Shown here: piece after piece, positions 1-64,000 of the stretch
Numbering within the stretch: position 1 is the first letter of the stretch
How the letters are laid out: every line of letters begins with the position of its first letter
Assembly (NCBI GenBank): GCA_028820635.1
Contig: JAPPIG010000084.1
Span: forward strand, 62,001-126,000
Length of the DNA: 64,000 bases
Source: Candidatus Poribacteria bacterium
GTDB taxonomy: Bacteria; Poribacteria; WGA-4E; WGA-3G
Direction of reading: 5' to 3'
Position numbers and translations under genes: made by a program
The notes under the pieces: generated by a model
Seen by the model: the letters and a program-made list of their open reading frames with translations, nothing else
Database searches by the model: none
What the model was told of the DNA's origin: nothing

Positions 1-1760
1 TTAGTCCCGATGGTCGTTATCTTATTGTCGCCTCAATGCGACCAGATATTGAATTGTGGAATGTTGAGACACGTCAATTAGAAGAACATATTGAAGGACA
101 TATCGGTAACTGGGTCGACGGTGTGGCAATCAGTCCTGATGGAACACTTATTGCTTCCTTTGATAGGATAGCGGATTCTATCTATGTGTGGCATATGAAG
201 GCACAACACTTATTATGGAAGGCAAAAAATGGTATTGGCAACACCTCAGCGATAACATTTAGTCCAGACAGCAAACGTCTTTATGTCGCATCAAGGACAG
301 GTGTACGAAGAAAATCCGGCACTAATCCATGGGAAGGTTGGGATGATAGAGTCCGCGTATGGGATGCCCAATCGGGGCAACAGGTAGATACGTTAGACAC
401 TAAGTTTCGTAGTTTAAATGAGATAGCTCTTTCTCCTGATGGCAATATATTACTCATGCACTTTCTGGATGGTGTGGTCCTATGGGATATCGGTATGAAT
501 CAACAAAGAAATGTATGGACTGATTTTGTCGGACGCTGGTTCTATACTGAAATAATGTTGAGTCCTGACGGAAAAGCTGCGGTTTCAGTTTCTCCACATT
601 TTATAAAAATTTGGGATGTTGCTTCACAGCAGTTGCAGCATCTCATTTCCGCCGAAGACTATAAATTCGAAGGATTTGCATTTTCCCCCGACAGTAAAAC
701 ATTCGCTGTTAGTAAAAACCCTTGGGTTGAACTACGTAACGTTCAAACAGGTGAAGTAGAAACTCGATTTTCGGAATATGTCTTGGATTCTGAACAGGTC
801 GTCTTCAGTCCCTCTGGAAGATGGGTTGGAGCAGCTAATTATAGGGGAGAGATTGTTATTTTAGACTCAGAAAAGCCAGAAACAATTCAGAGAGTTCATA
901 GAAGAATTGAAAATAATTCACCTGCTTTCTATAATATTGCCTTCAGTGATAATGACGAATATTTTGTAGCCTCCGGCCAAATACGCCAAAATAACAACTC
1001 CACACCTTTGATAAGGTTGTGGAAACGCGTAGGAGATACTTTCGTCTTTCAATATGAACTGCCAATACATGGATTCGGATCAACTCCTGCCTTTTTAACA
1101 ACTGAAGACGGTTCAACAGTGTTAGCAGCACCTGGAAAGGAAATCAATATTTGGAAAATCTTACCAGAAAATCTTGAACTTTTAACAACCTTGAATGGAG
1201 AAGGCCCAGTGCAATTTAGTCCAGATGGTCGTTATCTCTTTGCTAATTGGGAGGAACACTTCCAAATCTGGGACTGGAAAACAAATAGACAAATAAGACA
1301 TTCATCTTATCCAAGATATGTCTCTCTCAGCCAGGACGGTTCTGTTATGATGTCGCCCGATTACGACACAGATCAATACATGATTTGGAATGTAAAAGAT
1401 ATGCTTTCTCTCTTACCCTATCCTGTTGAACCTAAAGGCAAACAGTTCGTTACACTCGGACAGATAAAGCGGAATCAACTGCTACAAAACTTTCCGAACC
1501 CTTTTAACCCAGAAACGTGGATTCCTTTCCAACTTGCTGACAAAAGTGATGTAACGATTCGTATCTATACCCCAACAGGTAAGTTAGTTCGCTCACTATC
1601 ACCTGGAACAATGTCTGCGGGCGATTATTCCTCACAATCGCAAGCGGTGCACTGGGATGGACGCAATAATGAGGGTGAGTCGGTGAGTAGTGGGTTTTAT
1701 CTTTATACTATAAATGCTGGCAATTTCTCTGCCACACGCAAAATGCTTATCAAGAAATGA
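1..1760 (+). CDS. WD40 beta-propeller protein with FlgD-like C-terminal sorting domain (5' partial)
   Basis: The frame is open from base 3 and already reads SPDGRYLIVAS before the first ATG at 36, so the N-terminus lies before the window. At least eight WD40-type blades are visible, each with an SPDG/SPDS turn followed about 30 residues later by LWN, VWD or IWD. A linker with LGQIKR follows, then a last domain of about 90 residues opening with LLQNFPNPFNPETWIPF and closing with GFYLYTI. That is the pattern of FlgD_ig / type-IX-like C-terminal sorting modules of secreted proteins. Probably exported and surface-attached; the ligand is unknown. The linker resembles the C-terminal tails of other secreted proteins in the window. 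Confidence 0.85.
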   Translation, partial: SPDGRYLIVASMRPDIELWNVETRQLEEHIEGHIGNWVDGVAISPDGTLIASFDRIADSIYVWHMKAQHLLWKAKNGIGNTSAITFSPDSKRLYVASRTGVRRKSGTNPWEGWDDRVRVWDAQSGQQVDTLDTKFRSLNEIALSPDGNILLMHFLDGVVLWDIGMNQQRNVWTDFVGRWFYTEIMLSPDGKAAVSVSPHFIKIWDVASQQLQHLISAEDYKFEGFAFSPDSKTFAVSKNPWVELRNVQTGEVETRFSEYVLDSEQVVFSPSGRWVGAANYRGEIVILDSEKPETIQRVHRRIENNSPAFYNIAFSDNDEYFVASGQIRQNNNSTPLIRLWKRVGDTFVFQYELPIHGFGSTPAFLTTEDGSTVLAAPGKEINIWKILPENLELLTTLNGEGPVQFSPDGRYLFANWEEHFQIWDWKTNRQIRHSSYPRYVSLSQDGSVMMSPDYDTDQYMIWNVKDMLSLLPYPVEPKGKQFVTLGQIKRNQLLQNFPNPFNPETWIPFQLADKSDVTIRIYTPTGKLVRSLSPGTMSAGDYSSQSQAVHWDGRNNEGESVSSGFYLYTINAGNFSATRKMLIKK

Positions 1761-1807
1761 GAGGGTTCTGACCAAGTCACAACTTTCACATGAAAGGAGA
1801 CTATGAC

Positions 1808-2807
1808 ATGAAAAATCGAGTTTTTACACAAAATCGGATCGTATTCATTTTAGTTGCGATCTTGCTGACTTCTGTTGTCCAAGGTCTGAGTTACGGGCAA
1901 GGAAGTGCCAAAATATATTGGACAGAATCAGATAAAATTAGACGCGCAAACCTTGATGGATCCAATGTAGAAGACATTCTAACAGAATTGAAATGGCCAC
2001 GAGATATCGCTTTGGACCTAAACAACCGTAAGATGTACTGGATTGGCTGGGACATAGCATCAAACGCGCAAACCTTGATGGAACGGGAGTTGAAACTATC
2101 TACGATCCACAAGCTTTAAATGCGAATAAAGTTGAGCGGATACATTCTCCAGTCACGGTCACATTAGATACAAGTGCCCAAAAAATATATTGGGGTAATA
2201 TGCGGCACCATGGGGAATGACACGGGCGGATTTCGATGGATCTAATATTGAAGATATAACAATATTGCCTGTGGATGGCGGTGTTTTTAATATAAGAGTG
2301 GATGCGGAAGACATTCAACTTGATGTGAAAGCAGGTAAGATATATTTTCAAGATTCTTTAAATGACAATATCGCCCGTGTGGATATGGACGGATCAAATT
2401 ATGAGAATCTTCCTCTTAATATGATACATCATGACAAAATTGCACTTGACTTACAGAACCGCAAGATGTATTCGACCCGCATCTCCCATGGGCAGATTAG
2501 AACGACATCACTTGATGGCAATAATAAGGAAACCATATTAGAAGAATTGAGTTATCTAAATAATATTGCATTAGACCTCCATTCGCATAAAATGTATTGG
2601 GTGGAAAGGGATACACAAAAGCATAATGGTAAAATAATACATAAAAGTAAGATCCGAAGAGCAAACCTTGATGGTTCTAATGTTACAACTATTCTTACAG
2701 GATTAAATACTGTTCGTGGTATCGCTTTGGACACTGAGGGTGTTTACGATGTTTCTCCCGATACGAATAAGTTGACAACTACTTGGGCAAACATGAAAAG
2801 CCAGTAA
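1808..2807 (+). pseudogene. Secreted YWTD-repeat (LDL-receptor-like) propeller protein, broken by two frameshifts
   Basis: Starts at ATG 1808 after AAAGGAGA (1795-1802), giving a signal peptide (hydrophobic stretch ending near YGQG). YWTD-type blades follow: KIYWTESDKIRRANLDGSN, then IALDLNNRKMYW. Near 2054 the blade continues in another frame (SIKRANLDGTGVETIYD), which stops at TGA 2218-2220. The next blade (MTRADFDGSN) continues in the third frame to 2807. All three parts carry the same repeat, so this was one gene of about 330 residues. The last segment ends in LTTTWANMK, the tail motif seen on other secreted proteins here. Either a decaying gene or two assembly errors. Confidence 0.75.
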
Positions 2808-2835
2808 TTTTACAAATCCATGCTACGATATTAAT

Positions 2836-2866
2836 ACGGCACGGTTGTCCTACTGTGCCGTTTTTT
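2836..2866 (+). terminator. Rho-independent terminator
   Basis: Stem ACGGCAC (2836-2842) pairs with GTGCCGT (2855-2861) and runs into a T stretch (2861-2866). It lies just after the YWTD gene. Confidence 0.75.
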
Positions 2867-2936
2867 ATTGCACTTTCGTTTTGATGTTGCTATGATAGAC
2901 ACAAACGAGGACTATTTGTCAACTTCGGAGACATGC

Positions 2937-4076
2937 ATGAAAAAATACCGCATTGCGATAATCGGTTTAGGTGGTATGGGAGGTCACCATGCCCAGGCAG
3001 CAAAATTAGAGACGAACTGTGAACTCGTCGCGGGCGCAGAAATCAATCCTGAACGAGCGAAAGCATGGGGTGAACGATTCGGCATCAAAGCCATCTATGA
3101 CGATTATGAAAAGATGCTTGATGAGCAGAAACCGGACATTGTTATTGTGCCAACGCAAGCACCGATGCACCACCCACCAACGATTGCAGCTGCACAACGC
3201 GGTGTCCACGTTTTCTGTGAAAAACCGATTGCGCTCAACCTCATTCAAGCCGATGAAATGGTTGAAACCTGCGATAAACACAACGTCAAGTTTGCAATTA
3301 ACCACATCAAACGCGCCAGCCCTTATAACCGATATGTCCTTTCGCTGATTGAAAAGGGTGAAATTGGCGATGTTGTTTTGATGAAAGCGACCGACAAAGG
3401 TGGACGTAAAGCGGGCAATTCACTAATGGAAATGGGTACACATCTCTACGATTGGATACGCCTTTTTGGGGGTGATGTGGAGTGGGCACACGCGCACCTT
3501 GTGCAGATGGATGGAAATGAATCTACCGTCGACGACATCAAATATACACAAGAGGTTCACCCTCATGATCGAGATGCTGGTCTTGTGCTTGGAGAACGCG
3601 GACATGCATCCTTTCGTTTCAAGAACGGCACCCATGCAGATGTGCAATACCTCGCACAACCCCAAACAAATGATAACGCCTACGGCATAGATATTATCGG
3701 CACTGAAGGACGTATCGCTATCCGAGAAAGCGTTGGCACAACAATGTTTATCCATAGAGGGCAACATCAAACGCCCGCACAAGCGTGGGAACAGATTCAC
3801 TTACCTGAGGAGGACCTTGACGAGAATGGAAATCCGCGTGATAAAGGTTCCATACGACTGCTTTTGCAACGTCTTATGTTGCGCGATCTTATTGAAGCAA
3901 TTGAAGAAGATCGAGACCCGTTCGCGAGTGGTAGAGATGGACGTGATTGTCTTGAGATGATTCATACTACGTGGGAATCACATCGGCAAAAGGGTCGCGT
4001 GTATATGCCGCTAACACCACGCGAGCATCCACTGGAAAGATGGAAAAAGGACGTATCCAATAATACAATCAATTGA
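2937..4076 (+). CDS. GFO/IDH/MocA family NAD(P)-dependent oxidoreductase
   Basis: A 379-residue cytosolic dehydrogenase of the sugar/inositol type. The N-terminal Rossmann fold has GLGGMGG at residues 10-16. The family motif CEKP lies at residues 94-97, and GTHLYDW follows in the C-terminal domain, matching the usual catalytic GxHxxD site. The start at ATG 2937 puts the Rossmann strand directly at the N-terminus and has CGGAG a few bases upstream; an upstream ATG at 2868 would add a meaningless leader. The family oxidises or reduces sugars, inositols or their derivatives with NAD(P); the substrate cannot be read from the sequence. It follows a terminator and starts its own unit. Confidence 0.9.
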   Translation: MKKYRIAIIGLGGMGGHHAQAAKLETNCELVAGAEINPERAKAWGERFGIKAIYDDYEKMLDEQKPDIVIVPTQAPMHHPPTIAAAQRGVHVFCEKPIALNLIQADEMVETCDKHNVKFAINHIKRASPYNRYVLSLIEKGEIGDVVLMKATDKGGRKAGNSLMEMGTHLYDWIRLFGGDVEWAHAHLVQMDGNESTVDDIKYTQEVHPHDRDAGLVLGERGHASFRFKNGTHADVQYLAQPQTNDNAYGIDIIGTEGRIAIRESVGTTMFIHRGQHQTPAQAWEQIHLPEEDLDENGNPRDKGSIRLLLQRLMLRDLIEAIEEDRDPFASGRDGRDCLEMIHTTWESHRQKGRVYMPLTPREHPLERWKKDVSNNTIN

Positions 4077-4123
4077 ATGTAAAAATGCTGTTAATCAAAC
4101 ATTGAGATAAGGAGACCAATCAG

Positions 4124-4378
4124 ATGGCTACAATGAAATGTCCACGGTGCGATTCTGAAAATATCATGCCCAACTTGACAGTTGTTGATCGTGTTGAGAC
4201 AATGCATGATGATTTTTTGGCAATTGAAATTGATAGAAAACCTGATGCGTTGGTTTTCAAAGGGACTCACAGGGAACTTATGAGAGCCGCTGTGTGTGGA
4301 GAATGTGGAAACGTTGATCTCACAGTTGACAATCCGAAAGGGTTGTGGGAAACCTATTCTAAAAGAGAGAATTCTTAG
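4124..4378 (+). CDS. Small zinc-ribbon protein
   Basis: An 84-residue protein with one CxxC pair at Cys6/Cys9 and a second at Cys58/Cys61, enough for one zinc ribbon. A strong ribosome site (AAGGAGA) precedes ATG 4124. No signal peptide or membrane segment. It lies 47 bases after the oxidoreductase and may be cotranscribed with it. I do not recognise a named family; the middle (residues 20-55) is charged and has no visible motif. A binding or adaptor role is a guess. Confidence 0.65.
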   Translation: MATMKCPRCDSENIMPNLTVVDRVETMHDDFLAIEIDRKPDALVFKGTHRELMRAAVCGECGNVDLTVDNPKGLWETYSKRENS

Positions 4379-4395
4379 CGTTTTTAGTGAGGTGC

Positions 4396-4422
4396 TGGGT
4401 TTCGCTTATGCTCTACCCATAG
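4396..4422 (+). repeat. Copy of the GGGTTTCGC..GCTCTACCC interspersed repeat
   Basis: The core GGGTTTCGC followed by GCTCTACCC recurs, degenerate, at 4708-4737 and at about 7385-7415. Each copy lies between genes, in a gene-free stretch that also holds other palindromes. Confidence 0.5.
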
Positions 4423-4497
4423 GCGTCAATTTAAGAAAATATATGAGTTATTGTGAACACCTCTGAATCGGCATGGAGATTGAGACTGTCTTACATT

Positions 4498-4668
4498 CAG
4501 TCCCGAAGGGACGATATGTTTATAGAATCACAGTAAAATAAGGTTTCTTTAGTCCTGTAGGGGCGATATGTTTGTCTAATGTCTTTGTGCTGCACATATC
4601 GCCCCTACGGGACTAAAGAGGTTTTCATGCCGTATATCTATAAACATATCGTCCCTACGGGACTGAAG
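4498..4668. repeat. Nested inverted array of four REP-like units
   Basis: Four related units lie in the 470-base gap between 4378 and 4851. Units 1 (about 4499-4527) and 2 (about 4551-4577) are direct: a palindromic head (GTCCCGAAGGGAC or a variant) followed by GATATGTTTATAGA. Units 3 (about 4591-4617) and 4 (about 4639-4667) are inverted. Unit 2 pairs with unit 3 and unit 1 with unit 4, each with about one mismatch over some 25 bases, so the array could fold into one long nested hairpin. The same layout with a different head occurs at 27606-27761. No transposase is near it. Confidence 0.75.
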
Positions 4669-4850
4669 AAGGTTTATGCAATCGAAGATTCCTTAAGTTG
4701 ACAGTTATGGGTTTCGCGCCGCTCTATCCAATCTACAAACCAAATGACCCTGAAAATGAAATAGTTATAGTTGACACAATCAGCGACATGTGATAAACTC
4801 TTGCAGACATTCAAAATTATCTCATTATTAGAAAGCGCGGAGACGCATAC

Positions 4851-5303
4851 GTGATACAAATTGATTCAAAACAATCGGGGTTAACACTTGTCCAGATATT
4901 AGTTGTCGTTGTTGTTCTTGGTGTGATTGCCGCTGTGATTTTGGCACCGCGATTGCTTGGGCAAGCAGGTCGTGCATTACAAACACGTGCAGCTGAAGAC
5001 ATTGAAACGCTTGGCATCGCTCTTGATAGATATGCTAAGGACAATGGAGATTATCCTTCAACTGAACAGGGATTGAAAGCACTTTGGGAGAAACCCGAAG
5101 AACCACCACTTCCTATAAATTGGTTAGTTCCATACATTCAAATCCCAATTACGGAGGACCCGTGGGGCAACCCATATATCTACATCCGTCCCGGTGTGCA
5201 TGACCGATACGGGTACGACCTCATCTCATTTGGAAGTGATGGCGTAGAAGGTGGAACAGGTGAGGCAGAAGATGTCGTCAGTTGGATTCGGCGTGACGAA
5301 TAG
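4851..5303 (+). CDS. gspG: GspG-like type II secretion major pseudopilin
   Basis: A 150-residue pseudopilin starting at GTG 4851 after GCGGAGA. The prepilin peptidase site is SG|LTLVQ after residue 10, followed by one long hydrophobic helix. The rest follows GspG: DIETLGIALDRYAKDNGDYP, STEQGLKALWEKP, DPWGNPY and a C-terminal LISFGSDGVEGGTGE that corresponds to the calcium-site loop. Two oddities: position +1 is Leu instead of Phe, and position +5 is Gln instead of the nearly invariant Glu. No other gsp gene is in the window, so it acts either with a secretion system encoded elsewhere or alone. Confidence 0.85.
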   Translation: MIQIDSKQSGLTLVQILVVVVVLGVIAAVILAPRLLGQAGRALQTRAAEDIETLGIALDRYAKDNGDYPSTEQGLKALWEKPEEPPLPINWLVPYIQIPITEDPWGNPYIYIRPGVHDRYGYDLISFGSDGVEGGTGEAEDVVSWIRRDE

Positions 5304-5384
5304 TAATCTAAAAGCGCTATACTACGTTCTATATCCACAAGCAGTAGACAGAAGATCATTACTTGGATACGGGGAGGCAGAATC

Positions 5385-6389
5385 ATGAAAATTACCCAAA
5401 TTGAAGTTATCAAGGTCAGAGTGCCTTACCATGAAGGCATTTACGAACTGATGACGCGCCGTAATCTTTATCAAATTGACCATGTTTACAAGGTGCATAC
5501 GGATGCAGGGATTATTGGTATTGGTGATGGTTCGTTTCAATCGGAAGAAGCAGTTCAACGGTATATCGGCAGAAACCCGTTTGAATTTATGAATGGATGG
5601 GCACCGACACCGCTACAACAAGCCTTTTACGACATCATGGGCAAGTCCCTCGGTGTGCCAGTACATCAACTTTTAGGTGAAAAGGTTAACGATAAAACAT
5701 CGTTCGGATATTGGTCTATTGATATGACACCGGAGGAGTGGGCGGCGGAAGCAAAACATGCGTACTCACTGGGCTATCGCCTCCATAAAATCAAGGCTCG
5801 TCCGTGGTTTGAAGTACGTGAACAGGTAGAGGCAATCGCGGAGGTTGTGCCAGATGATTTTCAACTTCGCGTGGATGCAAATGACTCCTTTGAAACGCCA
5901 GAACACACGCTTGAAGTTGCACGACACCTCAAAGATTATAATATAGAATCGTTTGAAACGCCGATTCCACAGTCGGATATAGCAGGATACCAAGAAATCA
6001 AGCAACATACGGATATGCCACTAACAATTCACTTCGGAAATCCGGATCCCGTTGAGGCGATTCGGGCAAAGATGAACGATTCGTTTATTATTGCTTACCC
6101 AGACTCGCGTGCTGCTAACGCTAAACGTGAAGCAATTATTTCAGACGCGGCGCACCTGCCTGTATGGATACAAATTGTCGGGCTCGGCATAACGACTACT
6201 TATGTTATGCATCTTGCTGCGGTTATGCGAAATGCGACAATGCCGTCAATTACCCTAAATGCGTTGCGTGCCTTTGACATTGTTACACCTTCAACTATCC
6301 CGCTTGTGGACGGATATGCGACTATACCAGATAAACCCGGATTAGGTGTTGAATTGGATGAGGACGCGCTTGACAATTGCCGCGTCTAA
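5385..6389 (+). CDS. Enolase-superfamily protein (mandelate racemase / muconate lactonizing type)
   Basis: A 334-residue protein with the capping domain at the N-terminus and a TIM-barrel part with the family marks: K-I-K at residues 135-137 (usual catalytic lysines), D164-A-N166 (first metal ligand) and FETP with Glu191 (second ligand). The place where most members have an Asp-Glu third ligand reads PLTIHFGNP, with no acid, so the metal site may be altered. The family abstracts a proton alpha to a carboxylate in sugar acids and related compounds. RBS GGGGAGG precedes ATG 5385. The LamG protein follows after 34 bases, perhaps in one transcript. Confidence 0.85.
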   Translation: MKITQIEVIKVRVPYHEGIYELMTRRNLYQIDHVYKVHTDAGIIGIGDGSFQSEEAVQRYIGRNPFEFMNGWAPTPLQQAFYDIMGKSLGVPVHQLLGEKVNDKTSFGYWSIDMTPEEWAAEAKHAYSLGYRLHKIKARPWFEVREQVEAIAEVVPDDFQLRVDANDSFETPEHTLEVARHLKDYNIESFETPIPQSDIAGYQEIKQHTDMPLTIHFGNPDPVEAIRAKMNDSFIIAYPDSRAANAKREAIISDAAHLPVWIQIVGLGITTTYVMHLAAVMRNATMPSITLNALRAFDIVTPSTIPLVDGYATIPDKPGLGVELDEDALDNCRV

Positions 6390-6423
6390 AACCGTTTTAA
6401 TAACCTCAAAGGAGGAAAACAAC

Positions 6424-7191
6424 ATGAAAACGACTATTTTGTGTTTGACAATACTTATCATCGGGACAGTTTTTTCTGCACATGCAGCGCAACTCGGTTT
6501 AGCAAGTGCATGGTTATTCAATGAAAACGGTGGAAAAGTGGTTAAAGATGTTGTCAGTGGACACGACGGGGACATCAAAGGCAACCTAAAGTGGGTAGGT
6601 GATGGCAAATTCGGTGGTGCGTTGGAATTCCCCGGCAAAGGTGATAGTTACGTCCGCGTTGACCATGATGACGTTTTCAACTCAGATCCATATACTTTTG
6701 TTTCTTGGGTTAAGTTGAATGCTGCCTCATGGCAATACGTCGTTTGGCGGAATGGAGATGTTTGGCCCGAACCAGAAAATGTACGCCATCTTGATATATG
6801 GATTCACGATGCCGATTATCCAGTATTTATGTGGCATGTGAAGGGTCAAGTTGGTCGTATTGATGGTAAAACTATCGTTGCAGATGGTCAGTGGCATCAT
6901 ATAGCGAAAGTCTATGATGGTAGCAAGGTTCAGATGTTTGTTGATGGCAAGTTAGAAGGTGAAAAGGCAAGTGGTGGAAAACTTGATACCAGTAAATCAC
7001 CCATCTGGATAGGTGCGCGCCCTGGCAACGTTGCTGCAACCGGACTCTTTGATGAAGTTGGTTTTTTCACGAAAGCACTTACTGAGGCACAAGTCAATGA
7101 TGTGATGGACACTGGTTTAGCAGATTATGCTGCTGTTGAGGCAGCAGGAAAAGCAACTACTACTTGGGGTTTGCTAAAAGCAAAAATGTAA
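6424..7191 (+). CDS. Secreted LamG/concanavalin-like domain protein
   Basis: A 255-residue exported protein. ATG 6424 is chosen because AAAGGAGG stands just before it and it gives a clean signal peptide ending in SAHA. The rest is one LamG-type jelly roll: LGLASAWLFNENGG, VKDVVSGHDGD, TFVSWVKLN, QWHHIAKVYDGSKVQMFVDG and IWIGARPG. This fold usually binds glycans. The protein ends in ATTTWGLLKAKM, the tail motif shared by several secreted proteins here. A strong hairpin at 7217-7263 follows. Confidence 0.88.
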   Translation: MKTTILCLTILIIGTVFSAHAAQLGLASAWLFNENGGKVVKDVVSGHDGDIKGNLKWVGDGKFGGALEFPGKGDSYVRVDHDDVFNSDPYTFVSWVKLNAASWQYVVWRNGDVWPEPENVRHLDIWIHDADYPVFMWHVKGQVGRIDGKTIVADGQWHHIAKVYDGSKVQMFVDGKLEGEKASGGKLDTSKSPIWIGARPGNVAATGLFDEVGFFTKALTEAQVNDVMDTGLADYAAVEAAGKATTTWGLLKAKM

Positions 7192-7216
7192 AATTAATGT
7201 ATCTGTAGGGAATCAA

Positions 7217-7263
7217 CGCCAAATCCTGTAGAATACGCGTATGGTATTCTACAGGATTTGGCG
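7217..7263. repeat. 20-bp perfect hairpin, member of the ATCAACGCCAAAT repeat family
   Basis: Bases 7217-7236 pair perfectly with 7244-7263 around a 7-base loop. There is no T run, so it is more likely a repeat than a classic terminator. The sequence AATCAACGCCAAAT at its left edge recurs at 10469 and 27420, and as variants at 9109 and in the inverted copy at 47341-47420. Confidence 0.7.
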
Positions 7264-7342
7264 GGTAGAGCGGTCATAACAATCTAATAGCATGTTTTCA
7301 TGAGAGTCATGCCTTCCAAGACCCATTTATATTGATTAGGTA

Positions 7343-7413
7343 TAGCGAAACCCAAGAATTAACTTCAGTGGGCATGAAGAAGCGTTGGGTTTCGCTTCGC
7401 TCTACCCAACCTA
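7343..7413. repeat. Interspersed inverted repeat with GGGTTTCGC core
   Basis: AGCGAAACCCA (about 7344-7354) is repeated inverted as TGGGTTTCGCT (about 7386-7396), followed by GCTCTACCCAACCTAC. The right half is the same element as at 4396-4422 and 4708-4737. It fills the space before the aldehyde dehydrogenase; no coding content. Confidence 0.6.
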
Positions 7414-7486
7414 CGTGTTCAGTCAAAATCACATTGAAATTAACAGGCACGTCCATGTGCCAAAATAGAAATGGAGAAAATACACT

Positions 7487-8905
7487 ATGCGAATGCATGT
7501 TGGTGGAGAATGGGTTGACAAATCTAACAAAATTGACGTCCTAAGTCCCTTTGACGGTTCGGTTGTTGATACTGTGCCAAAAGGGGACGCAAGCGATGTT
7601 GAAACCGCTATTCAAACCGCAGAACGCGGCGCAAAAATCATGGCTGGGTTGACCGGTTATGAACGTTATGAAATTTTGCGGAAAGTAGCGGACTTGATGG
7701 TCGAAAAAGCAGAAGAACTTGCCGAGGTTATCACCCGTGAAGAGGGTAAAATATTAGCTGAAGCGACCGTTGAAGCGACCCGTGCTTCCGAAATTATTGC
7801 GCTCTCCGCAGAAGAAGCGAAACGATTAACAGGTGAGACGATCCCACTTGAAGGGGCACCCGGTGTTAAAAACAGACTCGGTTTTACGGTGCGTGTGCCG
7901 TGCGGTATTGTCGCTGGCATAAGCCCTTTCAACTTCCCATTGCATCTTGTCTGTCATAAAGCGGGTCCTGCGATTGCTGGTGGAAATGCTATTATCATCA
8001 AACCTGCAACGGATACACCGCTCTCTGCCCTGAAATTGGTAGAACTCTTTTTAGAAGCAGGCACGCCTCCTGAAGCGATTCAGTGTGTTACAGGTCCCGG
8101 TGGTGAAATAGGTGATACGCTCTGCGCGGATCGTCGCGTCCGAAAGATTACCTTCACTGGTAGCCGTGATGTCGGAGAACATATCTGTAAGGTTGCAGGA
8201 TTGAAACGGGTTACGATGGAACTCGGTTCAAATTCCCCACTCATCGTCATGCCCGATGCGGATCCTGAGAAGGTAGCACGTGCGGCGGCAGCGTCCGGTT
8301 ATTCCAATGCGGGACAGGTGTGTATCTCAACGCAGCGCGTCATTGCACATGAGAAAATCTACGGCGATTTTTTAGATGCATTCCAAGCAGAAGTTTCCCA
8401 AATCGGCATTGGCAATCCATTGGAATCTGGTGTGCGGATGGGACCGATGATTCGCGAAGGGGATGCTACTCGCGTTACCGAATGGATTAAGGAGGCAGTG
8501 TCAGACGGTGCGGAACTGCTCACGGGTGGTGAAAAGCAGGATCAGTTTGTCACGCCTGCTATCCTTGCTAACGTAAAACCTGAGATGAAAATCTCTTGTG
8601 ATGAGGTGTTTGGACCAGCTGTCGGTGTGACGCGTGTCAACGACATTGACGAAGCTATTACTCTCGCAAACGATACAAACTACGGATTGAGTGCTGCTAT
8701 CTTCACACAGAACGTTGATTGGGCAATGCGGTTTGTCCGTGAGGTCGAATCTGGCAACCTAATGGTGAACTGGGGTACGCAGTGGCGTGCGGATTTAATG
8801 CCGTATGGCGGTGTTAAAGAGAGCGGTATGGGCAAAGAGGGTCCGAAATACGCTATTGAAGAGATGACCGAGTTGAAAATGGCTATCTTCCATTTGGATG
8901 GTTAA
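7487..8905 (+). CDS. NAD(P)-dependent aldehyde dehydrogenase
   Basis: A 472-residue aldehyde dehydrogenase of normal length. The cofactor region has GIVAGISPFNFPLHL and KPATDTPLSA, the glycine motif is FTGSRDVGE, the general base is Glu245 in MELGSNSP, and the nucleophile is Cys279 in GQVCIST. The C-terminal part has PYGGVKESGMGKEGPKYAIEEM. It oxidises an aldehyde to the acid (or, in acylating members, to the CoA ester). Sequence feel is closest to the lactaldehyde / succinate-semialdehyde group, but the substrate is not fixed by what I can see. A clear terminator follows. Confidence 0.92.
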   Translation: MRMHVGGEWVDKSNKIDVLSPFDGSVVDTVPKGDASDVETAIQTAERGAKIMAGLTGYERYEILRKVADLMVEKAEELAEVITREEGKILAEATVEATRASEIIALSAEEAKRLTGETIPLEGAPGVKNRLGFTVRVPCGIVAGISPFNFPLHLVCHKAGPAIAGGNAIIIKPATDTPLSALKLVELFLEAGTPPEAIQCVTGPGGEIGDTLCADRRVRKITFTGSRDVGEHICKVAGLKRVTMELGSNSPLIVMPDADPEKVARAAAASGYSNAGQVCISTQRVIAHEKIYGDFLDAFQAEVSQIGIGNPLESGVRMGPMIREGDATRVTEWIKEAVSDGAELLTGGEKQDQFVTPAILANVKPEMKISCDEVFGPAVGVTRVNDIDEAITLANDTNYGLSAAIFTQNVDWAMRFVREVESGNLMVNWGTQWRADLMPYGGVKESGMGKEGPKYAIEEMTELKMAIFHLDG

Positions 8906-8930
8906 GCACAAATATATGATTATCCCTGGT

Positions 8931-8959
8931 AGGTGCGGTTTTCCAACCGCACCTTTTTT
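8931..8959 (+). terminator. Rho-independent terminator of the aldehyde dehydrogenase gene
   Basis: AGGTGCGGTT (8931-8940) pairs perfectly with AACCGCACCT (8945-8954) around TTCC and runs into six Ts. Confidence 0.85.
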
Positions 8960-9070
8960 GTATCAAAAAACTTGGCATTTTAGTAAATCTGTGATACATT
9001 TTCAATCACATCACGGGTGGGAGAAGATTTGTCATGCCAGCGGTGTGAGTAATATAAATAGGGAATTTTG

Positions 9071-9150
9071 GGTTATCAGCGTTTGTAATCGTGCAATTCA
9101 TTGCCAAATCAACGTCAAATGCGCTTTTGGTATTTGTCGCCTCTTACATT
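9071..9150 (-). repeat. 80-bp dispersed repeat (second copy at 47341-47420, opposite strand)
   Basis: The reverse complement of 9071-9150 aligns without gaps to 47341-47420, with about 70 of 80 identical positions by hand. The differences are mostly single transitions. The gap 8960-9247 holds this repeat and otherwise nothing I can support; small open frames there are translations of the repeat. Confidence 0.75.
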
Positions 9151-9247
9151 GTGGGAGGACTTTATAAGCCCAATTTCCAACCCCGATTGGGCGCGCTTAC
9201 AAAATCCTCCTACAAGAAACTTCGCGATAAATGCATTAAGGATTCAC

Positions 9248-10354
9248 CTACTTCACACAACGAAACCCCTCATTAGGATTTGTGTCTGTTGGCACCCTCC
9301 AATTGCGGTTTGCAACACGCGAACTTTGCGGACTACTGAGCCATGAACCGCCTCGTAACACGCGATTGTTTTTTAGGTTAACGAAATTTTTGATGACTTC
9401 ATCAATATCGTTAGCACCTGCAATAGGATTTTCGCGTGGGGAATTGATATAGAAGTTCGCAGCATATTCATCAAGACACCACTCCCGCACGTTTCCCATC
9501 ATATTATATAAGCCAAATCCGTTTGGTGGAAAAGTCCCCACAGGTGTCCGTTCCTTGTCAGTCCCGTCATAGTAGTTTGCTTTGGTCGCATCAACTGAAT
9601 CACCCCATGGGTACATCTTATCTATCAATCCACCACGAGCCGCTTTTTCCCATTCAGCCTCTGTCGGCAATCGTTTACCTGCCCACTGCGCGTAAGCCAT
9701 CGCTGCATACCAACTCACATAGACGACAGGATAGTTATCCTTTCCGGGTGGAAAATCTTTTCCATTCCAATGCGCTAAGTAGTAGCCATCGTGATATTTA
9801 CGCGGAATCTGGTCTTTTTGCCACTGCGGATTGGCATCAACAAATTTCTTATATTGTGCATTCGTCACCTCAAATTTGTCAATATAAAACGCATCCAGAT
9901 AAATGGTATGCGTTGGTTTTTCATCTGTAAGTCCGCTACTACTGCCCATCTGAAAGTCGCCTGCTGGGATAAATACCATATCAGGTTCAGGATCCTCCAG
10001 CTTAAAATCAAAGTCAATCTTAACCTTCATACTTATCGGTTTTCCAGCTTTTGTCGCTGGATGAAAAGTTGCTTTCTTAAATGCTTCAATTGCTGCCTCC
10101 TCCAATCCGAAACCGAGATTTGTAAGATCTACTATGTTTTGTGGTATACCATTCACATCAATAGTTGCAGTGAGAGTGACTTTTCCCTCTTTTTTTGCCT
10201 TTCTCGCCGCTTCTGGATATTTAGGCTCTATTATGTTCTTATGACGAGGTGGTTTTAGATCAGTAGGTGGAGGGACAGTCAGATCAGATGATAAGTTACT
10301 TGAGGTAAGAATTAGCAGGCAAATTATTGTGCTGAGTGTTTTGATGCTTTTCAT
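9248..10354 (-). CDS. TonB_C domain fused to FGE/sulfatase-modifying-like domain, secreted
   Basis: A 368-residue exported protein. ATG 10354 gives a signal peptide and has GAAGG upstream; the longer open frame to 10555 runs through a repeat and is not coding. Residues about 40-130 match the TonB C-terminal fold (YPEAARKAKKEGKV, then FHPATKAGKPI). The rest is a formylglycine-generating-enzyme-like domain: MVFIPAGDFQMGS, EVTNAQYKKFV, PVVYVSWYAAMAYAQWAGKR, LPTEAEWEKAARGG, GNVREWCLDEY and LRGGSW. Where true FGEs carry two catalytic cysteines after GGS, this protein has SSPQSS, so it is probably not an active FGE but a structural or ligand-binding relative. Confidence 0.85.
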   Translation of the reverse strand: MKSIKTLSTIICLLILTSSNLSSDLTVPPPTDLKPPRHKNIIEPKYPEAARKAKKEGKVTLTATIDVNGIPQNIVDLTNLGFGLEEAAIEAFKKATFHPATKAGKPISMKVKIDFDFKLEDPEPDMVFIPAGDFQMGSSSGLTDEKPTHTIYLDAFYIDKFEVTNAQYKKFVDANPQWQKDQIPRKYHDGYYLAHWNGKDFPPGKDNYPVVYVSWYAAMAYAQWAGKRLPTEAEWEKAARGGLIDKMYPWGDSVDATKANYYDGTDKERTPVGTFPPNGFGLYNMMGNVREWCLDEYAANFYINSPRENPIAGANDIDEVIKNFVNLKNNRVLRGGSWLSSPQSSRVANRNWRVPTDTNPNEGFRCVK

Positions 10355-10452
10355 ATTACCTTCGTTTTGGGAGTGGACAATAATACCAATTCTAATGGAT
10401 ACTATCTCATTAAGAGCTTCAACTGTTATTATCTGTTGAAGATACCTTTTTC

Positions 10453-10534
10453 TGTAGGAGCGACTTTGAATCAACGCCAAATACGCCAAATCAACGGTAG
10501 ACAGGCGGGTCGCGACCGGGAGGTCGCTCCTACA
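10453..10534. repeat. 82-bp MITE-like element with 12-bp perfect terminal inverted repeats
   Basis: TGTAGGAGCGAC (10453-10464) is exactly inverted at 10523-10534. Inside lies AATCAACGCCAAATACGCC, linking it to the other ATCAACGCCAAAT elements. It encodes nothing. It sits between two minus-strand genes, upstream of the TonB_C/FGE-like gene and downstream of the EF-G-like gene. A small hairpin AATAGGC..GCCTATT (about 10582-10615) follows and could end the EF-G-like transcript. Confidence 0.7.
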
Positions 10535-10658
10535 AGATATTTCCACAAATGACACATTATATATTAGAAATGGTATAAGTTAATAGGCACGCTCTACACA
10601 GAGAACGCGCCTATTGTGGAAGTAAAATGTGTATCTACTGAAAGAGAAATTAGAAGGT

Positions 10659-12734
10659 TTATGCCTCTTCCTCTTCCGTTTTCGATTGAGCGATTACTTT
10701 CTGTGCAACATCTTCAGGAACAATTTCGTAGTTTGCAAATTCCATAGTGAAGTTGCCGCGTGCACTCGTCATAGATTTCAGATCAATAGAATAACGGAGC
10801 ATTTCCGAAAGAGGAACCAGAGCGATAATCTCTTGACGTTTGCCTGCTTGTTCAACACCCATCACCTGTCCACGTCGTCCGTTAAGGTCGCCAATGATAC
10901 TTCCCATAAACTGATCCGGTACTGAGATTGAGACGTTCATAATCGGTTCAAGCAGGCACGGGTCTGCTTGTTGCACAGCAGTTGCAAAAGCCATGGAACC
11001 AGCGATTTGGAATGCCATATCCGACGAGTCAACATCGTGGTATTTTCCATCGTGAAGGTCAATCTGGATATCAACCAAGGGATAGCCTGCTATCGCTCCG
11101 CGTTCCATTCTTTGGCGGATACCTTTTTCTACAGCTGGAATATAGTTACGTGGAATCGCACCACCGACGATATTGTCAACAAACTCAAACCCTTCACCGC
11201 GTTCTAACGGTGCCAAATTAATCTTGACCTCTCCGAATTGTCCTTTACCACCTGATTGCTTTTTGTGTCGTTCTTGGACATCTCGCACGCTTCTGCGAAC
11301 CGTCTCACGATAAGGTACTTTTGGTGGTGCAAGCTGCGTTTCAACACCGAATTTCTCAACAATTCGTGCACGATTGACATTAATGTGAAGATCACCTAAA
11401 CCAGAAACCAGCAGCTGCTTCGTAACATCGTTACGTTCAATCTTGAAAGCGGGGTCTTCCTCACTCATCCGTGTTAGTGCAGTGATCAGTTTTTCGTCAT
11501 CACCCTCCCGCGTTGGACTAATTGCATAAGAGATAACTGTATTTGGGAACTCAACCCCCGGAAGTTTAATAGATGCGTCTCTGGCACATAACGTATCTCC
11601 TGTCCGTGTGATGTTGAGTTTTGTCAGCGCACCGATATCGCCGGCTGCTACCTGAGATGTATTGATGGTTTCCTTACCGTTCATGAAGGCGGGTTTTCCG
11701 AGACGTTCTGTCTCCCCTTGCGTAGAATTGCTAACCTGTATATCACCTTCCAATGTCCCAGAGTAGACTCGGAATAAACTCAGCTGCCCGGAAAATGGAT
11801 CAGCAATAGTCTTGAATACAACAGCGGATAATGGTGCCTCTGTTGAAGGTTCACGTGTTTTGGATTCATCTTCAGCATCCTGCACGGCACCAACCTGAGC
11901 TGGAGATGGGCAACAACTTATAATCATATCCATCAACTGCTGTACCCCGATGTTTTTCAACGCCGATCCGCATAAAACTGGCACAAACTGACTTTCGAAA
12001 ATCCCGGTTTGCAACCCACTCTGGATTTCTTCCTCAGTGAGTTCGCCTTCAAAAAACTTCTCTATAAGTTCATCATCGCTTTCAGCGGCAACTTCAACAA
12101 GTGCTTCTCTGGATTCTTCAGCTGCACCTGCTAATTCGTCAGGGACATCAGATTTCGCGACAGGCGTGTTTCCACTGGGTTCAAGGAACGCTGCATTCTG
12201 AACTACATCAACGACACCTGTAAATTGGTCCTCTTTTCCAATAGGAAGTTGAATCGGAACAGCACGTGTCTCTAAAATATCCGTAATACTTGCCAGTGCG
12301 TTTTCAAAACTCGCGTTCTCTTTATCCATCTTGTTGATAAAGAGAATCCGTGGCAGATCATATTTATTCGCTACTTCCCAGACCTTTTCTGTTCCGCCTT
12401 CTACTCCTGTCGTAGCATCAACGACTACCACAACTGCATCAACGACTCGAAGCACACCGTGAAGGTCACCGTAGAAATCCTCGGCACCAGGTGTATCAAT
12501 AAGATTTAGTTTATGTTCCGTCCATTCCGCAATACACACTGAACAACTGAGCGATGTTTTACGTTCGATCTCATCAGAGGCATAGTCAGCTACCGTGCTT
12601 CCGTCATCCACAGACCCCATTCGCTCAATGGCACCGCCATTATAGAGCATTGCTTCAATTAGGGATGTCTTGCCAGCCCCTGAATGAGCAATAATTCCGA
12701 TATTCCGAATTTCTTCTGTTCTGTATTGTCTCAT
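10659..12734 (-). CDS. Elongation factor G-like translational GTPase (EF-G2 type)
   Basis: A 691-residue protein colinear with EF-G: GTPase domain, domain II (GDIGALTKLNITRTGDTL), domain III, domain IV (GKGQFGEVKINLAPLERG) and domain V. The G1 loop is AHSGAGKTSL instead of AHIDAGKTT, G4 is NKMD, and G3 reads DTPGAEDF where canonical EF-G has DTPGHVDF. The histidine that positions the water for GTP hydrolysis is therefore Ala. This is the pattern of EF-G paralogues found beside a normal fusA. A ribosome site AAAGGAGAA lies upstream of ATG 12734. Role in ribosome recycling, rescue or stress translation is open. Confidence 0.88.
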   Translation of the reverse strand: MRQYRTEEIRNIGIIAHSGAGKTSLIEAMLYNGGAIERMGSVDDGSTVADYASDEIERKTSLSCSVCIAEWTEHKLNLIDTPGAEDFYGDLHGVLRVVDAVVVVVDATTGVEGGTEKVWEVANKYDLPRILFINKMDKENASFENALASITDILETRAVPIQLPIGKEDQFTGVVDVVQNAAFLEPSGNTPVAKSDVPDELAGAAEESREALVEVAAESDDELIEKFFEGELTEEEIQSGLQTGIFESQFVPVLCGSALKNIGVQQLMDMIISCCPSPAQVGAVQDAEDESKTREPSTEAPLSAVVFKTIADPFSGQLSLFRVYSGTLEGDIQVSNSTQGETERLGKPAFMNGKETINTSQVAAGDIGALTKLNITRTGDTLCARDASIKLPGVEFPNTVISYAISPTREGDDEKLITALTRMSEEDPAFKIERNDVTKQLLVSGLGDLHINVNRARIVEKFGVETQLAPPKVPYRETVRRSVRDVQERHKKQSGGKGQFGEVKINLAPLERGEGFEFVDNIVGGAIPRNYIPAVEKGIRQRMERGAIAGYPLVDIQIDLHDGKYHDVDSSDMAFQIAGSMAFATAVQQADPCLLEPIMNVSISVPDQFMGSIIGDLNGRRGQVMGVEQAGKRQEIIALVPLSEMLRYSIDLKSMTSARGNFTMEFANYEIVPEDVAQKVIAQSKTEEEEA

Positions 12735-12955
12735 CTTTTAGAAAGTTCTCCTTTTGTAACCACACGGAATAGGTCAACTATGCCGTTATTAAGATACAGT
12801 ATTTTAGCATATATGACAAAAAATATTCAACAAAATCCGTAATAAAGGAAAATTAGCGTTAGTGTAAAAGGTGGTGTCGTAAGAATTTATTACCTAAATT
12901 ACATCTATATCGGTTATAATGAACTATTATCATAAACTTATGAAAGGCAGGAACT

Positions 12956-13324
12956 ATGAAAAATCTTTTCTTTGCACTCGGTTCTGCATTTAGTCTACTT
13001 AGCGTTGTGTTCGGTGCATTTGGCGCACACACACTTAAGGAAAAACTATCCAAAGAGATGTTAGATATCTTTGAGGTTGGCGCACGTTATCAGATGTATC
13101 ACGGGATAGGATTAATTGTCGTGGCGTGGGCATTGTCGCAATGGCAAAACTCGCTGACAACAGCGGCGGGATGGTGTTTCGTTGCGGGTATACTTATTTT
13201 TTCAGGTAGTCTCTATATTCTCAGTTTGACTAATACGTCTTGGCTTGGTGCAATCACACCGATTGGCGGATTAGCCTTCATTGCTGGATGGGGATGTTTG
13301 ATAATAGCAGTTTTTCGGCAGTGA
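12956..13324 (+). CDS. DUF423 family small membrane protein
   Basis: A 122-residue inner-membrane protein with four hydrophobic segments. The family marks are FGAFGAHTLKEKL near residue 20, YQMYHGIGL near residue 50, FSGSLYILSLT near residue 82 and TPIGGLAFIAGW near residue 102. Function of the family is unknown. ATG 12956 follows AAAGGCAGGAAC. It is convergent with the WD40 gene, 17 bases apart. Confidence 0.9.
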   Translation: MKNLFFALGSAFSLLSVVFGAFGAHTLKEKLSKEMLDIFEVGARYQMYHGIGLIVVAWALSQWQNSLTTAAGWCFVAGILIFSGSLYILSLTNTSWLGAITPIGGLAFIAGWGCLIIAVFRQ

Positions 13325-13341
13325 GAATGTTATTTATTTTC

Positions 13342-15372
13342 TTACTTGATTTTCTCCCAATCCCAGAGCAGGATTGTGCCGTCTTCGCTTGCGCTGGCTA
13401 AGGTTTTTCCGTCCTCTAAAAATATCAATGCGTTAACCCAACTGGTATGTCCTATATGTACAGATAAAAGACTTAATGTACGCGCATTCCACAGTTGGAT
13501 TGTTCCGTCATATCGCCCACTCACAACAATTTTACCATCTGGCGAAAATTGCAGAATCTTTGCAGTTGACATAGGTTGACTTTTAATTAGCAACTGACCG
13601 GTTTCTACATTCCACAAATAAATTACCAGATAGCTCGCGCTCACAAGGCTCTTTCCGTTTGGAGAGAATGCTATCGCAGTTATTTGCTTATTGTGTCCTG
13701 TAAGTGTAAAAAGTGCGTTACCTGTTTCCACGTTCCATAGGCGAATTATTTTATCTCTACTACCACTTGCCAACATTTTTCCATTTGATGAGAATGTTAA
13801 TACAGACCCCGCACCTTTAAGTGTATAAATCGGACGCATTGTCTTGGAATTAAAGAAAAGTCTTTTCAAAAACGGTTGTGACTGGTTTGGAATGTTCCAC
13901 AAATGAATTACTGTGATTCCCTGCTGCGTCCCTGTAGTTGCTAATTTATTACCATCTAAAGAAAATTCGAAATTCGGAATTTTTGATGGCGAATCCTCAT
14001 GTCCCTTTAAAGTGGCTTTAATACGTTTTTTGGAAGTATTCCACAATTTTAAAGTGTTTTTTGCCCACCAATCTTTAATAGCAAGTGTCTTGCCATCTGG
14101 TGAAATTGCTTCAGGTCTTTTATTTTTATTTCTGAAGTAGTACCCTGATAGATGGTGCCCTCCATTAATATCCCAGTGCAATAGTTGATTTTTCTGTGAA
14201 TGTACGCTGATTAAGGTGTTTCCATTGTCAGAGATAGCTATCTCTGAGATTTCGCTTGTATGTCCTGGGCATGCGAATTGTTGACGACCAGTGATTGAGT
14301 CCCATGCTCGAATTGTACCATCCTTGCTACCAGTAAGCAGTATTTTTCCATCCGGTGAAAATGCCAACGTGGAAACACCGGCTTTGTGTCCTTTGAGGGT
14401 TAACGTAGGTAAAAATTTGTTGATAGCCCCTTGCCATCCCTCCTGTTTAGTTTCTGCATTCCATAAACGGACATTTGCATCACCACCACTTGCCAGAAGT
14501 TTACCATTCGGTGAAAATGCTAATGCATAAGAACTCGTAGGTGCTTTGAAGGTAGCGCGAGCTGTTGTAGTATCTATGTCCCATAACTTGGTCGTTTTGT
14601 ATTCACCACTTGCAAGCGTCTTGCCATCAGGTGAAAAAACCAAAGATTCGATCCTTCGGAGATTTCCTTTTAATGTTAACAAACGTTCTCCAGTGTCAGC
14701 ATCCCATATTTGAATTGGATAAACTTTTTTCCATGCATCTATAGCTGTCGCAAGAACACGTTTATCTGGTGAAAGGGCAATAGCTGTAAGATGTCCATTT
14801 TTAAAGTCCGGATTTATATCTGTAATAGTCGGTGATGTTGTCCCGTCACCGAGGTTCCACAAGCGAATTTTATGATTCGGGCTACTTACACTGACGAGTT
14901 TCGTTCCATCTTCAGAGAAAACTACTGAGAATAGAGTGCTAATTTTTTCATTTCCAATAATAGAGCGAAGTTCGTTGGTATCTGCATTCCATCGCAATAT
15001 TTTTCCTGCTGAACTTGCACCAGTGACCAACCTCCCATCCGTTGAAAAAGCGACACCTTCTATGTTTTGTCTTTTCCCTTTGAACAAGGATATTTCTGTT
15101 CCAGTCTTTGCATCGTACATCCAAACACCGATAGTGGTTGCAACTGCAAACCGTGTCCCATCTGGTGAAAACTTGATGTCATTTATGCTGCCCTTACCTA
15201 AACGTGCTTTCGCGCCTTCGGGCAACTCCCATCGGGTATATTCAACATTGGATGGCTGCGGCATCAATTCTGTTGAATCCCGAAACATTAGCCGAGGAAC
15301 CAACAAAGTGAGCACCAGTGTGCCAAAAACCACCATCAATAGTATCACAAAGAAGATACGTGAGGTTCTCAT
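13342..15372 (-). CDS. Membrane-anchored WD40 beta-propeller protein
   Basis: A 676-residue protein. ATG 15372 is preceded by GAAAGGAA and gives a basic start followed by one membrane helix (residues about 6-28). After a short linker with WELPEGAKARLGKG come many WD40 blades (SPDG turns, then LWN, LWD or AWD), enough for about two propellers. The opening WELPEGAKARLGKG...FSPDG is clearly related to residues 325-345 of the sigma-factor fusion at 55703-59875 (WNLPKEAKVRYGKG), so both belong to one lineage-specific TM-propeller family. The propeller probably faces the periplasm. No enzyme domain is visible. Confidence 0.85.
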   Translation of the reverse strand: MRTSRIFFVILLMVVFGTLVLTLLVPRLMFRDSTELMPQPSNVEYTRWELPEGAKARLGKGSINDIKFSPDGTRFAVATTIGVWMYDAKTGTEISLFKGKRQNIEGVAFSTDGRLVTGASSAGKILRWNADTNELRSIIGNEKISTLFSVVFSEDGTKLVSVSSPNHKIRLWNLGDGTTSPTITDINPDFKNGHLTAIALSPDKRVLATAIDAWKKVYPIQIWDADTGERLLTLKGNLRRIESLVFSPDGKTLASGEYKTTKLWDIDTTTARATFKAPTSSYALAFSPNGKLLASGGDANVRLWNAETKQEGWQGAINKFLPTLTLKGHKAGVSTLAFSPDGKILLTGSKDGTIRAWDSITGRQQFACPGHTSEISEIAISDNGNTLISVHSQKNQLLHWDINGGHHLSGYYFRNKNKRPEAISPDGKTLAIKDWWAKNTLKLWNTSKKRIKATLKGHEDSPSKIPNFEFSLDGNKLATTGTQQGITVIHLWNIPNQSQPFLKRLFFNSKTMRPIYTLKGAGSVLTFSSNGKMLASGSRDKIIRLWNVETGNALFTLTGHNKQITAIAFSPNGKSLVSASYLVIYLWNVETGQLLIKSQPMSTAKILQFSPDGKIVVSGRYDGTIQLWNARTLSLLSVHIGHTSWVNALIFLEDGKTLASASEDGTILLWDWEKIK

Positions 15373-15501
15373 CTTCAAATTCCTTTCGTACTTTGGTTTT
15401 TCATAGTTTACCACAAAACATGTCAAAAACATAGTATTTTGAAAATTGAGGGAACATTCAACTGTTTAGGGAATCTAAGGGGAAGGGATTAGCGGAATAG
15501 C

Positions 15502-17943
15502 CTATTTTTGTTCCGACGCGGTAATCGTGAGAGGGAGACTTGTTGATCTACCAGCACCATCAATACATGTCAATTCATGTTTTCCAGCGACAGGTGTTAG
15601 AAAAGTCTGTTCTATTGCTTGTCCTTTAAAGATAAGTTCACCATTTAGGAACCAGAATATATCCTGTGTATCGCCCGAAACTGAAGCAGATAACCGAATC
15701 TTTTGATATTCCACTGAAACGTTAGAACGGATGTGATACACAGTGTCCCGTGCAGGAGATAGGATAATTGGTTGTTTTCCAGCAAGCAGACGTGTGCAGT
15801 CGGCATTATGTGGAGGAAGTTGGGAGACAGCAAATCCGTTTGCATTTAACCATGTCGCAACCTCTGGGGGCCACATCGCAATTGTTATCTCATCAAACTG
15901 TCTTCCGGGTCGGCACGATGAGCAGAGGCGTTCACCTGTTGCCATATCTATCTGTATACTTTTGTGTATGTGGCACACACGAATAGAAGAAATTCCAGGA
16001 ATATATACATCGGATGTTGAGGTAGGACAGTGAGGTGATAGTGGTAGACCTGTGAGGGCACAGACCTGACGAGTCTTGAGGTTGGCAGGTTCTGTAAACC
16101 ATTGATGTGCCTTTTCTCCAGAAAGTGCTGTGAAAAGTGCGAAAAGTATTGGTGCTGCTGCTTCAGCCCCGCTGAGAGTAGGTGCTCCAGTTCCGTTGAA
16201 ATTGCCGATCCACACACCGATAGTTAGTTCTGGTGAATAGCCGATACTCCATGCATCTCTGTGTCCATAGGATGTTCCTGTTTTCCACGCGACCTTCGGC
16301 ATGGTGCCGGTATACTCAAAAGATTCGGGAAAGTCGGGACGTTTCAATGTCGTCAACATTTCAGTAACAATCCAACTGGTTTCAGGTCGTAATAGACGCG
16401 ACACAGACGAAGCAGTAGATGTAGAAGATGGGGTGTCTTTGCTTTTTTCATCAACCGCTTCTCTACTCTTTATTAATTCATACGGAGCAAATTCTCCCAT
16501 ATTTGCCAAACCTGCGTAGAGATTCGTCAACTCAAGTAGATTGATACCGCATCCACCAAGCACAAGTGATAGCCCATATTCTTCTTGATCTGAGAGGGTA
16601 GAAATTCCCGCTTGTTTAAGAAATCCATCAAGCTGCTTCTTCCCCATCTTTGCATAAAGGTTGACTGCGGGGACATTGAGCGAACGTGCTAATGCTTCTC
16701 GTGCTGTGATATATCCTGCAAATTTTTCATCATAATTTATAGGCGTATATCCAGCATAATCAACTGGTACATCAAATAACAGCGTTTGCGGGGTAATTAA
16801 TCCTTTATCAATCGCGAGCGCATAAACGAAGGGTTTGAGTGTCGACCCGGGGGAACGTAGGGCAAGTGTGCCGTTAACTTGTCCAGCAGATGCCTTATCA
16901 AAAAAATCATGTGAACCAACCATCGCAAGCACCTCATGGCTTTTTGTATCAAGGACAACGACTGCCCCAGTTGAGATACCTTGTTCTTGCAACGGTCGTA
17001 AACGTTCACGTAAAATTCGTTCAGTGGTGTTTTGGTATCGCCGATCAATTGTTGTCTGTATCCGCTGCTTGCTTATATGTTGGGATGGTCGCTCTTTGAC
17101 AAGAAATCGAGACAGATGCGGTGCCTCAAAAGGTAACGGGTATCGCTCTGTCGGGATCGGCTCCTGTAATGCTTCTTGAAGTCGTTGTGCAGATATTTTT
17201 TTAGCATCTCGCATGCGTAGCAACACCTTTTTTCTTGCCATGCGCGCGCGTTCTGGAAAACGATCCGGGCGTAAGCGTTCGGGTGAATTTGGTATTGCTG
17301 CTAAAAGTGCTGCTTCTCCAAGACTAAGGGCACTTTGTGGTTTATTGAAATAAAGACGCGCTGCCGCACCTGAACCGACAATGTTTCCGCCATAAGGTAA
17401 CATATTGAAGTAATATGTCAAAATCTCAGATTTTGTGTAAGTCAGTTCCAATTGCAGTGCGCGAAACATCTCAATAAGTTTATTCGGTACCGTGCGATCC
17501 TTTGGTTCCATAAGCCTCGCTAATTGCATAGTGATTGTAGAACCGCCCCGGACAATTTTGCCTGCTTTGAGATTGTCAATAGTTGCACCGACAAGTGAAA
17601 CAGGATTGACACCCCAATGGTGATAAAACCATTTATCTTCATAAGTTAACATGGCAGTTTGGAACCGAGGAGAGATAGCATCAAGAGAAGTTTCAGGCAA
17701 CCGCCACATGTCGTCAGATGAGGTAAAAGCACGGAGCCATTCACCGTTTCTATCAAGAACAACCGTTGATGACGAAGGGTGGAGTTTTTCCGTAGGCAAT
17801 GGAAAACACCAATTAGCAAGCACAAAAAGACAGATCGGAATTAGCGGTAATGCAAAGACATACCATCTTTTTTGGACGATTTTTACAAATCTGAGAAGTC
17901 GAAGAGTCCACAAATGGGAAAGATAGGATTTTGTCAGTTTCAT
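15502..17943 (-). CDS. pbpC: Penicillin-binding protein 1C (bifunctional glycosyltransferase/transpeptidase)
   Basis: An 813-residue class A PBP of the 1C type. Order: membrane anchor (residues about 30-50), GT51 glycosyltransferase (EDKWFYHHWGVNP, GGSTITMQLARL), transpeptidase with SxxK in SPGSTLKPF, SxN in SLNVPAV and KTG in KTGTSYGHRDAW, and a C-terminal BiPBP_C jelly roll with DIFWFLNGEL. It polymerises and cross-links peptidoglycan on the outer face of the inner membrane. ATG 17943 fits the PBP1C N-terminus; a TTG at 18057 overlaps the end of the macroglobulin gene and is less likely. It directly follows the alpha-2-macroglobulin gene, the classic pairing. Confidence 0.93.
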   Translation of the reverse strand: MKLTKSYLSHLWTLRLLRFVKIVQKRWYVFALPLIPICLFVLANWCFPLPTEKLHPSSSTVVLDRNGEWLRAFTSSDDMWRLPETSLDAISPRFQTAMLTYEDKWFYHHWGVNPVSLVGATIDNLKAGKIVRGGSTITMQLARLMEPKDRTVPNKLIEMFRALQLELTYTKSEILTYYFNMLPYGGNIVGSGAAARLYFNKPQSALSLGEAALLAAIPNSPERLRPDRFPERARMARKKVLLRMRDAKKISAQRLQEALQEPIPTERYPLPFEAPHLSRFLVKERPSQHISKQRIQTTIDRRYQNTTERILRERLRPLQEQGISTGAVVVLDTKSHEVLAMVGSHDFFDKASAGQVNGTLALRSPGSTLKPFVYALAIDKGLITPQTLLFDVPVDYAGYTPINYDEKFAGYITAREALARSLNVPAVNLYAKMGKKQLDGFLKQAGISTLSDQEEYGLSLVLGGCGINLLELTNLYAGLANMGEFAPYELIKSREAVDEKSKDTPSSTSTASSVSRLLRPETSWIVTEMLTTLKRPDFPESFEYTGTMPKVAWKTGTSYGHRDAWSIGYSPELTIGVWIGNFNGTGAPTLSGAEAAAPILFALFTALSGEKAHQWFTEPANLKTRQVCALTGLPLSPHCPTSTSDVYIPGISSIRVCHIHKSIQIDMATGERLCSSCRPGRQFDEITIAMWPPEVATWLNANGFAVSQLPPHNADCTRLLAGKQPIILSPARDTVYHIRSNVSVEYQKIRLSASVSGDTQDIFWFLNGELIFKGQAIEQTFLTPVAGKHELTCIDGAGRSTSLPLTITASEQK

Positions 17944-18049
17944 TGTTAGTTGTAATAATGGAAGATTGGAGGGAAGAGGAAAACCCTCCAATTCTTCCAC
18001 ACTTACCCTACTAATTTGAGCGTAGAATAATATGAATCTGATAGCAAAA

Positions 18050-21000
18050 TTACTCAATTACTTTAATCTTGCCACTACCAGCGACCGAAGAATTCGCGGG
18101 ATCATACATCGCTTCTGCAGTAACAGGCGGCAAGGTAAATTCCCCGCGTGTTACTGCTCTAAGGGCATAATGGAATTTTCGTTCTCGCTGACGTGGGAAA
18201 GCACCGAAGAAGATAAGCCGATCATCGCGAATATCAACGTAATCGGGTTTGAAATCCTGCGTTTTCAACCATGGGATTCCTGCCCGCGACGCTAATCTCG
18301 CGTTCTCTATTTCAAAACCGGCTGGCAACATGTCTACAACTACCACGTTCTCAAGATTCCAGTTAAGCGCCTTCACCGTAACTTCTGCTATCACTAAATC
18401 ACCATGTTGGAATTCATTATCATACGGAATTCCATCTTGATTAAGATAGCGGCGGCGCACCTCTAAATCTCGGTCGTATTCCTCAATATAGGAATCACGA
18501 CGTATTCCGAAGGCTGACCAATAGTAATAGCAATTGCCTGTTCCCTCAATAGAGATTTTCACTTGTGCTCCATCCCAATCGTCATTTGTTAATCGAATTG
18601 AAGGTGTCGTTGAATCGAAATCAGCAAGGTGAGTATCATTGATAGTGATCTTACCTATATAGTTTCCATCCATTTTCTTCTTCAGAATTTTGCCGAGGGC
18701 GAGAAAAGCAAACGCATTCTCTTGGGTTGTTCCCCACCGTTTTCTTTGAGACGCAGCCTTACTCAGGTCGCTAACAAGCGTCGGAATTGACGGATGGTTT
18801 TCGTTAACCTCTGCAAGCACGTCAAGTATAATAGCCTGTGAGCGGGTAGGTGAGTTGAAGTTATGCCCGGATTGGCGGTTTCCACCGTTTTGAGATGGAA
18901 TAGAAATAGGTAACATGGAGAGTGCTGTTTCTAAATCGCCACTGAGTGCAAAAGCACCCGCCAATTGAAACTGGCTATAGTTTGTGAGACTACTGAGAAG
19001 ATTATTTTTGAAGTAGTGCATCACACCTTTTTCAGGTTCACCTGCTGCTGCCAAGACATAACAGGCATAGACCGCACGCTCAACTTTGTATCTATTAGAA
19101 TCATTAACAGACTTTTGAGTGCTTGATATCTGTTTTGCTTGCTGTCTTAATCCGCTAAGCAATCCTGTGTAGACACGTTCAGAAACTTCATAACCTGTCT
19201 TCCGTGCTTCAACTAAAAAGTGAGACGCATACACACTACTCCAGTGGTTTATATAACTCCCACCCGGCCAATATGCAAAATGATTTTGGGATGTGAGCAT
19301 ACTTTCAAGTCTATTGATACCAGCAGTGATATATTGATCAATGCGTCCATCAGCAGCAAGTTCGGGTTCAACAGCACCTGCAACATCGCTAAAATAGAGC
19401 AGCGGAAATACCCTACTCGTCGTTTGCTCAATACACCCATAAGGATACTTAAGCAGATATTGAAGCCCACCAGCAAATTCAATCGTGGGGAACGGAGACA
19501 CAGTAAGCGTAAATTCGGAAGAATTGGCTATTAAATTTGAGGGAAAAACGAAGTCTGCAGTATTATTCACACTCACTGTGCCATTTCCTGTTTCAGTTAC
19601 CGGTGGGGCAGCTGACCGAAGCGGGAGCTGAACAGACATCTGTGTGTTTTCGTCGTTCCCAGAAGCGGTCAATTTGAACGTAGCTTTACCAATTGAATCG
19701 TGAGCAAGTAGATCAAATACAAGTTGTTCCTCACTACCAGCTTTGATTTGCACCTGCTTCTGAACCAAATGTTTCTGGACTTTAGGTTCTGTTTCCGTCT
19801 CCGTAGATATGAATTGGACATCACCTGTCGCTTGCAATTCTACTTGAAATTCACCATCTTTACCGGTGCCGTTGTGAACACTCACAGGGAATTGGATGCG
19901 ATCTCCGCCTGAAAGGAACCGAGGAAACGTCGGCGTTAGGACGACCGGTTCACGAACTATTGTAAACTTCTCAGCAGCACCGTAGTATCCACCAGAAAAA
20001 GCCACAGCCATTAACCGTAATGTTCCGTTGAACTGCGGAATTTGAAAAGTCGCCGTACCTTTTCCGTAGCGATCTGTTTTCAGAATACCTGACCAGAGTG
20101 AGACTGGTTTCACACGCATGACACTGGTAGTGTTAAGCCGTTTCGCGCGTCCACTCAAGCGAGCAGCTTGGTCACCACCTGCGCTGGAATCGCCCTGAAC
20201 AGTCTCAATTTCAGGCAAAATTGCAGAATAAAGATCGTAAGCGCGTGTTTTTAGTCCACGCTGACGGTAAAAGTAACCGTGCGGATTAGGTGCGCGAAAA
20301 CCGGTCAACTGAAGTATCCCTTCATCAACTGCAGCGATGGTAACATGTGAGAACGCGCTCTGTTTTCCCCGTACACGAAACTTGATAGTCACATCGCTAT
20401 TCGGGCGAATCTCCGCAGGAGCATCTAAATCAATAGCGAAGCGGTTAGGTTCAGCATCTATCTTTAGAGGAATGACACCGAAAGCGCGAACCGGTGCGTG
20501 TTCCTCCAATGAATCTGTTGACCGAATTACTGTTCCAGAAAGATAAATGTTTGGTTTATAACCCCGTACGACTGGAATATTCAAACTGGCTGTATTCCCT
20601 TTTAGGTTGACAGTTCGGTAACTCAAGACCTTTTCTCGCTCCATTGTCAGTAACAGTTTGCCAGGGAATGGTGCTTTAATTTGAAGTTTCGCTGTTTCTC
20701 CAGGTTGATATGCTTGTTTATTTAAAGTCATCTCAAGGAGACTCGGATTTTCCATTGATAAAGGCACGTATCCCCAACCGGTAGTTTCCACTTTTACTTC
20801 TGTTTTAGCACCAGAGGCAGTATCTTCGAGATGCACACGGTATTCGCCATATTCAGAAGGCGTAAAAGCGAATGTGCCCATTTCTGCCGTTGAGACAAAT
20901 TGATGGGATTCCAAGGAAGTAATTTGGTCATCTGACACATACTCATAACGTCCTTGTGCGTTGCGGCGCAGTATAGTATTCCAATGGACTTTGTAAACGG

Positions 21001-23491
21001 TGAGTGTTAAGTCCCTGCCAGCTACTGCGTTTCCATTTTTATCCACGGCAATATAGTTAAGGGAAACTTCTTCATTAGGTTTGATGATTCCAGTCTTTGA
21101 CATTTTGAGACCAACATAATGCGAATACGGGTGAACGATTACGCGGTGTGAAGCCGTAACAGCTCTGCCACCAGGTTCGCTCACTGTTGCTGTCAAAACT
21201 CCATTCAACTGAGAAGGTGCTTTAACGGTGTCTGGCAAGACGAATTTATAATGCACTTTACCTTCAGCATCTGTTTTGGTTTCTTCCAAAGTAATCCGCT
21301 GTTTCTCAAATGGGATAGTACTTGAAAAGTGAAAAGAATGCCATTTTTCAGTCGGAACGTACGGAACAGCCTCAAGCATATAAGACGCTGTTACTTTTCG
21401 GTTAGCAGCGGGAGGTCCAAACAGATTGACAGCTGAAACATCCATTCCTACCTCAACACCCAAGTCATATTCAGGTTTATCTGTCGTAACAGTCACTTTC
21501 ATTCGATCTGGCATAAACTCTTCTACCTGAAACGGCACACGTCCAATCTCTTTACCAGCAACGTTCATTTTAGCTATATAGCCGCCTGTCTGTGCATAAG
21601 CAGCTAAAGGAATTGTTACTTCACACCCACCACGTCTGTCCGTATTTTGATTAAATTCACTGATAACTCGCCCGTCAGGCGCCAAAATCTGTATGTGGGT
21701 TGGAAGCGTGGGAGGTGTTACATTTCGCTTTCCGCGTACAATTGCAGCAAGTGAAACTTTCTCGCCAGGACGATAAACACCACGACTCGCATAGAGAAAT
21801 GCTTCATAGCCTGTTTCTAAGTATGCAGAACCACCAACGTTGAAATCACCAGTAGAAAGTTGATGCCGATTTAACTGAATAAAAGAAAGATCGTCCGATT
21901 TTTCCACAGTTAACATAAACGGGGTAAAGCCGTCAGTTTTTTGTGCTACTGAAGAAAACTTAATAAAACCTTCCCAATTTGTTTTTCCTGTCAGGAGGGG
22001 TTGATTGTTATCACTGATGAGTTTTACTGTCGCTTGTGGAATAGGTTTTAAGTTAGAGAGAGAATTGACCCAAACCCATAACTCATCACCTGCCCTTTTA
22101 GCAATGATGCCGATATCTGTCAACATGACCCATTGCGTTGCACGCGCCCTATAGTCATTCGGTCTCTGAGCAGTGACTTTAAAGATGCCGACATATTTAT
22201 CGTCCAGGTACTGTCCCAAATCAATAGGTGTTGTTACTTCCTCGTTCAACTTTGAGTTAATAGCAAGCGTGCTGGAATGAATTGGCTTCCCTAAATTGCT
22301 TGTCCAAGGTCTCCAGTTTCCGATCTTAGAAGCGTAAATAAGATTATTACCAAAAACCTTTTCAATTTGTAAATTGACGTTTTGCACATTAATCGTTGCT
22401 AAACCGAGGTTCATCTTCTGATTTCGGGTTAGGAAAAACCCATTTCCAGCAAAACGTACTTGAGGAGGGACATCTGGAATCGTCAGCTGGACAGTATACG
22501 GTTTCTTTAACACAGAACCATCGGGTGCTGTTAAGCCTTCCTGAACAGTAACTTCGTATCTACTGCGTCGCTTAAAATCACCATGTATTTCGATCTCGCC
22601 ATACCGTGTGATGATTTGCGTATCTAACTCAGGTTTTATATGAATATACGGTTGCACCGTGTCACTCGGTATACGTGAACTGAATCGAAGCTTGATATGC
22701 GGTCTCCCCGAAGCCTCTCGGACATTGGCATACGTAACACCAAGTGTGCCTCTTCCAGTCAAGGTCATTGATTTAACGCTTGCTTCTTTTAGCCCGATCT
22801 GCCCACCTGTGCATTTGAATCCTTTCTCAATTCGGATTTTTAGGTTTTGGTTTCCAAGCAGGCGCGGTATTTCTTCAGTTTCTAATTTAATTTCTCTGGC
22901 AACACCGTTTTGCGGTTGAAGCGTGTAGGGAATCTCAACATCCTCTTGAAGTCGAATAGATAGATTAGCACGCAAATCAGCGATATTAACAGGATAATTA
23001 AAGGTTATGCTTCCAACGGCCCTTGCGTGTGTTTTCGTGTATTTAAATTCAAGGCGTCTGTTTTGTATGCGGAAAGGTTCTGTGGCAAAAGTAAATTTAC
23101 GATCACCGGTAATGGCAAAGCCAAGGGAACTTTGTCGTAACTTTGGTGCAAGTTCTACGGTGTAACTTGCGGAGGGAGCTAAGGGACTTTCTAAATAAAA
23201 GCGAACTGTGTCACGCGCTATCCAACGTGCGGATCCCTTAATAGTAGGCGTGAACCGAACAGCACGATCCGGCAATTCAGTATTGATTAGCGAATTATCA
23301 ACTACTGGTTCTGAAAACGTAAATGTGAAATCAGCCCAGGGCGAAACATTTTCGCCCTTCGGCGTAATAGATTTAACAATGACACGCGTTTTTGCTCCCG
23401 ATACCAAACTATGAATGTAGAGCGAACCGATAATCAAAATAAGCAAAGAAAGAAGTGCAACAATACCGATTAAAAGTTTTTTAGATTCCAT
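18050..23491 (-). CDS. Bacterial alpha-2-macroglobulin (thioester type)
   Basis: An 1813-residue envelope protein. ATG 23491 follows AGGAGA. An N-terminal membrane anchor (residues about 6-28) is followed by repeated MG domains, including LYASRGVYRPGEKVSL near residue 570 and RGVYRPGE-type bait-region neighbours, then the thioester domain with YGCIEQ near residue 1353. The CxEQ motif means the trap can link covalently to an attacking protease. The C-terminal part has the complement-like receptor region. Encoded just upstream of pbpC; in other bacteria the pair is thought to guard the periplasm when PBP1C repairs damaged wall. Confidence 0.93.
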   Translation of the reverse strand: MESKKLLIGIVALLSLLILIIGSLYIHSLVSGAKTRVIVKSITPKGENVSPWADFTFTFSEPVVDNSLINTELPDRAVRFTPTIKGSARWIARDTVRFYLESPLAPSASYTVELAPKLRQSSLGFAITGDRKFTFATEPFRIQNRRLEFKYTKTHARAVGSITFNYPVNIADLRANLSIRLQEDVEIPYTLQPQNGVAREIKLETEEIPRLLGNQNLKIRIEKGFKCTGGQIGLKEASVKSMTLTGRGTLGVTYANVREASGRPHIKLRFSSRIPSDTVQPYIHIKPELDTQIITRYGEIEIHGDFKRRSRYEVTVQEGLTAPDGSVLKKPYTVQLTIPDVPPQVRFAGNGFFLTRNQKMNLGLATINVQNVNLQIEKVFGNNLIYASKIGNWRPWTSNLGKPIHSSTLAINSKLNEEVTTPIDLGQYLDDKYVGIFKVTAQRPNDYRARATQWVMLTDIGIIAKRAGDELWVWVNSLSNLKPIPQATVKLISDNNQPLLTGKTNWEGFIKFSSVAQKTDGFTPFMLTVEKSDDLSFIQLNRHQLSTGDFNVGGSAYLETGYEAFLYASRGVYRPGEKVSLAAIVRGKRNVTPPTLPTHIQILAPDGRVISEFNQNTDRRGGCEVTIPLAAYAQTGGYIAKMNVAGKEIGRVPFQVEEFMPDRMKVTVTTDKPEYDLGVEVGMDVSAVNLFGPPAANRKVTASYMLEAVPYVPTEKWHSFHFSSTIPFEKQRITLEETKTDAEGKVHYKFVLPDTVKAPSQLNGVLTATVSEPGGRAVTASHRVIVHPYSHYVGLKMSKTGIIKPNEEVSLNYIAVDKNGNAVAGRDLTLTVYKVHWNTILRRNAQGRYEYVSDDQITSLESHQFVSTAEMGTFAFTPSEYGEYRVHLEDTASGAKTEVKVETTGWGYVPLSMENPSLLEMTLNKQAYQPGETAKLQIKAPFPGKLLLTMEREKVLSYRTVNLKGNTASLNIPVVRGYKPNIYLSGTVIRSTDSLEEHAPVRAFGVIPLKIDAEPNRFAIDLDAPAEIRPNSDVTIKFRVRGKQSAFSHVTIAAVDEGILQLTGFRAPNPHGYFYRQRGLKTRAYDLYSAILPEIETVQGDSSAGGDQAARLSGRAKRLNTTSVMRVKPVSLWSGILKTDRYGKGTATFQIPQFNGTLRLMAVAFSGGYYGAAEKFTIVREPVVLTPTFPRFLSGGDRIQFPVSVHNGTGKDGEFQVELQATGDVQFISTETETEPKVQKHLVQKQVQIKAGSEEQLVFDLLAHDSIGKATFKLTASGNDENTQMSVQLPLRSAAPPVTETGNGTVSVNNTADFVFPSNLIANSSEFTLTVSPFPTIEFAGGLQYLLKYPYGCIEQTTSRVFPLLYFSDVAGAVEPELAADGRIDQYITAGINRLESMLTSQNHFAYWPGGSYINHWSSVYASHFLVEARKTGYEVSERVYTGLLSGLRQQAKQISSTQKSVNDSNRYKVERAVYACYVLAAAGEPEKGVMHYFKNNLLSSLTNYSQFQLAGAFALSGDLETALSMLPISIPSQNGGNRQSGHNFNSPTRSQAIILDVLAEVNENHPSIPTLVSDLSKAASQRKRWGTTQENAFAFLALGKILKKKMDGNYIGKITINDTHLADFDSTTPSIRLTNDDWDGAQVKISIEGTGNCYYYWSAFGIRRDSYIEEYDRDLEVRRRYLNQDGIPYDNEFQHGDLVIAEVTVKALNWNLENVVVVDMLPAGFEIENARLASRAGIPWLKTQDFKPDYVDIRDDRLIFFGAFPRQRERKFHYALRAVTRGEFTLPPVTAEAMYDPANSSVAGSGKIKVIE

Positions 23492-23885
23492 CGTAAAATG
23501 TCTCCTAAAGTTTGCATTTCATCCAAATCTCTAAAGGTCATTTATCGTTTATGAGGTATTGAGCAATTTTCGTGCCAAAATTTACATTTTCTAAATGGTA
23601 TTCTAAAATCGTTTAGTCTTTAGTGGTTTTACCTCCTTCATATATAAGAACACACAGAAACTACGGCAGGACACTTAAATCCAAGCATTTAGAAGATTTT
23701 CACTCTAACCTAACATTATCTTAAGCTTAATATTTGTCCTTCATAGCCAGTCAAAACAGAAATGTGTTATTTCAAATTAACGTTTCATGACTCTAAACAG
23801 AATCCTAAAATAGGTAGAGGTAACAATTTACCATGTGTAAAAATAAACACACCTATTTCTAAAACATCAAGAAATCTTCAATAAT
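23492..23885. other. Gene-free stretch of about 390 bases
   Basis: AT-rich sequence between the 3' end of the cytochrome-barrel gene and the start of the macroglobulin gene. It must hold the macroglobulin promoter on the minus strand, but I see no box good enough to mark. No repeat of the families found elsewhere in the window. Confidence 0.5.
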
Positions 23886-25103
23886 CTAAAACCAGAACCG
23901 CGACATCACAATAAGTTGATTCCTACCTTGAAGTTGTCTCAACGCACTTTTGCTGCTGATATCCTCGTCAGGTTTTCGGTCAGCATTCGGTAGGTTTGCC
24001 CAATAGAACAGCGAAACTGCGCCGTTTTCCATAAAATTATATTGAGCAATGAATGTTAACCTTTTTCCAGCATCACCTAAAACAGTCCTATCAGGATCAA
24101 ACAATCCGTAGCGTCCTGCTACAGTAAACTGCGGAAAAACACGGTACTTTGCTCCGAAATAGTATCCCTTCGAATCAACAGCGTCGGGTGCGAAAGAGGC
24201 GATCTCTCCGTCATTTCCAAAGTTGAATTCACCTTCTAAGCTTAAGCCACCGTAAGAGGCAGTCAGAAATGCACCAACAAGACGTTCCCACTCTTCGCCA
24301 GGTTGTTCAAAAATGCAGGAGACTCCAGCACGAATTGGACCGAGTTGCCCACCAACAGTGCCGAGTAAACCTTTTGCTGTTGCATTACCAGCGTTAAAAA
24401 ATGCCGCATTGTAAAACGCTTTTCCTAAACTACCACCGAGTTCAACTCCAACATCTCGCTTGTTTGAACCGAGACCGTAGCCTTCTCGGACAAGGATATT
24501 ATGATCCTTCTGTTTGATACCAAAAGGCAAACGGAATTGTCCCACTTTGACATAGAGGTGTTTTGGAATAGCATCTACTGTAGCGAAAGCATTTAGGGTA
24601 GTGCCAACGTTGTTTGATAAAGTTAATCTAATGTGCTCTGATGCTTGCGCGTTGAATGTCACCTCAGCCTGCATGAGGAGAAAACTATCTACTGAGGAAT
24701 GACATGAGTTGCACCCAGCTACCGCGCCTTCATCTCCGTTTGCATGCATGTCTTTGATAAAAGCTGTTTGCAGATCAAGTGAAGTCGTAAGTTGTTTGAC
24801 AACCTCCTTCGCTTCTTCGGTGACTGCATCCATGTCAAAATCTTCGGGAAACTCAAAATAGTTCTCTTCAAAAATTTCACCGATGCGATTTCGGGGACCA
24901 CCGCCTGCAGGGTCAATGTGACAAAAATTACAGTCTTTATCTAATTCAGCCGCAAACTCAGGTCGAGCGTCAGCAATATTTGCCCAAAAAAGACTCAATG
25001 TAAAATTAACCATTAACACAAACATCAATAGTGTAAGCAAACCTTTGCACATCATTGTATTATGGCAAAAACGTTTTATAAATCTACTTAGATATTTTTT
25101 CAA
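23886..25103 (-). CDS. Dihaem cytochrome c fused to an outer-membrane beta-barrel (porin-cytochrome fusion)
   Basis: A 405-residue protein. TTG 25103 is the likely start because AAGGAGAAAG stands upstream. A long signal peptide ends near ADA at residue 46. Two c-type haem motifs follow: CNFCH near residues 58-62 and CNSCH near residues 131-135. From about residue 145 the chain is a series of amphipathic beta strands (VKVGQFRLPFGIKQ, YGGLSLEGEFNFG, YYFGAKYRVFPQFTVAGRYG) and ends in MSRFWF with the terminal Phe of outer-membrane proteins. The layout recalls Cyc2-type fused cytochrome-porins but with two haems. Likely passes electrons across the outer membrane; donor or acceptor unknown. Confidence 0.8.
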   Translation of the reverse strand: MKKYLSRFIKRFCHNTMMCKGLLTLLMFVLMVNFTLSLFWANIADARPEFAAELDKDCNFCHIDPAGGGPRNRIGEIFEENYFEFPEDFDMDAVTEEAKEVVKQLTTSLDLQTAFIKDMHANGDEGAVAGCNSCHSSVDSFLLMQAEVTFNAQASEHIRLTLSNNVGTTLNAFATVDAIPKHLYVKVGQFRLPFGIKQKDHNILVREGYGLGSNKRDVGVELGGSLGKAFYNAAFFNAGNATAKGLLGTVGGQLGPIRAGVSCIFEQPGEEWERLVGAFLTASYGGLSLEGEFNFGNDGEIASFAPDAVDSKGYYFGAKYRVFPQFTVAGRYGLFDPDRTVLGDAGKRLTFIAQYNFMENGAVSLFYWANLPNADRKPDEDISSKSALRQLQGRNQLIVMSRFWF

Positions 25104-25163
25104 AAACTTTCTCCTTAATTTAATACACTATAGTGCTTTGTCTATCCTAAATTTATGGGTATA

Positions 25164-25230
25164 GGTCGCGATTCGGAGATTGCTCCTACCAATGGACTGC
25201 TTATGGTAGGAGGGAACTCCGATTCCCGAC
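25164..25230. repeat. Long imperfect hairpin repeat
   Basis: The segment starting GGTCGCGATTCGGAG (25164) is repeated inverted as ACTCCGATTCCCGAC ending at 25230, with arms of about 27 bases and a loop of about 14. GCTCCTACC / GGTAGGAG at the inner edge resembles the ends of the 10453-10534 element. Confidence 0.65.
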
Positions 25231-25299
25231 TACTGACACGACTCGCAATTTAGTATAGACAGAACAATAGTAAAACATATAATTACTAACGCTATTAGT

Positions 25300-25437
25300 A
25301 GGCGCGTTTACATGAAATTTAAGTAATTAAATCGGTAATTTGGCGAGGTTCGGAAACCTCGCCAGCAGAGGTGACCACCTGCCTTGTGTGGACAGAAATT
25401 ACCGAATTAATAAATTAATCTTCATCAAAACGCGCCT
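25300..25437. repeat. 138-bp MITE-like element with inner hairpin
   Basis: AGGCGCGTTT (25300-25309) is exactly inverted at 25428-25437, and TCGGTAATTT / AAATTACCGA forms a second inner pair. In the middle is a 9-bp hairpin GGCGAGGTT/AACCTCGCC (25342-25363). The same hairpin without its flanks is at 47312-47331. It separates the two cytochrome genes. Confidence 0.65.
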
Positions 25438-25485
25438 ACGCAGGAGTTTACATCTATTTATATTTACCATAAATAGACCTTACCA

Positions 25486-26073
25486 TTATTCAAGTTCCGT
25501 AAAAACATAGTCTATGTCTTCAACTCTGGCATGGCAACCCCAACATATTCTACCGGAGGCAATTACTTTAAAATCAGCATCCGGATCGTTTCGGGTATAT
25601 TCAATAAACTCCCAGTCGTTATGATCTGGATCACTACCAGCTATTTTCCGCATAATTGCGATGAGTCCCACATAATCCTTATTTGGTCGATATGCTTCTT
25701 TTACGACGACGCTGCCATCTGGGTATGGAAATTGCTGCTCGCCATCTGGGGCGATAGTATCCCGTGTTTGGTTAACGTAAACGTTTTTATCACCGTTGTG
25801 TGGATCAAATCCTTCTACAGGTGGAATCGGTTCTGCGTTTAATTTAAGCCAACGTTCATAACCCGCTACATCTTCAGGTAGCCCCGGAAGTGCGACAGCA
25901 GGTTCTTCAGGCTCAGCAGGTTCCTGCATTGTTTCTTCTTGATTTGTTTCTTGAACAAGTTCCTCTAATTGCTGTTCTTCCACACAGGAAGTCAAGATCA
26001 TGCAAGGAATTAGCATGATAGCAACACCTACAATCGCTCTCAGAAATGGTCGGTCAAGTCTTCTGCTTTTCAT
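25486..26073 (-). CDS. Cytochrome P460-like lipoprotein
   Basis: A 195-residue lipoprotein. ATG 26073 follows AGGAGA and gives a signal peptide with lipobox LTSC (Cys30). A Glu/Pro/Gln-rich linker leads to a domain with LPGLPEDVAGYERWLKLN, FPYPDGSVVVKEAY, DNDWEF-like NDWEFIEYTRN and, near the C-terminus, the haem motif CWGCH. That order matches cytochrome P460 / cytochrome c'-beta proteins, small beta-fold haem proteins linked to hydroxylamine or NO chemistry. It lies next to the haem-barrel fusion on the same strand, so the two may form one electron path, but a repeat of 138 bp lies between them. Confidence 0.8.
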   Translation of the reverse strand: MKSRRLDRPFLRAIVGVAIMLIPCMILTSCVEEQQLEELVQETNQEETMQEPAEPEEPAVALPGLPEDVAGYERWLKLNAEPIPPVEGFDPHNGDKNVYVNQTRDTIAPDGEQQFPYPDGSVVVKEAYRPNKDYVGLIAIMRKIAGSDPDHNDWEFIEYTRNDPDADFKVIASGRICWGCHARVEDIDYVFTELE

Positions 26074-26355
26074 CGTAAATCTCCTATTCAAATATGCCTT
26101 AGTATATAAGAAACAGGCAATTATCGCAATAATTAATTTGTAAGATACGTGTTTTTACAATTGTGCAATTGAACGTGAGGATTAATAATTGTTTTACATA
26201 CTTCACACGAATGAAACAGAATTGAAAATTGAGTAGAATCCAATTTTTATTGTCTTTGCTGTTTTGTTACTGTATTATATGATATGGATACATTCAAACG
26301 AACATATCCACATAATGTATATAAGAATAGGTGATTTTAGAATAAGGAGAAATGG

Positions 26356-27351
26356 ATGCTCAGAAACTTATTTAAAGGTGGTGATAAAAACCGCGTTGAA
26401 CCGGAGGGTACAGAGGAAAAAGAAAATTGGTTTAATCGCCTAAAATCTGGTTTAGCAAAGACCCGAAACCGTTTCATTTCCCAACTGTCGGGGCTACTTC
26501 GTGTCGGTAGAAAAATTGATGAAGAACTCATGGAGGAGATTGAAGAAATTTTAATCCAAGCGGATGTGGGAGTTGATACGACACTAACGCTGATAGACAA
26601 CGTTAGAGAAACTGTGAAGGAAAAAGGATTAGGAGATTCTTCTGAATTGGAAACAGTTATAAAAGAGGAAATCCTGAACCTTTTTGGTGAAGACGTTCCG
26701 TTGAAATTTGAAGGTGAACCACCTTACACGATTTTAGTTCTCGGTGTGAACGGTGCTGGAAAAACAACAACGATTGGTAAACTCGCAAGCCGGTTCAATA
26801 ATAACGGCAACCGTGTCCTTGTTGCCGCGGGCGATACATTTCGTGCCGCTGCGGAGGATCAACTGGCAATCTGGTGTGAACGGGCGGGTGCAGAATTAAT
26901 TCGAGGTGGGGGAAAAGCGGAACCTGCTTCGGTCGTTTTTGATGCAGTTCACGCAGCAAAAAACCGAGAAGCAGACGTGCTTATTGTAGACACAGCAGGC
27001 AGACTCCATACTAAAAAACCGCTGATGGATGAATTATCAAAAATTGGGCGTGTAATGGGACAAGCTCATACAGGTGCACCTCACGAAGTATTACTTGTGA
27101 TTGATGGCACGGTTGGACAAAACGCATTGATCCAGGCAAAAATTTTCAACGAGGCAGTGCCGATTACAGGCGTGGCAATTACAAAATTGGATGGTACAGC
27201 CAAAGGTGGGATAGTGTTAGCGGTAAAAGCCGAACTCGGCGCTCCTGTCAAATTAATCGGCATTGGTGAAAAACTTGATGATTTACGGGATTTCGCTGGT
27301 GCTGATTTCGTTGAAGCACTCTTTGCAGCAGATGAGACCGTAGAAACATAA
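26356..27351 (+). CDS. ftsY: Signal recognition particle receptor FtsY
   Basis: A 331-residue SRP GTPase. After a short acidic A region (residues 1-25) come the N domain helices (LRVGRKIDEELMEEIEEILIQADVG) and the G domain with GVNGAGKTTT, the DTFRAAAEDQL insertion motif, DTAGRLH, TKLDGTAKGG and the closing GIGEKLDDLRDF. FtsY docks ribosome-SRP complexes at the membrane. The ribosome site AAGGAGA precedes ATG 26356. Single gene unit; no ffh nearby. Confidence 0.96.
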   Translation: MLRNLFKGGDKNRVEPEGTEEKENWFNRLKSGLAKTRNRFISQLSGLLRVGRKIDEELMEEIEEILIQADVGVDTTLTLIDNVRETVKEKGLGDSSELETVIKEEILNLFGEDVPLKFEGEPPYTILVLGVNGAGKTTTIGKLASRFNNNGNRVLVAAGDTFRAAAEDQLAIWCERAGAELIRGGGKAEPASVVFDAVHAAKNREADVLIVDTAGRLHTKKPLMDELSKIGRVMGQAHTGAPHEVLLVIDGTVGQNALIQAKIFNEAVPITGVAITKLDGTAKGGIVLAVKAELGAPVKLIGIGEKLDDLRDFAGADFVEALFAADETVET

Positions 27352-27409
27352 TAGACATTATAACGTTTTAATTGTGAGTAGTTATTGGTTTCTCATAAAA
27401 TCTAAAGTT

Positions 27410-27479
27410 TGTAGGTCCAAATCAACGCCAAATGCGCTTTTTGGCATTTGACGGGTTTTGTGCCTTAACCCAACCTACA
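27410..27479. repeat. 70-bp repeat element with 7-bp terminal inversions
   Basis: TGTAGGT (27410-27416) is inverted as ACCTACA (27473-27479). Inside, ATCAACGCCAAATGCGC pairs partly with GCATTTGACG. It belongs to the ATCAACGCCAAAT family also seen at 7217, 9109, 10469 and 47341. Confidence 0.6.
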
Positions 27480-27605
27480 TCTATATTCAATCTAATTATC
27501 AAGCTCACGTTAGGTTATTTTATAGTATAGCGTGAGTTCAACATAAGGTTAGAGGATCCGACACAGTATATTACGTTTATCGCAGTTTGATGACGGATAT
27601 GTTCC

Positions 27606-27761
27606 CGCACTCCAGCGGAGTGCTATGTCTATAGAAAACCAATGTCAAAGTTCTCTAGCACTCCAGCGGAGTGCTATGTCTGATAATCTCACATACCGCT
27701 CCGCTGGAGCGGAAACCTCGGTTCGGATGACTGCTATAAACATACTGCTCCGCTGGAGCAA
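27606..27761. repeat. Second nested inverted array of REP-like units, different head
   Basis: Four units: direct copies at 27607-27635 and 27658-27686 with palindromic head CACTCCAGCGGAGTG and tail CTATGTCTATAGAA or a variant, and inverted copies at about 27691-27712 and 27736-27760. Copy order (two direct, two inverted) and the tail TATGT-TATAGA are the same as in the array at 4498-4668, while the head sequence is different. The remaining gap 27352-27856 holds the element at 27410 and nothing coding. Confidence 0.75.
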
Positions 27762-27856
27762 AGACAGCGTTTAGGGTTACGTTAGGACTGTTTTTCGTTC
27801 AATTGAATCCTCATGATGAACTAATTTCTTACATTAAACTCAGGTTAGCATGCATA

Positions 27857-28693
27857 TCACAGTTCAACAAATTCAGCGTCCACGTGATGAGAGATTATGC
27901 CTGCTTCATGACCACGGTTGAGCAACTCCTGCACCGCTGTTCTGCCGCTTTCTCCATAATCCAAAGTATAATCATTAACATACATTCCAACGAACTTATC
28001 CGCGAGGTCGGTTTCCATGTCTCGTGCGTAGGTCATTGCATATTCAAGCCCGCGCTCCCTATGTTCAAGTGAATATTGAATACTCTGTTTCAGTAGCGTA
28101 GTGATTGACCGAATTTTTTCGGTGCCGAGGTTGCGGCGGATAACGTTTGCCCCGAGCGGTAACGGCAAGCCAGTTTCATTGTGCCACCATTCTCCTAAAT
28201 CAACTATTTTGTGTAACCCTTCACGGGCGTAAGTTAATTGTCCTTCATGGATGATGAGTCCCGCGTCAACTTCGCCTTGTTGGACAGCCTCAATGATCTG
28301 ATCAAACCGGTACGTTTCAGTTTCAACATCGGGCTGGAAAAGTTTCATTGTCAGGTATGCAGTAGTCATCTCTCCAGGGATTGCAATACGTTTACCTGTG
28401 AGGGTCCGCATCGGTGCTTTTGAAACTATCAAAGGTCCATACTTATCCCCGATGCTTGCACCACACGGCATAAATGCGTAGTTGTCTGCAACATAGGCAT
28501 AAGCATGAACCGAAATTGCTGTGACTTCAAGCTCTGCTGCGAGTGCGCGTTGATTCAATGTTTCAATATCTTCTATAACGTGAACAATTTCAAACGGTTC
28601 AGTTGGAATAATCCCTTTTGCAAGGGCATAGAACATGAAGGCATCATCAGAATCTGGACTATGTCCAATCCGAATTTTCTCAGTCTCTGGCAT
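27857..28693 (-). CDS. mqnD: 1,4-dihydroxy-6-naphthoate synthase MqnD (futalosine menaquinone pathway)
   Basis: A 278-residue protein of the MqnA/MqnD periplasmic-binding-like fold. The N-terminal GHSPDSDDAFMFYAL is the MqnD signature; EVTAISVHAYAYV, CGASIGDKYGP, IPGEMTTAYLTMKL and GLIIHEGQLTY follow in order. MqnD converts cyclic de-hypoxanthine futalosine to 1,4-dihydroxy-6-naphthoate. ATG 28693 is chosen because GAGAGGAA lies upstream and the fold begins at residue 6. No other mqn gene is in the window. It diverges from the RNA methyltransferase, with start codons 54 bases apart. Confidence 0.92.
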   Translation of the reverse strand: MPETEKIRIGHSPDSDDAFMFYALAKGIIPTEPFEIVHVIEDIETLNQRALAAELEVTAISVHAYAYVADNYAFMPCGASIGDKYGPLIVSKAPMRTLTGKRIAIPGEMTTAYLTMKLFQPDVETETYRFDQIIEAVQQGEVDAGLIIHEGQLTYAREGLHKIVDLGEWWHNETGLPLPLGANVIRRNLGTEKIRSITTLLKQSIQYSLEHRERGLEYAMTYARDMETDLADKFVGMYVNDYTLDYGESGRTAVQELLNRGHEAGIISHHVDAEFVEL

Positions 28694-28733
28694 TAAGTGT
28701 TCCTCTCTAACATTGTTATTTCCACATGTATGT

Positions 28734-28755
28734 GCTATCATGCTATCATGATAGC
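28734..28755. promoter_or_regulatory. Palindrome over the methyltransferase start, possible operator
   Basis: GCTATCATGATAGC (28742-28755) is a perfect 14-bp palindrome that contains ATG 28748. It is preceded by an extra half-site GCTATCAT (28734-28741). It lies between the divergent genes mqnD and the methyltransferase. A regulator site or a start-blocking hairpin would both fit. Confidence 0.4.
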
Positions 28756-29683
28756 GCAAAAGTATCTCTACCTTTTGGCGATTCCGTCTCAACTTACCGA
28801 ACTGGCATCAGCGGAATCGGCTGCGCTGACGGGTGCTATTCCCGATGAATACGGTATCACGGTTTCCGACAGGTGTGTAGATGTGCGCCGAGGTGCTTAC
28901 CTCAAAAGTTGTACCGAAGTCCTCTTTGAAACAGGAAACGTCGCGGAACTTCTCTCAGACATTCAGTCTGCAGATTTACATGCAGACGGGTTTCGGGTAT
29001 CAGTTGTTAAAAAGCCCCGCAGCCTAAACATCAACTCAATGGTATTAGCACATCAGATAGGTAGCATCATCGGTGGAAAGCCCAATCTGTCCTCTCCGCG
29101 TGTTATCTTTTTAACTGTAATTACCCCCGAGAAAATCTGGTTTGGCCAACTTCTCTCTGAATCTGATGGCACGTGGGTAGCACACGATCAACGTCCGCAC
29201 GTAACTTCCAGTTCACTACCTGCAAGGCTCGCTCAAGCCCTTGTTAACCTTGTCGCTTCCCCCGGTGACCGTCTGCTTGATCCGTGTTGTGGTACCGGGA
29301 CAATTGTAATGTCAGCAGCACATTGCGGCGTGCAAGCAACTGGTTACGATATCAATCCGCGCATGGTCGGTGCAACAACCAAGAATCTTGATCATTACGG
29401 ACTCACAGCTGAAGTGAAGTTAGGCGATGCGCGGACGATACAACAAAGGTTTGACGTGGTTGCTACAGATTTGCCTTACGGTATAAGTCTCGTTAAAGAT
29501 ACCGCCGCAGCAAAAGAAATTCTAACAAATTTACGGGGCTGTGCGCCGAAATTTGGATTTATTGACATCCGTGATCTCAGTCAACCGCTTACTGATTTGG
29601 GGTACCGAGTAGAGACTATTATTCCTGTTCCGAAGCTGCGTCTTGTTCGCCGTATTTTTATTGCTTCCAACGGTAATCAATAG
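28748..29683 (+). CDS. Trm11/TrmG10-like tRNA guanosine N2-methyltransferase family protein
   Basis: A 311-residue Rossmann methyltransferase. The N-terminal third (YLYLLAIPSQLTELASAESAAL) resembles the THUMP-type RNA-binding part of Trm11/TrmG10 proteins. The catalytic domain has LLDPCCGTGTI (SAM site), ATGYDINPRMV and the target-base motif DLPYG, typical of N2-guanine RNA methyltransferases. The start is uncertain: ATG 28748 gives the family-like N-terminus; ATGs at 28697 and 28730 are also in frame. The gene ends 7 bases inside the 3' end of the convergent GcvH-like gene. Confidence 0.8.
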   Translation: MIAQKYLYLLAIPSQLTELASAESAALTGAIPDEYGITVSDRCVDVRRGAYLKSCTEVLFETGNVAELLSDIQSADLHADGFRVSVVKKPRSLNINSMVLAHQIGSIIGGKPNLSSPRVIFLTVITPEKIWFGQLLSESDGTWVAHDQRPHVTSSSLPARLAQALVNLVASPGDRLLDPCCGTGTIVMSAAHCGVQATGYDINPRMVGATTKNLDHYGLTAEVKLGDARTIQQRFDVVATDLPYGISLVKDTAAAKEILTNLRGCAPKFGFIDIRDLSQPLTDLGYRVETIIPVPKLRLVRRIFIASNGNQ

Positions 29684-30108
29684 TCATCAATATTTTCATA
29701 GAAATCGGTTTCCGGTAAGTACTCACCCTCATCAAGTTCATCTTCTTCGTAGTCTTCGTAGTCTTCCAAACTCAAAAGTGAATCAAGTTCACTGAGATTG
29801 TCAATATAAATTTTGCAAATCCAGCCATCACCTTCCGGCAAGCTATTGATAAGCTGAATGTCTTCTTCAAGTGCAGTGTTGACTTCATAAATTTCTCCAG
29901 CAACAGGAGCATAGAGATAAAAGTTCCCTCCTGTTTCTGTTTCAATCCTGCCAATAATTTCACCTTGCTCACATTCCTGCGAAGAGGAGACATCAACAAA
30001 AACGATTTCACCATAAAAAAGTTGGGCGCGTTCTGTGATGCCGATAGTTCCCTCTGTGTCAACAACTTCAATCCATTCGTGTGTAGTTGTATATTTCACT
30101 GTGCTCAA
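29677..30108 (-). CDS. GcvH-like protein without the lipoyl-lysine
   Basis: A 143-residue protein. TTG 30108 is chosen because GGAGG lies 8-12 bases upstream and it gives MSTVKYTTTHEWIEV, the normal GcvH opening. GITERAQLFYGEIVFVD and APVAGEIYEVNTAL follow as in glycine cleavage H proteins. At the lipoylation site, where GcvH reads ESVKAV, this protein has ETETGGNF: no lysine. The C-terminal 30 residues are almost all acidic (DYEDYEEDELDEGEY). It cannot carry lipoyl in the usual way, so it is not a working glycine cleavage carrier. No gcvT/P is nearby. It precedes nothing on its strand except the methyltransferase 3' end. Confidence 0.8.
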   Translation of the reverse strand: MSTVKYTTTHEWIEVVDTEGTIGITERAQLFYGEIVFVDVSSSQECEQGEIIGRIETETGGNFYLYAPVAGEIYEVNTALEEDIQLINSLPEGDGWICKIYIDNLSELDSLLSLEDYEDYEEDELDEGEYLPETDFYENIDDY

Positions 30109-30135
30109 CGTGTATTCCTCCAACAAGCTAAAACT

Positions 30136-30738
30136 TCAATGTAGTTCTGTTTTTGTGATTCCAATATTTTGAAGTTGTGCTTGAAAAGTTTTTAATTCTT
30201 TTTGCTGAATCTCAATTGCAATTTTTGGGGTCTCGCCATATTCAATGTCTGTTACCTGACCTCCTAAGCGTTTACATAGTTTGACAACCGTACCTATATG
30301 GCAGTAGGGGACACTTACGTGTAAGTTGTGATAGTAGACTTGGGTTGCTAAAGTAGCATTTTCAAGGCATGTGCGTGCACATGCACCGTAAGCTCTAATC
30401 AACCCGCCAATTCCAAGATTAATTCCTCCATAATACCGTGCGACAACGATTATCGTGTTAGATAATCCGGCGGCGCGAATCGCAGCAAGAATAGGGGTGC
30501 CTGCCGAGTGGACCGGTTCCCCCGCATCTGTTGCATATTCCTGTTTTTCATCGCTATTACCGAGGCTATAAGCATAGCAGTAGTGCGTAGCTTGACGAAG
30601 CCTCGCTTTGACATCAACAACAAACTTTTTGACCGCATCCTGACTATTTACTGCTGATGCTTCACCAAAAAACCTTGATTTTTTCGCTACATGCTTAGCG
30701 GTAGCGATTCCGACAATTGTTTGGTACTCGCTTGACAT
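30136..30738 (-). CDS. YigZ / IMPACT family protein (UPF0029)
   Basis: A 200-residue cytosolic protein with the family core: KSRFFGEASAV, THYCYAYSLG, DAGEPVHSAGTPILAAI and ARYYGGINLGIGGLIRAYG. A short C-terminal DUF1949-like domain follows (VSVPYCHIGTVVKLC). The bacterial proteins are linked to translation control or ribosome-associated stress, but their reaction is unknown. ATG 30738. The GcvH-like gene follows after 28 bases on the same strand, probably in the same transcript. Confidence 0.9.
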   Translation of the reverse strand: MSSEYQTIVGIATAKHVAKKSRFFGEASAVNSQDAVKKFVVDVKARLRQATHYCYAYSLGNSDEKQEYATDAGEPVHSAGTPILAAIRAAGLSNTIIVVARYYGGINLGIGGLIRAYGACARTCLENATLATQVYYHNLHVSVPYCHIGTVVKLCKRLGGQVTDIEYGETPKIAIEIQQKELKTFQAQLQNIGITKTELH

Positions 30739-30840
30739 AATTCATACTTCCGGAACATCAGAAACTGCGTGCATATACAAGTCTAAAGTTTCTCATGAAG
30801 GATGTACTTAAGATTCCGTGCCTAAAACCCTCTAAATACG

Positions 30841-32031
30841 TCAAAAATCTTGCCCAATCGAAAAGGTATAGACAGCAGCGCCTTGGGCAATACGGATACG
30901 TTCATCCTCAGTCACAACCGGCTTAAATTGCGGGTTATAAGCGGCATTTAGTGTTATGTTTCCGAGCCGCACACCAAATCCTAAACAAAGACCTTCCGCT
31001 TTCCAATTTCGTTCTTCCATCTCAAGCGCTGCATCTTCTAAAAGAAAAACAGAGGCGTAACGCTTTTCAATATCCCTGAGATATCCGATTCTACTGCCAA
31101 TGCGATTATGGAACCAAACCTCAATTCCAAGGTTTGTTCGGACACCATCGCTAAAGGGTGGATGTAAATCAACTCCGAGGCGGAGGGCTATGTTTGAAAT
31201 CTCGCGTTGATAAGTTAGACCGACAATAAAATCGCGGCGAATTTTATCTGGAATAGTCGGTTCGACAAATGATAATCCATTACTTAAATTGCGGATGACA
31301 ATGCCTGCCTGAAGTGCATTGCTAAATTGTTGGATAATACCAACATTATAGGCGTAACCACGTCCAAAATGCTCAACACCTAACGTATCGGTAACCTTAG
31401 ACCGTAACCACTTCGCATCAAATCCTACGATGGTACCTCCGAAACAATTTACACCGTAACCGAGTCCAATAGCAAGGTTATTTTCTGGAAAACTGTTAAG
31501 TGCTTTCCCTTCATGGCTAACGCGGCGAAATGACCCCACATGCGCCGTGGATAGAGCAACGCCTATAGTGCCGAACTTGCCAATTGGGAAAGCCCAATTC
31601 AATGTTTCAATACCAGCGGCGCTCTGTTCATACCGACTATAATCCTCATAGGTTGCATTGAAATTCGGTATGGAAAGTAGGACAACGGTACGCGGAAAAC
31701 GACTCATGTGAATTACAAATCGATCCCCTTCAACAATACTAATACCGGCAGGGTTGTTCCCAAGAGCGTTTGCGCCGCCAGTTGCCCCAACAAAACTACC
31801 ACCCATTCCACGATGTTCAGCACCAAGCAACTGTTTGAGAAATCTGTCTGCTTCTGCGGTTGTGTTTGCTTCTAAAGCAATCCCATTTGAAGTGGAAAAA
31901 CAGAAAACGAGATAGAATACGCAAATCAACGAGATTTTTAAATATTGTAGCGGCAAAATCCTATTGCACAAGAATTGTAATTTTCTTTTCACTTTACTTG
32001 CTCCAAAGATATGTGTTGGTATATTGTGCAT
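30841..32031 (-). CDS. Outer-membrane beta-barrel protein (PorV/UPF0164-like)
   Basis: About 396 residues. A long basic N-terminus leads to a signal peptide ending near GIALEA. The mature start, AEADRFLKQLLGAEHRGMGGSFVG and ANALGNNPAGIS, is the opening of PorV/PorQ/UPF0164 barrels. Alternating strands follow up to the end, which is SIGQDF with a terminal Phe. Such barrels sit in the outer membrane and in some lineages assist protein export. The start is uncertain: ATG 32031 lacks a good ribosome site and a GTG at 32055 is in frame. Confidence 0.8.
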   Translation of the reverse strand: MHNIPTHIFGASKVKRKLQFLCNRILPLQYLKISLICVFYLVFCFSTSNGIALEANTTAEADRFLKQLLGAEHRGMGGSFVGATGGANALGNNPAGISIVEGDRFVIHMSRFPRTVVLLSIPNFNATYEDYSRYEQSAAGIETLNWAFPIGKFGTIGVALSTAHVGSFRRVSHEGKALNSFPENNLAIGLGYGVNCFGGTIVGFDAKWLRSKVTDTLGVEHFGRGYAYNVGIIQQFSNALQAGIVIRNLSNGLSFVEPTIPDKIRRDFIVGLTYQREISNIALRLGVDLHPPFSDGVRTNLGIEVWFHNRIGSRIGYLRDIEKRYASVFLLEDAALEMEERNWKAEGLCLGFGVRLGNITLNAAYNPQFKPVVTEDERIRIAQGAAVYTFSIGQDF

Positions 32032-32127
32032 GTGAGAATCCAATAAACTTCTCACACGGAGACGTAAACACGGAATTTAGTTGATAAAACAGGTCTTTTT
32101 CTTCAATGGAACGGAAATTTTTCTTAA

Positions 32128-32520
32128 CTAAGCAGAGCAGAGTGTCACTTGTGCCACAGCGTAATCCACAGCATGCGACAAACTAACAAAGGTTGTAACG
32201 ACACCGAGTTCTGAAGCATATTGCTTGACTTTACCGTGTAAAACGAGCGATGGTTTTCCAACAGTGTCAGCGCAAATTTCTACATCCTGCCAATTCATCC
32301 CGACGGTTAAGCCAGTACCGAGTGCTTTTAGAGTTGCCTCCTTCGCGGCAAACCGGGCGGCAAGCCTTCCATAACGAGTCTGTGTTTTTCCGCAATAGGC
32401 AAGTTCCTGAGGCGTATAGACACGATGCTCAAACCGACTTCCCCATCGAAGCGATAGACGTCTAATCCGTTCAACCTCAATAATATCTATACCAATCCCT
32501 TGAATTTTTTGTTGGAGCAT
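32128..32520 (-). CDS. acpS: Holo-[acyl-carrier-protein] synthase AcpS
   Basis: A 130-residue phosphopantetheinyl transferase. GIGIDIIEVERI at the N-terminus holds the magnesium-binding Asp12, and ARFAAKEATLKALGTG holds the second acidic ligand and the family signature. It transfers 4'-phosphopantetheine from CoA to acyl carrier protein. It lies 20 bases after folP on the same strand, so ftsH-folP-acpS look like one operon. Confidence 0.95.
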   Translation of the reverse strand: MLQQKIQGIGIDIIEVERIRRLSLRWGSRFEHRVYTPQELAYCGKTQTRYGRLAARFAAKEATLKALGTGLTVGMNWQDVEICADTVGKPSLVLHGKVKQYASELGVVTTFVSLSHAVDYAVAQVTLCSA

Positions 32521-32540
32521 TAATTTGTGAGTTGTTCCAT

Positions 32541-33368
32541 TTACCGATAAAGAGCATCAGTCATCCGTGCTACGCGAGCAGTAGCCTTTACATCATGAAC
32601 GCGTACAATATCTGCCCCATGTGCAATTGCCCAACACACTGTAGCAAGAGTGCCTTCAACTCTTTCAGTTACTGGAAGTTCTAATAAATTGCCGATAAAA
32701 GATTTTCGTGATGTGCCGATTAATATCGGTTTATTGAGTTGTTTGAATTCTTCAAGCTGCTTTAGAATTTGTAGGTTTTGTTCGGTTGTTTTACCGAATC
32801 CTATGCCGGGATCCACGATGATACGGTCAGGGGCAATACCGTTTTGCGATGCATCATTAATCCAATTTTCTAATGCCTTGCAAACCTCTTTGACGACATC
32901 TTTATAATGTGGTGAGCGTTGCATAGTGCGCGGTGTTCCCTTCATGTGCATGAGGATAACACCCGCTTCCATTTCTGCTGCAACCTGTGCCATCGCAGTA
33001 TCCCCACGAAGGGCAGTAATATCGTTGATGAAGTGTGCCCCAGCTTCAAGCGCGTGTTTCGCCACCACTGCTTTTGTGGTATCAATAGAGATTGGAACGT
33101 CCAATTGTTCAGAAACAAGTGCCTGAATAACCGGTAACACTCTTTCTAATTCTACGTTTGCAGGTACTGGCTCCGCCCCTGGACGCGATGATTCTCCTCC
33201 GATGTCAATAATAGTTGCTCCCTCTGCTACCATGGTTTTAGCATGTGTAATCGCAGTATTGATATTAAGGTAAGCACCGCCATCTGAGAAAGAATCGGGG
33301 GTGACGTTCAGGACACCCATGATATGGGTGCTATCGCCAAAAGTGAGCGATTTACCACGGAAGTTCAT
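32541..33368 (-). CDS. folP: Dihydropteroate synthase FolP
   Basis: A 275-residue TIM-barrel enzyme with MGVLNVTPDSFSDGG (residues 17-31), IIDIGGESSRPGA, DPGIGFGKT and GTSRKSFIG. It joins p-aminobenzoate to the pterin pyrophosphate in folate synthesis. Its ATG (33366-33368) overlaps the ftsH stop codon as ATGA, so the two genes are translationally coupled. Confidence 0.96.
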   Translation of the reverse strand: MNFRGKSLTFGDSTHIMGVLNVTPDSFSDGGAYLNINTAITHAKTMVAEGATIIDIGGESSRPGAEPVPANVELERVLPVIQALVSEQLDVPISIDTTKAVVAKHALEAGAHFINDITALRGDTAMAQVAAEMEAGVILMHMKGTPRTMQRSPHYKDVVKEVCKALENWINDASQNGIAPDRIIVDPGIGFGKTTEQNLQILKQLEEFKQLNKPILIGTSRKSFIGNLLELPVTERVEGTLATVCWAIAHGADIVRVHDVKATARVARMTDALYR

Positions 33369-35260
33369 GTAAGGGGTTTAGCCGGCAACTGTGGTCGGGG
33401 ACCGAGGATCTCTTCTATCTCTTCTGTAATAAGTGTTTCTCGTTCTAATAAGGCATCAGCGAGCAATTTCAAACCGTCAAGATTTGTATTAATAATTTCT
33501 TTTGCCTTTTTGTAACACTCCATTATGATGTCAAAAACGGCTTTATCAATAGAGATTGCTGTTTCTTCACTATAATCTTGGTGTACTGCCAATTCTTTGC
33601 CGAGGAAGACCTGTTCGTCTCTTCTGCCAAAAGCCAATGGGCCCAACGGACTCATACCCCATTGCGTGACCATTCGACGGGCAAGATGGGTTGCCTGTTC
33701 AAAATCATTCTGTGCGCCAGTTGTCTGTTCACCAAAGATAATTTCTTCAGCAACCCGTCCACCAAGTGCAAAAATAATATGTGCGAGTAACCTTTTCCTA
33801 CTTAGGTTATGCCTTTCTTCAAGTGGAAGCATAGCGGTTACACCGAGTGCTCTACCGCGTGGCACAATTGTACATTTATAGTTAGGATCGCTTTCTGGCA
33901 CAAAATGTAACATGAGTGCATGTCCGGCTTCATGATAGGCGGTGATGCGCCGTTCTTCTTCACTAATAACTAAGCTGCGTCGTTCAGGTCCCATCAGGAC
34001 GCGATCTTTGGCTTCATCAAAGCAGCTCATATCGATCGTTTCTTTGTCTTGTCTTGCAGCAAGCAGCGCGGCTTCGTTCGCCATATTTTTCAGGTCAGCG
34101 CCTGAGAATCCTGGTGTTGCTTTTGCTAATATCTCCAAGTCAACGTCCTCAGAGATTTTGTAAGGTTCTTTTGTGTGAACACCGAGAATGGCTTCTCTGC
34201 CTCGAACATCCGGTAAATCAACGATAATCTGACGGTCAAACCTGCCAGGACGTAATAGGGCAGGGTCAAGAACATCGGGACGGTTTGTAGCTGCAATCAC
34301 AATAACGCCTTCAGAAGCCTCAAAACCTTGCATGCCAACAAGTAGTTGATTTAAAGTTTGCTCGCGTTCATCATGCCCGCCGCCGATGCCAGCACCGCGA
34401 TGGCGACCAACAGCATCAAGCTCATCAATAAAAATGATACAAGGTGCGTTTTTCTTCCCTGTTTCAAATAAGTCGCGGACTCTGGATGCACCAACCCCGA
34501 CAAACATTTCAACAAAATCGGATCCGCTTATGTCAAAAAATGGGACATCTGCTTCACCCGCAACAGCTTGCGCCAGCATTGTTTTACCAGTCCCCGGAGG
34601 ACCAACTAACAACACACCTGTAGGAATTGTCCCGCCAAGTCTCTCAAACTTCTTAGGTGCTTTGAGAAATTCAATAATCTCTTCAAGTGCTTCTTTTGCC
34701 TCGTCTACTCCCGCGACATCTTCAAAAGTAACCTTCTTATCACTTTCAGTATAGAGTGTAGCACGACTTTTGCCAAAGGAGAGTGCTCGGTTTCCGCTTC
34801 CCTGCATTTGCCGTGATAGGAAAATCATCAAACCCAAGAATATCAATAACGGCACTACCGTCGTACCGAAAACAAGTAACCATTCCGGAAAATTAGAAGC
34901 AGGTTTATTCCTAAAGTCTATGTTTTCATAGTCTCGGAGTTCCTTTGCTAATCCATCATCGTGGACAGGGTCGCGACTTACTCTAAACTTGCCTGCCCAT
35001 TTTGGAGGCACCACCACTCCTTTCCTTTCTAATAGGGCTTGAATTTCTGGGACTTGATGCTCGTAAAACTTGCCTTCAAGGGATTCCGTATCAAGTATCA
35101 AGTACCCATCAAAGGTCGTTTTTGTTTTTAGGAAATCATTAAAATCAGAGATTGCCAATTCGCAAACTTGGTCGCTACGGTTGATAAGTTGGTAGATAGC
35201 CACAACAACAACCAACCCCAAAATAAACCACACGAACATGTTTTTTGTGTTCTTGTTCAC
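33365..35260 (-). CDS. ftsH: ATP-dependent zinc metalloprotease FtsH
   Basis: A 631-residue membrane protease. GTG 35260 is the start. Two membrane helices (residues about 9-27 and 124-142) flank a periplasmic loop. The AAA+ domain has GPPGTGKT (Walker A), [10 protein letters not shown] (Walker B), and the second-region motif [20 protein letters not shown]. The protease domain has HEAGH with the zinc ligands. It degrades unfolded and regulatory membrane proteins. First gene of the ftsH-folP-acpS operon. The 390-base gap upstream is AT-rich and holds no other gene on this strand. Confidence 0.96.
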
Positions 35261-35588
35261 AACCTATCGCCTCATTTTATTATTAAAAATTATCACACTT
35301 GGAGCGATGCTGTAGACTAATAGCACACATTCAGGATAGATACTCAAATTAGGCACGCTCAAGCAATTTTAGTAGTAATCTGCTTATTCTATGTTTGTTT
35401 TGGAAAAGATGTTTGAACTTAACGTATAAATTATAACATACTTTTTACTTAATATCAACTGAATTTTAAAAAATTCCTTTTCTCACACCAGTAATAATAA
35501 GTTATAATTGATGCAAACTTTGTTCTTGTTGCCAATTAAAATACTGTTTTAACATTAAGGAGCAAATTCTAAATTTGTGTTAAATTTG

Positions 35589-35618
35589 TTGACAAAAGTA
35601 AATTTACTATGATATACT
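35589..35618 (+). promoter_or_regulatory. Sigma-70-type promoter before the CBM9-like gene
   Basis: TTGACA (35589-35594) and TATACT (35613-35618) with an 18-base spacer, 33 bases before the GTG start at 35652. The surrounding gap (35261-35651) is otherwise AT-rich sequence without features I can support. Confidence 0.6.
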
Positions 35619-35651
35619 AATTGAAATCAAGTCTAAAGGAGGAATAATGGA

Positions 35652-36356
35652 GTGCAAAAACAGATTCTTTTAGTTGGTGTAATGTTTTTGACAGTGATGT
35701 CTTATGCTTTAGGGCATCTTACCGACGAAAACCTTCAAAATTTCCAATATAACGCGGAACTGGTTCCTGTTGCCCCTATTGTTGACGGATACCTTGATGA
35801 CCCTGTATGGGAAGACGCGCATCTTGGCAAACTTAATCAAGAAATTATTGCTGGGCATCAATGGACGGAAATCAATGATTTCTCCGGATCCTTCAAAGCG
35901 GTTTGGCGTAGTGGTTTCCTTTATGTCGCTATTAAAATACAAGATGATCAGTTTGAAAAATATCAATCTAAACTTTTTAGAGAAGATAGACTCATCCTCC
36001 ATATTGACGAATTTCACTATCAACGTAAGGACGAGCTCCATCGCTATGAAATTCCTATTGGAGTAGAGACAGGTATCCTGAAACCCCCTTTAGCATCAGT
36101 GGCTTGGGGAAATGACGGTCAAACGTGTGAACTAAGTTTTCGGCTTGGAGACATCGCAAGTAAAGATAGTGTTATCGGTTTTAGTATAGCCTATGATGAT
36201 GTTGATAACGGTCAACTACAAAATACAATTGCTTGGGCACCAGAAGGCTATACGGAACAAGATGAGATGCTTCCCGATCTTGTTTTCACAGCTAAGATAA
36301 ATCCCAATGCGCAACAAAAATTGATCCGATGGGGTCAAATCAAGAGACTCTATTAA
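35652..36356 (+). CDS. Secreted CBM9-like (carbohydrate-binding) domain protein
   Basis: A 234-residue exported protein starting at GTG 35652, 8 bases after GGAGG. An ATG at 35647 is out of frame. The signal peptide ends near SYALG. The domain has PIVDGYLDDPVWEDA near residue 42, FKAVWRSGFLYVAIKIQDD near residue 82 and ELSFRLGDI near residue 160, typical of CBM9 / DOMON-like sugar-binding modules. The tail KLIRWGQIKRLY matches the tail motif of other secreted proteins here and the linker before the sorting domain of the first gene. Confidence 0.85.
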   Translation: MQKQILLVGVMFLTVMSYALGHLTDENLQNFQYNAELVPVAPIVDGYLDDPVWEDAHLGKLNQEIIAGHQWTEINDFSGSFKAVWRSGFLYVAIKIQDDQFEKYQSKLFREDRLILHIDEFHYQRKDELHRYEIPIGVETGILKPPLASVAWGNDGQTCELSFRLGDIASKDSVIGFSIAYDDVDNGQLQNTIAWAPEGYTEQDEMLPDLVFTAKINPNAQQKLIRWGQIKRLY

Positions 36357-36364
36357 TAACATAT

Positions 36365-36423
36365 ATCAGGGCAAATTCCAATGTTTAGTGATGTGCTAAT
36401 GTTGGGATTTGCCCTGATTTTGA
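36365..36423 (+). terminator. Long-stem terminator
   Basis: Bases 36365-36381 pair with 36402-36418 (16 of 17 positions plus a possible G-U), with a 20-base loop and a TTT tail. It lies right behind the CBM9-like gene. Confidence 0.6.
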
Positions 36424-36430
36424 GGGACTT

Positions 36431-36613
36431 GTGTATTATATTGGAAAAACTTTAGAACTTATGGGTATAGTATGTTTAGGTGCTGCACTCTATTTAGGAC
36501 TTTTCAACCCTTTTGGGTATAGTGAAGCCCAAGCCATGGGTGCTGAGATGGGTTTCTTGGTACTGGGTATTATCGTCTTTTTCGTTGGAAGACTTATTGA
36601 AAAACAACATTAG
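36431..36613 (+). CDS. Small two-helix membrane protein
   Basis: A 60-residue frame from GTG 36431 with two hydrophobic segments (residues about 8-25 and 40-56) and a short basic end (RLIEKQH). TGAGGGA lies just upstream. The good start context and clean two-helix pattern suggest a real gene, but it begins only 8 bases after a hairpin and the family is unknown to me. Confidence 0.5.
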   Translation: MYYIGKTLELMGIVCLGAALYLGLFNPFGYSEAQAMGAEMGFLVLGIIVFFVGRLIEKQH

Positions 36614-36725
36614 AAATTATCGCTTATTCTCCTCAAACTTAGCAGACACTGAACAAATCTTGTCTGTTTGATATTCCATAACATAAAAATCATAACCATA
36701 ATTTTCAACAACATTTGTACTCCGC

Positions 36726-37880
36726 TTACTCTACCTGTGGAGGTGATGGGTTAGTAAGTCGGTTAGCATTGGCATATCCGTAAACAGGAATCCGAATCGG
36801 CGTAGAAGTTGCTGAGGAGGTGATGTGAATTTCTTCGCGTAACAGAGATGGCGATTTGGAAACATCCCAAGATACTTTGAACCATCTTTCGTAATGTGAT
36901 GAATGCATTTTGGATTTTACCGTTTTAGATATATCAACAACTTTTAAATAATTGGGTGCCTGAATCCATAATATTTTAAATTCAGTTTTCGCAGAGAGTG
37001 TGAATTCCAAAGATGGTGTGGTTTTAACATTTACTGCACCATAGGAGAGACTTTCCGGTTTAACTTTCACAGGTTCTACAATTCTTGCTACAATAGGTAA
37101 TGTTAGAGTTCGCTCATTTGGAAAAGCTACTGTGAGTAAAGCGGAAAAGGGTTTGCCAACATTATAGTGATGAGTTGTCCGATTAACCTCGCTATCCTTT
37201 TTTGAAACCCGCAATTGAATCGTGATTATAAAACACTCTGAACTCGGATCGGGTGCCATCTCCCATGTTAACATCGGAGTTTCAGACGGTAGGAGACGGA
37301 TCTCTTGTTGATTGAGTGGCGCATTGACACACAGCTTAACCCGTTTCTCATAAAGTGTCTCAGGTAAAATTTCTCCGAAATCACATACCTCTGCACTTAA
37401 CGTAGCAAACCGTTTTGCTGTTGCGGCAATTGTCAAATAGACTTGTGGAGTTTTAGGGCTATCTGTAAAAAGAATTGCAGTTGCTGAAGCCGTATCATCA
37501 GGTAGCATTTGTGGATCAAGAAGCACCTTGAACATTTCTTCAATATTTGGCGGGATCACCTTTGGTCCTTGAATCTCAGCGTAACTGCACCCCGTTTGGA
37601 TTTTGCTAATATGAAGCGGACTTTTTCCTAAGTTTCGTGCCGAGACTGTTTTTGTTACTTGTCCTTCCCATTCAGGAACTGTCCCAAAGTCAAGTCGTTC
37701 TTGAGAGAGAACTAACTCCCCCGGAAATTCTCTTTGATTATTGACTAAAATGATTATTAAACCTGAAATTAGCAGCGCGGGAATGATAATTGTTGTAAGA
37801 ATTTTGCGTCTTGACATAGCCTTATCTATGGTGTTGTCCCAGTCTCCCATCGTTTCTGAACATAACAATGTAATCAGCAT
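36726..37880 (-). CDS. DUF1573-like periplasmic protein with membrane anchor
   Basis: About 384 residues. One membrane helix (KILTTIIIPALLISGLIIILV) stands near the N-terminus, followed by Ig-like segments: LDFGTVPEWEGQVTKTVSARNLGKSPLHISKIQTGCS is the DUF1573 pattern (gap before a Cys), and a second weaker copy appears near CDFGEILPETLYEKRVKLCV. DUF1573 proteins are envelope proteins of unknown role, some redox-active. Starts at ATG 37850 or 37817 are also possible; none has a strong ribosome site. Confidence 0.7.
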   Translation of the reverse strand: MLITLLCSETMGDWDNTIDKAMSRRKILTTIIIPALLISGLIIILVNNQREFPGELVLSQERLDFGTVPEWEGQVTKTVSARNLGKSPLHISKIQTGCSYAEIQGPKVIPPNIEEMFKVLLDPQMLPDDTASATAILFTDSPKTPQVYLTIAATAKRFATLSAEVCDFGEILPETLYEKRVKLCVNAPLNQQEIRLLPSETPMLTWEMAPDPSSECFIITIQLRVSKKDSEVNRTTHHYNVGKPFSALLTVAFPNERTLTLPIVARIVEPVKVKPESLSYGAVNVKTTPSLEFTLSAKTEFKILWIQAPNYLKVVDISKTVKSKMHSSHYERWFKVSWDVSKSPSLLREEIHITSSATSTPIRIPVYGYANANRLTNPSPPQVE

Positions 37881-37985
37881 AGATTTGTAGTATACCTTAC
37901 TACCTTGTCTCTGTCTACTACAACCTTCAAAATACTTGACTCCTAAAATGTAAAACGATATTATATAAACAGATTAGGAATTTAT

Positions 37986-38714
37986 ATGCAAACGAAACGA
38001 ATTTGTCTTTGGTCGGGACCACGGAACATTTCAACGGCATTAATGTATGCTTTCGGGCAACGAAGCGATACCCAAATTATTGATGAACCGTTGTATGCAC
38101 ACTATCTTCACGTTACAGGTGCAGCGCATCCCAGTCGGAAGGAGGTTATGGCATCCATGCAAACTGATGGTGCTGCTGTCATTCGTGAAGTTATTCTTGG
38201 ACCCTGTACTAAGCCTGCCCTGTTTATGAAGCAGATGGCACACCATCTCGTTGATATTGATAGAACTTTTATGCGGAAAACGGTCAATATATTGCTCATT
38301 CGTGATCCGAAGGAGATGCTTCTGTCTTTAGCGAAAGTCATTGGTATTCCGACGTTGAAGGATACCGGTTTAAAGATACAATCGGAATTGTTGATGGAAT
38401 TGCGAGAGATGGGACAATCGCCTCCCATTTTGGATGCGCGGGAATTACTGCTTGCCCCGAGAGATGTATTGTCAATATTATGTGATCGATTGAGGTTACC
38501 ATTTGAGGGTTCGATGTTGTCATGGCCACGTGGCGGAAATCCGGCAGATGGTGTTTGGGCACCGCATTGGTATCATAATGTGCATCAGAGCGTAGGTTTT
38601 GTGCCTTATCAACCGAAGAAGGAACCGTTTCCTGAGACGTTGGAAGGTGTTTTATCGGAGTGTTTGCCGTATTATGATACGCTACGTGCTGATGCGATTT
38701 GTGGCGATTCGTGA
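37986..38714 (+). CDS. Sulfotransferase-fold P-loop protein
   Basis: A 242-residue protein with LWSGPRNISTALMYAF at residues 8-23, the 5'-PSB (PAPS-binding) loop of the sulfotransferase family, then IIDEPLYAHYL, FMRKTVNILLIRDPKEMLLSL (the 3'-PB region with RDP) and PILDARELLLAP. Proteins with this layout are often labelled sulfotransferase family or as partners of branched-chain aminotransferases; the acceptor is unknown. Single gene, convergent with the MauE gene. Confidence 0.8.
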   Translation: MQTKRICLWSGPRNISTALMYAFGQRSDTQIIDEPLYAHYLHVTGAAHPSRKEVMASMQTDGAAVIREVILGPCTKPALFMKQMAHHLVDIDRTFMRKTVNILLIRDPKEMLLSLAKVIGIPTLKDTGLKIQSELLMELREMGQSPPILDARELLLAPRDVLSILCDRLRLPFEGSMLSWPRGGNPADGVWAPHWYHNVHQSVGFVPYQPKKEPFPETLEGVLSECLPYYDTLRADAICGDS

Positions 38715-38732
38715 AGGCATCCCATCAAAACG

Positions 38733-39221
38733 TTAATTTTCAGAGCGTTGCATCTGATGGATTAACGATTCCAAACCATATCCTCGTTGCGGTGAACGCG
38801 CCATCCCAAAACTTACTACCGCGAATACGACATTTGAGAAAACCAATATCCAATTAGGTGTTGAGACCGTAAGCCCTAAGTTTTCTAATAAACTAAAAAG
38901 AAAATTGGCGCAACCACAATCCATTACAGACAGTTTTTGTAACAACACGTTTGTCAATGCAGCAGCAAATATTAGAAAAAGGAGCGATGCAAGGATACCC
39001 GCACCTCTGGAAAAATAACCGATGCTTAACGCTATACCCAATGTTATCTCTGCCGAGACTAATAGGTAACTAATTGGTTTTACCAGTGCTGTCGGTAGCA
39101 TCTGATAACTGACTACAGCGGTAACAAAAGTACTGAAATCAGCAAGTTTAGCAATACCCGCGAAAAAGAGGATTGTTCCAAGAATTATTCTCAGCACTGT
39201 TACCAACAGTAGTATTATCAT
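38733..39221 (-). CDS. MauE/DoxX-family membrane protein
   Basis: A 162-residue protein with four hydrophobic helices: LRIILGTILFFAGIAKLADF, a helix with SAEITLGIALSIGYF, and ASLLFLIFAAALTN followed by the Cys pair MDCGCAN. MauE-type proteins help form disulfides or deliver reducing power in the periplasm; the CGC-type pair fits that. Its ATG overlaps the rhodanese stop as ATGA, so it is coupled to the rhodanese gene. Confidence 0.85.
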   Translation of the reverse strand: MIILLLVTVLRIILGTILFFAGIAKLADFSTFVTAVVSYQMLPTALVKPISYLLVSAEITLGIALSIGYFSRGAGILASLLFLIFAAALTNVLLQKLSVMDCGCANFLFSLLENLGLTVSTPNWILVFSNVVFAVVSFGMARSPQRGYGLESLIHQMQRSEN

Positions 39222-39727
39222 TTAGTTTCCAATGGGTATCCTAATGCCTGCCAACCTCTCAGTCCACGTGGAAAAAACTTCACATTCCGGTAACCGTGCC
39301 CCAACAGGACATTCATTAACTGATATGCATTCGGACATTCAATACCTCCGCAATAAGTAATTAGGAACACTTCTTTGTCTGTTGGCAATAAAGATAAATT
39401 CTGTTTTACTCGGTTGACAGGAACGTTTACGGCACTTGGAATGTGTCCTCGCTTGAAGTTGGCTGCGGAACGTGTGTCCACGAAAACTGCTTCTTTTTGC
39501 TTCCAAATTTGGTGTACTTCGGGGAAATCAACTTGCCGAGAGGCGATACTTGGAACTTGAGAAGTGGAAGAAAAGAGTCCAAACCCATCTACCCCACAGA
39601 ACGTTAAGGCTCCAAAACCGATCCAAACGCAGACAATGAGAGATTCCTTAAAAATTTGCTGCAATGCTTTACCTTCAGTTCTGTTATGTTTGTTGCTATG
39701 AGATTGTTTAAGAAAACTCTGCATCAT
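39218..39727 (-). CDS. Membrane-anchored rhodanese-domain protein
   Basis: A 169-residue protein. ATG 39727 overlaps the stop of the upstream lectin-like gene (ATGATG), so the longer open frame to 39811 is not used. A membrane helix (ESLIVCVWIGFGALTFCG) is followed by a rhodanese domain: VFVDTRSAANFKRGHIPSAVNVP and the active loop YCGGIECPNA with the persulfide Cys, then GYRNVKFFPRGLRGWQALG. It moves sulfur or senses redox state in the periplasm. It forms a three-gene unit with the lectin-like and MauE genes. Confidence 0.88.
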   Translation of the reverse strand: MMQSFLKQSHSNKHNRTEGKALQQIFKESLIVCVWIGFGALTFCGVDGFGLFSSTSQVPSIASRQVDFPEVHQIWKQKEAVFVDTRSAANFKRGHIPSAVNVPVNRVKQNLSLLPTDKEVFLITYCGGIECPNAYQLMNVLLGHGYRNVKFFPRGLRGWQALGYPLETK

Positions 39728-40434
39728 CTTCGCTTGAGTTGTGCCCAAGTTGAGGTTACTTTTATCTCTGGAGAGACATTTAATCCTGAAATTGTGAACG
39801 AATCGACCCATCCCTCACCAACCCATTCATTTGCAATATTGATTCCTTCTACGACAAATCCGAGAATTTCAATCCTATTGAAGTTTCGATCTTGGAATTT
39901 TGATCGAAATTCACCATCCGCGAAAAGTAGAAAATTACCTGAATTAAAATGTAATTCCATTTCTTTCAGAACGTCAGTGTGCCAGCGTACACGCGGTTCC
40001 CGTGATAATCGATACTGAAATGGGTGGCTACTTCCATCGCCGTCAAAACGTCTTGCTCTAATTTCATCTGGAAAAAATATATAAAAAAATGGATCTTCTT
40101 CAAGCGTATCAGGAAAATGTCGTCCCACACAAAAACCGAGCCGCATTTTGTCACCACCGAAATTCTTAATTTTAACTGTAAAGTCTCGATAAGGGGCAGG
40201 GAATGCAATGAGTTGGTAGAGATCATATTGTGCCTTCCAATCCCGGTTAACTTCTACGCGTAAAAAACCATCGTCCACCTTCCATACTCTATTGTCACCT
40301 ACGGAGTGCCACGCGTCTGGATTCTCGGTATCAAAATCGTCGTGCCAGGTTGCTGCAAAGACAAGGCAGTTGATTGTGACATAAACCACTACCAATATCT
40401 TTAAGAGGATTCGAGTCGGTTTGTTGTTTAGCAT
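39724..40434 (-). CDS. Secreted lectin-like jelly-roll protein (paralogue A)
   Basis: A 236-residue exported protein with signal peptide ending near LVFAA. The mature part (WHDDFDTENPDAWHSVGDNRVWKV... then YRDFTVKIKNFGGDK and WVDSFTISGL) is a concanavalin/DUF1080-like fold. The same pattern is in the protein at 41307-41990 (TWQDDFDQATEDNWQL, YDNITIKIDNIGAAG, WVDKITISGL), so they are paralogues. The end VSPEIKVTSTWAQLKRR is the tail motif. First gene of the operon with rhodanese and MauE. Confidence 0.8.
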   Translation of the reverse strand: MLNNKPTRILLKILVVVYVTINCLVFAATWHDDFDTENPDAWHSVGDNRVWKVDDGFLRVEVNRDWKAQYDLYQLIAFPAPYRDFTVKIKNFGGDKMRLGFCVGRHFPDTLEEDPFFYIFFPDEIRARRFDGDGSSHPFQYRLSREPRVRWHTDVLKEMELHFNSGNFLLFADGEFRSKFQDRNFNRIEILGFVVEGINIANEWVGEGWVDSFTISGLNVSPEIKVTSTWAQLKRR

Positions 40435-40526
40435 AAATAGGTTTTGAAATCGCGCAAATGCATTGGACTTTGCGTGACAATATCATTGCAATTATAGTAA
40501 AATCTAATCAACCAAACCTTCGGTGA

Positions 40527-41285
40527 CTATCTTTGTGTAGAAGCATCTCTGATTTTTATACAGTCGTACCATCGGTGTGTCCGCTTTCCTCTTCGACTGA
40601 TCACACCAGGTTTCCGCTCAACGGGAGAACTGAAGTCTCTATCTTTTTGTGTTAAAACATTCCAGTCGGGTGGAAACCATGTTCGTAGTGTTCTACAGTG
40701 CACTTCAAGGTCTTCACCTTCCCAGCCACCAGTTTTGTAATACATCGGACAAATCCATCTTTCTCTTCCCCGAGCGTACTGCCGCCATCCCATCACAGAG
40801 GCTTGTGATCGGATAATATTCCCATCGCGCCAGTGCCGCTCAATCCCACTCCACGGGTAGCCTGTAGTCCCAGTTCCTCGATTAATTTCACTCCACCCAA
40901 GATCGTCGTGGAGCGTAATATAGGAGACATTCGTCCCCCAAGGTGTCTTGTCGTCGGCAAAGCCCCACTTCTGTCGGCGGTACCAATGTAACGCACCTGG
41001 AATTTTTGACTTGGATACAACAGCGTTCTCAATGGTTTCTATAATGTCAAAAAATCCTCTATTGTTGTACGGATTATGCACATTGCAGAGTGTTAAGGAG
41101 TTCACTTCGGGACCGAACCACTTTCCGTTTTTACCGGGTGTTCTATAATATGCCCCAGATGCTGCAGGTTCAGCCCGTTCGCTCGGATTCAATTTTGCCT
41201 TCGCAAATGTGCTCCAGAACACCACGCCTAAAACTGCTAATAGCAAAAAGACATTAAAAAATATATCCAAATTCTTCCGTAACAT
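40527..41285 (-). CDS. Hypothetical membrane-anchored protein
   Basis: A 252-residue protein that I do not recognise. One membrane helix near residues 8-28 (IFFNVFLLLAVLGVVFW), then a soluble part rich in Trp, Tyr and Arg (WYRRQKWGFADDKTPWGTN, ERHWRDGNIIRSQASVMGW, CPMYYKTGGWEGEDLEVHC) and a basic C-terminus. Two Cys in that middle stretch could form a disulfide outside the cytoplasm. It lies between the two lectin-like paralogues, 21 bases after the second, on the same strand. Confidence 0.6.
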   Translation of the reverse strand: MLRKNLDIFFNVFLLLAVLGVVFWSTFAKAKLNPSERAEPAASGAYYRTPGKNGKWFGPEVNSLTLCNVHNPYNNRGFFDIIETIENAVVSKSKIPGALHWYRRQKWGFADDKTPWGTNVSYITLHDDLGWSEINRGTGTTGYPWSGIERHWRDGNIIRSQASVMGWRQYARGRERWICPMYYKTGGWEGEDLEVHCRTLRTWFPPDWNVLTQKDRDFSSPVERKPGVISRRGKRTHRWYDCIKIRDASTQR

Positions 41286-41306
41286 TATTTCTCTTATTTT
41301 TTAGGA

Positions 41307-41990
41307 CTATTCCCGTTTTAGGTGTCCCCATGTCGTTGTTAATTTTTGTTTTGGTGAGACTGGAAGTCCGGAAATAGTAATCTTATCAACCCACGCTGTG
41401 CCTGTGTTAACCGTATCCGTAACATATCCAACGAGGACAAAACCGATAATGTCAATTTTCGGTAAGTTCGCGTCTCTAAAATCCATGCGCGCTTCGTCAT
41501 TTCCAAACAGCTGGAATCTGCCGCCATCAAAGTGGAGCACCATCTCGTTGAGTACATCTGTGCCCCAGCGTTTGCCAGGACCGAGAAACACTTTGCCATC
41601 CCTTGACGCCTGCATATCATTTGTAAAAAAAAGGTAATAACCTATTTCCTCTATCTCCCCATCATCATTTAAGAAATGTTTCCCAAGTGCTATGCCGAAT
41701 TTAATATCTCCCGCTGCGCCGATATTATCAATCTTAATTGTTATGTTATCGTAAGGTCCAGAGAATTCTGTAAATTGGTAAAGTTCAAATATTGTATACC
41801 ACTGTTTTTGTGTCTCTATTTTTGCTCTTAAAAATCCTGCCTCAATCCGCCATACAGAATCGCTTCCCTGCAATTGCCAGTTGTCTTCTGTTGCTTGATC
41901 AAAGTCATCTTGCCACGTAACAGCAGCTGCACTTCCTTGAAAAATAGTGAAAGCATAAATCGTGATAAGTATTTTAAAGACGTTTGTCAT
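41307..41990 (-). CDS. Secreted lectin-like jelly-roll protein (paralogue B)
   Basis: A 227-residue exported protein. ATG 41990 gives a signal peptide ending near GSAAA; the longer frame to 42089 adds a second hydrophobic stretch and overlaps hicB. The jelly roll (TWQDDFD, VWRIEAGFLRAKI, ELYQFTEFSGPYDNITIKI, AWVDKITISGL) is the paralogue of 39724-40434. Ends in VSPKQKLTTTWGHLKRE, the tail motif. Confidence 0.8.
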   Translation of the reverse strand: MTNVFKILITIYAFTIFQGSAAAVTWQDDFDQATEDNWQLQGSDSVWRIEAGFLRAKIETQKQWYTIFELYQFTEFSGPYDNITIKIDNIGAAGDIKFGIALGKHFLNDDGEIEEIGYYLFFTNDMQASRDGKVFLGPGKRWGTDVLNEMVLHFDGGRFQLFGNDEARMDFRDANLPKIDIIGFVLVGYVTDTVNTGTAWVDKITISGLPVSPKQKLTTTWGHLKRE

Positions 41991-42069
41991 GTTTTCATTG
42001 GTTGGGATAGAAAATTTGATTAGGTATGTGAGGGACAGAAACCTTTGCCTCATCACTTCAGCAATTTTC

Positions 42070-42321
42070 TTAGACTCTCTGCCAAGCAATTTTTAACATC
42101 TCGTTAGCGTAATCCTGACCAGATGTTGGCAAAGGTAGGGTTTTTCCCTCGTGCTGGTATTGCTCAATTATCTCCTCAACGATGTTGCACAGTTCTGAAA
42201 ACACCTCTTGTTCATTATTACCATGACATCCACCATAAAAGAGACCTGGACAACTACCAACATAGCACTGATCTTCATCAGACCATTCAACAATTTTTAC
42301 GTAACGGGTACTTGGTTTCAT
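42070..42321 (-). CDS. hicB: HicB-family antitoxin
   Basis: An 83-residue partial-RNase-H-fold protein: YVKIVEWSDEDQCYVGSCPGLFYGGCHGNNEQEVFSEL is the HicB pattern (beta strands with CPGL). No DNA-binding domain is visible after it. Its ATG overlaps the hicA stop codon as ATGA, the standard hicAB layout. Confidence 0.85.
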   Translation of the reverse strand: MKPSTRYVKIVEWSDEDQCYVGSCPGLFYGGCHGNNEQEVFSELCNIVEEIIEQYQHEGKTLPLPTSGQDYANEMLKIAWQRV

Positions 42322-42515
42322 TTTTTTGATTCCTCAATAGCTGCTTTAACAGCCTTTTCTTGATAGTGTTTTGCGTCCGATCTGAGTTGACCGGAAAGTA
42401 CGACAAACTTAGAAACTTCGGGATGCACAAATTTTCTGTGACTTCCCCTTCCTCCACGGTTTACAAATCCAGCGGCTTCAAGATCTTTTATGAGTTCTCT
42501 AATTTTACGAGGCAT
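42318..42515 (-). CDS. hicA: HicA-family mRNA interferase toxin
   Basis: A 65-residue double-stranded-RNA-binding-fold toxin: LIKDLEAAGFVNRGGRGSHRKFVHP with the catalytic His in GSHRKF, then FVVLSGQLRSDAK. Cleaves mRNA when HicB is lost. Full length for the family. Confidence 0.88.
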   Translation of the reverse strand: MPRKIRELIKDLEAAGFVNRGGRGSHRKFVHPEVSKFVVLSGQLRSDAKHYQEKAVKAAIEESKK

Positions 42516-42544
42516 GTTTCAAATTTAGATTATGTCCATCCATT

Positions 42545-44677
42545 TTATTTTTTTAAATTCGTGGATGAGACAACAAACGGTGTGCCATCTGCCTTTCCAA
42601 GATAGATGTTATGTGTATTATCACTACAAACTGGAATTTTAACCACTTTCTGAATATGCACACGCTGATGAATTCCTATGTCTCTTTTGAACATTGATTT
42701 AACAGCACGAATACGTAACTGATAACGTTCCTGAGTCAAATTTGAAAACGAAAATCTACCCTGCGCGTCTGTTTCTGTTTCAAAACGATCTAAAGTTAAT
42801 GACATATCATATTTGCTTAATTCCCACGGATACCAAGAGCGCGATACCAAAGCGTGCTGCACAGGTTCACCTGTGTCAGTCCAAAGCAATTGTCCTTTTA
42901 GTCCCACCGTTGGTTTATCTGCAACGATGAAAACTCCTGTGCTATTTGCAGATGCTTTCGCGTCTATTTCAGTTGCAGCAATACTGTCTCCTGTAATATA
43001 GAGTTTATACTTTTCTTCAAAGAGACCATCCAACACAAAAGTCGTTTCCGTTACAGGAAATTGTTCGGATATAAGTGGTCTGTTCAGCATTAGACGATTT
43101 AACGTTGGCTCCATGCTGGTATTTTCGGAAAAAACCTTCACTTCATAATATCCATCAGATGGAATATCACGGGGAAAGATAATGTGTCCTTTAATAGCAT
43201 ACCCTTTTTGGAGCGAAACAATCAACGGGTCTTTTCCGATTTTCACATTCGGATATACCCTTGAAAGGTAACCTTTTTTCGACACTTCAACGGAAAGGAG
43301 GTGCGGTTCTGTGTGTAGCAGCTGCATTCGAAAAGCACCGTTTACATCCGTTTGTGTCATGGTAAGGATCGCACCGTGTCCTTTTGGGTTTTCGCTTTGG
43401 CGAGCTGCATAGAGATTCGCTTCTGCAATAGGACTTTGCTGCATATCAACAACTGTGCCGTGCAACGTGTTCAGTTTCGGCAAGCGGATTTTCAGATGTT
43501 TTTTGCTTTGTGGATTGACCGACTCTAAGAATGCTATAATAACATCATCTCGGGAAATTGTCAAACTGTATTCAATCGGATGGAGTTCAGAAAAGAGAAA
43601 ATTGCCATCACCGTCAGTTTGCACAGTGTGTTCAGGTTGTGCTGCAGCTCGAAAAAAGTCGGCAGACTTGTTGTGCATCCTTAACTGCACTTTGAGTCCG
43701 TTGACTGTATAATGCGGGTTTGATGTAGTCACCTTGCCTTGTAAGGAGAGGAAAGGTGTCAGTGTCAGTGCACCTAACGCATACACATTTTTGTCCGGAT
43801 CCATCTCCCATCGCCAACGGTGCGTTTGATATTGAGGATGCGATGCTATCAGTGTGAAAGCATAATAAATTGTGGAGTCATTCGGTGTTGTGAAACGGAA
43901 TTCACCGTTTGTATCCGACTCCGTTTCATGTGTAAATATTCCACCAGGATAAATACTTTTGCTCTTTTCCGATGCCACGCTGACAAAAACTCCAGATATG
44001 GGCAGCCCATTTTCTGCGTCAACAAAGCGACCATTAAGAGATGCTCCCTGTTTCAAAAGCACCTCTACACCATTGACATGACCTCCTGGATAAACAGACA
44101 GTACGGGAGAATCGGATATAGCGAATACATAGCCATCAAAAGCATCTACAATAACGTAGCGACCCGACAACAAATTTTTGACCTCAAAATATCCATTAGA
44201 TATCTCTCCGCGATATATCTTTTCTATCCGTTCATCGTCAGGTGTGAGGAGGCCAATCTGGACCTCACCTGTAATCGGTAGCGGAAGTTTGTTATCAGAA
44301 TCAAGCAGAAATCCCGAAATAATCCCTGTACCTTCAATGGTAAAATCGGCATTAACAACAGATTCTTCAGTGATTGTTACTTCGCGTTGTGCAAGTAATG
44401 TGCTGAGGTGTCGGACTTTTATATCCCAAGTGCCAGCAAGGAGGTTTGTTAGTGAAAACTGCCCACCAGAATCAGTTTTGGCAGCGTAAGTTATGTTGTC
44501 TGTTTGGGCAACTGCTGAGATGGTATACCCAGTGAGCGGGTTATTCTGGTTGTCTGTTACCTGTCCCTGAATTGTGCCAAACTGGACATTGGAATTCTCT
44601 TGGGAGTGACAAATTTCAATAAAATGCACGAAGCATAACCAGAGCAGGATAAAATAAATAAGAATAGCGTTTCGCAT
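42545..44677 (-). CDS. Secreted protein with repeated carboxypeptidase-regulatory-like (CNA-B type) domains
   Basis: A 710-residue exported protein. ATG 44677 starts a signal peptide ending near CHSQE. At least six beta-sandwich units follow, each opening with GxVxDxxxNPLxG (GQVTDNQNNPLTGYTISA; LKQGASLNGRFVDAENGLPISG; TPFLSLQGKVTT; LNTLHGTVVDMQQSPIAEANL) and closing with GxFxLxxLxxGxYxL. Such repeats form stalks or binding surfaces on secreted proteins. No catalytic part is visible. Confidence 0.85.
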   Translation of the reverse strand: MRNAILIYFILLWLCFVHFIEICHSQENSNVQFGTIQGQVTDNQNNPLTGYTISAVAQTDNITYAAKTDSGGQFSLTNLLAGTWDIKVRHLSTLLAQREVTITEESVVNADFTIEGTGIISGFLLDSDNKLPLPITGEVQIGLLTPDDERIEKIYRGEISNGYFEVKNLLSGRYVIVDAFDGYVFAISDSPVLSVYPGGHVNGVEVLLKQGASLNGRFVDAENGLPISGVFVSVASEKSKSIYPGGIFTHETESDTNGEFRFTTPNDSTIYYAFTLIASHPQYQTHRWRWEMDPDKNVYALGALTLTPFLSLQGKVTTSNPHYTVNGLKVQLRMHNKSADFFRAAAQPEHTVQTDGDGNFLFSELHPIEYSLTISRDDVIIAFLESVNPQSKKHLKIRLPKLNTLHGTVVDMQQSPIAEANLYAARQSENPKGHGAILTMTQTDVNGAFRMQLLHTEPHLLSVEVSKKGYLSRVYPNVKIGKDPLIVSLQKGYAIKGHIIFPRDIPSDGYYEVKVFSENTSMEPTLNRLMLNRPLISEQFPVTETTFVLDGLFEEKYKLYITGDSIAATEIDAKASANSTGVFIVADKPTVGLKGQLLWTDTGEPVQHALVSRSWYPWELSKYDMSLTLDRFETETDAQGRFSFSNLTQERYQLRIRAVKSMFKRDIGIHQRVHIQKVVKIPVCSDNTHNIYLGKADGTPFVVSSTNLKK

Positions 44678-44862
44678 AGGGTTATGACCGCTTAACAATT
44701 GGTGATCTATGGTTGTTGTCTAAATCTGAGTCACAAAAACAATAATAGTGTGAATTAACGAACAATATGCGCTTGGTATCGGCTAAGGTAAGGTTGGACA
44801 ATCTTTGAATTACATATCTGCAATCAGTCTGCTTAAAGCATAGTCTATCTGCGAAAAAGAAT

Positions 44863-44896
44863 CAAGGTATCTCATGGATATCCATGAGATACCTTG
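44863..44896 (-). terminator. 34-bp perfect palindrome, terminator of the gene at 44919
   Basis: Bases 44863-44896 are a perfect palindrome centred on GATATC. On the minus strand it stands 22 bases after the stop codon of the gene at 44919-45560 and is followed by GATTCTTTTT. Confidence 0.75.
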
Positions 44897-44918
44897 TGAT
44901 ATTAATGTAGTTTGGAAT

Positions 44919-45560
44919 TTATCTTGGTTGTTTTAATGTTGTCCAAACTATAGGAAGCAATTGATTATTTTCAATGTGAATTTCTTCCTCGCTGAAAGCT
45001 TCATCATGCCATTCGCTGATGCGCCAATCACCATCTCTTTTTTCAAAGATAAACAGATTATCGCCTTCCGCATACCAACCCGTGAATTCACCTTCAAATG
45101 ATTCACCATCAGGGACAAACCCTTGAATTCGGTAGTGATTTCGGACTTCGACTCGCTTATTTTCGGCTATTACAGTTATTTCTGGTGGGACAGTAAGTGC
45201 GATATTAATATTCTGAAATTGGCTAAAGACACGAATCGCGGCATCCCTTTCTTCTCGGATGTCATCAAATAATAGGTCATCAGTTTTATCACCATCTGTC
45301 CCCATGTCTGAAACGTAACGGAAACCTTGAGACCAGTAGGCATTCATATAGGTTTCAATATCTTCAATTTCATAACCTTCGCGCCACCTTTTTAAAACCT
45401 CGTTAATTGCCAAATAATCCTCTGGTGGCACTTGGATGACTTTTTCAGACATTTGATTCCTGTCATCTTCGTCGTTTACTTTTTCAAGATCGGCACTGCA
45501 CGCAAGAAAAAAAGTTAATAATGCAAGCACGCCGCTTATCTTTGTTAATTTCTGGCCCAT
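44919..45560 (-). CDS. SnoaL/NTF2-like lipoprotein (paralogue A)
   Basis: A 213-residue exported protein with lipobox-like FLAC at Cys21. The body (YLAINEVLKRWREGYEIEDIETYMNAYWSQGFRYVSDMGTD, then VRNHYRIQGFVPDGESF and NLFIFEKRDGDWRISEWHDEAF) is an NTF2/SnoaL-type cone fold. It ends in NNQLLPIVWTTLKQPR, a diverged form of the TTWGxLK tail. The gene at 45844 is a close paralogue whose tail has been cut by a stop codon. Confidence 0.8.
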   Translation of the reverse strand: MGQKLTKISGVLALLTFFLACSADLEKVNDEDDRNQMSEKVIQVPPEDYLAINEVLKRWREGYEIEDIETYMNAYWSQGFRYVSDMGTDGDKTDDLLFDDIREERDAAIRVFSQFQNINIALTVPPEITVIAENKRVEVRNHYRIQGFVPDGESFEGEFTGWYAEGDNLFIFEKRDGDWRISEWHDEAFSEEEIHIENNQLLPIVWTTLKQPR

Positions 45561-45843
45561 GATGATAATATTCCAAATAATGGTTTATAGGTTTCAGAAA
45601 CATATTATCCACTTTATCAAGATAGACAACTTTCTATCCCATCGGTGTTTATCATAGCATAGGGCTACCAATATTTCAATAGGATAGGACTTACGCGGAA
45701 GTTCGGACACGGAACCAAATTGCTAAACGCACTATAAGATTGTGCTACTACATACGCTGCAATGCCTTAAAACAAACAGACTGCGTAAACCTTAGATAGT
45801 TTGAAAATCCAATTTGAATGCTTGTCGGCGAAACTATGGGAAG

Positions 45844-46401
45844 CTAAAGATTATTAGCAATGCGAATTTCTTCATCATTAAAAGATTCGTCATGCCATTC
45901 GGTGATTCGCCATTCATCATCTCTTTTTTCAAAGATAAACAGGTTATCGCCCTCCGCGAACCATCCGATGAATCCACCTTCAAGTGATTCGCCATCTGCC
46001 ACAAAACCTTGGATTCTATAGTGATTTCGGACTTCGGCTTGCGTGCCATTTTTATTCATAGATATTTCTGGTGGAATAGAGAGTTCGATTTCAATATCCT
46101 GAAATCGGCTAAAGACATGAATTGCAGAATCACGTTCGTCTCGAATATCATCAAATATAAGGTCATCAGTTTTATCGCCGTCTGTTCCCCAGTCTGAGAC
46201 GTATCGGAAACCTTGTGACCAGTATGCACTCATATAAGTCTCTATATCTTCAGTTTCATAACCTTCCCGCCACCGTTTTAAAACGCTGTTAATTGCCAAA
46301 TAATCTGGAGCTGGCACTGGGATCTTATCAACATCACCGCATCCAATAAAAAATGCTATTAATGTAAGTACTCCGCTTACTTTTGCTAATTTCTCAAACA
46401 T
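45844..46401 (-). CDS. SnoaL/NTF2-like lipoprotein (paralogue B, tail lost)
   Basis: A 185-residue paralogue of 44919-45560 with lipobox-like IGC at Cys21. YLAINSVLKRWREGYETEDIETYM, SQGFRYVSDWGTDGDKTDDL and NLFIFEKRDDEWRITEWHDE are almost the same as in paralogue A. It stops at TAG 45844-45846 after IANNL, but the bases beyond still translate to LPIVSPTS, matching LPIVWTTL of paralogue A. So the tail was removed by a nonsense change (TTG to TAG, by comparison). Confidence 0.8.
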   Translation of the reverse strand: MFEKLAKVSGVLTLIAFFIGCGDVDKIPVPAPDYLAINSVLKRWREGYETEDIETYMSAYWSQGFRYVSDWGTDGDKTDDLIFDDIRDERDSAIHVFSRFQDIEIELSIPPEISMNKNGTQAEVRNHYRIQGFVADGESLEGGFIGWFAEGDNLFIFEKRDDEWRITEWHDESFNDEEIRIANNL

Positions 46402-46426
46402 TATGATTACCTCAAAATAAAATGTT

Positions 46427-47242
46427 TTATCTATTTTCTTTTAACTTTTCGCGACGTGTTACTTCCTCAATGATCTGATCTAAGTGTTCCTGGTTTTTGG
46501 GTGGCCACGGCACATCAGCGGGTAATCTCAAATCTTCACGACTGATAGGATCAGGTCTTTCGGGAAGCACATTATTCGCTTCATCAACGTATATTATTTT
46601 CCAACCCCATGGATGTTTGCCTCTAAATAAAAGGTCAAATCTCTGTTTTTCAGAGAGTTTTCCTCCCCCTGCCATGCCAACCCCCATACCTTTGTGTTTC
46701 GTAATCTTAACAGTCTCATATTTGCTTGAATTTGTGATTGGAATAACAGTTTTGCCATCTGCCCCTAAAAAGTCAACCCGCACTACGTTACGGTTCTTCC
46801 GCTTTGCTGCTTTCAATTGTTGGTATTCCCAAATCCTCCTATCAATGAAAGCATCTTCATAAGTTTCCCTGTCATTATATTGGACTCCATATAAACGCCA
46901 TCTTTCCGGCTTAGATTTCCAAAAATTCAAAGAATGCCGTAAAGAATTACGTATTGACATATATCCGCTAAAATCATCAGAATCTTCAATAACGATACCT
47001 TTGTCAAGTAGTATCTCAAGCCATTCGGTAGGATACCTCTCATTTAATTTCTGCTGTTGTTCAGGATTTGGATTGTTTATGAGACGTTTGTCTACAAATG
47101 CTTCAAGAATTGCTTCAGGCGTTTGTGGGTGCGGCCCCTCATATTTGACAGGAGGTTCCTCTGTTATCATAAAACAAGATACAACCATACATAAGCATAA
47201 GTTAAACACAATTATCAGTCGAACTTTCATATTTTTCGTCAT
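46427..47242 (-). CDS. Hypothetical lipoprotein
   Basis: A 271-residue protein. ATG 47242 is chosen because AAAGGAG lies 9 bases upstream (an ATG at 47251 touches it). The signal peptide has lipobox VVSC at Cys23. The rest is charged, with no fold I recognise; PEAILEAFVDKRLINN, WRLYGVQYNDRETYEDAF and KHPWGWKIIYVDE are distinctive stretches. It lies 25 bases before the SnoaL-like paralogue B on the same strand and may share its transcript. Confidence 0.7.
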   Translation of the reverse strand: MTKNMKVRLIIVFNLCLCMVVSCFMITEEPPVKYEGPHPQTPEAILEAFVDKRLINNPNPEQQQKLNERYPTEWLEILLDKGIVIEDSDDFSGYMSIRNSLRHSLNFWKSKPERWRLYGVQYNDRETYEDAFIDRRIWEYQQLKAAKRKNRNVVRVDFLGADGKTVIPITNSSKYETVKITKHKGMGVGMAGGGKLSEKQRFDLLFRGKHPWGWKIIYVDEANNVLPERPDPISREDLRLPADVPWPPKNQEHLDQIIEEVTRREKLKENR

Positions 47243-47308
47243 CGGTTTCATCTCCTTTGTAGGAATTTATAGATATAGTAGATTTTAGAATTACTTTGAC
47301 ACTCCGAA

Positions 47309-47420
47309 CCAGCGAGGTTAGGAAACCTCGCCCACCAATGAATGTAAGAGGCGCCAAATGCCAAACGCGCATTTGGCGTTGATTTGGCAATAAATTGCGC
47401 GACTACAAACGCCGCAAACC
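47309..47420 (+). repeat. Repeat cluster: 8-bp hairpin plus copy of the 80-bp dispersed repeat
   Basis: GCGAGGTT/AACCTCGC (47312-47331) matches the hairpin at 25342-25363, and 47341-47420 is the inverted copy of 9071-9150 (about 70 of 80 positions). The rest of the gap 47243-47692 holds the conserved promoter-like motif at 47585. Confidence 0.7.
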
Positions 47421-47584
47421 TATAAGAACTGTAAGGTAATTTTAGATTTCACTATATACATAAGTTATTCTCTTTTTTAGTTATCAACTGAATCGCTTTT
47501 CTTCAAAAAATCTTGAAAATGCCCTTGAAATTTCACATAATAAGCATGACGAAAATTTTCATTCCAAACCGAGCATGTCTTTTT

Positions 47585-47616
47585 ATGTAACCTTTTTCTT
47601 TCATTTACATTCTTAC
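47585..47616 (+). promoter_or_regulatory. Conserved 32-base motif, putative ECF sigma promoter (copy A)
   Basis: ATGTAACCTTTT (47585-47596), six free bases, then ATTTACATTCTTAC (47603-47616). The copy at 51121-51152 has the same two boxes at the same distance (25 of 26 box positions identical). GTAACCTTTT resembles the -35 element used by many ECF sigma factors. It lies 76 bases before ATG 47693. Confidence 0.6.
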
Positions 47617-47692
47617 CTATTAAACCAAGTTCAATAGAGCAAATTAAACCGAAATCAAGTATTTTGCAAATAAGAAAATAGGAGACAATATC

Positions 47693-49018
47693 ATGAAAGG
47701 AAATAGTGCAGACTTATGGGAAGACTTTCTCCTCAAAAGTCAACGAGATGCAGACGGGAAGCGGAAAGTTGCAAAAGACATCCAGGAAAAGGTAATTACC
47801 TACATCAAAGCGAAAATTGATGCAGGTGTTTCTAACGGTAAAACGTCGCTTCCATCCGATTTGATGGAATACATCTACCGTTTTTCTAAAGAGATGCGTC
47901 AGGAACTGCGCGAATACGCTGAAAACGTTCTGGAAAAAAACCCCGATAACGGTGCAGCAGCAAAGTTTCTGGCGATAGAAACTTTACAAAAACTTGACGG
48001 AGAACCGATTCCGATAGAACCGAAGTATCCATATTTAGAAAAAGCGATGGTGTTAGTGCCAAAAGATGTTGAAATCTGTTTCTTCGCATTTGAAGAATAT
48101 GGATGTGATCAGTTTCTTCATGAGATGGAAGATTACGAAGATGACACACTTGTTTCTATTGAGAGATTGTTTGACCGTATCCATGAAAGGGACACACAGA
48201 CACAGTCCAGATGGGTGCGTATGCTTTATGACTATTCAGAGGTATGGACAAGTCCTACTGATATTTATAAAACACTCAACGAAAATGACCCTTATATTAA
48301 ACGGTGGACAGCAGTACTATGCAAAATTCAGAATGTCTTTGAACAAGAATTAGAACGAACACCCAATGATTGGGAGATTGTCCTCATACTGACTGAAATT
48401 CATGCGGTTTTAGGAAATACTGATGCAGCCGAAAAAGTTTTGAGGAAAGCACAAACGGTTTTTGAAAAACGTCTGGAACAAACTGAAAATGACCAAACTG
48501 CTTTGGATGGATTAGCAAATATCCATGAGAAATTAGGAAATGCCGAACTTGCCCAAGAATACAAGCTCAAAGCGGACCCCAGTTTAGGATGGGTAGATCA
48601 AATATTACCCAATTTTCCAGCATCTACAGTTGACCTTGATGACAACTCAATTTCGCTTGCAGATTACCGTGGAAAAGTTGTGCTACTTGATTTCTGGGCA
48701 GTGTGGTGCGGTCCCTGTGTCGGAGAAATTCCGAATATTAAGGAAGTATATGAGAAATATCACGACAAAGGATTTGATGTCATTGGCGTAAGTTTTGACA
48801 AAGACGAGGCAGTAGTGCGCGAGTTCATCAAGGAAAAAGAAATACCGTGGCGGCAGATTTTGGATAGTGGCGGTTTCAAAGGCATATTTGCAGAGCAATA
48901 TGGTGTCCGTGGTATTCCTGCACCGTTTCTGATTGACCGAAACGGAAAAGTTATCTCTGTTAAGGCAAGAGGTAGTCTTCTGGGTGAACTCGTTGCAGCA
49001 GAAATTGAGGATAAATAA
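47693..49018 (+). CDS. Cytosolic TPR-like plus thioredoxin (TlpA/ResA-like) protein, copy 1
   Basis: A 441-residue protein with AGGAGA before ATG 47693 and no signal peptide, so cytosolic, unlike most TlpA proteins. Residues 1-100 are a conserved N-domain (SADLWEDF, KTSLPSDLMEYIYRFSKEM, NPDNGAAAKFLAIETL). Residues 200-300 are TPR-like (NDWEIVLILTEIHAVLGNTDAAEKVL). From 300 on is an AhpC/TlpA-type thioredoxin fold: LPNFPASTVDLDDN, SLADYRGKVVLLDFWAVWCGPC with Cys339/Cys342, FDVIGVSFDKDE, GIPAPFLIDRNGKV. It should reduce disulfides or peroxide-type partners. The next gene is a close tandem duplicate. Confidence 0.88.
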   Translation: MKGNSADLWEDFLLKSQRDADGKRKVAKDIQEKVITYIKAKIDAGVSNGKTSLPSDLMEYIYRFSKEMRQELREYAENVLEKNPDNGAAAKFLAIETLQKLDGEPIPIEPKYPYLEKAMVLVPKDVEICFFAFEEYGCDQFLHEMEDYEDDTLVSIERLFDRIHERDTQTQSRWVRMLYDYSEVWTSPTDIYKTLNENDPYIKRWTAVLCKIQNVFEQELERTPNDWEIVLILTEIHAVLGNTDAAEKVLRKAQTVFEKRLEQTENDQTALDGLANIHEKLGNAELAQEYKLKADPSLGWVDQILPNFPASTVDLDDNSISLADYRGKVVLLDFWAVWCGPCVGEIPNIKEVYEKYHDKGFDVIGVSFDKDEAVVREFIKEKEIPWRQILDSGGFKGIFAEQYGVRGIPAPFLIDRNGKVISVKARGSLLGELVAAEIEDK

Positions 49019-49063
49019 GTTTAGAAAAAAACATTTTGCAAAAACAAAACATGGAGGAAAATC

Positions 49064-50383
49064 ATGAAAGAAAATAGTGTGGATGTATGGAATGACTATC
49101 TCAATACACTTGAAAATCGCGGGTATGCAAGCGTTGATTGGGAAGTGGCATCAGATGTTCAAGAAAAGTTAATAGAGTACTTCAAAGCGAAAATTGATGA
49201 AGGTGTTTCTGATGGGAAAACGTCGCTTCCACCCGATTTGATAGAGTACATCTATCGCTTTCCTAAAGAGATGCGGTGGGCACTGCGCGTTCATGCTGAG
49301 GGTGCTTTAGAAAGTGATCCGGACAATGGCGCGGCAGCAAAATTCTTGGCAATAGAGACATTACAGGTATTCGATGTGACAGTGCCTCTCAGTCGAAAAC
49401 GTCCGCTTGTGGAAAAAGCCATGATGCTGCTGTCAAAAGATGTTGAAATTTGTTTCTTTGCGTTCACAAAATATGGCTTCTGTGAAGACGAAGAAGTGCT
49501 CAAATCTCTGGAGAGAATGTTTGAGAGGCTACAAGAAACTTCTCAAGAGACACAATATAGGTGGGTATACCGGATACTCTACGACTATAGTGAAGTTTGG
49601 TTCAGACCAACTGACCTTTATGAAGGTTTTAAAACTGACGATCCACTCATTGAACGGTGGAATGTGGTGTTTAGCAGAATTCAAACTATCTTGGAAAAAC
49701 AGCTTGCGCAAAAACCGAACGATTGGAGTGCCTCACGGATGTTAACTGAGATTCACGAAACATTAGGAGATACTGATGCGGTGCGAGCAGTTCTTAAGGA
49801 AGCACAACCGGTTTTTGAGAAGATATTGGAGCAAGTACCAGATGATTGGACAGCTCTAAGCGCACTTGCTAATATCCATGAAAAGTTAGGAAATGCCGAA
49901 CTTTCCCGCCAATATCGGATAAAGCGAGATCCGACTTTAGCATGGGAGGAACAAATCTTGCCCGATTTTCCAGCGTCTACGGTTGACCTTGATGGTAACC
50001 CGATTTCGCTGATGGACTACCGTGGAAAAGTCGTGCTACTTGACTTTTGGGCAGTGTGGTGCGGTCCCTGTGTTGGGGAGATACCAAATGTTAAGGAAGT
50101 CTACGAAAAATATCACGACAAAGGATTTGATGTTATCGGCGTAAGTTTTGACAAAGACGAGGCAGTAGTGCGCGAGTTTATCAAGAAAGAAGATATACCG
50201 TGGCGGCAGATTTTGGATAGTGAAGGTTTCGGTGGCGTATTCGCGAAGCAGTATGGTGTGCGTGGTATTCCTGCACCGTTTCTGATTGACCGAAACGGAA
50301 AGGTTATCTCCGTTAAGGCAAGGAACCAGCTATTAGGGGAACTTGTTGCATCAGAGATTGAAGGTAAAAAAGAGGAAATATAG
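49064..50383 (+). CDS. Cytosolic TPR-like plus thioredoxin (TlpA/ResA-like) protein, copy 2
   Basis: A 439-residue tandem paralogue of the gene before it, 45 bases downstream, with GGAGG before ATG 49064. Same order: N-domain (SVDVWNDYLNTLENRG, KTSLPPDLIEYIYRFPKEM, DPDNGAAAKFLAIETL), TPR-like middle (NDWSASRMLTEIHETLGDTDAVRAVL), thioredoxin domain with WCGPC (Cys333/Cys336). The thioredoxin domains are far more alike than the middles, which suggests either recent conversion or strong selection on the redox part. Confidence 0.88.
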   Translation: MKENSVDVWNDYLNTLENRGYASVDWEVASDVQEKLIEYFKAKIDEGVSDGKTSLPPDLIEYIYRFPKEMRWALRVHAEGALESDPDNGAAAKFLAIETLQVFDVTVPLSRKRPLVEKAMMLLSKDVEICFFAFTKYGFCEDEEVLKSLERMFERLQETSQETQYRWVYRILYDYSEVWFRPTDLYEGFKTDDPLIERWNVVFSRIQTILEKQLAQKPNDWSASRMLTEIHETLGDTDAVRAVLKEAQPVFEKILEQVPDDWTALSALANIHEKLGNAELSRQYRIKRDPTLAWEEQILPDFPASTVDLDGNPISLMDYRGKVVLLDFWAVWCGPCVGEIPNVKEVYEKYHDKGFDVIGVSFDKDEAVVREFIKKEDIPWRQILDSEGFGGVFAKQYGVRGIPAPFLIDRNGKVISVKARNQLLGELVASEIEGKKEEI

Positions 50384-50484
50384 GTTTTTCTGTAGGCGAG
50401 CTTTGCAAGTGCGCCTGCTACGGGTATCCAAATAATTACGAGTTTTGCAATGAGAGTAGTGATGGAAATAGAGGGGCTGGTGGT

Positions 50485-51099
50485 ATGGATGAATTTCGCG
50501 ATGAGGAATTAGTACATCAAAATTTAGACGTTGCGGATGATGGAGCATTTGAAATCCTCTATCACCGTTACGAAGGGCCACTCCTCAGTTTTTTCTATAG
50601 GCGCGTTGGCAATTGGGAAACCGCGCAAGACCTGGTGCAAGAGACGTTTATTAAGGTGCATCAGAATCTACATACACTTCGGAATCCCAAAAGTTTTTCC
50701 AGTTGGTTGTTTAGCATCGCGCATCAACTCATTGCAGCACATTTCCGTGATGAGCAGAGAAAACTCGAAATCGGTTCACTTGAGGGGAATCCTGAAGCAT
50801 ATTTAGTAGACCTTGAACATCGTTCTCCAATCTATCGTATCATTGCAAAAGAGCAGATGGAAATTGTATATGCTTTGGCACAACGACTGCCAATTTCCGA
50901 ACAAGAAGTATTTGAAATGAAGCTGGCAAATCCCAAAATGTTGTTGGAAGAAATCGCTGAAAAATTGGAAATCACTTTGTCAGCGACTAAAGTTCGGTTG
51001 TACCGCGCAAAGAGAAAAGTTGTTGCTTGGATGAAAACGGAATATCCTGGTGAATTTGACCACATATTTAGAAAACAAGAGGAAACAAAAACGGGTTGA
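50485..51099 (+). CDS. ECF-type RNA polymerase sigma factor
   Basis: A 204-residue sigma factor. Region 2: DDGAFEILYHRYEGPLLSFFYRRV, ETAQDLVQETFIKVHQNL, FSSWLFSIAHQLIAAHFRDE. Region 4: ALAQRLPISEQEVFEMKLA, LLEEIAEKLEITLSATKVRLYRAKRKV. No anti-sigma gene lies next to it, no membrane segment is present, and the C-terminus has only a short basic/acidic tail. The conserved motif at 51121 begins 22 bases after its stop, so the operon behind it is a natural target. Confidence 0.93.
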   Translation: MDEFRDEELVHQNLDVADDGAFEILYHRYEGPLLSFFYRRVGNWETAQDLVQETFIKVHQNLHTLRNPKSFSSWLFSIAHQLIAAHFRDEQRKLEIGSLEGNPEAYLVDLEHRSPIYRIIAKEQMEIVYALAQRLPISEQEVFEMKLANPKMLLEEIAEKLEITLSATKVRLYRAKRKVVAWMKTEYPGEFDHIFRKQEETKTG

Positions 51100-51120
51100 A
51101 TTGTAAACAATACGAATTTT

Positions 51121-51152
51121 ATGTAACCTTTTGAGCCGATTTGCATTCTTAC
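51121..51152 (+). promoter_or_regulatory. Conserved 32-base motif, putative ECF sigma promoter (copy B)
   Basis: ATGTAACCTTTT (51121-51132), six free bases, ATTTGCATTCTTAC (51139-51152), matching copy A at 47585. Only 18 bases separate it from ATG 51171 (SD AAAGGAG at 51157-51163), so the leader would be very short if the right box is the -10; a protein-binding or leader role is the alternative. Confidence 0.55.
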
Positions 51153-51170
51153 ACTGAAAGGAGAACAAAA

Positions 51171-51881
51171 ATGACACCGACCGATGTCAAGGAATTGCTA
51201 AACACTTTAATCGCAGCAGAATGTCTCCCGATTGAGATTATTGATATTGCCCCTACTCAGAATCTACTCACATCAGATTCTACGACAGAGAATCGCATAA
51301 AAGATGTAATCCATCAATGGAACAAAGACGGTAAAATCTACACACGTCATCCTGGCCGATCAGATATTATGGAGTTCTATTCCAAAACCGATTCTGAATC
51401 TGCTGCTAAAGAATTGTTAGAATCTTTAGAAGTTGAAACTCTTATTGAATCCATCATCACTGAGCAGAATCTGCCCATCCGTTTTACAGATCACGGATTC
51501 CGATTGGTGGCATTAGCAGAGGATGACACAACGCGTTATCCTGTTAAAATACTTCACGGAGGATTTCGGTTAGAAAAGGGTCCGGAGACTGAGGTAAAAT
51601 CAAAGGATCTTGAAGGTGTCGCGGATCGCTTTGAAGCTATACTAAAGGAAAAGCGGACAAAGGCTAAATTGTTTCATCGCGGTTTTATGTTTGAAAGACA
51701 CTCCGATGTTGATGTCCCCACCACACGAATTAAAGAGATAGCAAAACAGATAGATGAAACCCTCGGCATCAACTATGTTTTTGATTCATGCAGTTACCCA
51801 CGTTCCAAAAAAGGGACATCCGAGACAACATGGACCAGTGCTAATATCCGAATTTCTTTGTGGCGGTTTCCACGGCGTTGA
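51171..51881 (+). CDS. H-x-G-F repeat family protein 1 (unrecognised)
   Basis: A 236-residue cytosolic protein; ATG 51171 follows AAAGGAGAAC. Not a family I know. It opens like its three neighbours (TDVKELLNTLIAAECLPIEII) and is built of alpha-beta-beta units: a helix with LxxLIxExxLP, then a strand pair around H-x-G-F: FTDHGFRLVAL, KILHGGFRLEKG, KLFHRGFMFERH. The last part (IKEIAKQIDETLGINYVFDS) also recurs in the neighbours. First and most diverged gene of the four-copy set, and the one directly behind the ECF motif. Confidence 0.75.
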   Translation: MTPTDVKELLNTLIAAECLPIEIIDIAPTQNLLTSDSTTENRIKDVIHQWNKDGKIYTRHPGRSDIMEFYSKTDSESAAKELLESLEVETLIESIITEQNLPIRFTDHGFRLVALAEDDTTRYPVKILHGGFRLEKGPETEVKSKDLEGVADRFEAILKEKRTKAKLFHRGFMFERHSDVDVPTTRIKEIAKQIDETLGINYVFDSCSYPRSKKGTSETTWTSANIRISLWRFPRR

Positions 51882-51940
51882 ATAGTCATAGAAAAAACTA
51901 AACTTAACTGCAACCTGATTCTACGATAGGAGGTTGAATT

Positions 51941-52795
51941 ATGAATCCCAATGATGTTAATAAATTATTGGAATCTTTAATTGAAGAGTTTGCCCTACCC
52001 GTTACCTTGTTCAACAGTGGACCTCTGATGATCAGCGAAGACGATGCTAAAGTTTCAAGGGAACGGCTTAAAGATACTGCAAAACAGTGGATGGATCTTG
52101 AGAGAGATGGATGCGACAAAATTCCGAAAGAGATGCAAGAATGCTACGCGCGCTTAAAAGAAGAGGTTGGTTTGTATAGAAATCATAGAAACCATAGTTT
52201 TTCTGTGAGAAAAAGCGAATCTGAACTTTGTGTTGAGATAGAACGTCTTGCTCTTGAAACATCTCATGTGCCAGATGTTAGAAAAGTATTGAAATCTTTG
52301 ATCGCAGAACAAGTATTGCCATTTGAGATTTTCCATCAAGGTTTTAATGTTATTATCCTCCCAAAAGACACGCAGAAATACCGGGACAAAGATATGAAAG
52401 AACTCGAAACATTACTTGAAAAAGAGAACTTAAGCGTGCAGGTACGCCACAGCGGTTTCAGTTTAACACGAATGGAACCAAGAGAATATGGCGAACCAGA
52501 TATCCAATTTCTACATGTTCAGGAACTATCGCAGCGTCTGCAGTCGGCACTGGAAACATACGAACTGAAGGTGTGTCTGCTTCATAAAGGTTTCGTGTTA
52601 GAGAAGCAACGGGAAGTTGAAATACATGTTTGCGAGACTGCAGAGTTAGCATCACGGCTAAGCTTTATGACAGGTATTGATTATCGTGGAGCAGGTGCGT
52701 ATGGTATGGGACTCCCAGAGAAAGATATTCCACCCGGATGGACACACAAAATTAATTGGAAGCATTCAAGGATAAGTGCATCCCGTCCATATTAA
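51941..52795 (+). CDS. H-x-G-F repeat family protein 2 (unrecognised)
   Basis: A 284-residue member of the same family; AGGAGG precedes ATG 51941. Units in order: NDVNKLLESLIEEFALPVTLF (H-x-G-F lost, SGP instead), a 70-residue charged linker, DVRKVLKSLIAEQVLPFEIF with FHQGFNVIIL, MKELETLLEKENLSVQVRHSGFSLTR, and LQSALETYELKVCLLHKGFVLEK, closed by ETAELASRLSFMTGIDYRG. No signal peptide, no cofactor motif, a few Cys not in pairs. Function unknown. Confidence 0.75.
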   Translation: MNPNDVNKLLESLIEEFALPVTLFNSGPLMISEDDAKVSRERLKDTAKQWMDLERDGCDKIPKEMQECYARLKEEVGLYRNHRNHSFSVRKSESELCVEIERLALETSHVPDVRKVLKSLIAEQVLPFEIFHQGFNVIILPKDTQKYRDKDMKELETLLEKENLSVQVRHSGFSLTRMEPREYGEPDIQFLHVQELSQRLQSALETYELKVCLLHKGFVLEKQREVEIHVCETAELASRLSFMTGIDYRGAGAYGMGLPEKDIPPGWTHKINWKHSRISASRPY

Positions 52796-52831
52796 TTCAG
52801 TTTGGTAACGCCCTACCAAAGGAGGAAAATG

Positions 52832-53575
52832 ATGAATCCGAATAAAGTTAAGGAATTACTCCACACTTTGATTGACGAACTCAAATTACCAATCCGTGTT
52901 TCTGTTTCTCATAGTGGACCTATATTGGTTTTCGGACCGGGAAGTGGTTCTATACGATCACGAGCAAAAAGTGTGTTAGAACGCTGGTCTGATGAAGGTA
53001 AGCGTAGTTGGGTCATTTCTGTAGGACTGCCTGTGAAAGAGAGGGATGAAGCAACAACGCGCCTTGCTTTGGACACACATCGCACGACAGAGATAAGGGA
53101 TATATTGGAATCATTGATCGCTGAACAAACACTCCCTTTGACCGTTGTTGATAGTGGTTTTCAATTGGAAATCCTAACTGATGAAGGGATAGACTATCGC
53201 AGTGAAGACATGATGCAGCTGGAAACGCTTTTAGAAAAAGAGGGTATAGATGTTCCAGTCCGGCATAGCGGTTTTAGTTTACGACACAAGGAAGATGATG
53301 TTGAACTTCTGTTTTCGGAAGTCAATACATTGGCAAATCATCTCACGTCTTTATTGGTAAGACACGGGTTACATGTGCGATTGCTCCATAATGGTTTTAG
53401 ACTGCTTAAAGATCAAGACGACGCAATAGATATTGCAGAAGTGAAGGAACTCACCTATCGATTAAAGATTATGGTAGGTATTCGCTATAAGCAAGACGGT
53501 TATAGTTATCCGCATGACGTGCCAAACCCTGAAATTCATTGGAAATCTGCTGACGTGAATACCGCCTTTCTATAA
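52832..53575 (+). CDS. H-x-G-F repeat family protein 3 (unrecognised)
   Basis: A 247-residue member; GGAGG (52821-52825) favours ATG 52832 (MNPNKV, as in protein 2) over ATG 52829. Units: VKELLHTLIDELKLPIRVSVSHSGP, TEIRDILESLIAEQTLPLTVV with VDSGFQLEIL, MMQLETLLEKEGIDVPVRHSGFSL, LTSLLVRHGLHVRLLHNGFRLLK, end VKELTYRLKIMVGIRYK. Closest to protein 2. Confidence 0.75.
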   Translation: MNPNKVKELLHTLIDELKLPIRVSVSHSGPILVFGPGSGSIRSRAKSVLERWSDEGKRSWVISVGLPVKERDEATTRLALDTHRTTEIRDILESLIAEQTLPLTVVDSGFQLEILTDEGIDYRSEDMMQLETLLEKEGIDVPVRHSGFSLRHKEDDVELLFSEVNTLANHLTSLLVRHGLHVRLLHNGFRLLKDQDDAIDIAEVKELTYRLKIMVGIRYKQDGYSYPHDVPNPEIHWKSADVNTAFL

Positions 53576-53591
53576 TTTTCAAATAAAACAT

Positions 53592-53615
53592 CGGATCAGC
53601 ATGTGTGTTGATCCG
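53592..53615. other. Hairpin between family proteins 3 and 4
   Basis: CGGATCAGCA (53592-53601) pairs with TGTTGATCCG (53606-53615) around TGTG, one G-T pair. No T run follows, so it may trim or pause rather than end the transcript. Confidence 0.4.
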
Positions 53616-53675
53616 TGCTGGCACACATAATAAACAAATTGTCCAGTTAAAAACACACGAAAAGGAGGATGAACC

Positions 53676-54476
53676 ATGAATCCTTATGATGTTCACGAAC
53701 TGCTGAGATCCATTATCCAAGAACATGTACTACCGATAACTGCTTACAACGGTACGATCCTATTGATTGTTGAGGGTGAATACCCAGGTAATATGTCAGA
53801 ACGATACTCAGAATTAGAACGATGCGTTGAAACAATAATACACCAGTGGAAAGGGGATAAAGGGGTAAGAGACTATAAAGACAGAATATTTCATGGAGAA
53901 TGGTATGCTACCGTTTTGTCCTCCTTTTCTGAAATACATAATAAAATAGAACGCGTTGCCTCAGATTCATCTCGTGTTTCAGAAGCAAGAGAGGTACTAC
54001 AATCCTTAATTGAAGAACGAGCACTGCCTATCAAAACCATTCAAAACCGTATTAAAGTCGTAATTCTTTCGGACAATCCTGTAGATTATCGGACTGAAGA
54101 AATGATGAAACTTGAGGACTTACTACAAAATATGGCACTTGACGGTTCATTAAAAGAAGACATTAAAAACATCTATGTTCGTCATAGTGGTTTCAGTTTA
54201 CACCCAAAGAAAGGAACTCCCGATATAGATTTCTCACAGGTTCAGGAGTTAACGAATTATTTGCAATCTGAAATAGTAGAACACGGACTGCATGTAAAAT
54301 TAATTCATAAGGGTTTTGAACTGGAAACAGACAATGAAATTGAATTAGATGAGAATGAAACTGAGGAAATAGTATACCGCTTAACGATTATGACAGGCAT
54401 CAACTTTCGGATTAGTGGATATGGAGAGAATACAACGGACTTAGGTGCAGACGGTGCCTATCCCTATTCCTATTAA
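53676..54476 (+). CDS. H-x-G-F repeat family protein 4 (unrecognised)
   Basis: A 266-residue member; AAAGGAGG precedes ATG 53676. Units: YDVHELLRSIIQEHVLPITAY, linker, EAREVLQSLIEERALPIKTI with IQNRIKVVIL (H-x-G-F degraded), MMKLEDLLQNM with a 10-residue insert before VRHSGFSLHP, and LQSEIVEHGLHVKLIHKGFELET, end TEEIVYRLTIMTGINFRISGY. It leads directly into the ferredoxin genes (31 bases). Confidence 0.75.
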   Translation: MNPYDVHELLRSIIQEHVLPITAYNGTILLIVEGEYPGNMSERYSELERCVETIIHQWKGDKGVRDYKDRIFHGEWYATVLSSFSEIHNKIERVASDSSRVSEAREVLQSLIEERALPIKTIQNRIKVVILSDNPVDYRTEEMMKLEDLLQNMALDGSLKEDIKNIYVRHSGFSLHPKKGTPDIDFSQVQELTNYLQSEIVEHGLHVKLIHKGFELETDNEIELDENETEEIVYRLTIMTGINFRISGYGENTTDLGADGAYPYSY

Positions 54477-54506
54477 TGGTAACAAACGCTATAAAAGGAA
54501 AACAAA

Positions 54507-54770
54507 ATGACATACGTAATTTGCGAACCCTGCATTGATGTAAAGGATCACGCTTGTGCTGAGATATGTCCCGTCGAATGTATTCACCCAATGCGTGATG
54601 AAAACCCAGATGAATTTGAAAAAGTAGATCAACTCTACATTGATCCCGAAGAATGTATTGATTGTGCTATATGCGAACCTGCATGTCCAGTTGAGGCTAT
54701 CTTCATAGAAGAGGATGTTCCAGAAGAATGGGAACATTACATACAAATAAATGCAGATTATTTCCAATAA
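54507..54770 (+). CDS. fdxA: FdxA-type 7Fe/8Fe ferredoxin, copy 1
   Basis: An 87-residue ferredoxin: MTYVICEPCIDVKDHAC, then EICPVECIHP, and the second cluster CIDCAICEPACPVEAIF. Cys9, Cys17 and the last Cys of the second motif fit the 3Fe-4S site; Cys21 with C-x2-C-x2-C fits the 4Fe-4S site, as in Azotobacter ferredoxin I. The loop between the clusters (MRDENPDEFEKVDQ) is a few residues longer than usual. The tail DVPEEWEHYIQINADYF is the family norm. First of three tandem copies. Confidence 0.9.
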   Translation: MTYVICEPCIDVKDHACAEICPVECIHPMRDENPDEFEKVDQLYIDPEECIDCAICEPACPVEAIFIEEDVPEEWEHYIQINADYFQ

Positions 54771-54823
54771 TAAAAAAATAATTGACAATATGTCGGAAAA
54801 TACACATAATAGGAGTAGAAAAA

Positions 54824-55105
54824 ATGACTTACGTAATTTGTGAGCCGTGCGTTGATGTAAAAGACAGTGTCTGTGTTGATATATGTCCCTGTGATTCCAT
54901 CCGCCCACATCCAACGGAGGAAGCCAAGGACTATGAAGGGGTAAATCAACTCTTCATTGACCCAGAAACATGCATCGAATGTGGTGTGTGTGAACCGGAA
55001 TGTCCCGTCGAAGCAATCTTTTTTGATGAGGATGTTCCCGAACAATGGAAACATTTCATAGAAATAAACGCTGATTATTTCAATAAACAACAACTTAATG
55101 TCTAA
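54824..55105 (+). CDS. fdxA: FdxA-type ferredoxin, copy 2 (altered Cys)
   Basis: A 93-residue ferredoxin; ATG 54824 follows AGGAGTAG and matches the N-terminus of the other copies (a start at 54782 would add 14 unrelated residues). Both clusters are kept (CVDVKDSVCVDIC; CIECGVCEPECPVEAIF), but where copies 1 and 3 read CPVxC, this one reads CPCDS: the free Cys is moved by two positions. The C-terminus has seven extra residues (NKQQLNV). Confidence 0.88.
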   Translation: MTYVICEPCVDVKDSVCVDICPCDSIRPHPTEEAKDYEGVNQLFIDPETCIECGVCEPECPVEAIFFDEDVPEQWKHFIEINADYFNKQQLNV

Positions 55106-55136
55106 AGCGAGAAAACAAACGAAAGGAGAACTACAA

Positions 55137-55400
55137 ATGACGTATGTAATTTGCGAACCTTGCATAGACGAGAAAGACAGCTCCTGTGTTGATGTCTGTC
55201 CAGTAGATTGCATTCACCCACACCCAACAGATGCAGTTGATGATTTTGAAGAAGTAGATATGCTCTACATCGATCCGGAAGAATGCATCGATTGTGGTGT
55301 GTGTGAACCGGAATGTCCCGTCGAAGCAATTTTCATGGAAGAAGATGTTCCCGAAGAATGGGAACATTTCATTGAAATCAACGCTGCATATTTTGAGTAA
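55137..55400 (+). CDS. fdxA: FdxA-type ferredoxin, copy 3
   Basis: An 87-residue ferredoxin; ATG 55137 follows AAAGGAGA (an in-frame ATG at 55098 lies inside the end of copy 2). CIDEKDSSCVDVCPVDC and CIDCGVCEPECPVEAIF give the same cluster sets as copy 1. The stretch CIDCGVCEPECPVEAIF is shared almost exactly with copy 2 at DNA level, pointing to recent duplication. Last gene of the operon; a terminator-like structure follows. Confidence 0.9.
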   Translation: MTYVICEPCIDEKDSSCVDVCPVDCIHPHPTDAVDDFEEVDMLYIDPEECIDCGVCEPECPVEAIFMEEDVPEEWEHFIEINAAYFE

Positions 55401-55433
55401 GTAGCACTAACTTGACTTTCTGTCAAACAAACT

Positions 55434-55523
55434 AAGGGTGTTGTCAAAACAAATTGATATAGGTGTAAGTTCCAATCATAAGGACTATGCCATATCATTC
55501 GTTAGGCAACACCCTTGTTTTTT
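55434..55523 (+). terminator. Terminator or short mobile-element remnant
   Basis: AAGGGTGTTG (55434-55443) is exactly inverted as CAACACCCTT (55507-55516) and followed by GTTTTTTG. The stem is 10 bp, but the loop is 63 bases, long for a terminator; the ends also look like the terminal repeats of a small non-coding element. The rest of the gap 55401-55702 holds only the TGTAACC motif. Confidence 0.5.
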
Positions 55524-55583
55524 GTCAAAAGATATAATATTCATTGGACAAATCAAGGTAAAAACGTTATCTTAAAGATTGAA

Positions 55584-55595
55584 TTGTAACCTTTT
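55584..55595 (+). promoter_or_regulatory. GTAACCTTTT box before the sigma fusion (partial copy C)
   Basis: TTGTAACCTTTT at 55584-55595 matches the left box of copies A and B. The right box is not at the same distance. Also, TTGAATTGTAA followed by AATACGAAT occurs both here (55580-55604) and just before copy B (51095-51117) with a different gap. It lies about 107 bases before ATG 55703. Confidence 0.4.
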
Positions 55596-55702
55596 TAATA
55601 CGAATCCCTCCAATTTTCAAAAATTTATGCACCCCATTCTGCACTCAGGCGCGTCACAGGATATAAAGAGGTAATGAAATTATCTGTTCCAGGAGGTAAT
55701 AA

Positions 55703-58700
55703 ATGAAACACAACGATACCGAACTTATCCGACGTACCCTCACAGGCGATGATGACGCATTTTCAACGCTGGTGGAAAAATACCAGAAGCAGGTACACGC
55801 GCTTGCATGGCGGATTATCGGCGATTTTCATATTGCTGAGGAAATTACACAAGATTCATTCCTGAAAGCATATACGGGATTGAAGACTCTGAAGGAGCCA
55901 CAGCGTTTTGCTGGTTGGATGTCCGTAATTACAAGACGTCGATGCTTGGCGTGGCTGCGCAAAAAGCGTGTGTGGACAGAGTCCTATGAACATCTGGAAG
56001 AATCAGACAGTGAACAGATAGAAGAAACCGTGTATTCAGCGTATGTCGTTGAGGAAAGGGAACGAACATCAGCAGAAACACAGCGTTATGTTGTAAAAAA
56101 ATTACTCGCAAAGCTACAGGAGAGTGAACGCACTGTCATGACATTGCATTACTTCGGGGAAATGACATGTGCAGAGATCGGCGAGTTTTTAGGTGTATCG
56201 GCAAATACGATTAAGAGTCGGCTGCACCGCGCCCAACAGCGTTTGCGAAAGGAAGAACCCATCATAAGAGAGGCGTTAGATAATTTCAAAATTACACCGA
56301 ATCTCACGGAAAATATCATGCGCGAGATTTCACAAACAAAACCTGCTGCACCTTCTGCAAGTAAACCTTTCGTCCCCTGGTTATTCGCTGCTTCAACAGT
56401 TGTAGTCGTGTTGCTCATGTTAGGTTTTGGAAACAGCAAATACTTAACACATTTTCAGCAGCCCTATAGTTTTGATGCTAACTCGAAGATCAAGATTGAT
56501 ATTATTGAGGCACCTGTTATGGCAAACCTTGCGTTGAAATCGGATGAGCGGAGGCAATTGGGAAGTGCAAACGCGCAAAGCGAAAATCTTGTTCATAAAC
56601 AGAAACCTAACGATACACAGATATCTGCACAAGCAGGTGAGGAGAATAAAATGGAAAACTATCCACAGTGGAATCTGCCAAAAGAAGCAAAGGTCCGTTA
56701 TGGTAAAGGTGGAATGAGAAAAATTCAGTTTTCACCAGATGGCAAACAATTAGTGGTGGGTAGTAGTATCGGTGTCTGGGTTTACGATGTGGAAACTGGT
56801 AAGGAGATTTCATTCTTATCAGGTATGAGTGGCGCAATGGCATATTCCTCTGATGGGCGTTTCATTGCAACTGGTGGAGGAGATCCAATCACCAGTTTTG
56901 GTGGCAGTCCACTTGAAAAAGGAGTTAAGGTGTGGAACATAGACGCTGGGCATGAAGTTTCACTACAAAATGCATTACCTGCTGCAGTGCTGTTGCGATT
57001 CTCAAATGATAGTAAGACCCTTGTTTGTTTGAGTAAGTCAAGAGAAACAATTTATCGGGTGGATGTAGAGACTGGAGAGACGACATCGACAAATATGGAT
57101 AAAAGACCGGGACGCATGCATCAGGAAAGTTACGCACTTACAGAAGAAAAAATTGCTATTGCAAGCGGGGACGGAAAGATAGAGCTTTGGGACACAACAA
57201 CAAGTAAGAAATTATCCACGCTCCGGGAATTTGGGAAAGAATTCCGTTTGCCGCATTACATAACCAGAACTAACCATGCACTGATGTTGAAATTCTCACC
57301 AGACGGCACACGACTCGCAACTGGAAACTTGGATACGACGGTGGAGCTCTGGGACACATCCACAGGAGAAGAATTGATTGTCCTACAAAAGCCTATAGAA
57401 AAAAGTAATACGTGGATAGTGTCCATGCAAGATAATAAAGAAATAGTAATGAACCCGACGAAAAACGAAAGGAATGGTAGACCAAGTACACTGGCATTCT
57501 CACCAGACGGAAAATTACTTGCATGTGGTAGTAACGATAGCACTATAAAATTGTGGAATTCTGATACAGGTGAATTGCTTGCTACTTTTACAGGGCATCT
57601 CAGTAACGTAGGTTCTTTATCATTTTCACCAGATAGTAACATGCTTGCAAGCGGAAGCGCGGATGGCACTGTCCGACTCTGGGATATCAAGTCACGAAAA
57701 GCATTAAATACCCAAATTGCAGGACACATGTGGATGAGAACCGCATCATTTTTAAAGGATAGTTCCAAATTAGTGAGTGTGTCAGACACTGGTATAATTT
57801 CAGTTTGGGATTTGGAGAAATCAGAAAAAACAACTTCCATAACTAAAGCGATGCTTGAGGAACCATTATATTGGAGAACTTACAGAACTTTCGTATTATC
57901 GCCTGATGGAACAAAACTTGGTAATCACGGGACACAAAGCGATCCGTCTAAACCAAACTATAATCGCACGGTGCTACGTTTGACTGATGTTAACACAGGT
58001 AAGGATTTGGAGACTATTCACTATCCATATCTCGAAATATTTTCGCCAGATGGAAAAACCATAGCAAGTGGTGGTGGTAATAAAATCCGCTTGTTGGATA
58101 TAGAAACGGGTGAAAAACGTGAGATTATTACTTCAGAACACGATGAAGATTCCGATGAGCATAAACCTCATATCAGAACTGTCGCATTTTCGCCAGATGG
58201 AGAAACAATTATCAGTGGAACATCGGGTGGGCATGTTCAACTCTGGGATGTGAACACTGGCATGGAGTTAAGTTCATTTTTTCAGGAAATACCTCCAAAA
58301 GACAATAGGTACAGAGAACCTATTCAGCAATTTGCGTTCTCTTCAGACAGTTCTCTAATTGCTGTGGGAAGTACGAAACGGATCCGTATGATAGGTAGAG
58401 CGAAGATTCCCCACTTTAAAGAAATCGCAAAAGGTGATAAAAGTTTTTCTCATACATCTATATTTTCTCCGGATAATACTATTCTTATAGTTGGTTTCTG
58501 GGGTGGTAATATTGAATTATGGGATGTAAATACTGGAGAAATACTCACTACGCTTAATGGGCACTCAGTATCAGTGCAAAATCTTTCATTCTCACCTGAT
58601 AATAAAACTCTGATCAGTGTGGGGGGTGGTACCATTCTATTTTGGGATTGGGAAGAAGTGTTAAGTAGTGCACGCGGAAAGGATCAAGAACGTGGATCTA

Positions 58701-59875
58701 AAGTGGGTCTTTCCACTGAAGAACAAACCACAGAGAATGTGATACAATTCCTTGAGCACTCAACACAAAAACCAAAAATCTCGAATCATATCTTGACGAA
58801 AGGTGAGGTATATCTGGCAAACGAATGGTATGATGCGGCGTATGAAGAATTTACAAAATACTTCTCTGCTGCAGATTATTATAGAGAGGATCAGAATGTC
58901 ACTACACACCCAGGTTTTCATCGTCAGTTGTTTGCAAAAATTGGCAAAGTAGGCAAAGATGTTCAGGGCAAAGAAGGTTTCGCTGATATGGTGAATAAAT
59001 TAATTGACTTTTTCCCCGATAGCCAGAGTATCCAGTTAAATGGCCACCTGGTATTAGCAAAATTCTATCACGATAACGATATGCTTGAGAAGACAGATGA
59101 ACACATTCATAAAATTAACGATATAACTGAAAACCTTCCCACAGAAAGTATAAGTTTTCAGTTAAATGCCTGCCTCAGTCTGGTTGAATATTATCGTTAT
59201 AAAGAAATGTTTAACAAAGCAGATGCGTATATTCAAAAAATTGACGATATAACTGCTGAACTTGATACGAATAGTCCAGAAAGTCTGGCGCTTCAGTTAG
59301 ATACCCACTTTGCTTTGGCTGAGTTTTATCGTGATCATGATATGCTTGAGAAAGCAGATGAGCATATTAAAAAAACAGGTTTTGTTACTGAAGACGCCTG
59401 GATGGTGCTTGGTCCATTTGATAATGCTGGTGGAATAGGTTATAATACTGTCTACATTCCTGAAGACATCACAGAGATTGATTTGACAACAAAATATGAT
59501 GGACTGGACGGGCTGGTAAGTTGGAAAAAGTTTACCGATGACAAATTAGATGGTTATATCCATCTTGGAGAAAAGAATGTCGATTGGCAGGTCTCCTATG
59601 CCTTCGCTACCGTTATCTCTCCTGATGAACGGGAAGTCCAATTCAGATTCGATAGCGACGATCAAGGGAAAGTATGGCTAAATGGTGAAGAGGTATTCAC
59701 ACATACCAAAACTTTTATGGCAATAATTGATACATATACTATTCCTGTGACGCTTAAACCGGGCAAAAACAGTATTCTCGTTAAGGTGTGTAATGAGCAA
59801 GGGGCATGTGCTTTTTATATGCGTATCACAGACCCAAACGGACAACCGTTTGATGATTTGAAGTTCGGACAATAA
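55703..59875 (+). CDS. ECF sigma factor fused to a membrane helix, WD40 propellers, TPR-like repeats and a C-terminal jelly roll
   Basis: A 1390-residue fusion. Residues 1-95 are sigma region 2 (FSTLVEKYQKQVHALAWRII, EEITQDSFLKAYTGL, FAGWMSVITRRRCLAWLRKK) and 130-185 region 4 (LQESERTVMTLHYFGEMTCAEIGEFLGVSANTIKSRLHRA is the helix-turn-helix). A single membrane helix lies at 223-243 (WLFAASTVVVVLLMLGFG). After a polar linker, WNLPKEAKVRYGKG opens about 12 WD40 blades (to residue about 982). Three 41-residue TPR-like repeats (HDNDMLEKTDEHIHKI and similar) follow at 1110-1220, then a jelly roll (DDQGKVWLNGEEVFTH). ECF-WD40 fusions are known from Planctomycetes. The sigma end would be cytosolic and the propeller outside. 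Confidence 0.88.
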   Translation: MKHNDTELIRRTLTGDDDAFSTLVEKYQKQVHALAWRIIGDFHIAEEITQDSFLKAYTGLKTLKEPQRFAGWMSVITRRRCLAWLRKKRVWTESYEHLEESDSEQIEETVYSAYVVEERERTSAETQRYVVKKLLAKLQESERTVMTLHYFGEMTCAEIGEFLGVSANTIKSRLHRAQQRLRKEEPIIREALDNFKITPNLTENIMREISQTKPAAPSASKPFVPWLFAASTVVVVLLMLGFGNSKYLTHFQQPYSFDANSKIKIDIIEAPVMANLALKSDERRQLGSANAQSENLVHKQKPNDTQISAQAGEENKMENYPQWNLPKEAKVRYGKGGMRKIQFSPDGKQLVVGSSIGVWVYDVETGKEISFLSGMSGAMAYSSDGRFIATGGGDPITSFGGSPLEKGVKVWNIDAGHEVSLQNALPAAVLLRFSNDSKTLVCLSKSRETIYRVDVETGETTSTNMDKRPGRMHQESYALTEEKIAIASGDGKIELWDTTTSKKLSTLREFGKEFRLPHYITRTNHALMLKFSPDGTRLATGNLDTTVELWDTSTGEELIVLQKPIEKSNTWIVSMQDNKEIVMNPTKNERNGRPSTLAFSPDGKLLACGSNDSTIKLWNSDTGELLATFTGHLSNVGSLSFSPDSNMLASGSADGTVRLWDIKSRKALNTQIAGHMWMRTASFLKDSSKLVSVSDTGIISVWDLEKSEKTTSITKAMLEEPLYWRTYRTFVLSPDGTKLGNHGTQSDPSKPNYNRTVLRLTDVNTGKDLETIHYPYLEIFSPDGKTIASGGGNKIRLLDIETGEKREIITSEHDEDSDEHKPHIRTVAFSPDGETIISGTSGGHVQLWDVNTGMELSSFFQEIPPKDNRYREPIQQFAFSSDSSLIAVGSTKRIRMIGRAKIPHFKEIAKGDKSFSHTSIFSPDNTILIVGFWGGNIELWDVNTGEILTTLNGHSVSVQNLSFSPDNKTLISVGGGTILFWDWEEVLSSARGKDQERGSKVGLSTEEQTTENVIQFLEHSTQKPKISNHILTKGEVYLANEWYDAAYEEFTKYFSAADYYREDQNVTTHPGFHRQLFAKIGKVGKDVQGKEGFADMVNKLIDFFPDSQSIQLNGHLVLAKFYHDNDMLEKTDEHIHKINDITENLPTESISFQLNACLSLVEYYRYKEMFNKADAYIQKIDDITAELDTNSPESLALQLDTHFALAEFYRDHDMLEKADEHIKKTGFVTEDAWMVLGPFDNAGGIGYNTVYIPEDITEIDLTTKYDGLDGLVSWKKFTDDKLDGYIHLGEKNVDWQVSYAFATVISPDEREVQFRFDSDDQGKVWLNGEEVFTHTKTFMAIIDTYTIPVTLKPGKNSILVKVCNEQGACAFYMRITDPNGQPFDDLKFGQ
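56636..56653 (+). promoter_or_regulatory. Internal ribosome site and in-frame ATG in the sigma fusion
   Basis: GGTGAGGAGAATAAAATG ends in ATG 56651, in frame (codon 317), with GAGGAG about 6 bases upstream. Translation from here would give the propeller-TPR-jellyroll part without sigma domains and without the membrane helix. Confidence 0.35.
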
Positions 59876-59941
59876 TCTCTTTGAATACTCACTTCTCTAT
59901 GAAACCGGCGTACTATCCTATCTGCACGGTGAAGGAGAATA

Positions 59942-62398
59942 ATGATGAATAACAAATACGATTCCGCAGATTTCTGGTATACGTTCACCAACTCCCTACA
60001 TAACGAGGGACTCTCTTTTGGAAAAGGTGAATTGGAGATGGACGTGGAGACACAGGAGAAACTCCTCGGCTATCTGAAAGAAAAAATTGAGGAAGGTGTA
60101 AAGAATGGTGAAACTGCACTCCCTCCCGGTCTTCACGATTACATTTCCCGATTTCCGAAAGATATGTTATCAAAATTGCGAACATTAGCCGAAAGTTCTC
60201 TTGAAACGGACCCTAACAACACCGCAGCAGCGATACTTTTAGCAATCGTGGTATACGGAGAAAGTGATTCTGAATATGAATCGCATGTGGAAAAAGCGAT
60301 GATGTTAGCACCAAAAGATCCATGTATGAATTTACATCTGCTGCGTGCCAGGCACACACCTTCTGGTCGTGCACATGGAGAAGAAAGAGTACTCACGGCA
60401 CTGGAAAATTTATTTAAGTGGGCAAAGCAACAGGACGATTCTCCACGCTATCAAGAGGTGAAATCTTGCTATAAAATCCACAATATAACTCCATATTCAG
60501 TCTATAAGATGCTCAAATTTGGCCAATGGAAACACGTGCAAATCCCTCGCTCACCCTATGAGCAAGGCAGGAAAAGCCTCTATGATAATCCAGCCCTGTA
60601 CATATCGAGTGAAGGTCGATCTATCTCCATAGGACTTTCAGTGCCAGAGCAGATACAGAAGTGTCGCGCCTTGATATTCGAGGCACAGGCAGCATTTCAG
60701 AAAGAATTGGGGCAGGAATCGGATGATCAACAGGATTTAGGCAAGGCAACATCCGACAACACCGATTTTTGGGACGCGTATTTTAATTCGCTTGAGGACC
60801 GTGGACTTTCATTTTCAAGAAAAGGACTCACACAGAAAGACCAAGTTCAACTTCTGGAGTACTTCAAAACAAAGATTAAAGAAGGGGTTGTTGACGGTAA
60901 AACAACGCTGCCAGCACAACTTCAAGAGTACATACCATTTTTTCCTGAAGCGATACGGCTGGAACTCCGTGAATTCGCTGAAAAGGTGCTTGAAACGGAA
61001 CCAGACAACGGCGCGGCGGCAAATATGTTAGCAATCACTGTGTGGGAAGATGGATTCGCTTTTGGGATAGAAACAAATACCTCTCTTCTTCTCCTTGAAC
61101 AGGCGATGAAATTGGCCCCTAACGACCCAGAAACCTGTCTCTTTGCAATTAGTCTTTACTACGAATACTTAGATCCTTTGTCGGAACTGACGCTCATCGC
61201 ACTTGAAAGGTTGTTTGAAAGAGCAAAACAGCAATCTGAATCCGAGTTGTATTATTGGTTATGTAGGCTTTACCGGCAAGTTGGCAGAACTCCTTGCTAT
61301 GTCTATCGAAAACTGATGAAAAATCCCGATGGGAATGCCGAACTGATTGCGCGATGCCAACCCTTGTTGGCTGAAATGCAGCACGCTTTTGAACAGCAAC
61401 TTGCCATACAGCCAGATGACTGGTACGCTTTACGTGGACTCGGTGATATTTATGAAACGTTGGGTGAAACAGAATTAGCAAAAGAATATCCGTGGGCAGG
61501 TCAGACAAACTTAAAAACCAAATGGGCGCAGGCAGCGTGGGTTGGGCGACAACTGCCCAATTTTTCAGCGGTGTCACTTGATGGTACACCCATTTCGTTT
61601 TCTGACTACCGAGGAAAAATGGTACTCCTCAATTTCTCTACAAATGGGTGTGCCTCTGAAATTCCGTATATTAAAGAGGCATACAAGAACCATCACAAGG
61701 ATGGTTTTGAGGTCATCGGTGTGAGTCTTGGCGAAAACGAAGCGGAACTGCGAGAATTTATTAAGGAGCATGACATACCGTGGCCACAGATTTTCGATGG
61801 CAAAGGCTGGGATAGTGAACTTGCGCGATTCTTCTGTATTAATAGTGTGCCTTCACAGTGGCTCATTGACCGGGATGGGAAGATTCTCTCCCTCAGGACA
61901 AGAAGGGAGAAACTCGGACAACTTTTGAAGTGGACAGAGACTACGCGGGGTGGCAACATAGTGCCAGATTTTTCGGCTGTTGATGTAGAGGGTAACCAAG
62001 TTTCATTTTCAGCATACCACGGAAAAGTTGTGTTACTCTATTTTTGGTCACTGCATGGCTATGGCGATCAGGAAATAAGACATGTGAAAACGGTTCACCA
62101 AAAATACCATGACAAAGGTTTTGGATTTATCAATGTGAACGTTGAGGGATTCAATAGCGAAAGGGCGTTCCGTGAAAGTATCAGAAATCGGAACATGCCT
62201 GGACAACAAATTTATGACGGTCCCGGCGGTAGGTGGGACGGTCCACTTGCTCAACAATTTGGTATTCAAGATGTGCCTGCACTTGTGTTAATTGATACTG
62301 ATGGAAAAGTTATTGAGGCACGATACGGAAAAGTACATTCACCTGAAGCATGGGGTGCGAAATTGGAAAAACTTGTCGGCGCACATCTTAAGGGGTAA
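59942..62398 (+). CDS. Double N-domain, double thioredoxin-fold protein with lost CxxC
   Basis: An 818-residue protein, GAAGGAGA before ATG 59942, no signal peptide. The N-domain of the 47693/49064 proteins occurs twice (SADFWYTFTNSLHNEGLSF... and DNTDFWDAYFNSLEDRGLSF...). Two TlpA-like thioredoxin folds follow. In the first, the loop that reads FWAVWCGPCVGEIP in the active copies is FSTNGCASEIP, one Cys (570) left. In the second it is FWSLHGYGDQEI, no Cys. The surrounding strands are well kept (DYRGKMVLLNF, FEVIGVSLGENEAELREFIKEHDIPW; AYHGKVVLLYF), so the fold is maintained without dithiol chemistry. Binding or decoy function is more likely than catalysis. Confidence 0.85.
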   Translation: MMNNKYDSADFWYTFTNSLHNEGLSFGKGELEMDVETQEKLLGYLKEKIEEGVKNGETALPPGLHDYISRFPKDMLSKLRTLAESSLETDPNNTAAAILLAIVVYGESDSEYESHVEKAMMLAPKDPCMNLHLLRARHTPSGRAHGEERVLTALENLFKWAKQQDDSPRYQEVKSCYKIHNITPYSVYKMLKFGQWKHVQIPRSPYEQGRKSLYDNPALYISSEGRSISIGLSVPEQIQKCRALIFEAQAAFQKELGQESDDQQDLGKATSDNTDFWDAYFNSLEDRGLSFSRKGLTQKDQVQLLEYFKTKIKEGVVDGKTTLPAQLQEYIPFFPEAIRLELREFAEKVLETEPDNGAAANMLAITVWEDGFAFGIETNTSLLLLEQAMKLAPNDPETCLFAISLYYEYLDPLSELTLIALERLFERAKQQSESELYYWLCRLYRQVGRTPCYVYRKLMKNPDGNAELIARCQPLLAEMQHAFEQQLAIQPDDWYALRGLGDIYETLGETELAKEYPWAGQTNLKTKWAQAAWVGRQLPNFSAVSLDGTPISFSDYRGKMVLLNFSTNGCASEIPYIKEAYKNHHKDGFEVIGVSLGENEAELREFIKEHDIPWPQIFDGKGWDSELARFFCINSVPSQWLIDRDGKILSLRTRREKLGQLLKWTETTRGGNIVPDFSAVDVEGNQVSFSAYHGKVVLLYFWSLHGYGDQEIRHVKTVHQKYHDKGFGFINVNVEGFNSERAFRESIRNRNMPGQQIYDGPGGRWDGPLAQQFGIQDVPALVLIDTDGKVIEARYGKVHSPEAWGAKLEKLVGAHLKG

Positions 62399-62484
62399 TT
62401 TAAAACATCTTATAAGTAAATTGAGTTTTCACTTCAATCTGAAATTAACGTGCTTTCTTGTAAACAAAGTATAGGAGAACTATT

Positions 62485-64000
62485 ATGACCGATAAATACA
62501 ATTCCACAGATTTCTGGTATACCTTTATCAATTCACTCTATAACGAGGGGCTCTCAGCCGGAAAAGGTGAATTGGAAATGGATGAGGAGATGCAGGAAAA
62601 ACTTCTTGTTTATCTTAAAGAAAAGATTGAGGTAGGACTCACGAATGGACAAACAGCACTCCCTCCCGGTCTTCATAATTACTTTTGGCGTTTCACCGAG
62701 GAGATACTCCCTAAAATACAAACATTAGCAGATGGTTTTCTCAAAACAGATTCGGACAACAGCGCAGCATCCATAATTCTCACATTAGTAAAACGGGCAG
62801 ATTGGGAATCCCAACGACCATCTCTTTTAGATATTAATATGGAGTCAATTCCGAATGATCCGTGTATGAATTTAGCAATTATTGATGAGTACAGGAGTAG
62901 CCACGGTTGTTTTGGTGATTTCGAGAAACAAGGCATTATCCTCAAGGTACTTGAAAATCTGTATTCGTGGGGAAAACAACAAAACAATAACGTTCGTTAT
63001 CAGGAAGCAAGGTCATTTTATTGGGGACATAGGATAACCCCCTACACAGTCTATAAGCACCTTAAAGATAAACTCATGGATTTTAAGGAGGGCCTGGAAA
63101 ATCCTGAACGTTCGGAGCGGTGTAGAAATCAAATTGAAAAGTGTAACGCGTTGATTAAGAAGTGTAGAGATTTGGTTCCTATGGAAAATGCTGCATTCCA
63201 GAAAAATTTGGCACAACAATCGGAAGACCAAGAAGACTTAGTCAATGCAATGTCCGATAATACAGATATATGGGAAGCGTATCTGAAATCGCTTGAAGAC
63301 AGTCAAAATGCGCCGTCAAGAAGACTCACACAGAATGAACAAGAACATCTTCTGGAGTATTTGAAGACAAAAATTGAAGCAGGAGTTGTTGACGGACAAA
63401 CGAGATTGCCATTGCAACTCCCAGAATATATTCCAATTTTCCCTGAAGCGATGCTTTTGGAACTCCGTGAATTCGCTGAAGAAGTGCTCAAAACGCAGCC
63501 TGACAACGGTGCAGCAGCAAAGATGTTAGCAATCATTGTGAAGAAAAGTGAATCCCCGTTCCTTGAACAAGCAATAGAGTTGTTACCTAACGATACTGAA
63601 ATTTGCTATTTGGCAATTAAACGTTACAGTGAAAGTATCGGTAATCGTCATGACCCACTGTTTGAATTGACGCTTTCAGCACTTGAAGAATTGTTTGAAA
63701 GGGCACAACGGCAAGATGAATCCAAATTGTATCATTGGCTTATAAAACTCTACAACGAAATAGGTAGAACTCCATGTCATATCTATCGGAAACTGATGCA
63801 ACAACCAGAGGGGAATGCAGAACTGATAGAAAGGTGCCAACTTCTGATTAATCAAACGGAACAGTCATTTAAGCAACGCCTTGAAGAAGATGCTGACGAT
63901 TGGTACGCTTTACGCGGACTCGGGGATATTTATCAAACAATGGGTGATACCGAATTGGCAAGTAAATATCCGTGGAAGCCACATCCAGAATTTAGATGGA
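62485..64000 (+). CDS. Second double N-domain protein (3' partial)
   Basis: Open frame from ATG 62485 (AGGAGAAC upstream) to the window end, 505 codons without a stop. It begins MTDKYNSTDFWYTFINSLYN, nearly the same as the gene before it, repeats the N-domain near residue 260 (DNTDIWEAYLKSLEDSQN) and reaches the TPR-like stretch DDWYALRGLGDIYQTMGDT at the edge. By comparison with 59942-62398, the thioredoxin folds should follow beyond the window; whether they keep WCGPC cannot be seen. Third step in a row of tandem duplication. Confidence 0.85.
   Translation, partial: MTDKYNSTDFWYTFINSLYNEGLSAGKGELEMDEEMQEKLLVYLKEKIEVGLTNGQTALPPGLHNYFWRFTEEILPKIQTLADGFLKTDSDNSAASIILTLVKRADWESQRPSLLDINMESIPNDPCMNLAIIDEYRSSHGCFGDFEKQGIILKVLENLYSWGKQQNNNVRYQEARSFYWGHRITPYTVYKHLKDKLMDFKEGLENPERSERCRNQIEKCNALIKKCRDLVPMENAAFQKNLAQQSEDQEDLVNAMSDNTDIWEAYLKSLEDSQNAPSRRLTQNEQEHLLEYLKTKIEAGVVDGQTRLPLQLPEYIPIFPEAMLLELREFAEEVLKTQPDNGAAAKMLAIIVKKSESPFLEQAIELLPNDTEICYLAIKRYSESIGNRHDPLFELTLSALEELFERAQRQDESKLYHWLIKLYNEIGRTPCHIYRKLMQQPEGNAELIERCQLLINQTEQSFKQRLEEDADDWYALRGLGDIYQTMGDTELASKYPWKPHPEFRW

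Follow-up and report, generated by a model that had tools for sequence, protein, structure and literature searches.

ECF sigma factors typically recognise an AAC-type -35 and autoregulate, and SigR/SigH-type sigmas are likewise autoregulated, from a promoter element that differs from the element TGTAAC-N16-CATTCT described below. In the SigR-RsrA and SigH-RshA thiol-stress systems, a cytosolic ECF sigma is linked with a thioredoxin system (PMC4960319, PMC3961337, PMC3489674); the cluster analysed here shares this linkage, but unlike those systems contains a ferredoxin array. No anti-sigma domain occurred among the Pfam and NCBIfam matches listed for the cluster proteins, nor did the zinc-binding anti-sigma (ZAS) of the SigR-RsrA type among the Pfam ones (for a 1390-aa protein, the best 25 of 66 matches). 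A soluble ECF sigma, no recognisable anti-sigma and iron-sulfur neighbours also recall ECF58, outlined as a group of ECF sigmas without cognate anti-sigma; ferredoxins lie downstream of the sigma in 25 of the 26 loci compared. The cluster differs from ECF58 as so described in also having thioredoxins and an array of paralogues of an unnamed family, here called U, and the likeness is one of neighbourhood. DUF3470, a trait given for ECF58 neighbours, had no match at E<=0.1 in any of the three ferredoxins of the window or in the polyferredoxin. Additionally, the 1390-aa protein joins a sigma to a WD40-like C-terminal extension, as outlined for ECF57 (PMC8999054), from which it differs by a transmembrane segment and by being a variable neighbour of the core, the comparison being one of architecture.

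The cluster belongs to Candidatus Poribacteria, a phylum of which we know of no cultured member. In the Poribacteria literature on sigma factors, ferredoxins, WD40 and ECF, no title or opening of an abstract pointed to the cluster, and the words "sigma", "thioredoxin" and "ferredoxin" do not occur in the main text of the 2014 single-cell genome paper (PMC3909097). The features found in the window (the whole 64,000-nucleotide stretch analysed) and just beyond its end are as follows.

47586 to 47615, + strand: promoter-like element 1, TGTAACCTT-N13-CATTCTTA (TGTAAC-N16-CATTCT), 77 bp upstream of the first gene (exact match)
47693 to 49018, + strand: N-domain/TPR plus TlpA-ResA-like thioredoxin domain, WCGPC, signal peptide not seen (domain search, hydropathy)
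49064 to 50383, + strand: second copy of the N-domain/TPR plus thioredoxin protein, WCGPC (domain search)
50485 to 51099, + strand: soluble ECF sigma factor SIG, 204 aa (Sigma70_r2, Sigma70_r4_2, TIGR02937)
51122 to 51151, + strand: promoter-like element 2, 19 bp upstream of the U1 start codon (exact match)
51171 to 51881, + strand: U1, the copy next to the sigma gene, from the unnamed family built on alpha-beta-beta repeats (alignment)
51941 to 52795, + strand: U2, paralogue (alignment)
52829 to 53575, + strand: U3, paralogue (structure model, AlphaFold2, pLDDT 91.9, pTM 0.84)
53676 to 54476, + strand: U4, paralogue (alignment)
54507 to 54770, + strand: FdxA-type ferredoxin 1 (NCBIfam, Pfam, Cys columns)
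54827 to 55105, + strand: FdxA-type ferredoxin 2 (locus comparison, Pfam, Cys columns)
55140 to 55400, + strand: FdxA-type ferredoxin 3 (locus comparison, Pfam, Cys columns)
55703 to 59875, + strand: fusion of sigma domain, TM segment, WD40 propeller and C-terminal domain, 1390 aa (domain search, hydropathy)
59942 to 62398, + strand: double-layout protein 1, two N-domains and two thioredoxin folds, no CxxC remaining (domain search)
62485 to 64872 (window part to 64000), + strand: double-layout protein 2, WCGPC in the first thioredoxin fold (domain search)
64902 to 65360, + strand: four-cluster polyferredoxin, past the window end (Pfam)

The gene classes, their order and the single strand (here +) given in an earlier note on this DNA were all recovered in the window sequence, including the four paralogues (51171-54476), the three ferredoxins (54507-55400) and the two double-layout proteins, each of two N-domains and two thioredoxin folds. 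The cluster that the note had put at 16 kb exists, but spans 47,693-65,360: its last noted gene ends outside the window at 64872 and an additional polyferredoxin gene reaches 65360, so that its size is ~17.7 kb. Downstream it is bordered by purA, rpsI and rplM on the opposite strand.

Comparison of the window with 25 relative loci showed a common core in all 26, in the order ECF sigma, U1, 0-8 further U paralogues and 1-3 FdxA-type ferredoxins; the presence of U1 throughout is by construction, since U1 served as the query. The single locus without a ferredoxin (L054) is cut by a contig end, and in three others (L058, L059, L062) the core is interrupted by gaps of 760-1111 bp holding ORFs of at most 179 aa. 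Thus the core families are not scattered among relatives, an outcome that the earlier note had named as one that would count against its reading. Membership of the thioredoxin, double-layout and sigma-WD40 genes differs from locus to locus, and the thioredoxin N-domain is missing from three U-bearing genomes and present in six U-less ones. Loci L041-L065 apparently come from the same genomes as those numbered from G001 onwards, so the locus counts and the genome counts are not independent of one another, nor, the genomes being related, are counts across genomes independent events.

The 5.97-Mb genome of the window holds two exact copies of the element, both in the cluster, where they flank the thioredoxin-sigma stretch. 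Across loci the element stands 18-23 bp upstream of 25 of 26 U1 starts (22 exact, one with one mismatch and two with two; the U1 fragment of L065 is left out of the 26), and an automatic rule found it ahead of the first gene at 22 of the 26 loci, the other four having a site nearby. A search of 84 phylum genomes at up to one mismatch gave 84 sites in 38 genomes vs 2 sites for the reversed pattern, with the element present in 35 of the 36 U-bearing genomes. It lacks symmetry and keeps a constant spacer of 16 bp, as expected of a -35/-10 pair, and it lies directly upstream of the U1 ribosome-binding site. A promoter/terminator consensus scan gave signal at or under shuffle level. In the own genome, matches at the three-mismatch level (26 in total vs 30 for the reversed control) were discarded as background, as was the sole one-mismatch match (contig C113), which lies between glnA and dcd and is oriented away from glnA.

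Away from the cluster, double-thioredoxin genes of four relatives have an element site in front of them (exact in one, with one mismatch in three), and an Mrp/ApbC-type Fe-S carrier gene follows a one-mismatch site in one relative genome; a zinc-finger gene and WD40-like genes are also preceded by the element in some relatives. Of the 36 genomes that carry U, 30 had no distant site (up to one mismatch) that could be assigned to a gene, hence the regulon in most of the 36 may be this operon alone. For the sites of L100 and L103 a fitting gene was not found. The one-mismatch sites of two genomes (G067:C349 and G069:C43) are near-identical. Were these simply unrelated redox genes brought together by chance, the varying membership of the outer genes would be natural; the conserved core order, the shared element and the recurrence of that element before unlinked double-thioredoxin genes contradict this for the core and make it hardly credible. 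Taken together, the order, the element and the co-occurrence, all retained in relatives from two genera, place the cluster beyond chance.

SIG scores well above the cut-offs of Sigma70_r2 (65.6 vs 24 bits) and TIGR02937 (75.4 vs 42.9) and just above that of Sigma70_r4_2 (26.3 vs 25.7), as an ECF sigma should, and its alignment (21 of the 26 sigmas) has a mean column identity of 80% and no invariant Cys. Of the 84 phylum genomes, 22 were searched for an orthologue (E<=1e-40), and 17 of these, all U-less, gave none. The 79 Sigma70_r2 matches of the own genome leave room for the element to be an operator or promoter used by some other regulator, perhaps a further ECF sigma, the linked sigma having other targets. 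We regard this as quite unlikely, given that the element co-occurs with U over 84 genomes, and the sigma likewise in the 22 searched, and given the asymmetry, fixed spacer and position of the element before the U1 ribosome-binding site.

These results suggest that the cluster is probably an autoregulated ECF-sigma regulon of cytosolic electron carriers. SIG would bind RNA polymerase and, to judge from linkage and co-occurrence, recognise TGTAAC-N16-CATTCT. Element 1 would serve as the promoter of the thioredoxin-sigma transcript, amounting to positive autoregulation, and element 2, between the sigma gene and U1, would drive the U array together with the ferredoxins, whose joint dose would probably exceed that of the sigma. 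In some relatives the same promoter would reach the unlinked double-thioredoxin, Mrp/ApbC-type, zinc-finger and WD40-like genes. The output would presumably be reducing power together with Fe-S or electron-transfer capacity. For the sigma-propeller gene and both double-layout genes of the window an own element was not found, and co-regulation here would therefore require read-through. The cluster offers a precise predicted regulon (sigma, promoter and targets) in Poribacteria.

The earlier note had proposed a redox or Fe-S stress system with a membrane-tethered sensor-regulator. A redox/Fe-S system with its own regulator is borne out by the soluble ECF sigma in the conserved core and by the element before double-thioredoxin and Mrp/ApbC-type genes in relatives; the membrane-tethered and stress parts are not. 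The fusion is real, with a hydrophobic peak at residues 222-242 and a WD40 score of 188.7 vs 27 bits, and it adjoins the core in 7 of 26 loci; in one relative (G001) a sigma-WD40-type gene comes after a WD40-like gene that has an exact element 330 bp upstream. In the remaining 19 loci, three of which (L047, L054, L062) end ~750 bp or less past the last core gene, the fusion did not appear, and the window copy lacks an element of its own. Nor is such a fusion unusual for this genome, since 42 of the 79 sigma matches lie in open frames of at least 700 aa (counted by frame length alone). A sigma-WD40 protein as sensor-regulator is therefore very unlikely. By comparison of the loci, the fusion is a variable add-on to the cluster and not its core regulator; that role most likely falls to the soluble sigma of 204 aa, present in 26 of 26 loci. 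For phage defence, the only match was between a HEAT-ARM model and the WD40 stretch, and it was rejected.

The U proteins consist of alpha-beta-beta repeats in the predicted structure of U3. The other three window paralogues are 28, 29 and 25% identical to U1, a distinct type that adjoins the sigma and has no transmembrane segment, and loci carry 1-9 U ORFs, whose alignments (26, 43 and 46 of 75 ORFs; five fragments omitted throughout and L043:13287-14201 from the two larger) contain conserved HxGF turns. The family was confined to two Poribacteria genera in the data searched. It had no significant match in Pfam, NCBIfam, PHROGs or PADLOC, the best E values against PDB sequences were 0.15 and 0.24, and tblastn of U3 against plasmids and phages found none. 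Fold searches (PDB for U3 and U1, VIA and viral for U3) returned no confident match; weak partial matches of U3 to ferredoxin-like plaits in VIA were not taken as evidence of function. Scattered weak Pfam matches over 46 members (Mnd1 in 9, TraI_middle in 6, PSP1 in 4, best E 3.7e-4) appear to be chance, as no family exceeded its cut-off in ten rescored members; PSP1, which in these ten (the member with E 3.7e-4 not among them) scored no higher than 19.0 bits, against a cut-off of 27, over stretches of 36-50 residues, was rejected. The cluster pairs an ECF module without recognisable anti-sigma with a protein family without known relatives.

Control of the predicted regulon would be cytosolic, with U1 as the foremost candidate partner, whether anti-sigma-like or co-regulating, because it is sigma-adjacent in a conserved order, usually has its own element and lacks a transmembrane segment, and with U2-U4 as amplified relatives that may partner ferredoxins or thioredoxins. 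A bolder proposal, which we consider unlikely, sees in the U proteins a new class of sigma regulators acting in the cytosol: U1 would hold the sigma, and the tandem, copy-variable paralogues would compete with or titrate it and at the same time bind ferredoxins or thioredoxins. Sigma activity would then be set by the redox state of the carrier pool, and U copy number would tune the set-point species by species. Tandem amplification to as many as nine ORFs suits the dose of an effector better than that of a regulator, the HxGF turns could serve as ligand sites and there is the partial similarity to plaits; metal, cofactor or nucleic-acid binding effectors, with sigma activity set solely by its own transcription, are thus a serious possibility that falls somewhat short of an even chance, in view of a distinct U1 beside the sigma, nearly always with its own element, and of the weakness of the fold matches.

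TlpA/ResA thioredoxins are typically exported or membrane-anchored. In the two WCGPC proteins, which the earlier note had rightly described as free of signal peptides, hydropathy showed no hydrophobic N-terminus. Their thioredoxin domain is of Redoxin/AhpC-TSA type with a CxxC, in the form WCGPC (PF08534, 91.6 bits vs a cut-off of 26.6).

The Cys ligand pattern of 7Fe ferredoxins was used as the criterion for FdxA, and its eight Cys columns are invariant in 60 of 60 ferredoxin ORFs scoring above 100 bits (12 of the 60 aligned); ORFs below 100 bits, including small weak ones within the U arrays of L041 and L043, were not counted. Ferredoxin 1 resembles FdxA (NCBIfam NF045480, NF045490) over nearly its full length, with the same Cys pattern, but stays under both equivalog cut-offs (91.6 vs 125 bits and 69.9 vs 135 bits), and the ferredoxins of the window cluster differ from FdxA by an insertion that separates the two Cys groups, by an additional Cys (position 6) and by their tandem copies. 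Among 17 U-bearing genomes of one of the two genera (g1), 13 gave no FdxA-type ferredoxin outside the cluster (E<=1e-35), a result that speaks against a stress system of purely accessory kind; FdxA-type ferredoxin supply in this genus seems to lie wholly inside the cluster in most of the genomes searched.

The window spans 62001-126000 on a contig of 399 kb, one of 136 in a genome of 5.97 Mb. The gene set described for the cluster in the earlier note was confirmed; the cluster closes beyond the window with a polyferredoxin, after which purA, rpsI and rplM lie on the opposite strand. All 25 loci of the unnamed repeat family (U) returned from the named genome collection came from Candidatus Poribacteria. 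When the window proteins were mapped onto these 25 relatives and the window itself, the order sigma factor, U genes, ferredoxins on one strand was found in 26 of 26 loci, with ferredoxins absent solely from L054, whose contig stops after U. The sigma-adjacent U gene (U1) was the query for locus choice and is hence present by construction; the presence of the ECF sigma gene is not. Most neighbours in the compared loci are spaced by 250 bp or less, and wider gaps holding small ORFs separate sigma from U1 (760 bp in L058, 885 bp in L059) and U1 from ferredoxin (1111 bp in L062). TPR-thioredoxins, two of which open the cluster here, are present at 15 of the 26 loci, the double proteins (two N-domains and two thioredoxin folds) at 6, and the sigma-WD40 fusion at 7, with three loci (L047, L054, L062) ending about 750 bp or less from the last core gene; U ORFs number 1-9 per locus, counting fragments, and L065 is a decayed form of the cluster. 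Since sigma, U and ferredoxin are kept while the other members vary, these three constitute the core and the rest is variable.

Divergent from the cluster, on the minus strand at 42545-47251, lie genes for a secreted-type protein of large size, a pair of small proteins related to each other and another unknown, homologues of which adjoin many relative loci. The double protein at 59942-62398 has lost CxxC from both thioredoxin folds, whereas a single CxxC is retained in every one of ten further double proteins that were inspected.

Alignment of the DNA upstream of the sigma gene revealed a promoter-like element, TGTAACCTT-N13-CATTCTTA, which occupies two positions in most loci. For 25 of the 26 U1 genes it ends 18-23 bp ahead of the start codon, with no mismatch in 22 cases, one mismatch in one and two mismatches in two; in the remaining case, L058, it lies ~680 bp upstream of U1. 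By an automatic rule the element also precedes the first gene at 22 of 26 loci; in L049, L057, L064 and L065 the site falls slightly within the stop-to-stop frame or farther out. The window's own 5.97-Mb genome holds two exact matches, both in the cluster, and a search of 84 genomes yielded 84 sites with at most one mismatch, in 38 genomes, versus 2 for the reversed pattern. Such sites occur in 35 of the 36 U-bearing genomes, the exception (G011) carrying a two-mismatch version at L062, and in three U-less genomes: G067 (a cut contig with sigma present), G065 (within an opposite-strand frame) and G069. Because it consists of two unlike hexamers with a 16-bp spacer, arranged asymmetrically and placed just 5' of a ribosome-binding site, we infer that the element is an ECF promoter. 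One locus, L041 (contig C22 of G001), holds a single array of nine U genes in which a second U1 has its own element; small frames inside the U arrays of L041 (9685-9918) and L043 (14176-14491) show weak ferredoxin similarity (49-53 bits) and are possibly remnants of ferredoxin genes.

Twelve stretches were fetched around off-cluster or odd element sites. In four genomes the element lies upstream of an unlinked double-thioredoxin gene encoding 811-819 aa (exact in G007, one mismatch each in G005, G015 and G016), at a distance of ~80-90 bp in three genomes and ~400 bp in G016. These cases weigh most, because a gene class of the cluster carries the same element when located elsewhere. G007 has a further one-mismatch site ~105 bp 5' of a TTG-start frame for an Mrp/ApbC-like iron-sulfur carrier (PF10609, 350 bits against a cut-off of 27; NF041136, 327 bits, under its 450 cut-off). 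Exact sites also lie ~330 bp (G001) and ~256 bp (G030) 5' of WD40-like genes, and the element precedes a small zinc-finger-like gene in G005 (exact; L094 1684-2122) and G015 (one mismatch; L099 1467-1908), whose CHC2 zinc-finger match is weak (18.1 and 21.8 of 24.9 bits, respectively). In the G005 copy the leader of the sigma gene and its opening codons can be made out as well, so the promoter appears to have been duplicated there. No fitting gene was found at the element sites in stretches L100 and L103.

Of 84 phylum genomes, 36 carry the U family, all of them in two genera (g1 and g2) of one family. When 22 chosen genomes were searched for sigma orthologues (E ≤ 1e-40), the complete gene was found in the U carriers G009, G034 and G081 and in G067, where it sits at the very end of a contig. 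It was truncated in G073, a genome that also gave a weak second match; there it lies beside U1 and thioredoxin remnants, and an intact ferredoxin frame adjoins the truncated genes (L108), as if the cluster were undergoing decay. At this threshold no orthologue was found in the remaining 17, all U-less, three of which (G023, G082, G083) are assembled as one contig. The N-domain common to the thioredoxin and double proteins is found in the same two genera as U: across 56 genomes from this family, U and the N-domain occur together in 32, U alone in 3, the N-domain alone in 6 and neither in 15 (Fisher p = 1.7e-6, uncorrected for shared descent).

Taken together, these sequence comparisons suggest that the cluster is a new variant of ECF regulon including an unnamed protein family, and its interest is that the regulon is directly testable. 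The simplest account would be a self-activating sigma factor with two promoters, the downstream one providing extra U and ferredoxin. No anti-sigma domain appeared among the hits listed for the cluster proteins (25 of 66 for the 1390-aa sigma-WD40 protein) and the sigma factor has no invariant Cys, so sensing must come from elsewhere, with U1 the best-placed candidate. Control through transcription of the sigma gene alone would also be possible, as stated for other ECFs in PMC8999054. The earlier note had read the cluster as a redox or Fe-S stress system with its own membrane-tethered sensor-regulator; its observation stands and its interpretation is supported in part. The sigma-WD40 neighbour is one among many long sigma proteins of its genome and resembles ECF57 as described in the same paper. 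In that genome five long sigma-containing frames are paired between contigs C49 and C125 with equal scores and lengths, which suggests a duplicated or redundantly assembled stretch.

The U family gave no library match above cut-off. Segment profile comparison supported internal repeats between neighbouring units (probability 97.6 for units 1-2, 95.0 for 2-3, 95.5 for 3-4) and between units 2 and 4 (91.4), more weakly between 1 and 3 (74.5), and gave no support for 1-4 (8.7), with unit 5 reaching at most 44.9. AlphaFold2 predicted helix-hairpin units in succession for U3, the paralogue at 52829-53575 (pLDDT 91.9, pTM 0.84), and a similar model with weaker stretches for U1 (pLDDT 77.0). Residues of the HxGF turns rank among the most conserved. 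Cys is absent from 7 of the 75 U ORFs, a total that takes in fragments, which makes a Cys-ligated cluster unlikely as the common function; no confident match was found among solved structures, which is not proof of a new fold.

Eight Cys columns are kept in all 60 ferredoxin ORFs scoring >100 bits, in agreement with the 7Fe pattern. At E ≤ 1e-35, 16 of 18 U-less genomes searched have one such ferredoxin, G019 has two and G010 (73% complete) none, and in those looked at the gene occupies a different neighbourhood. Copies may be hidden where assemblies are incomplete. In g1, 13 of 17 U-bearing genomes have no such ferredoxin outside the cluster at this threshold, and the exceptions (G001, G007, G011, G017) have one each; in g2, 14 of the 15 U-bearing genomes searched have a ferredoxin outside the cluster.
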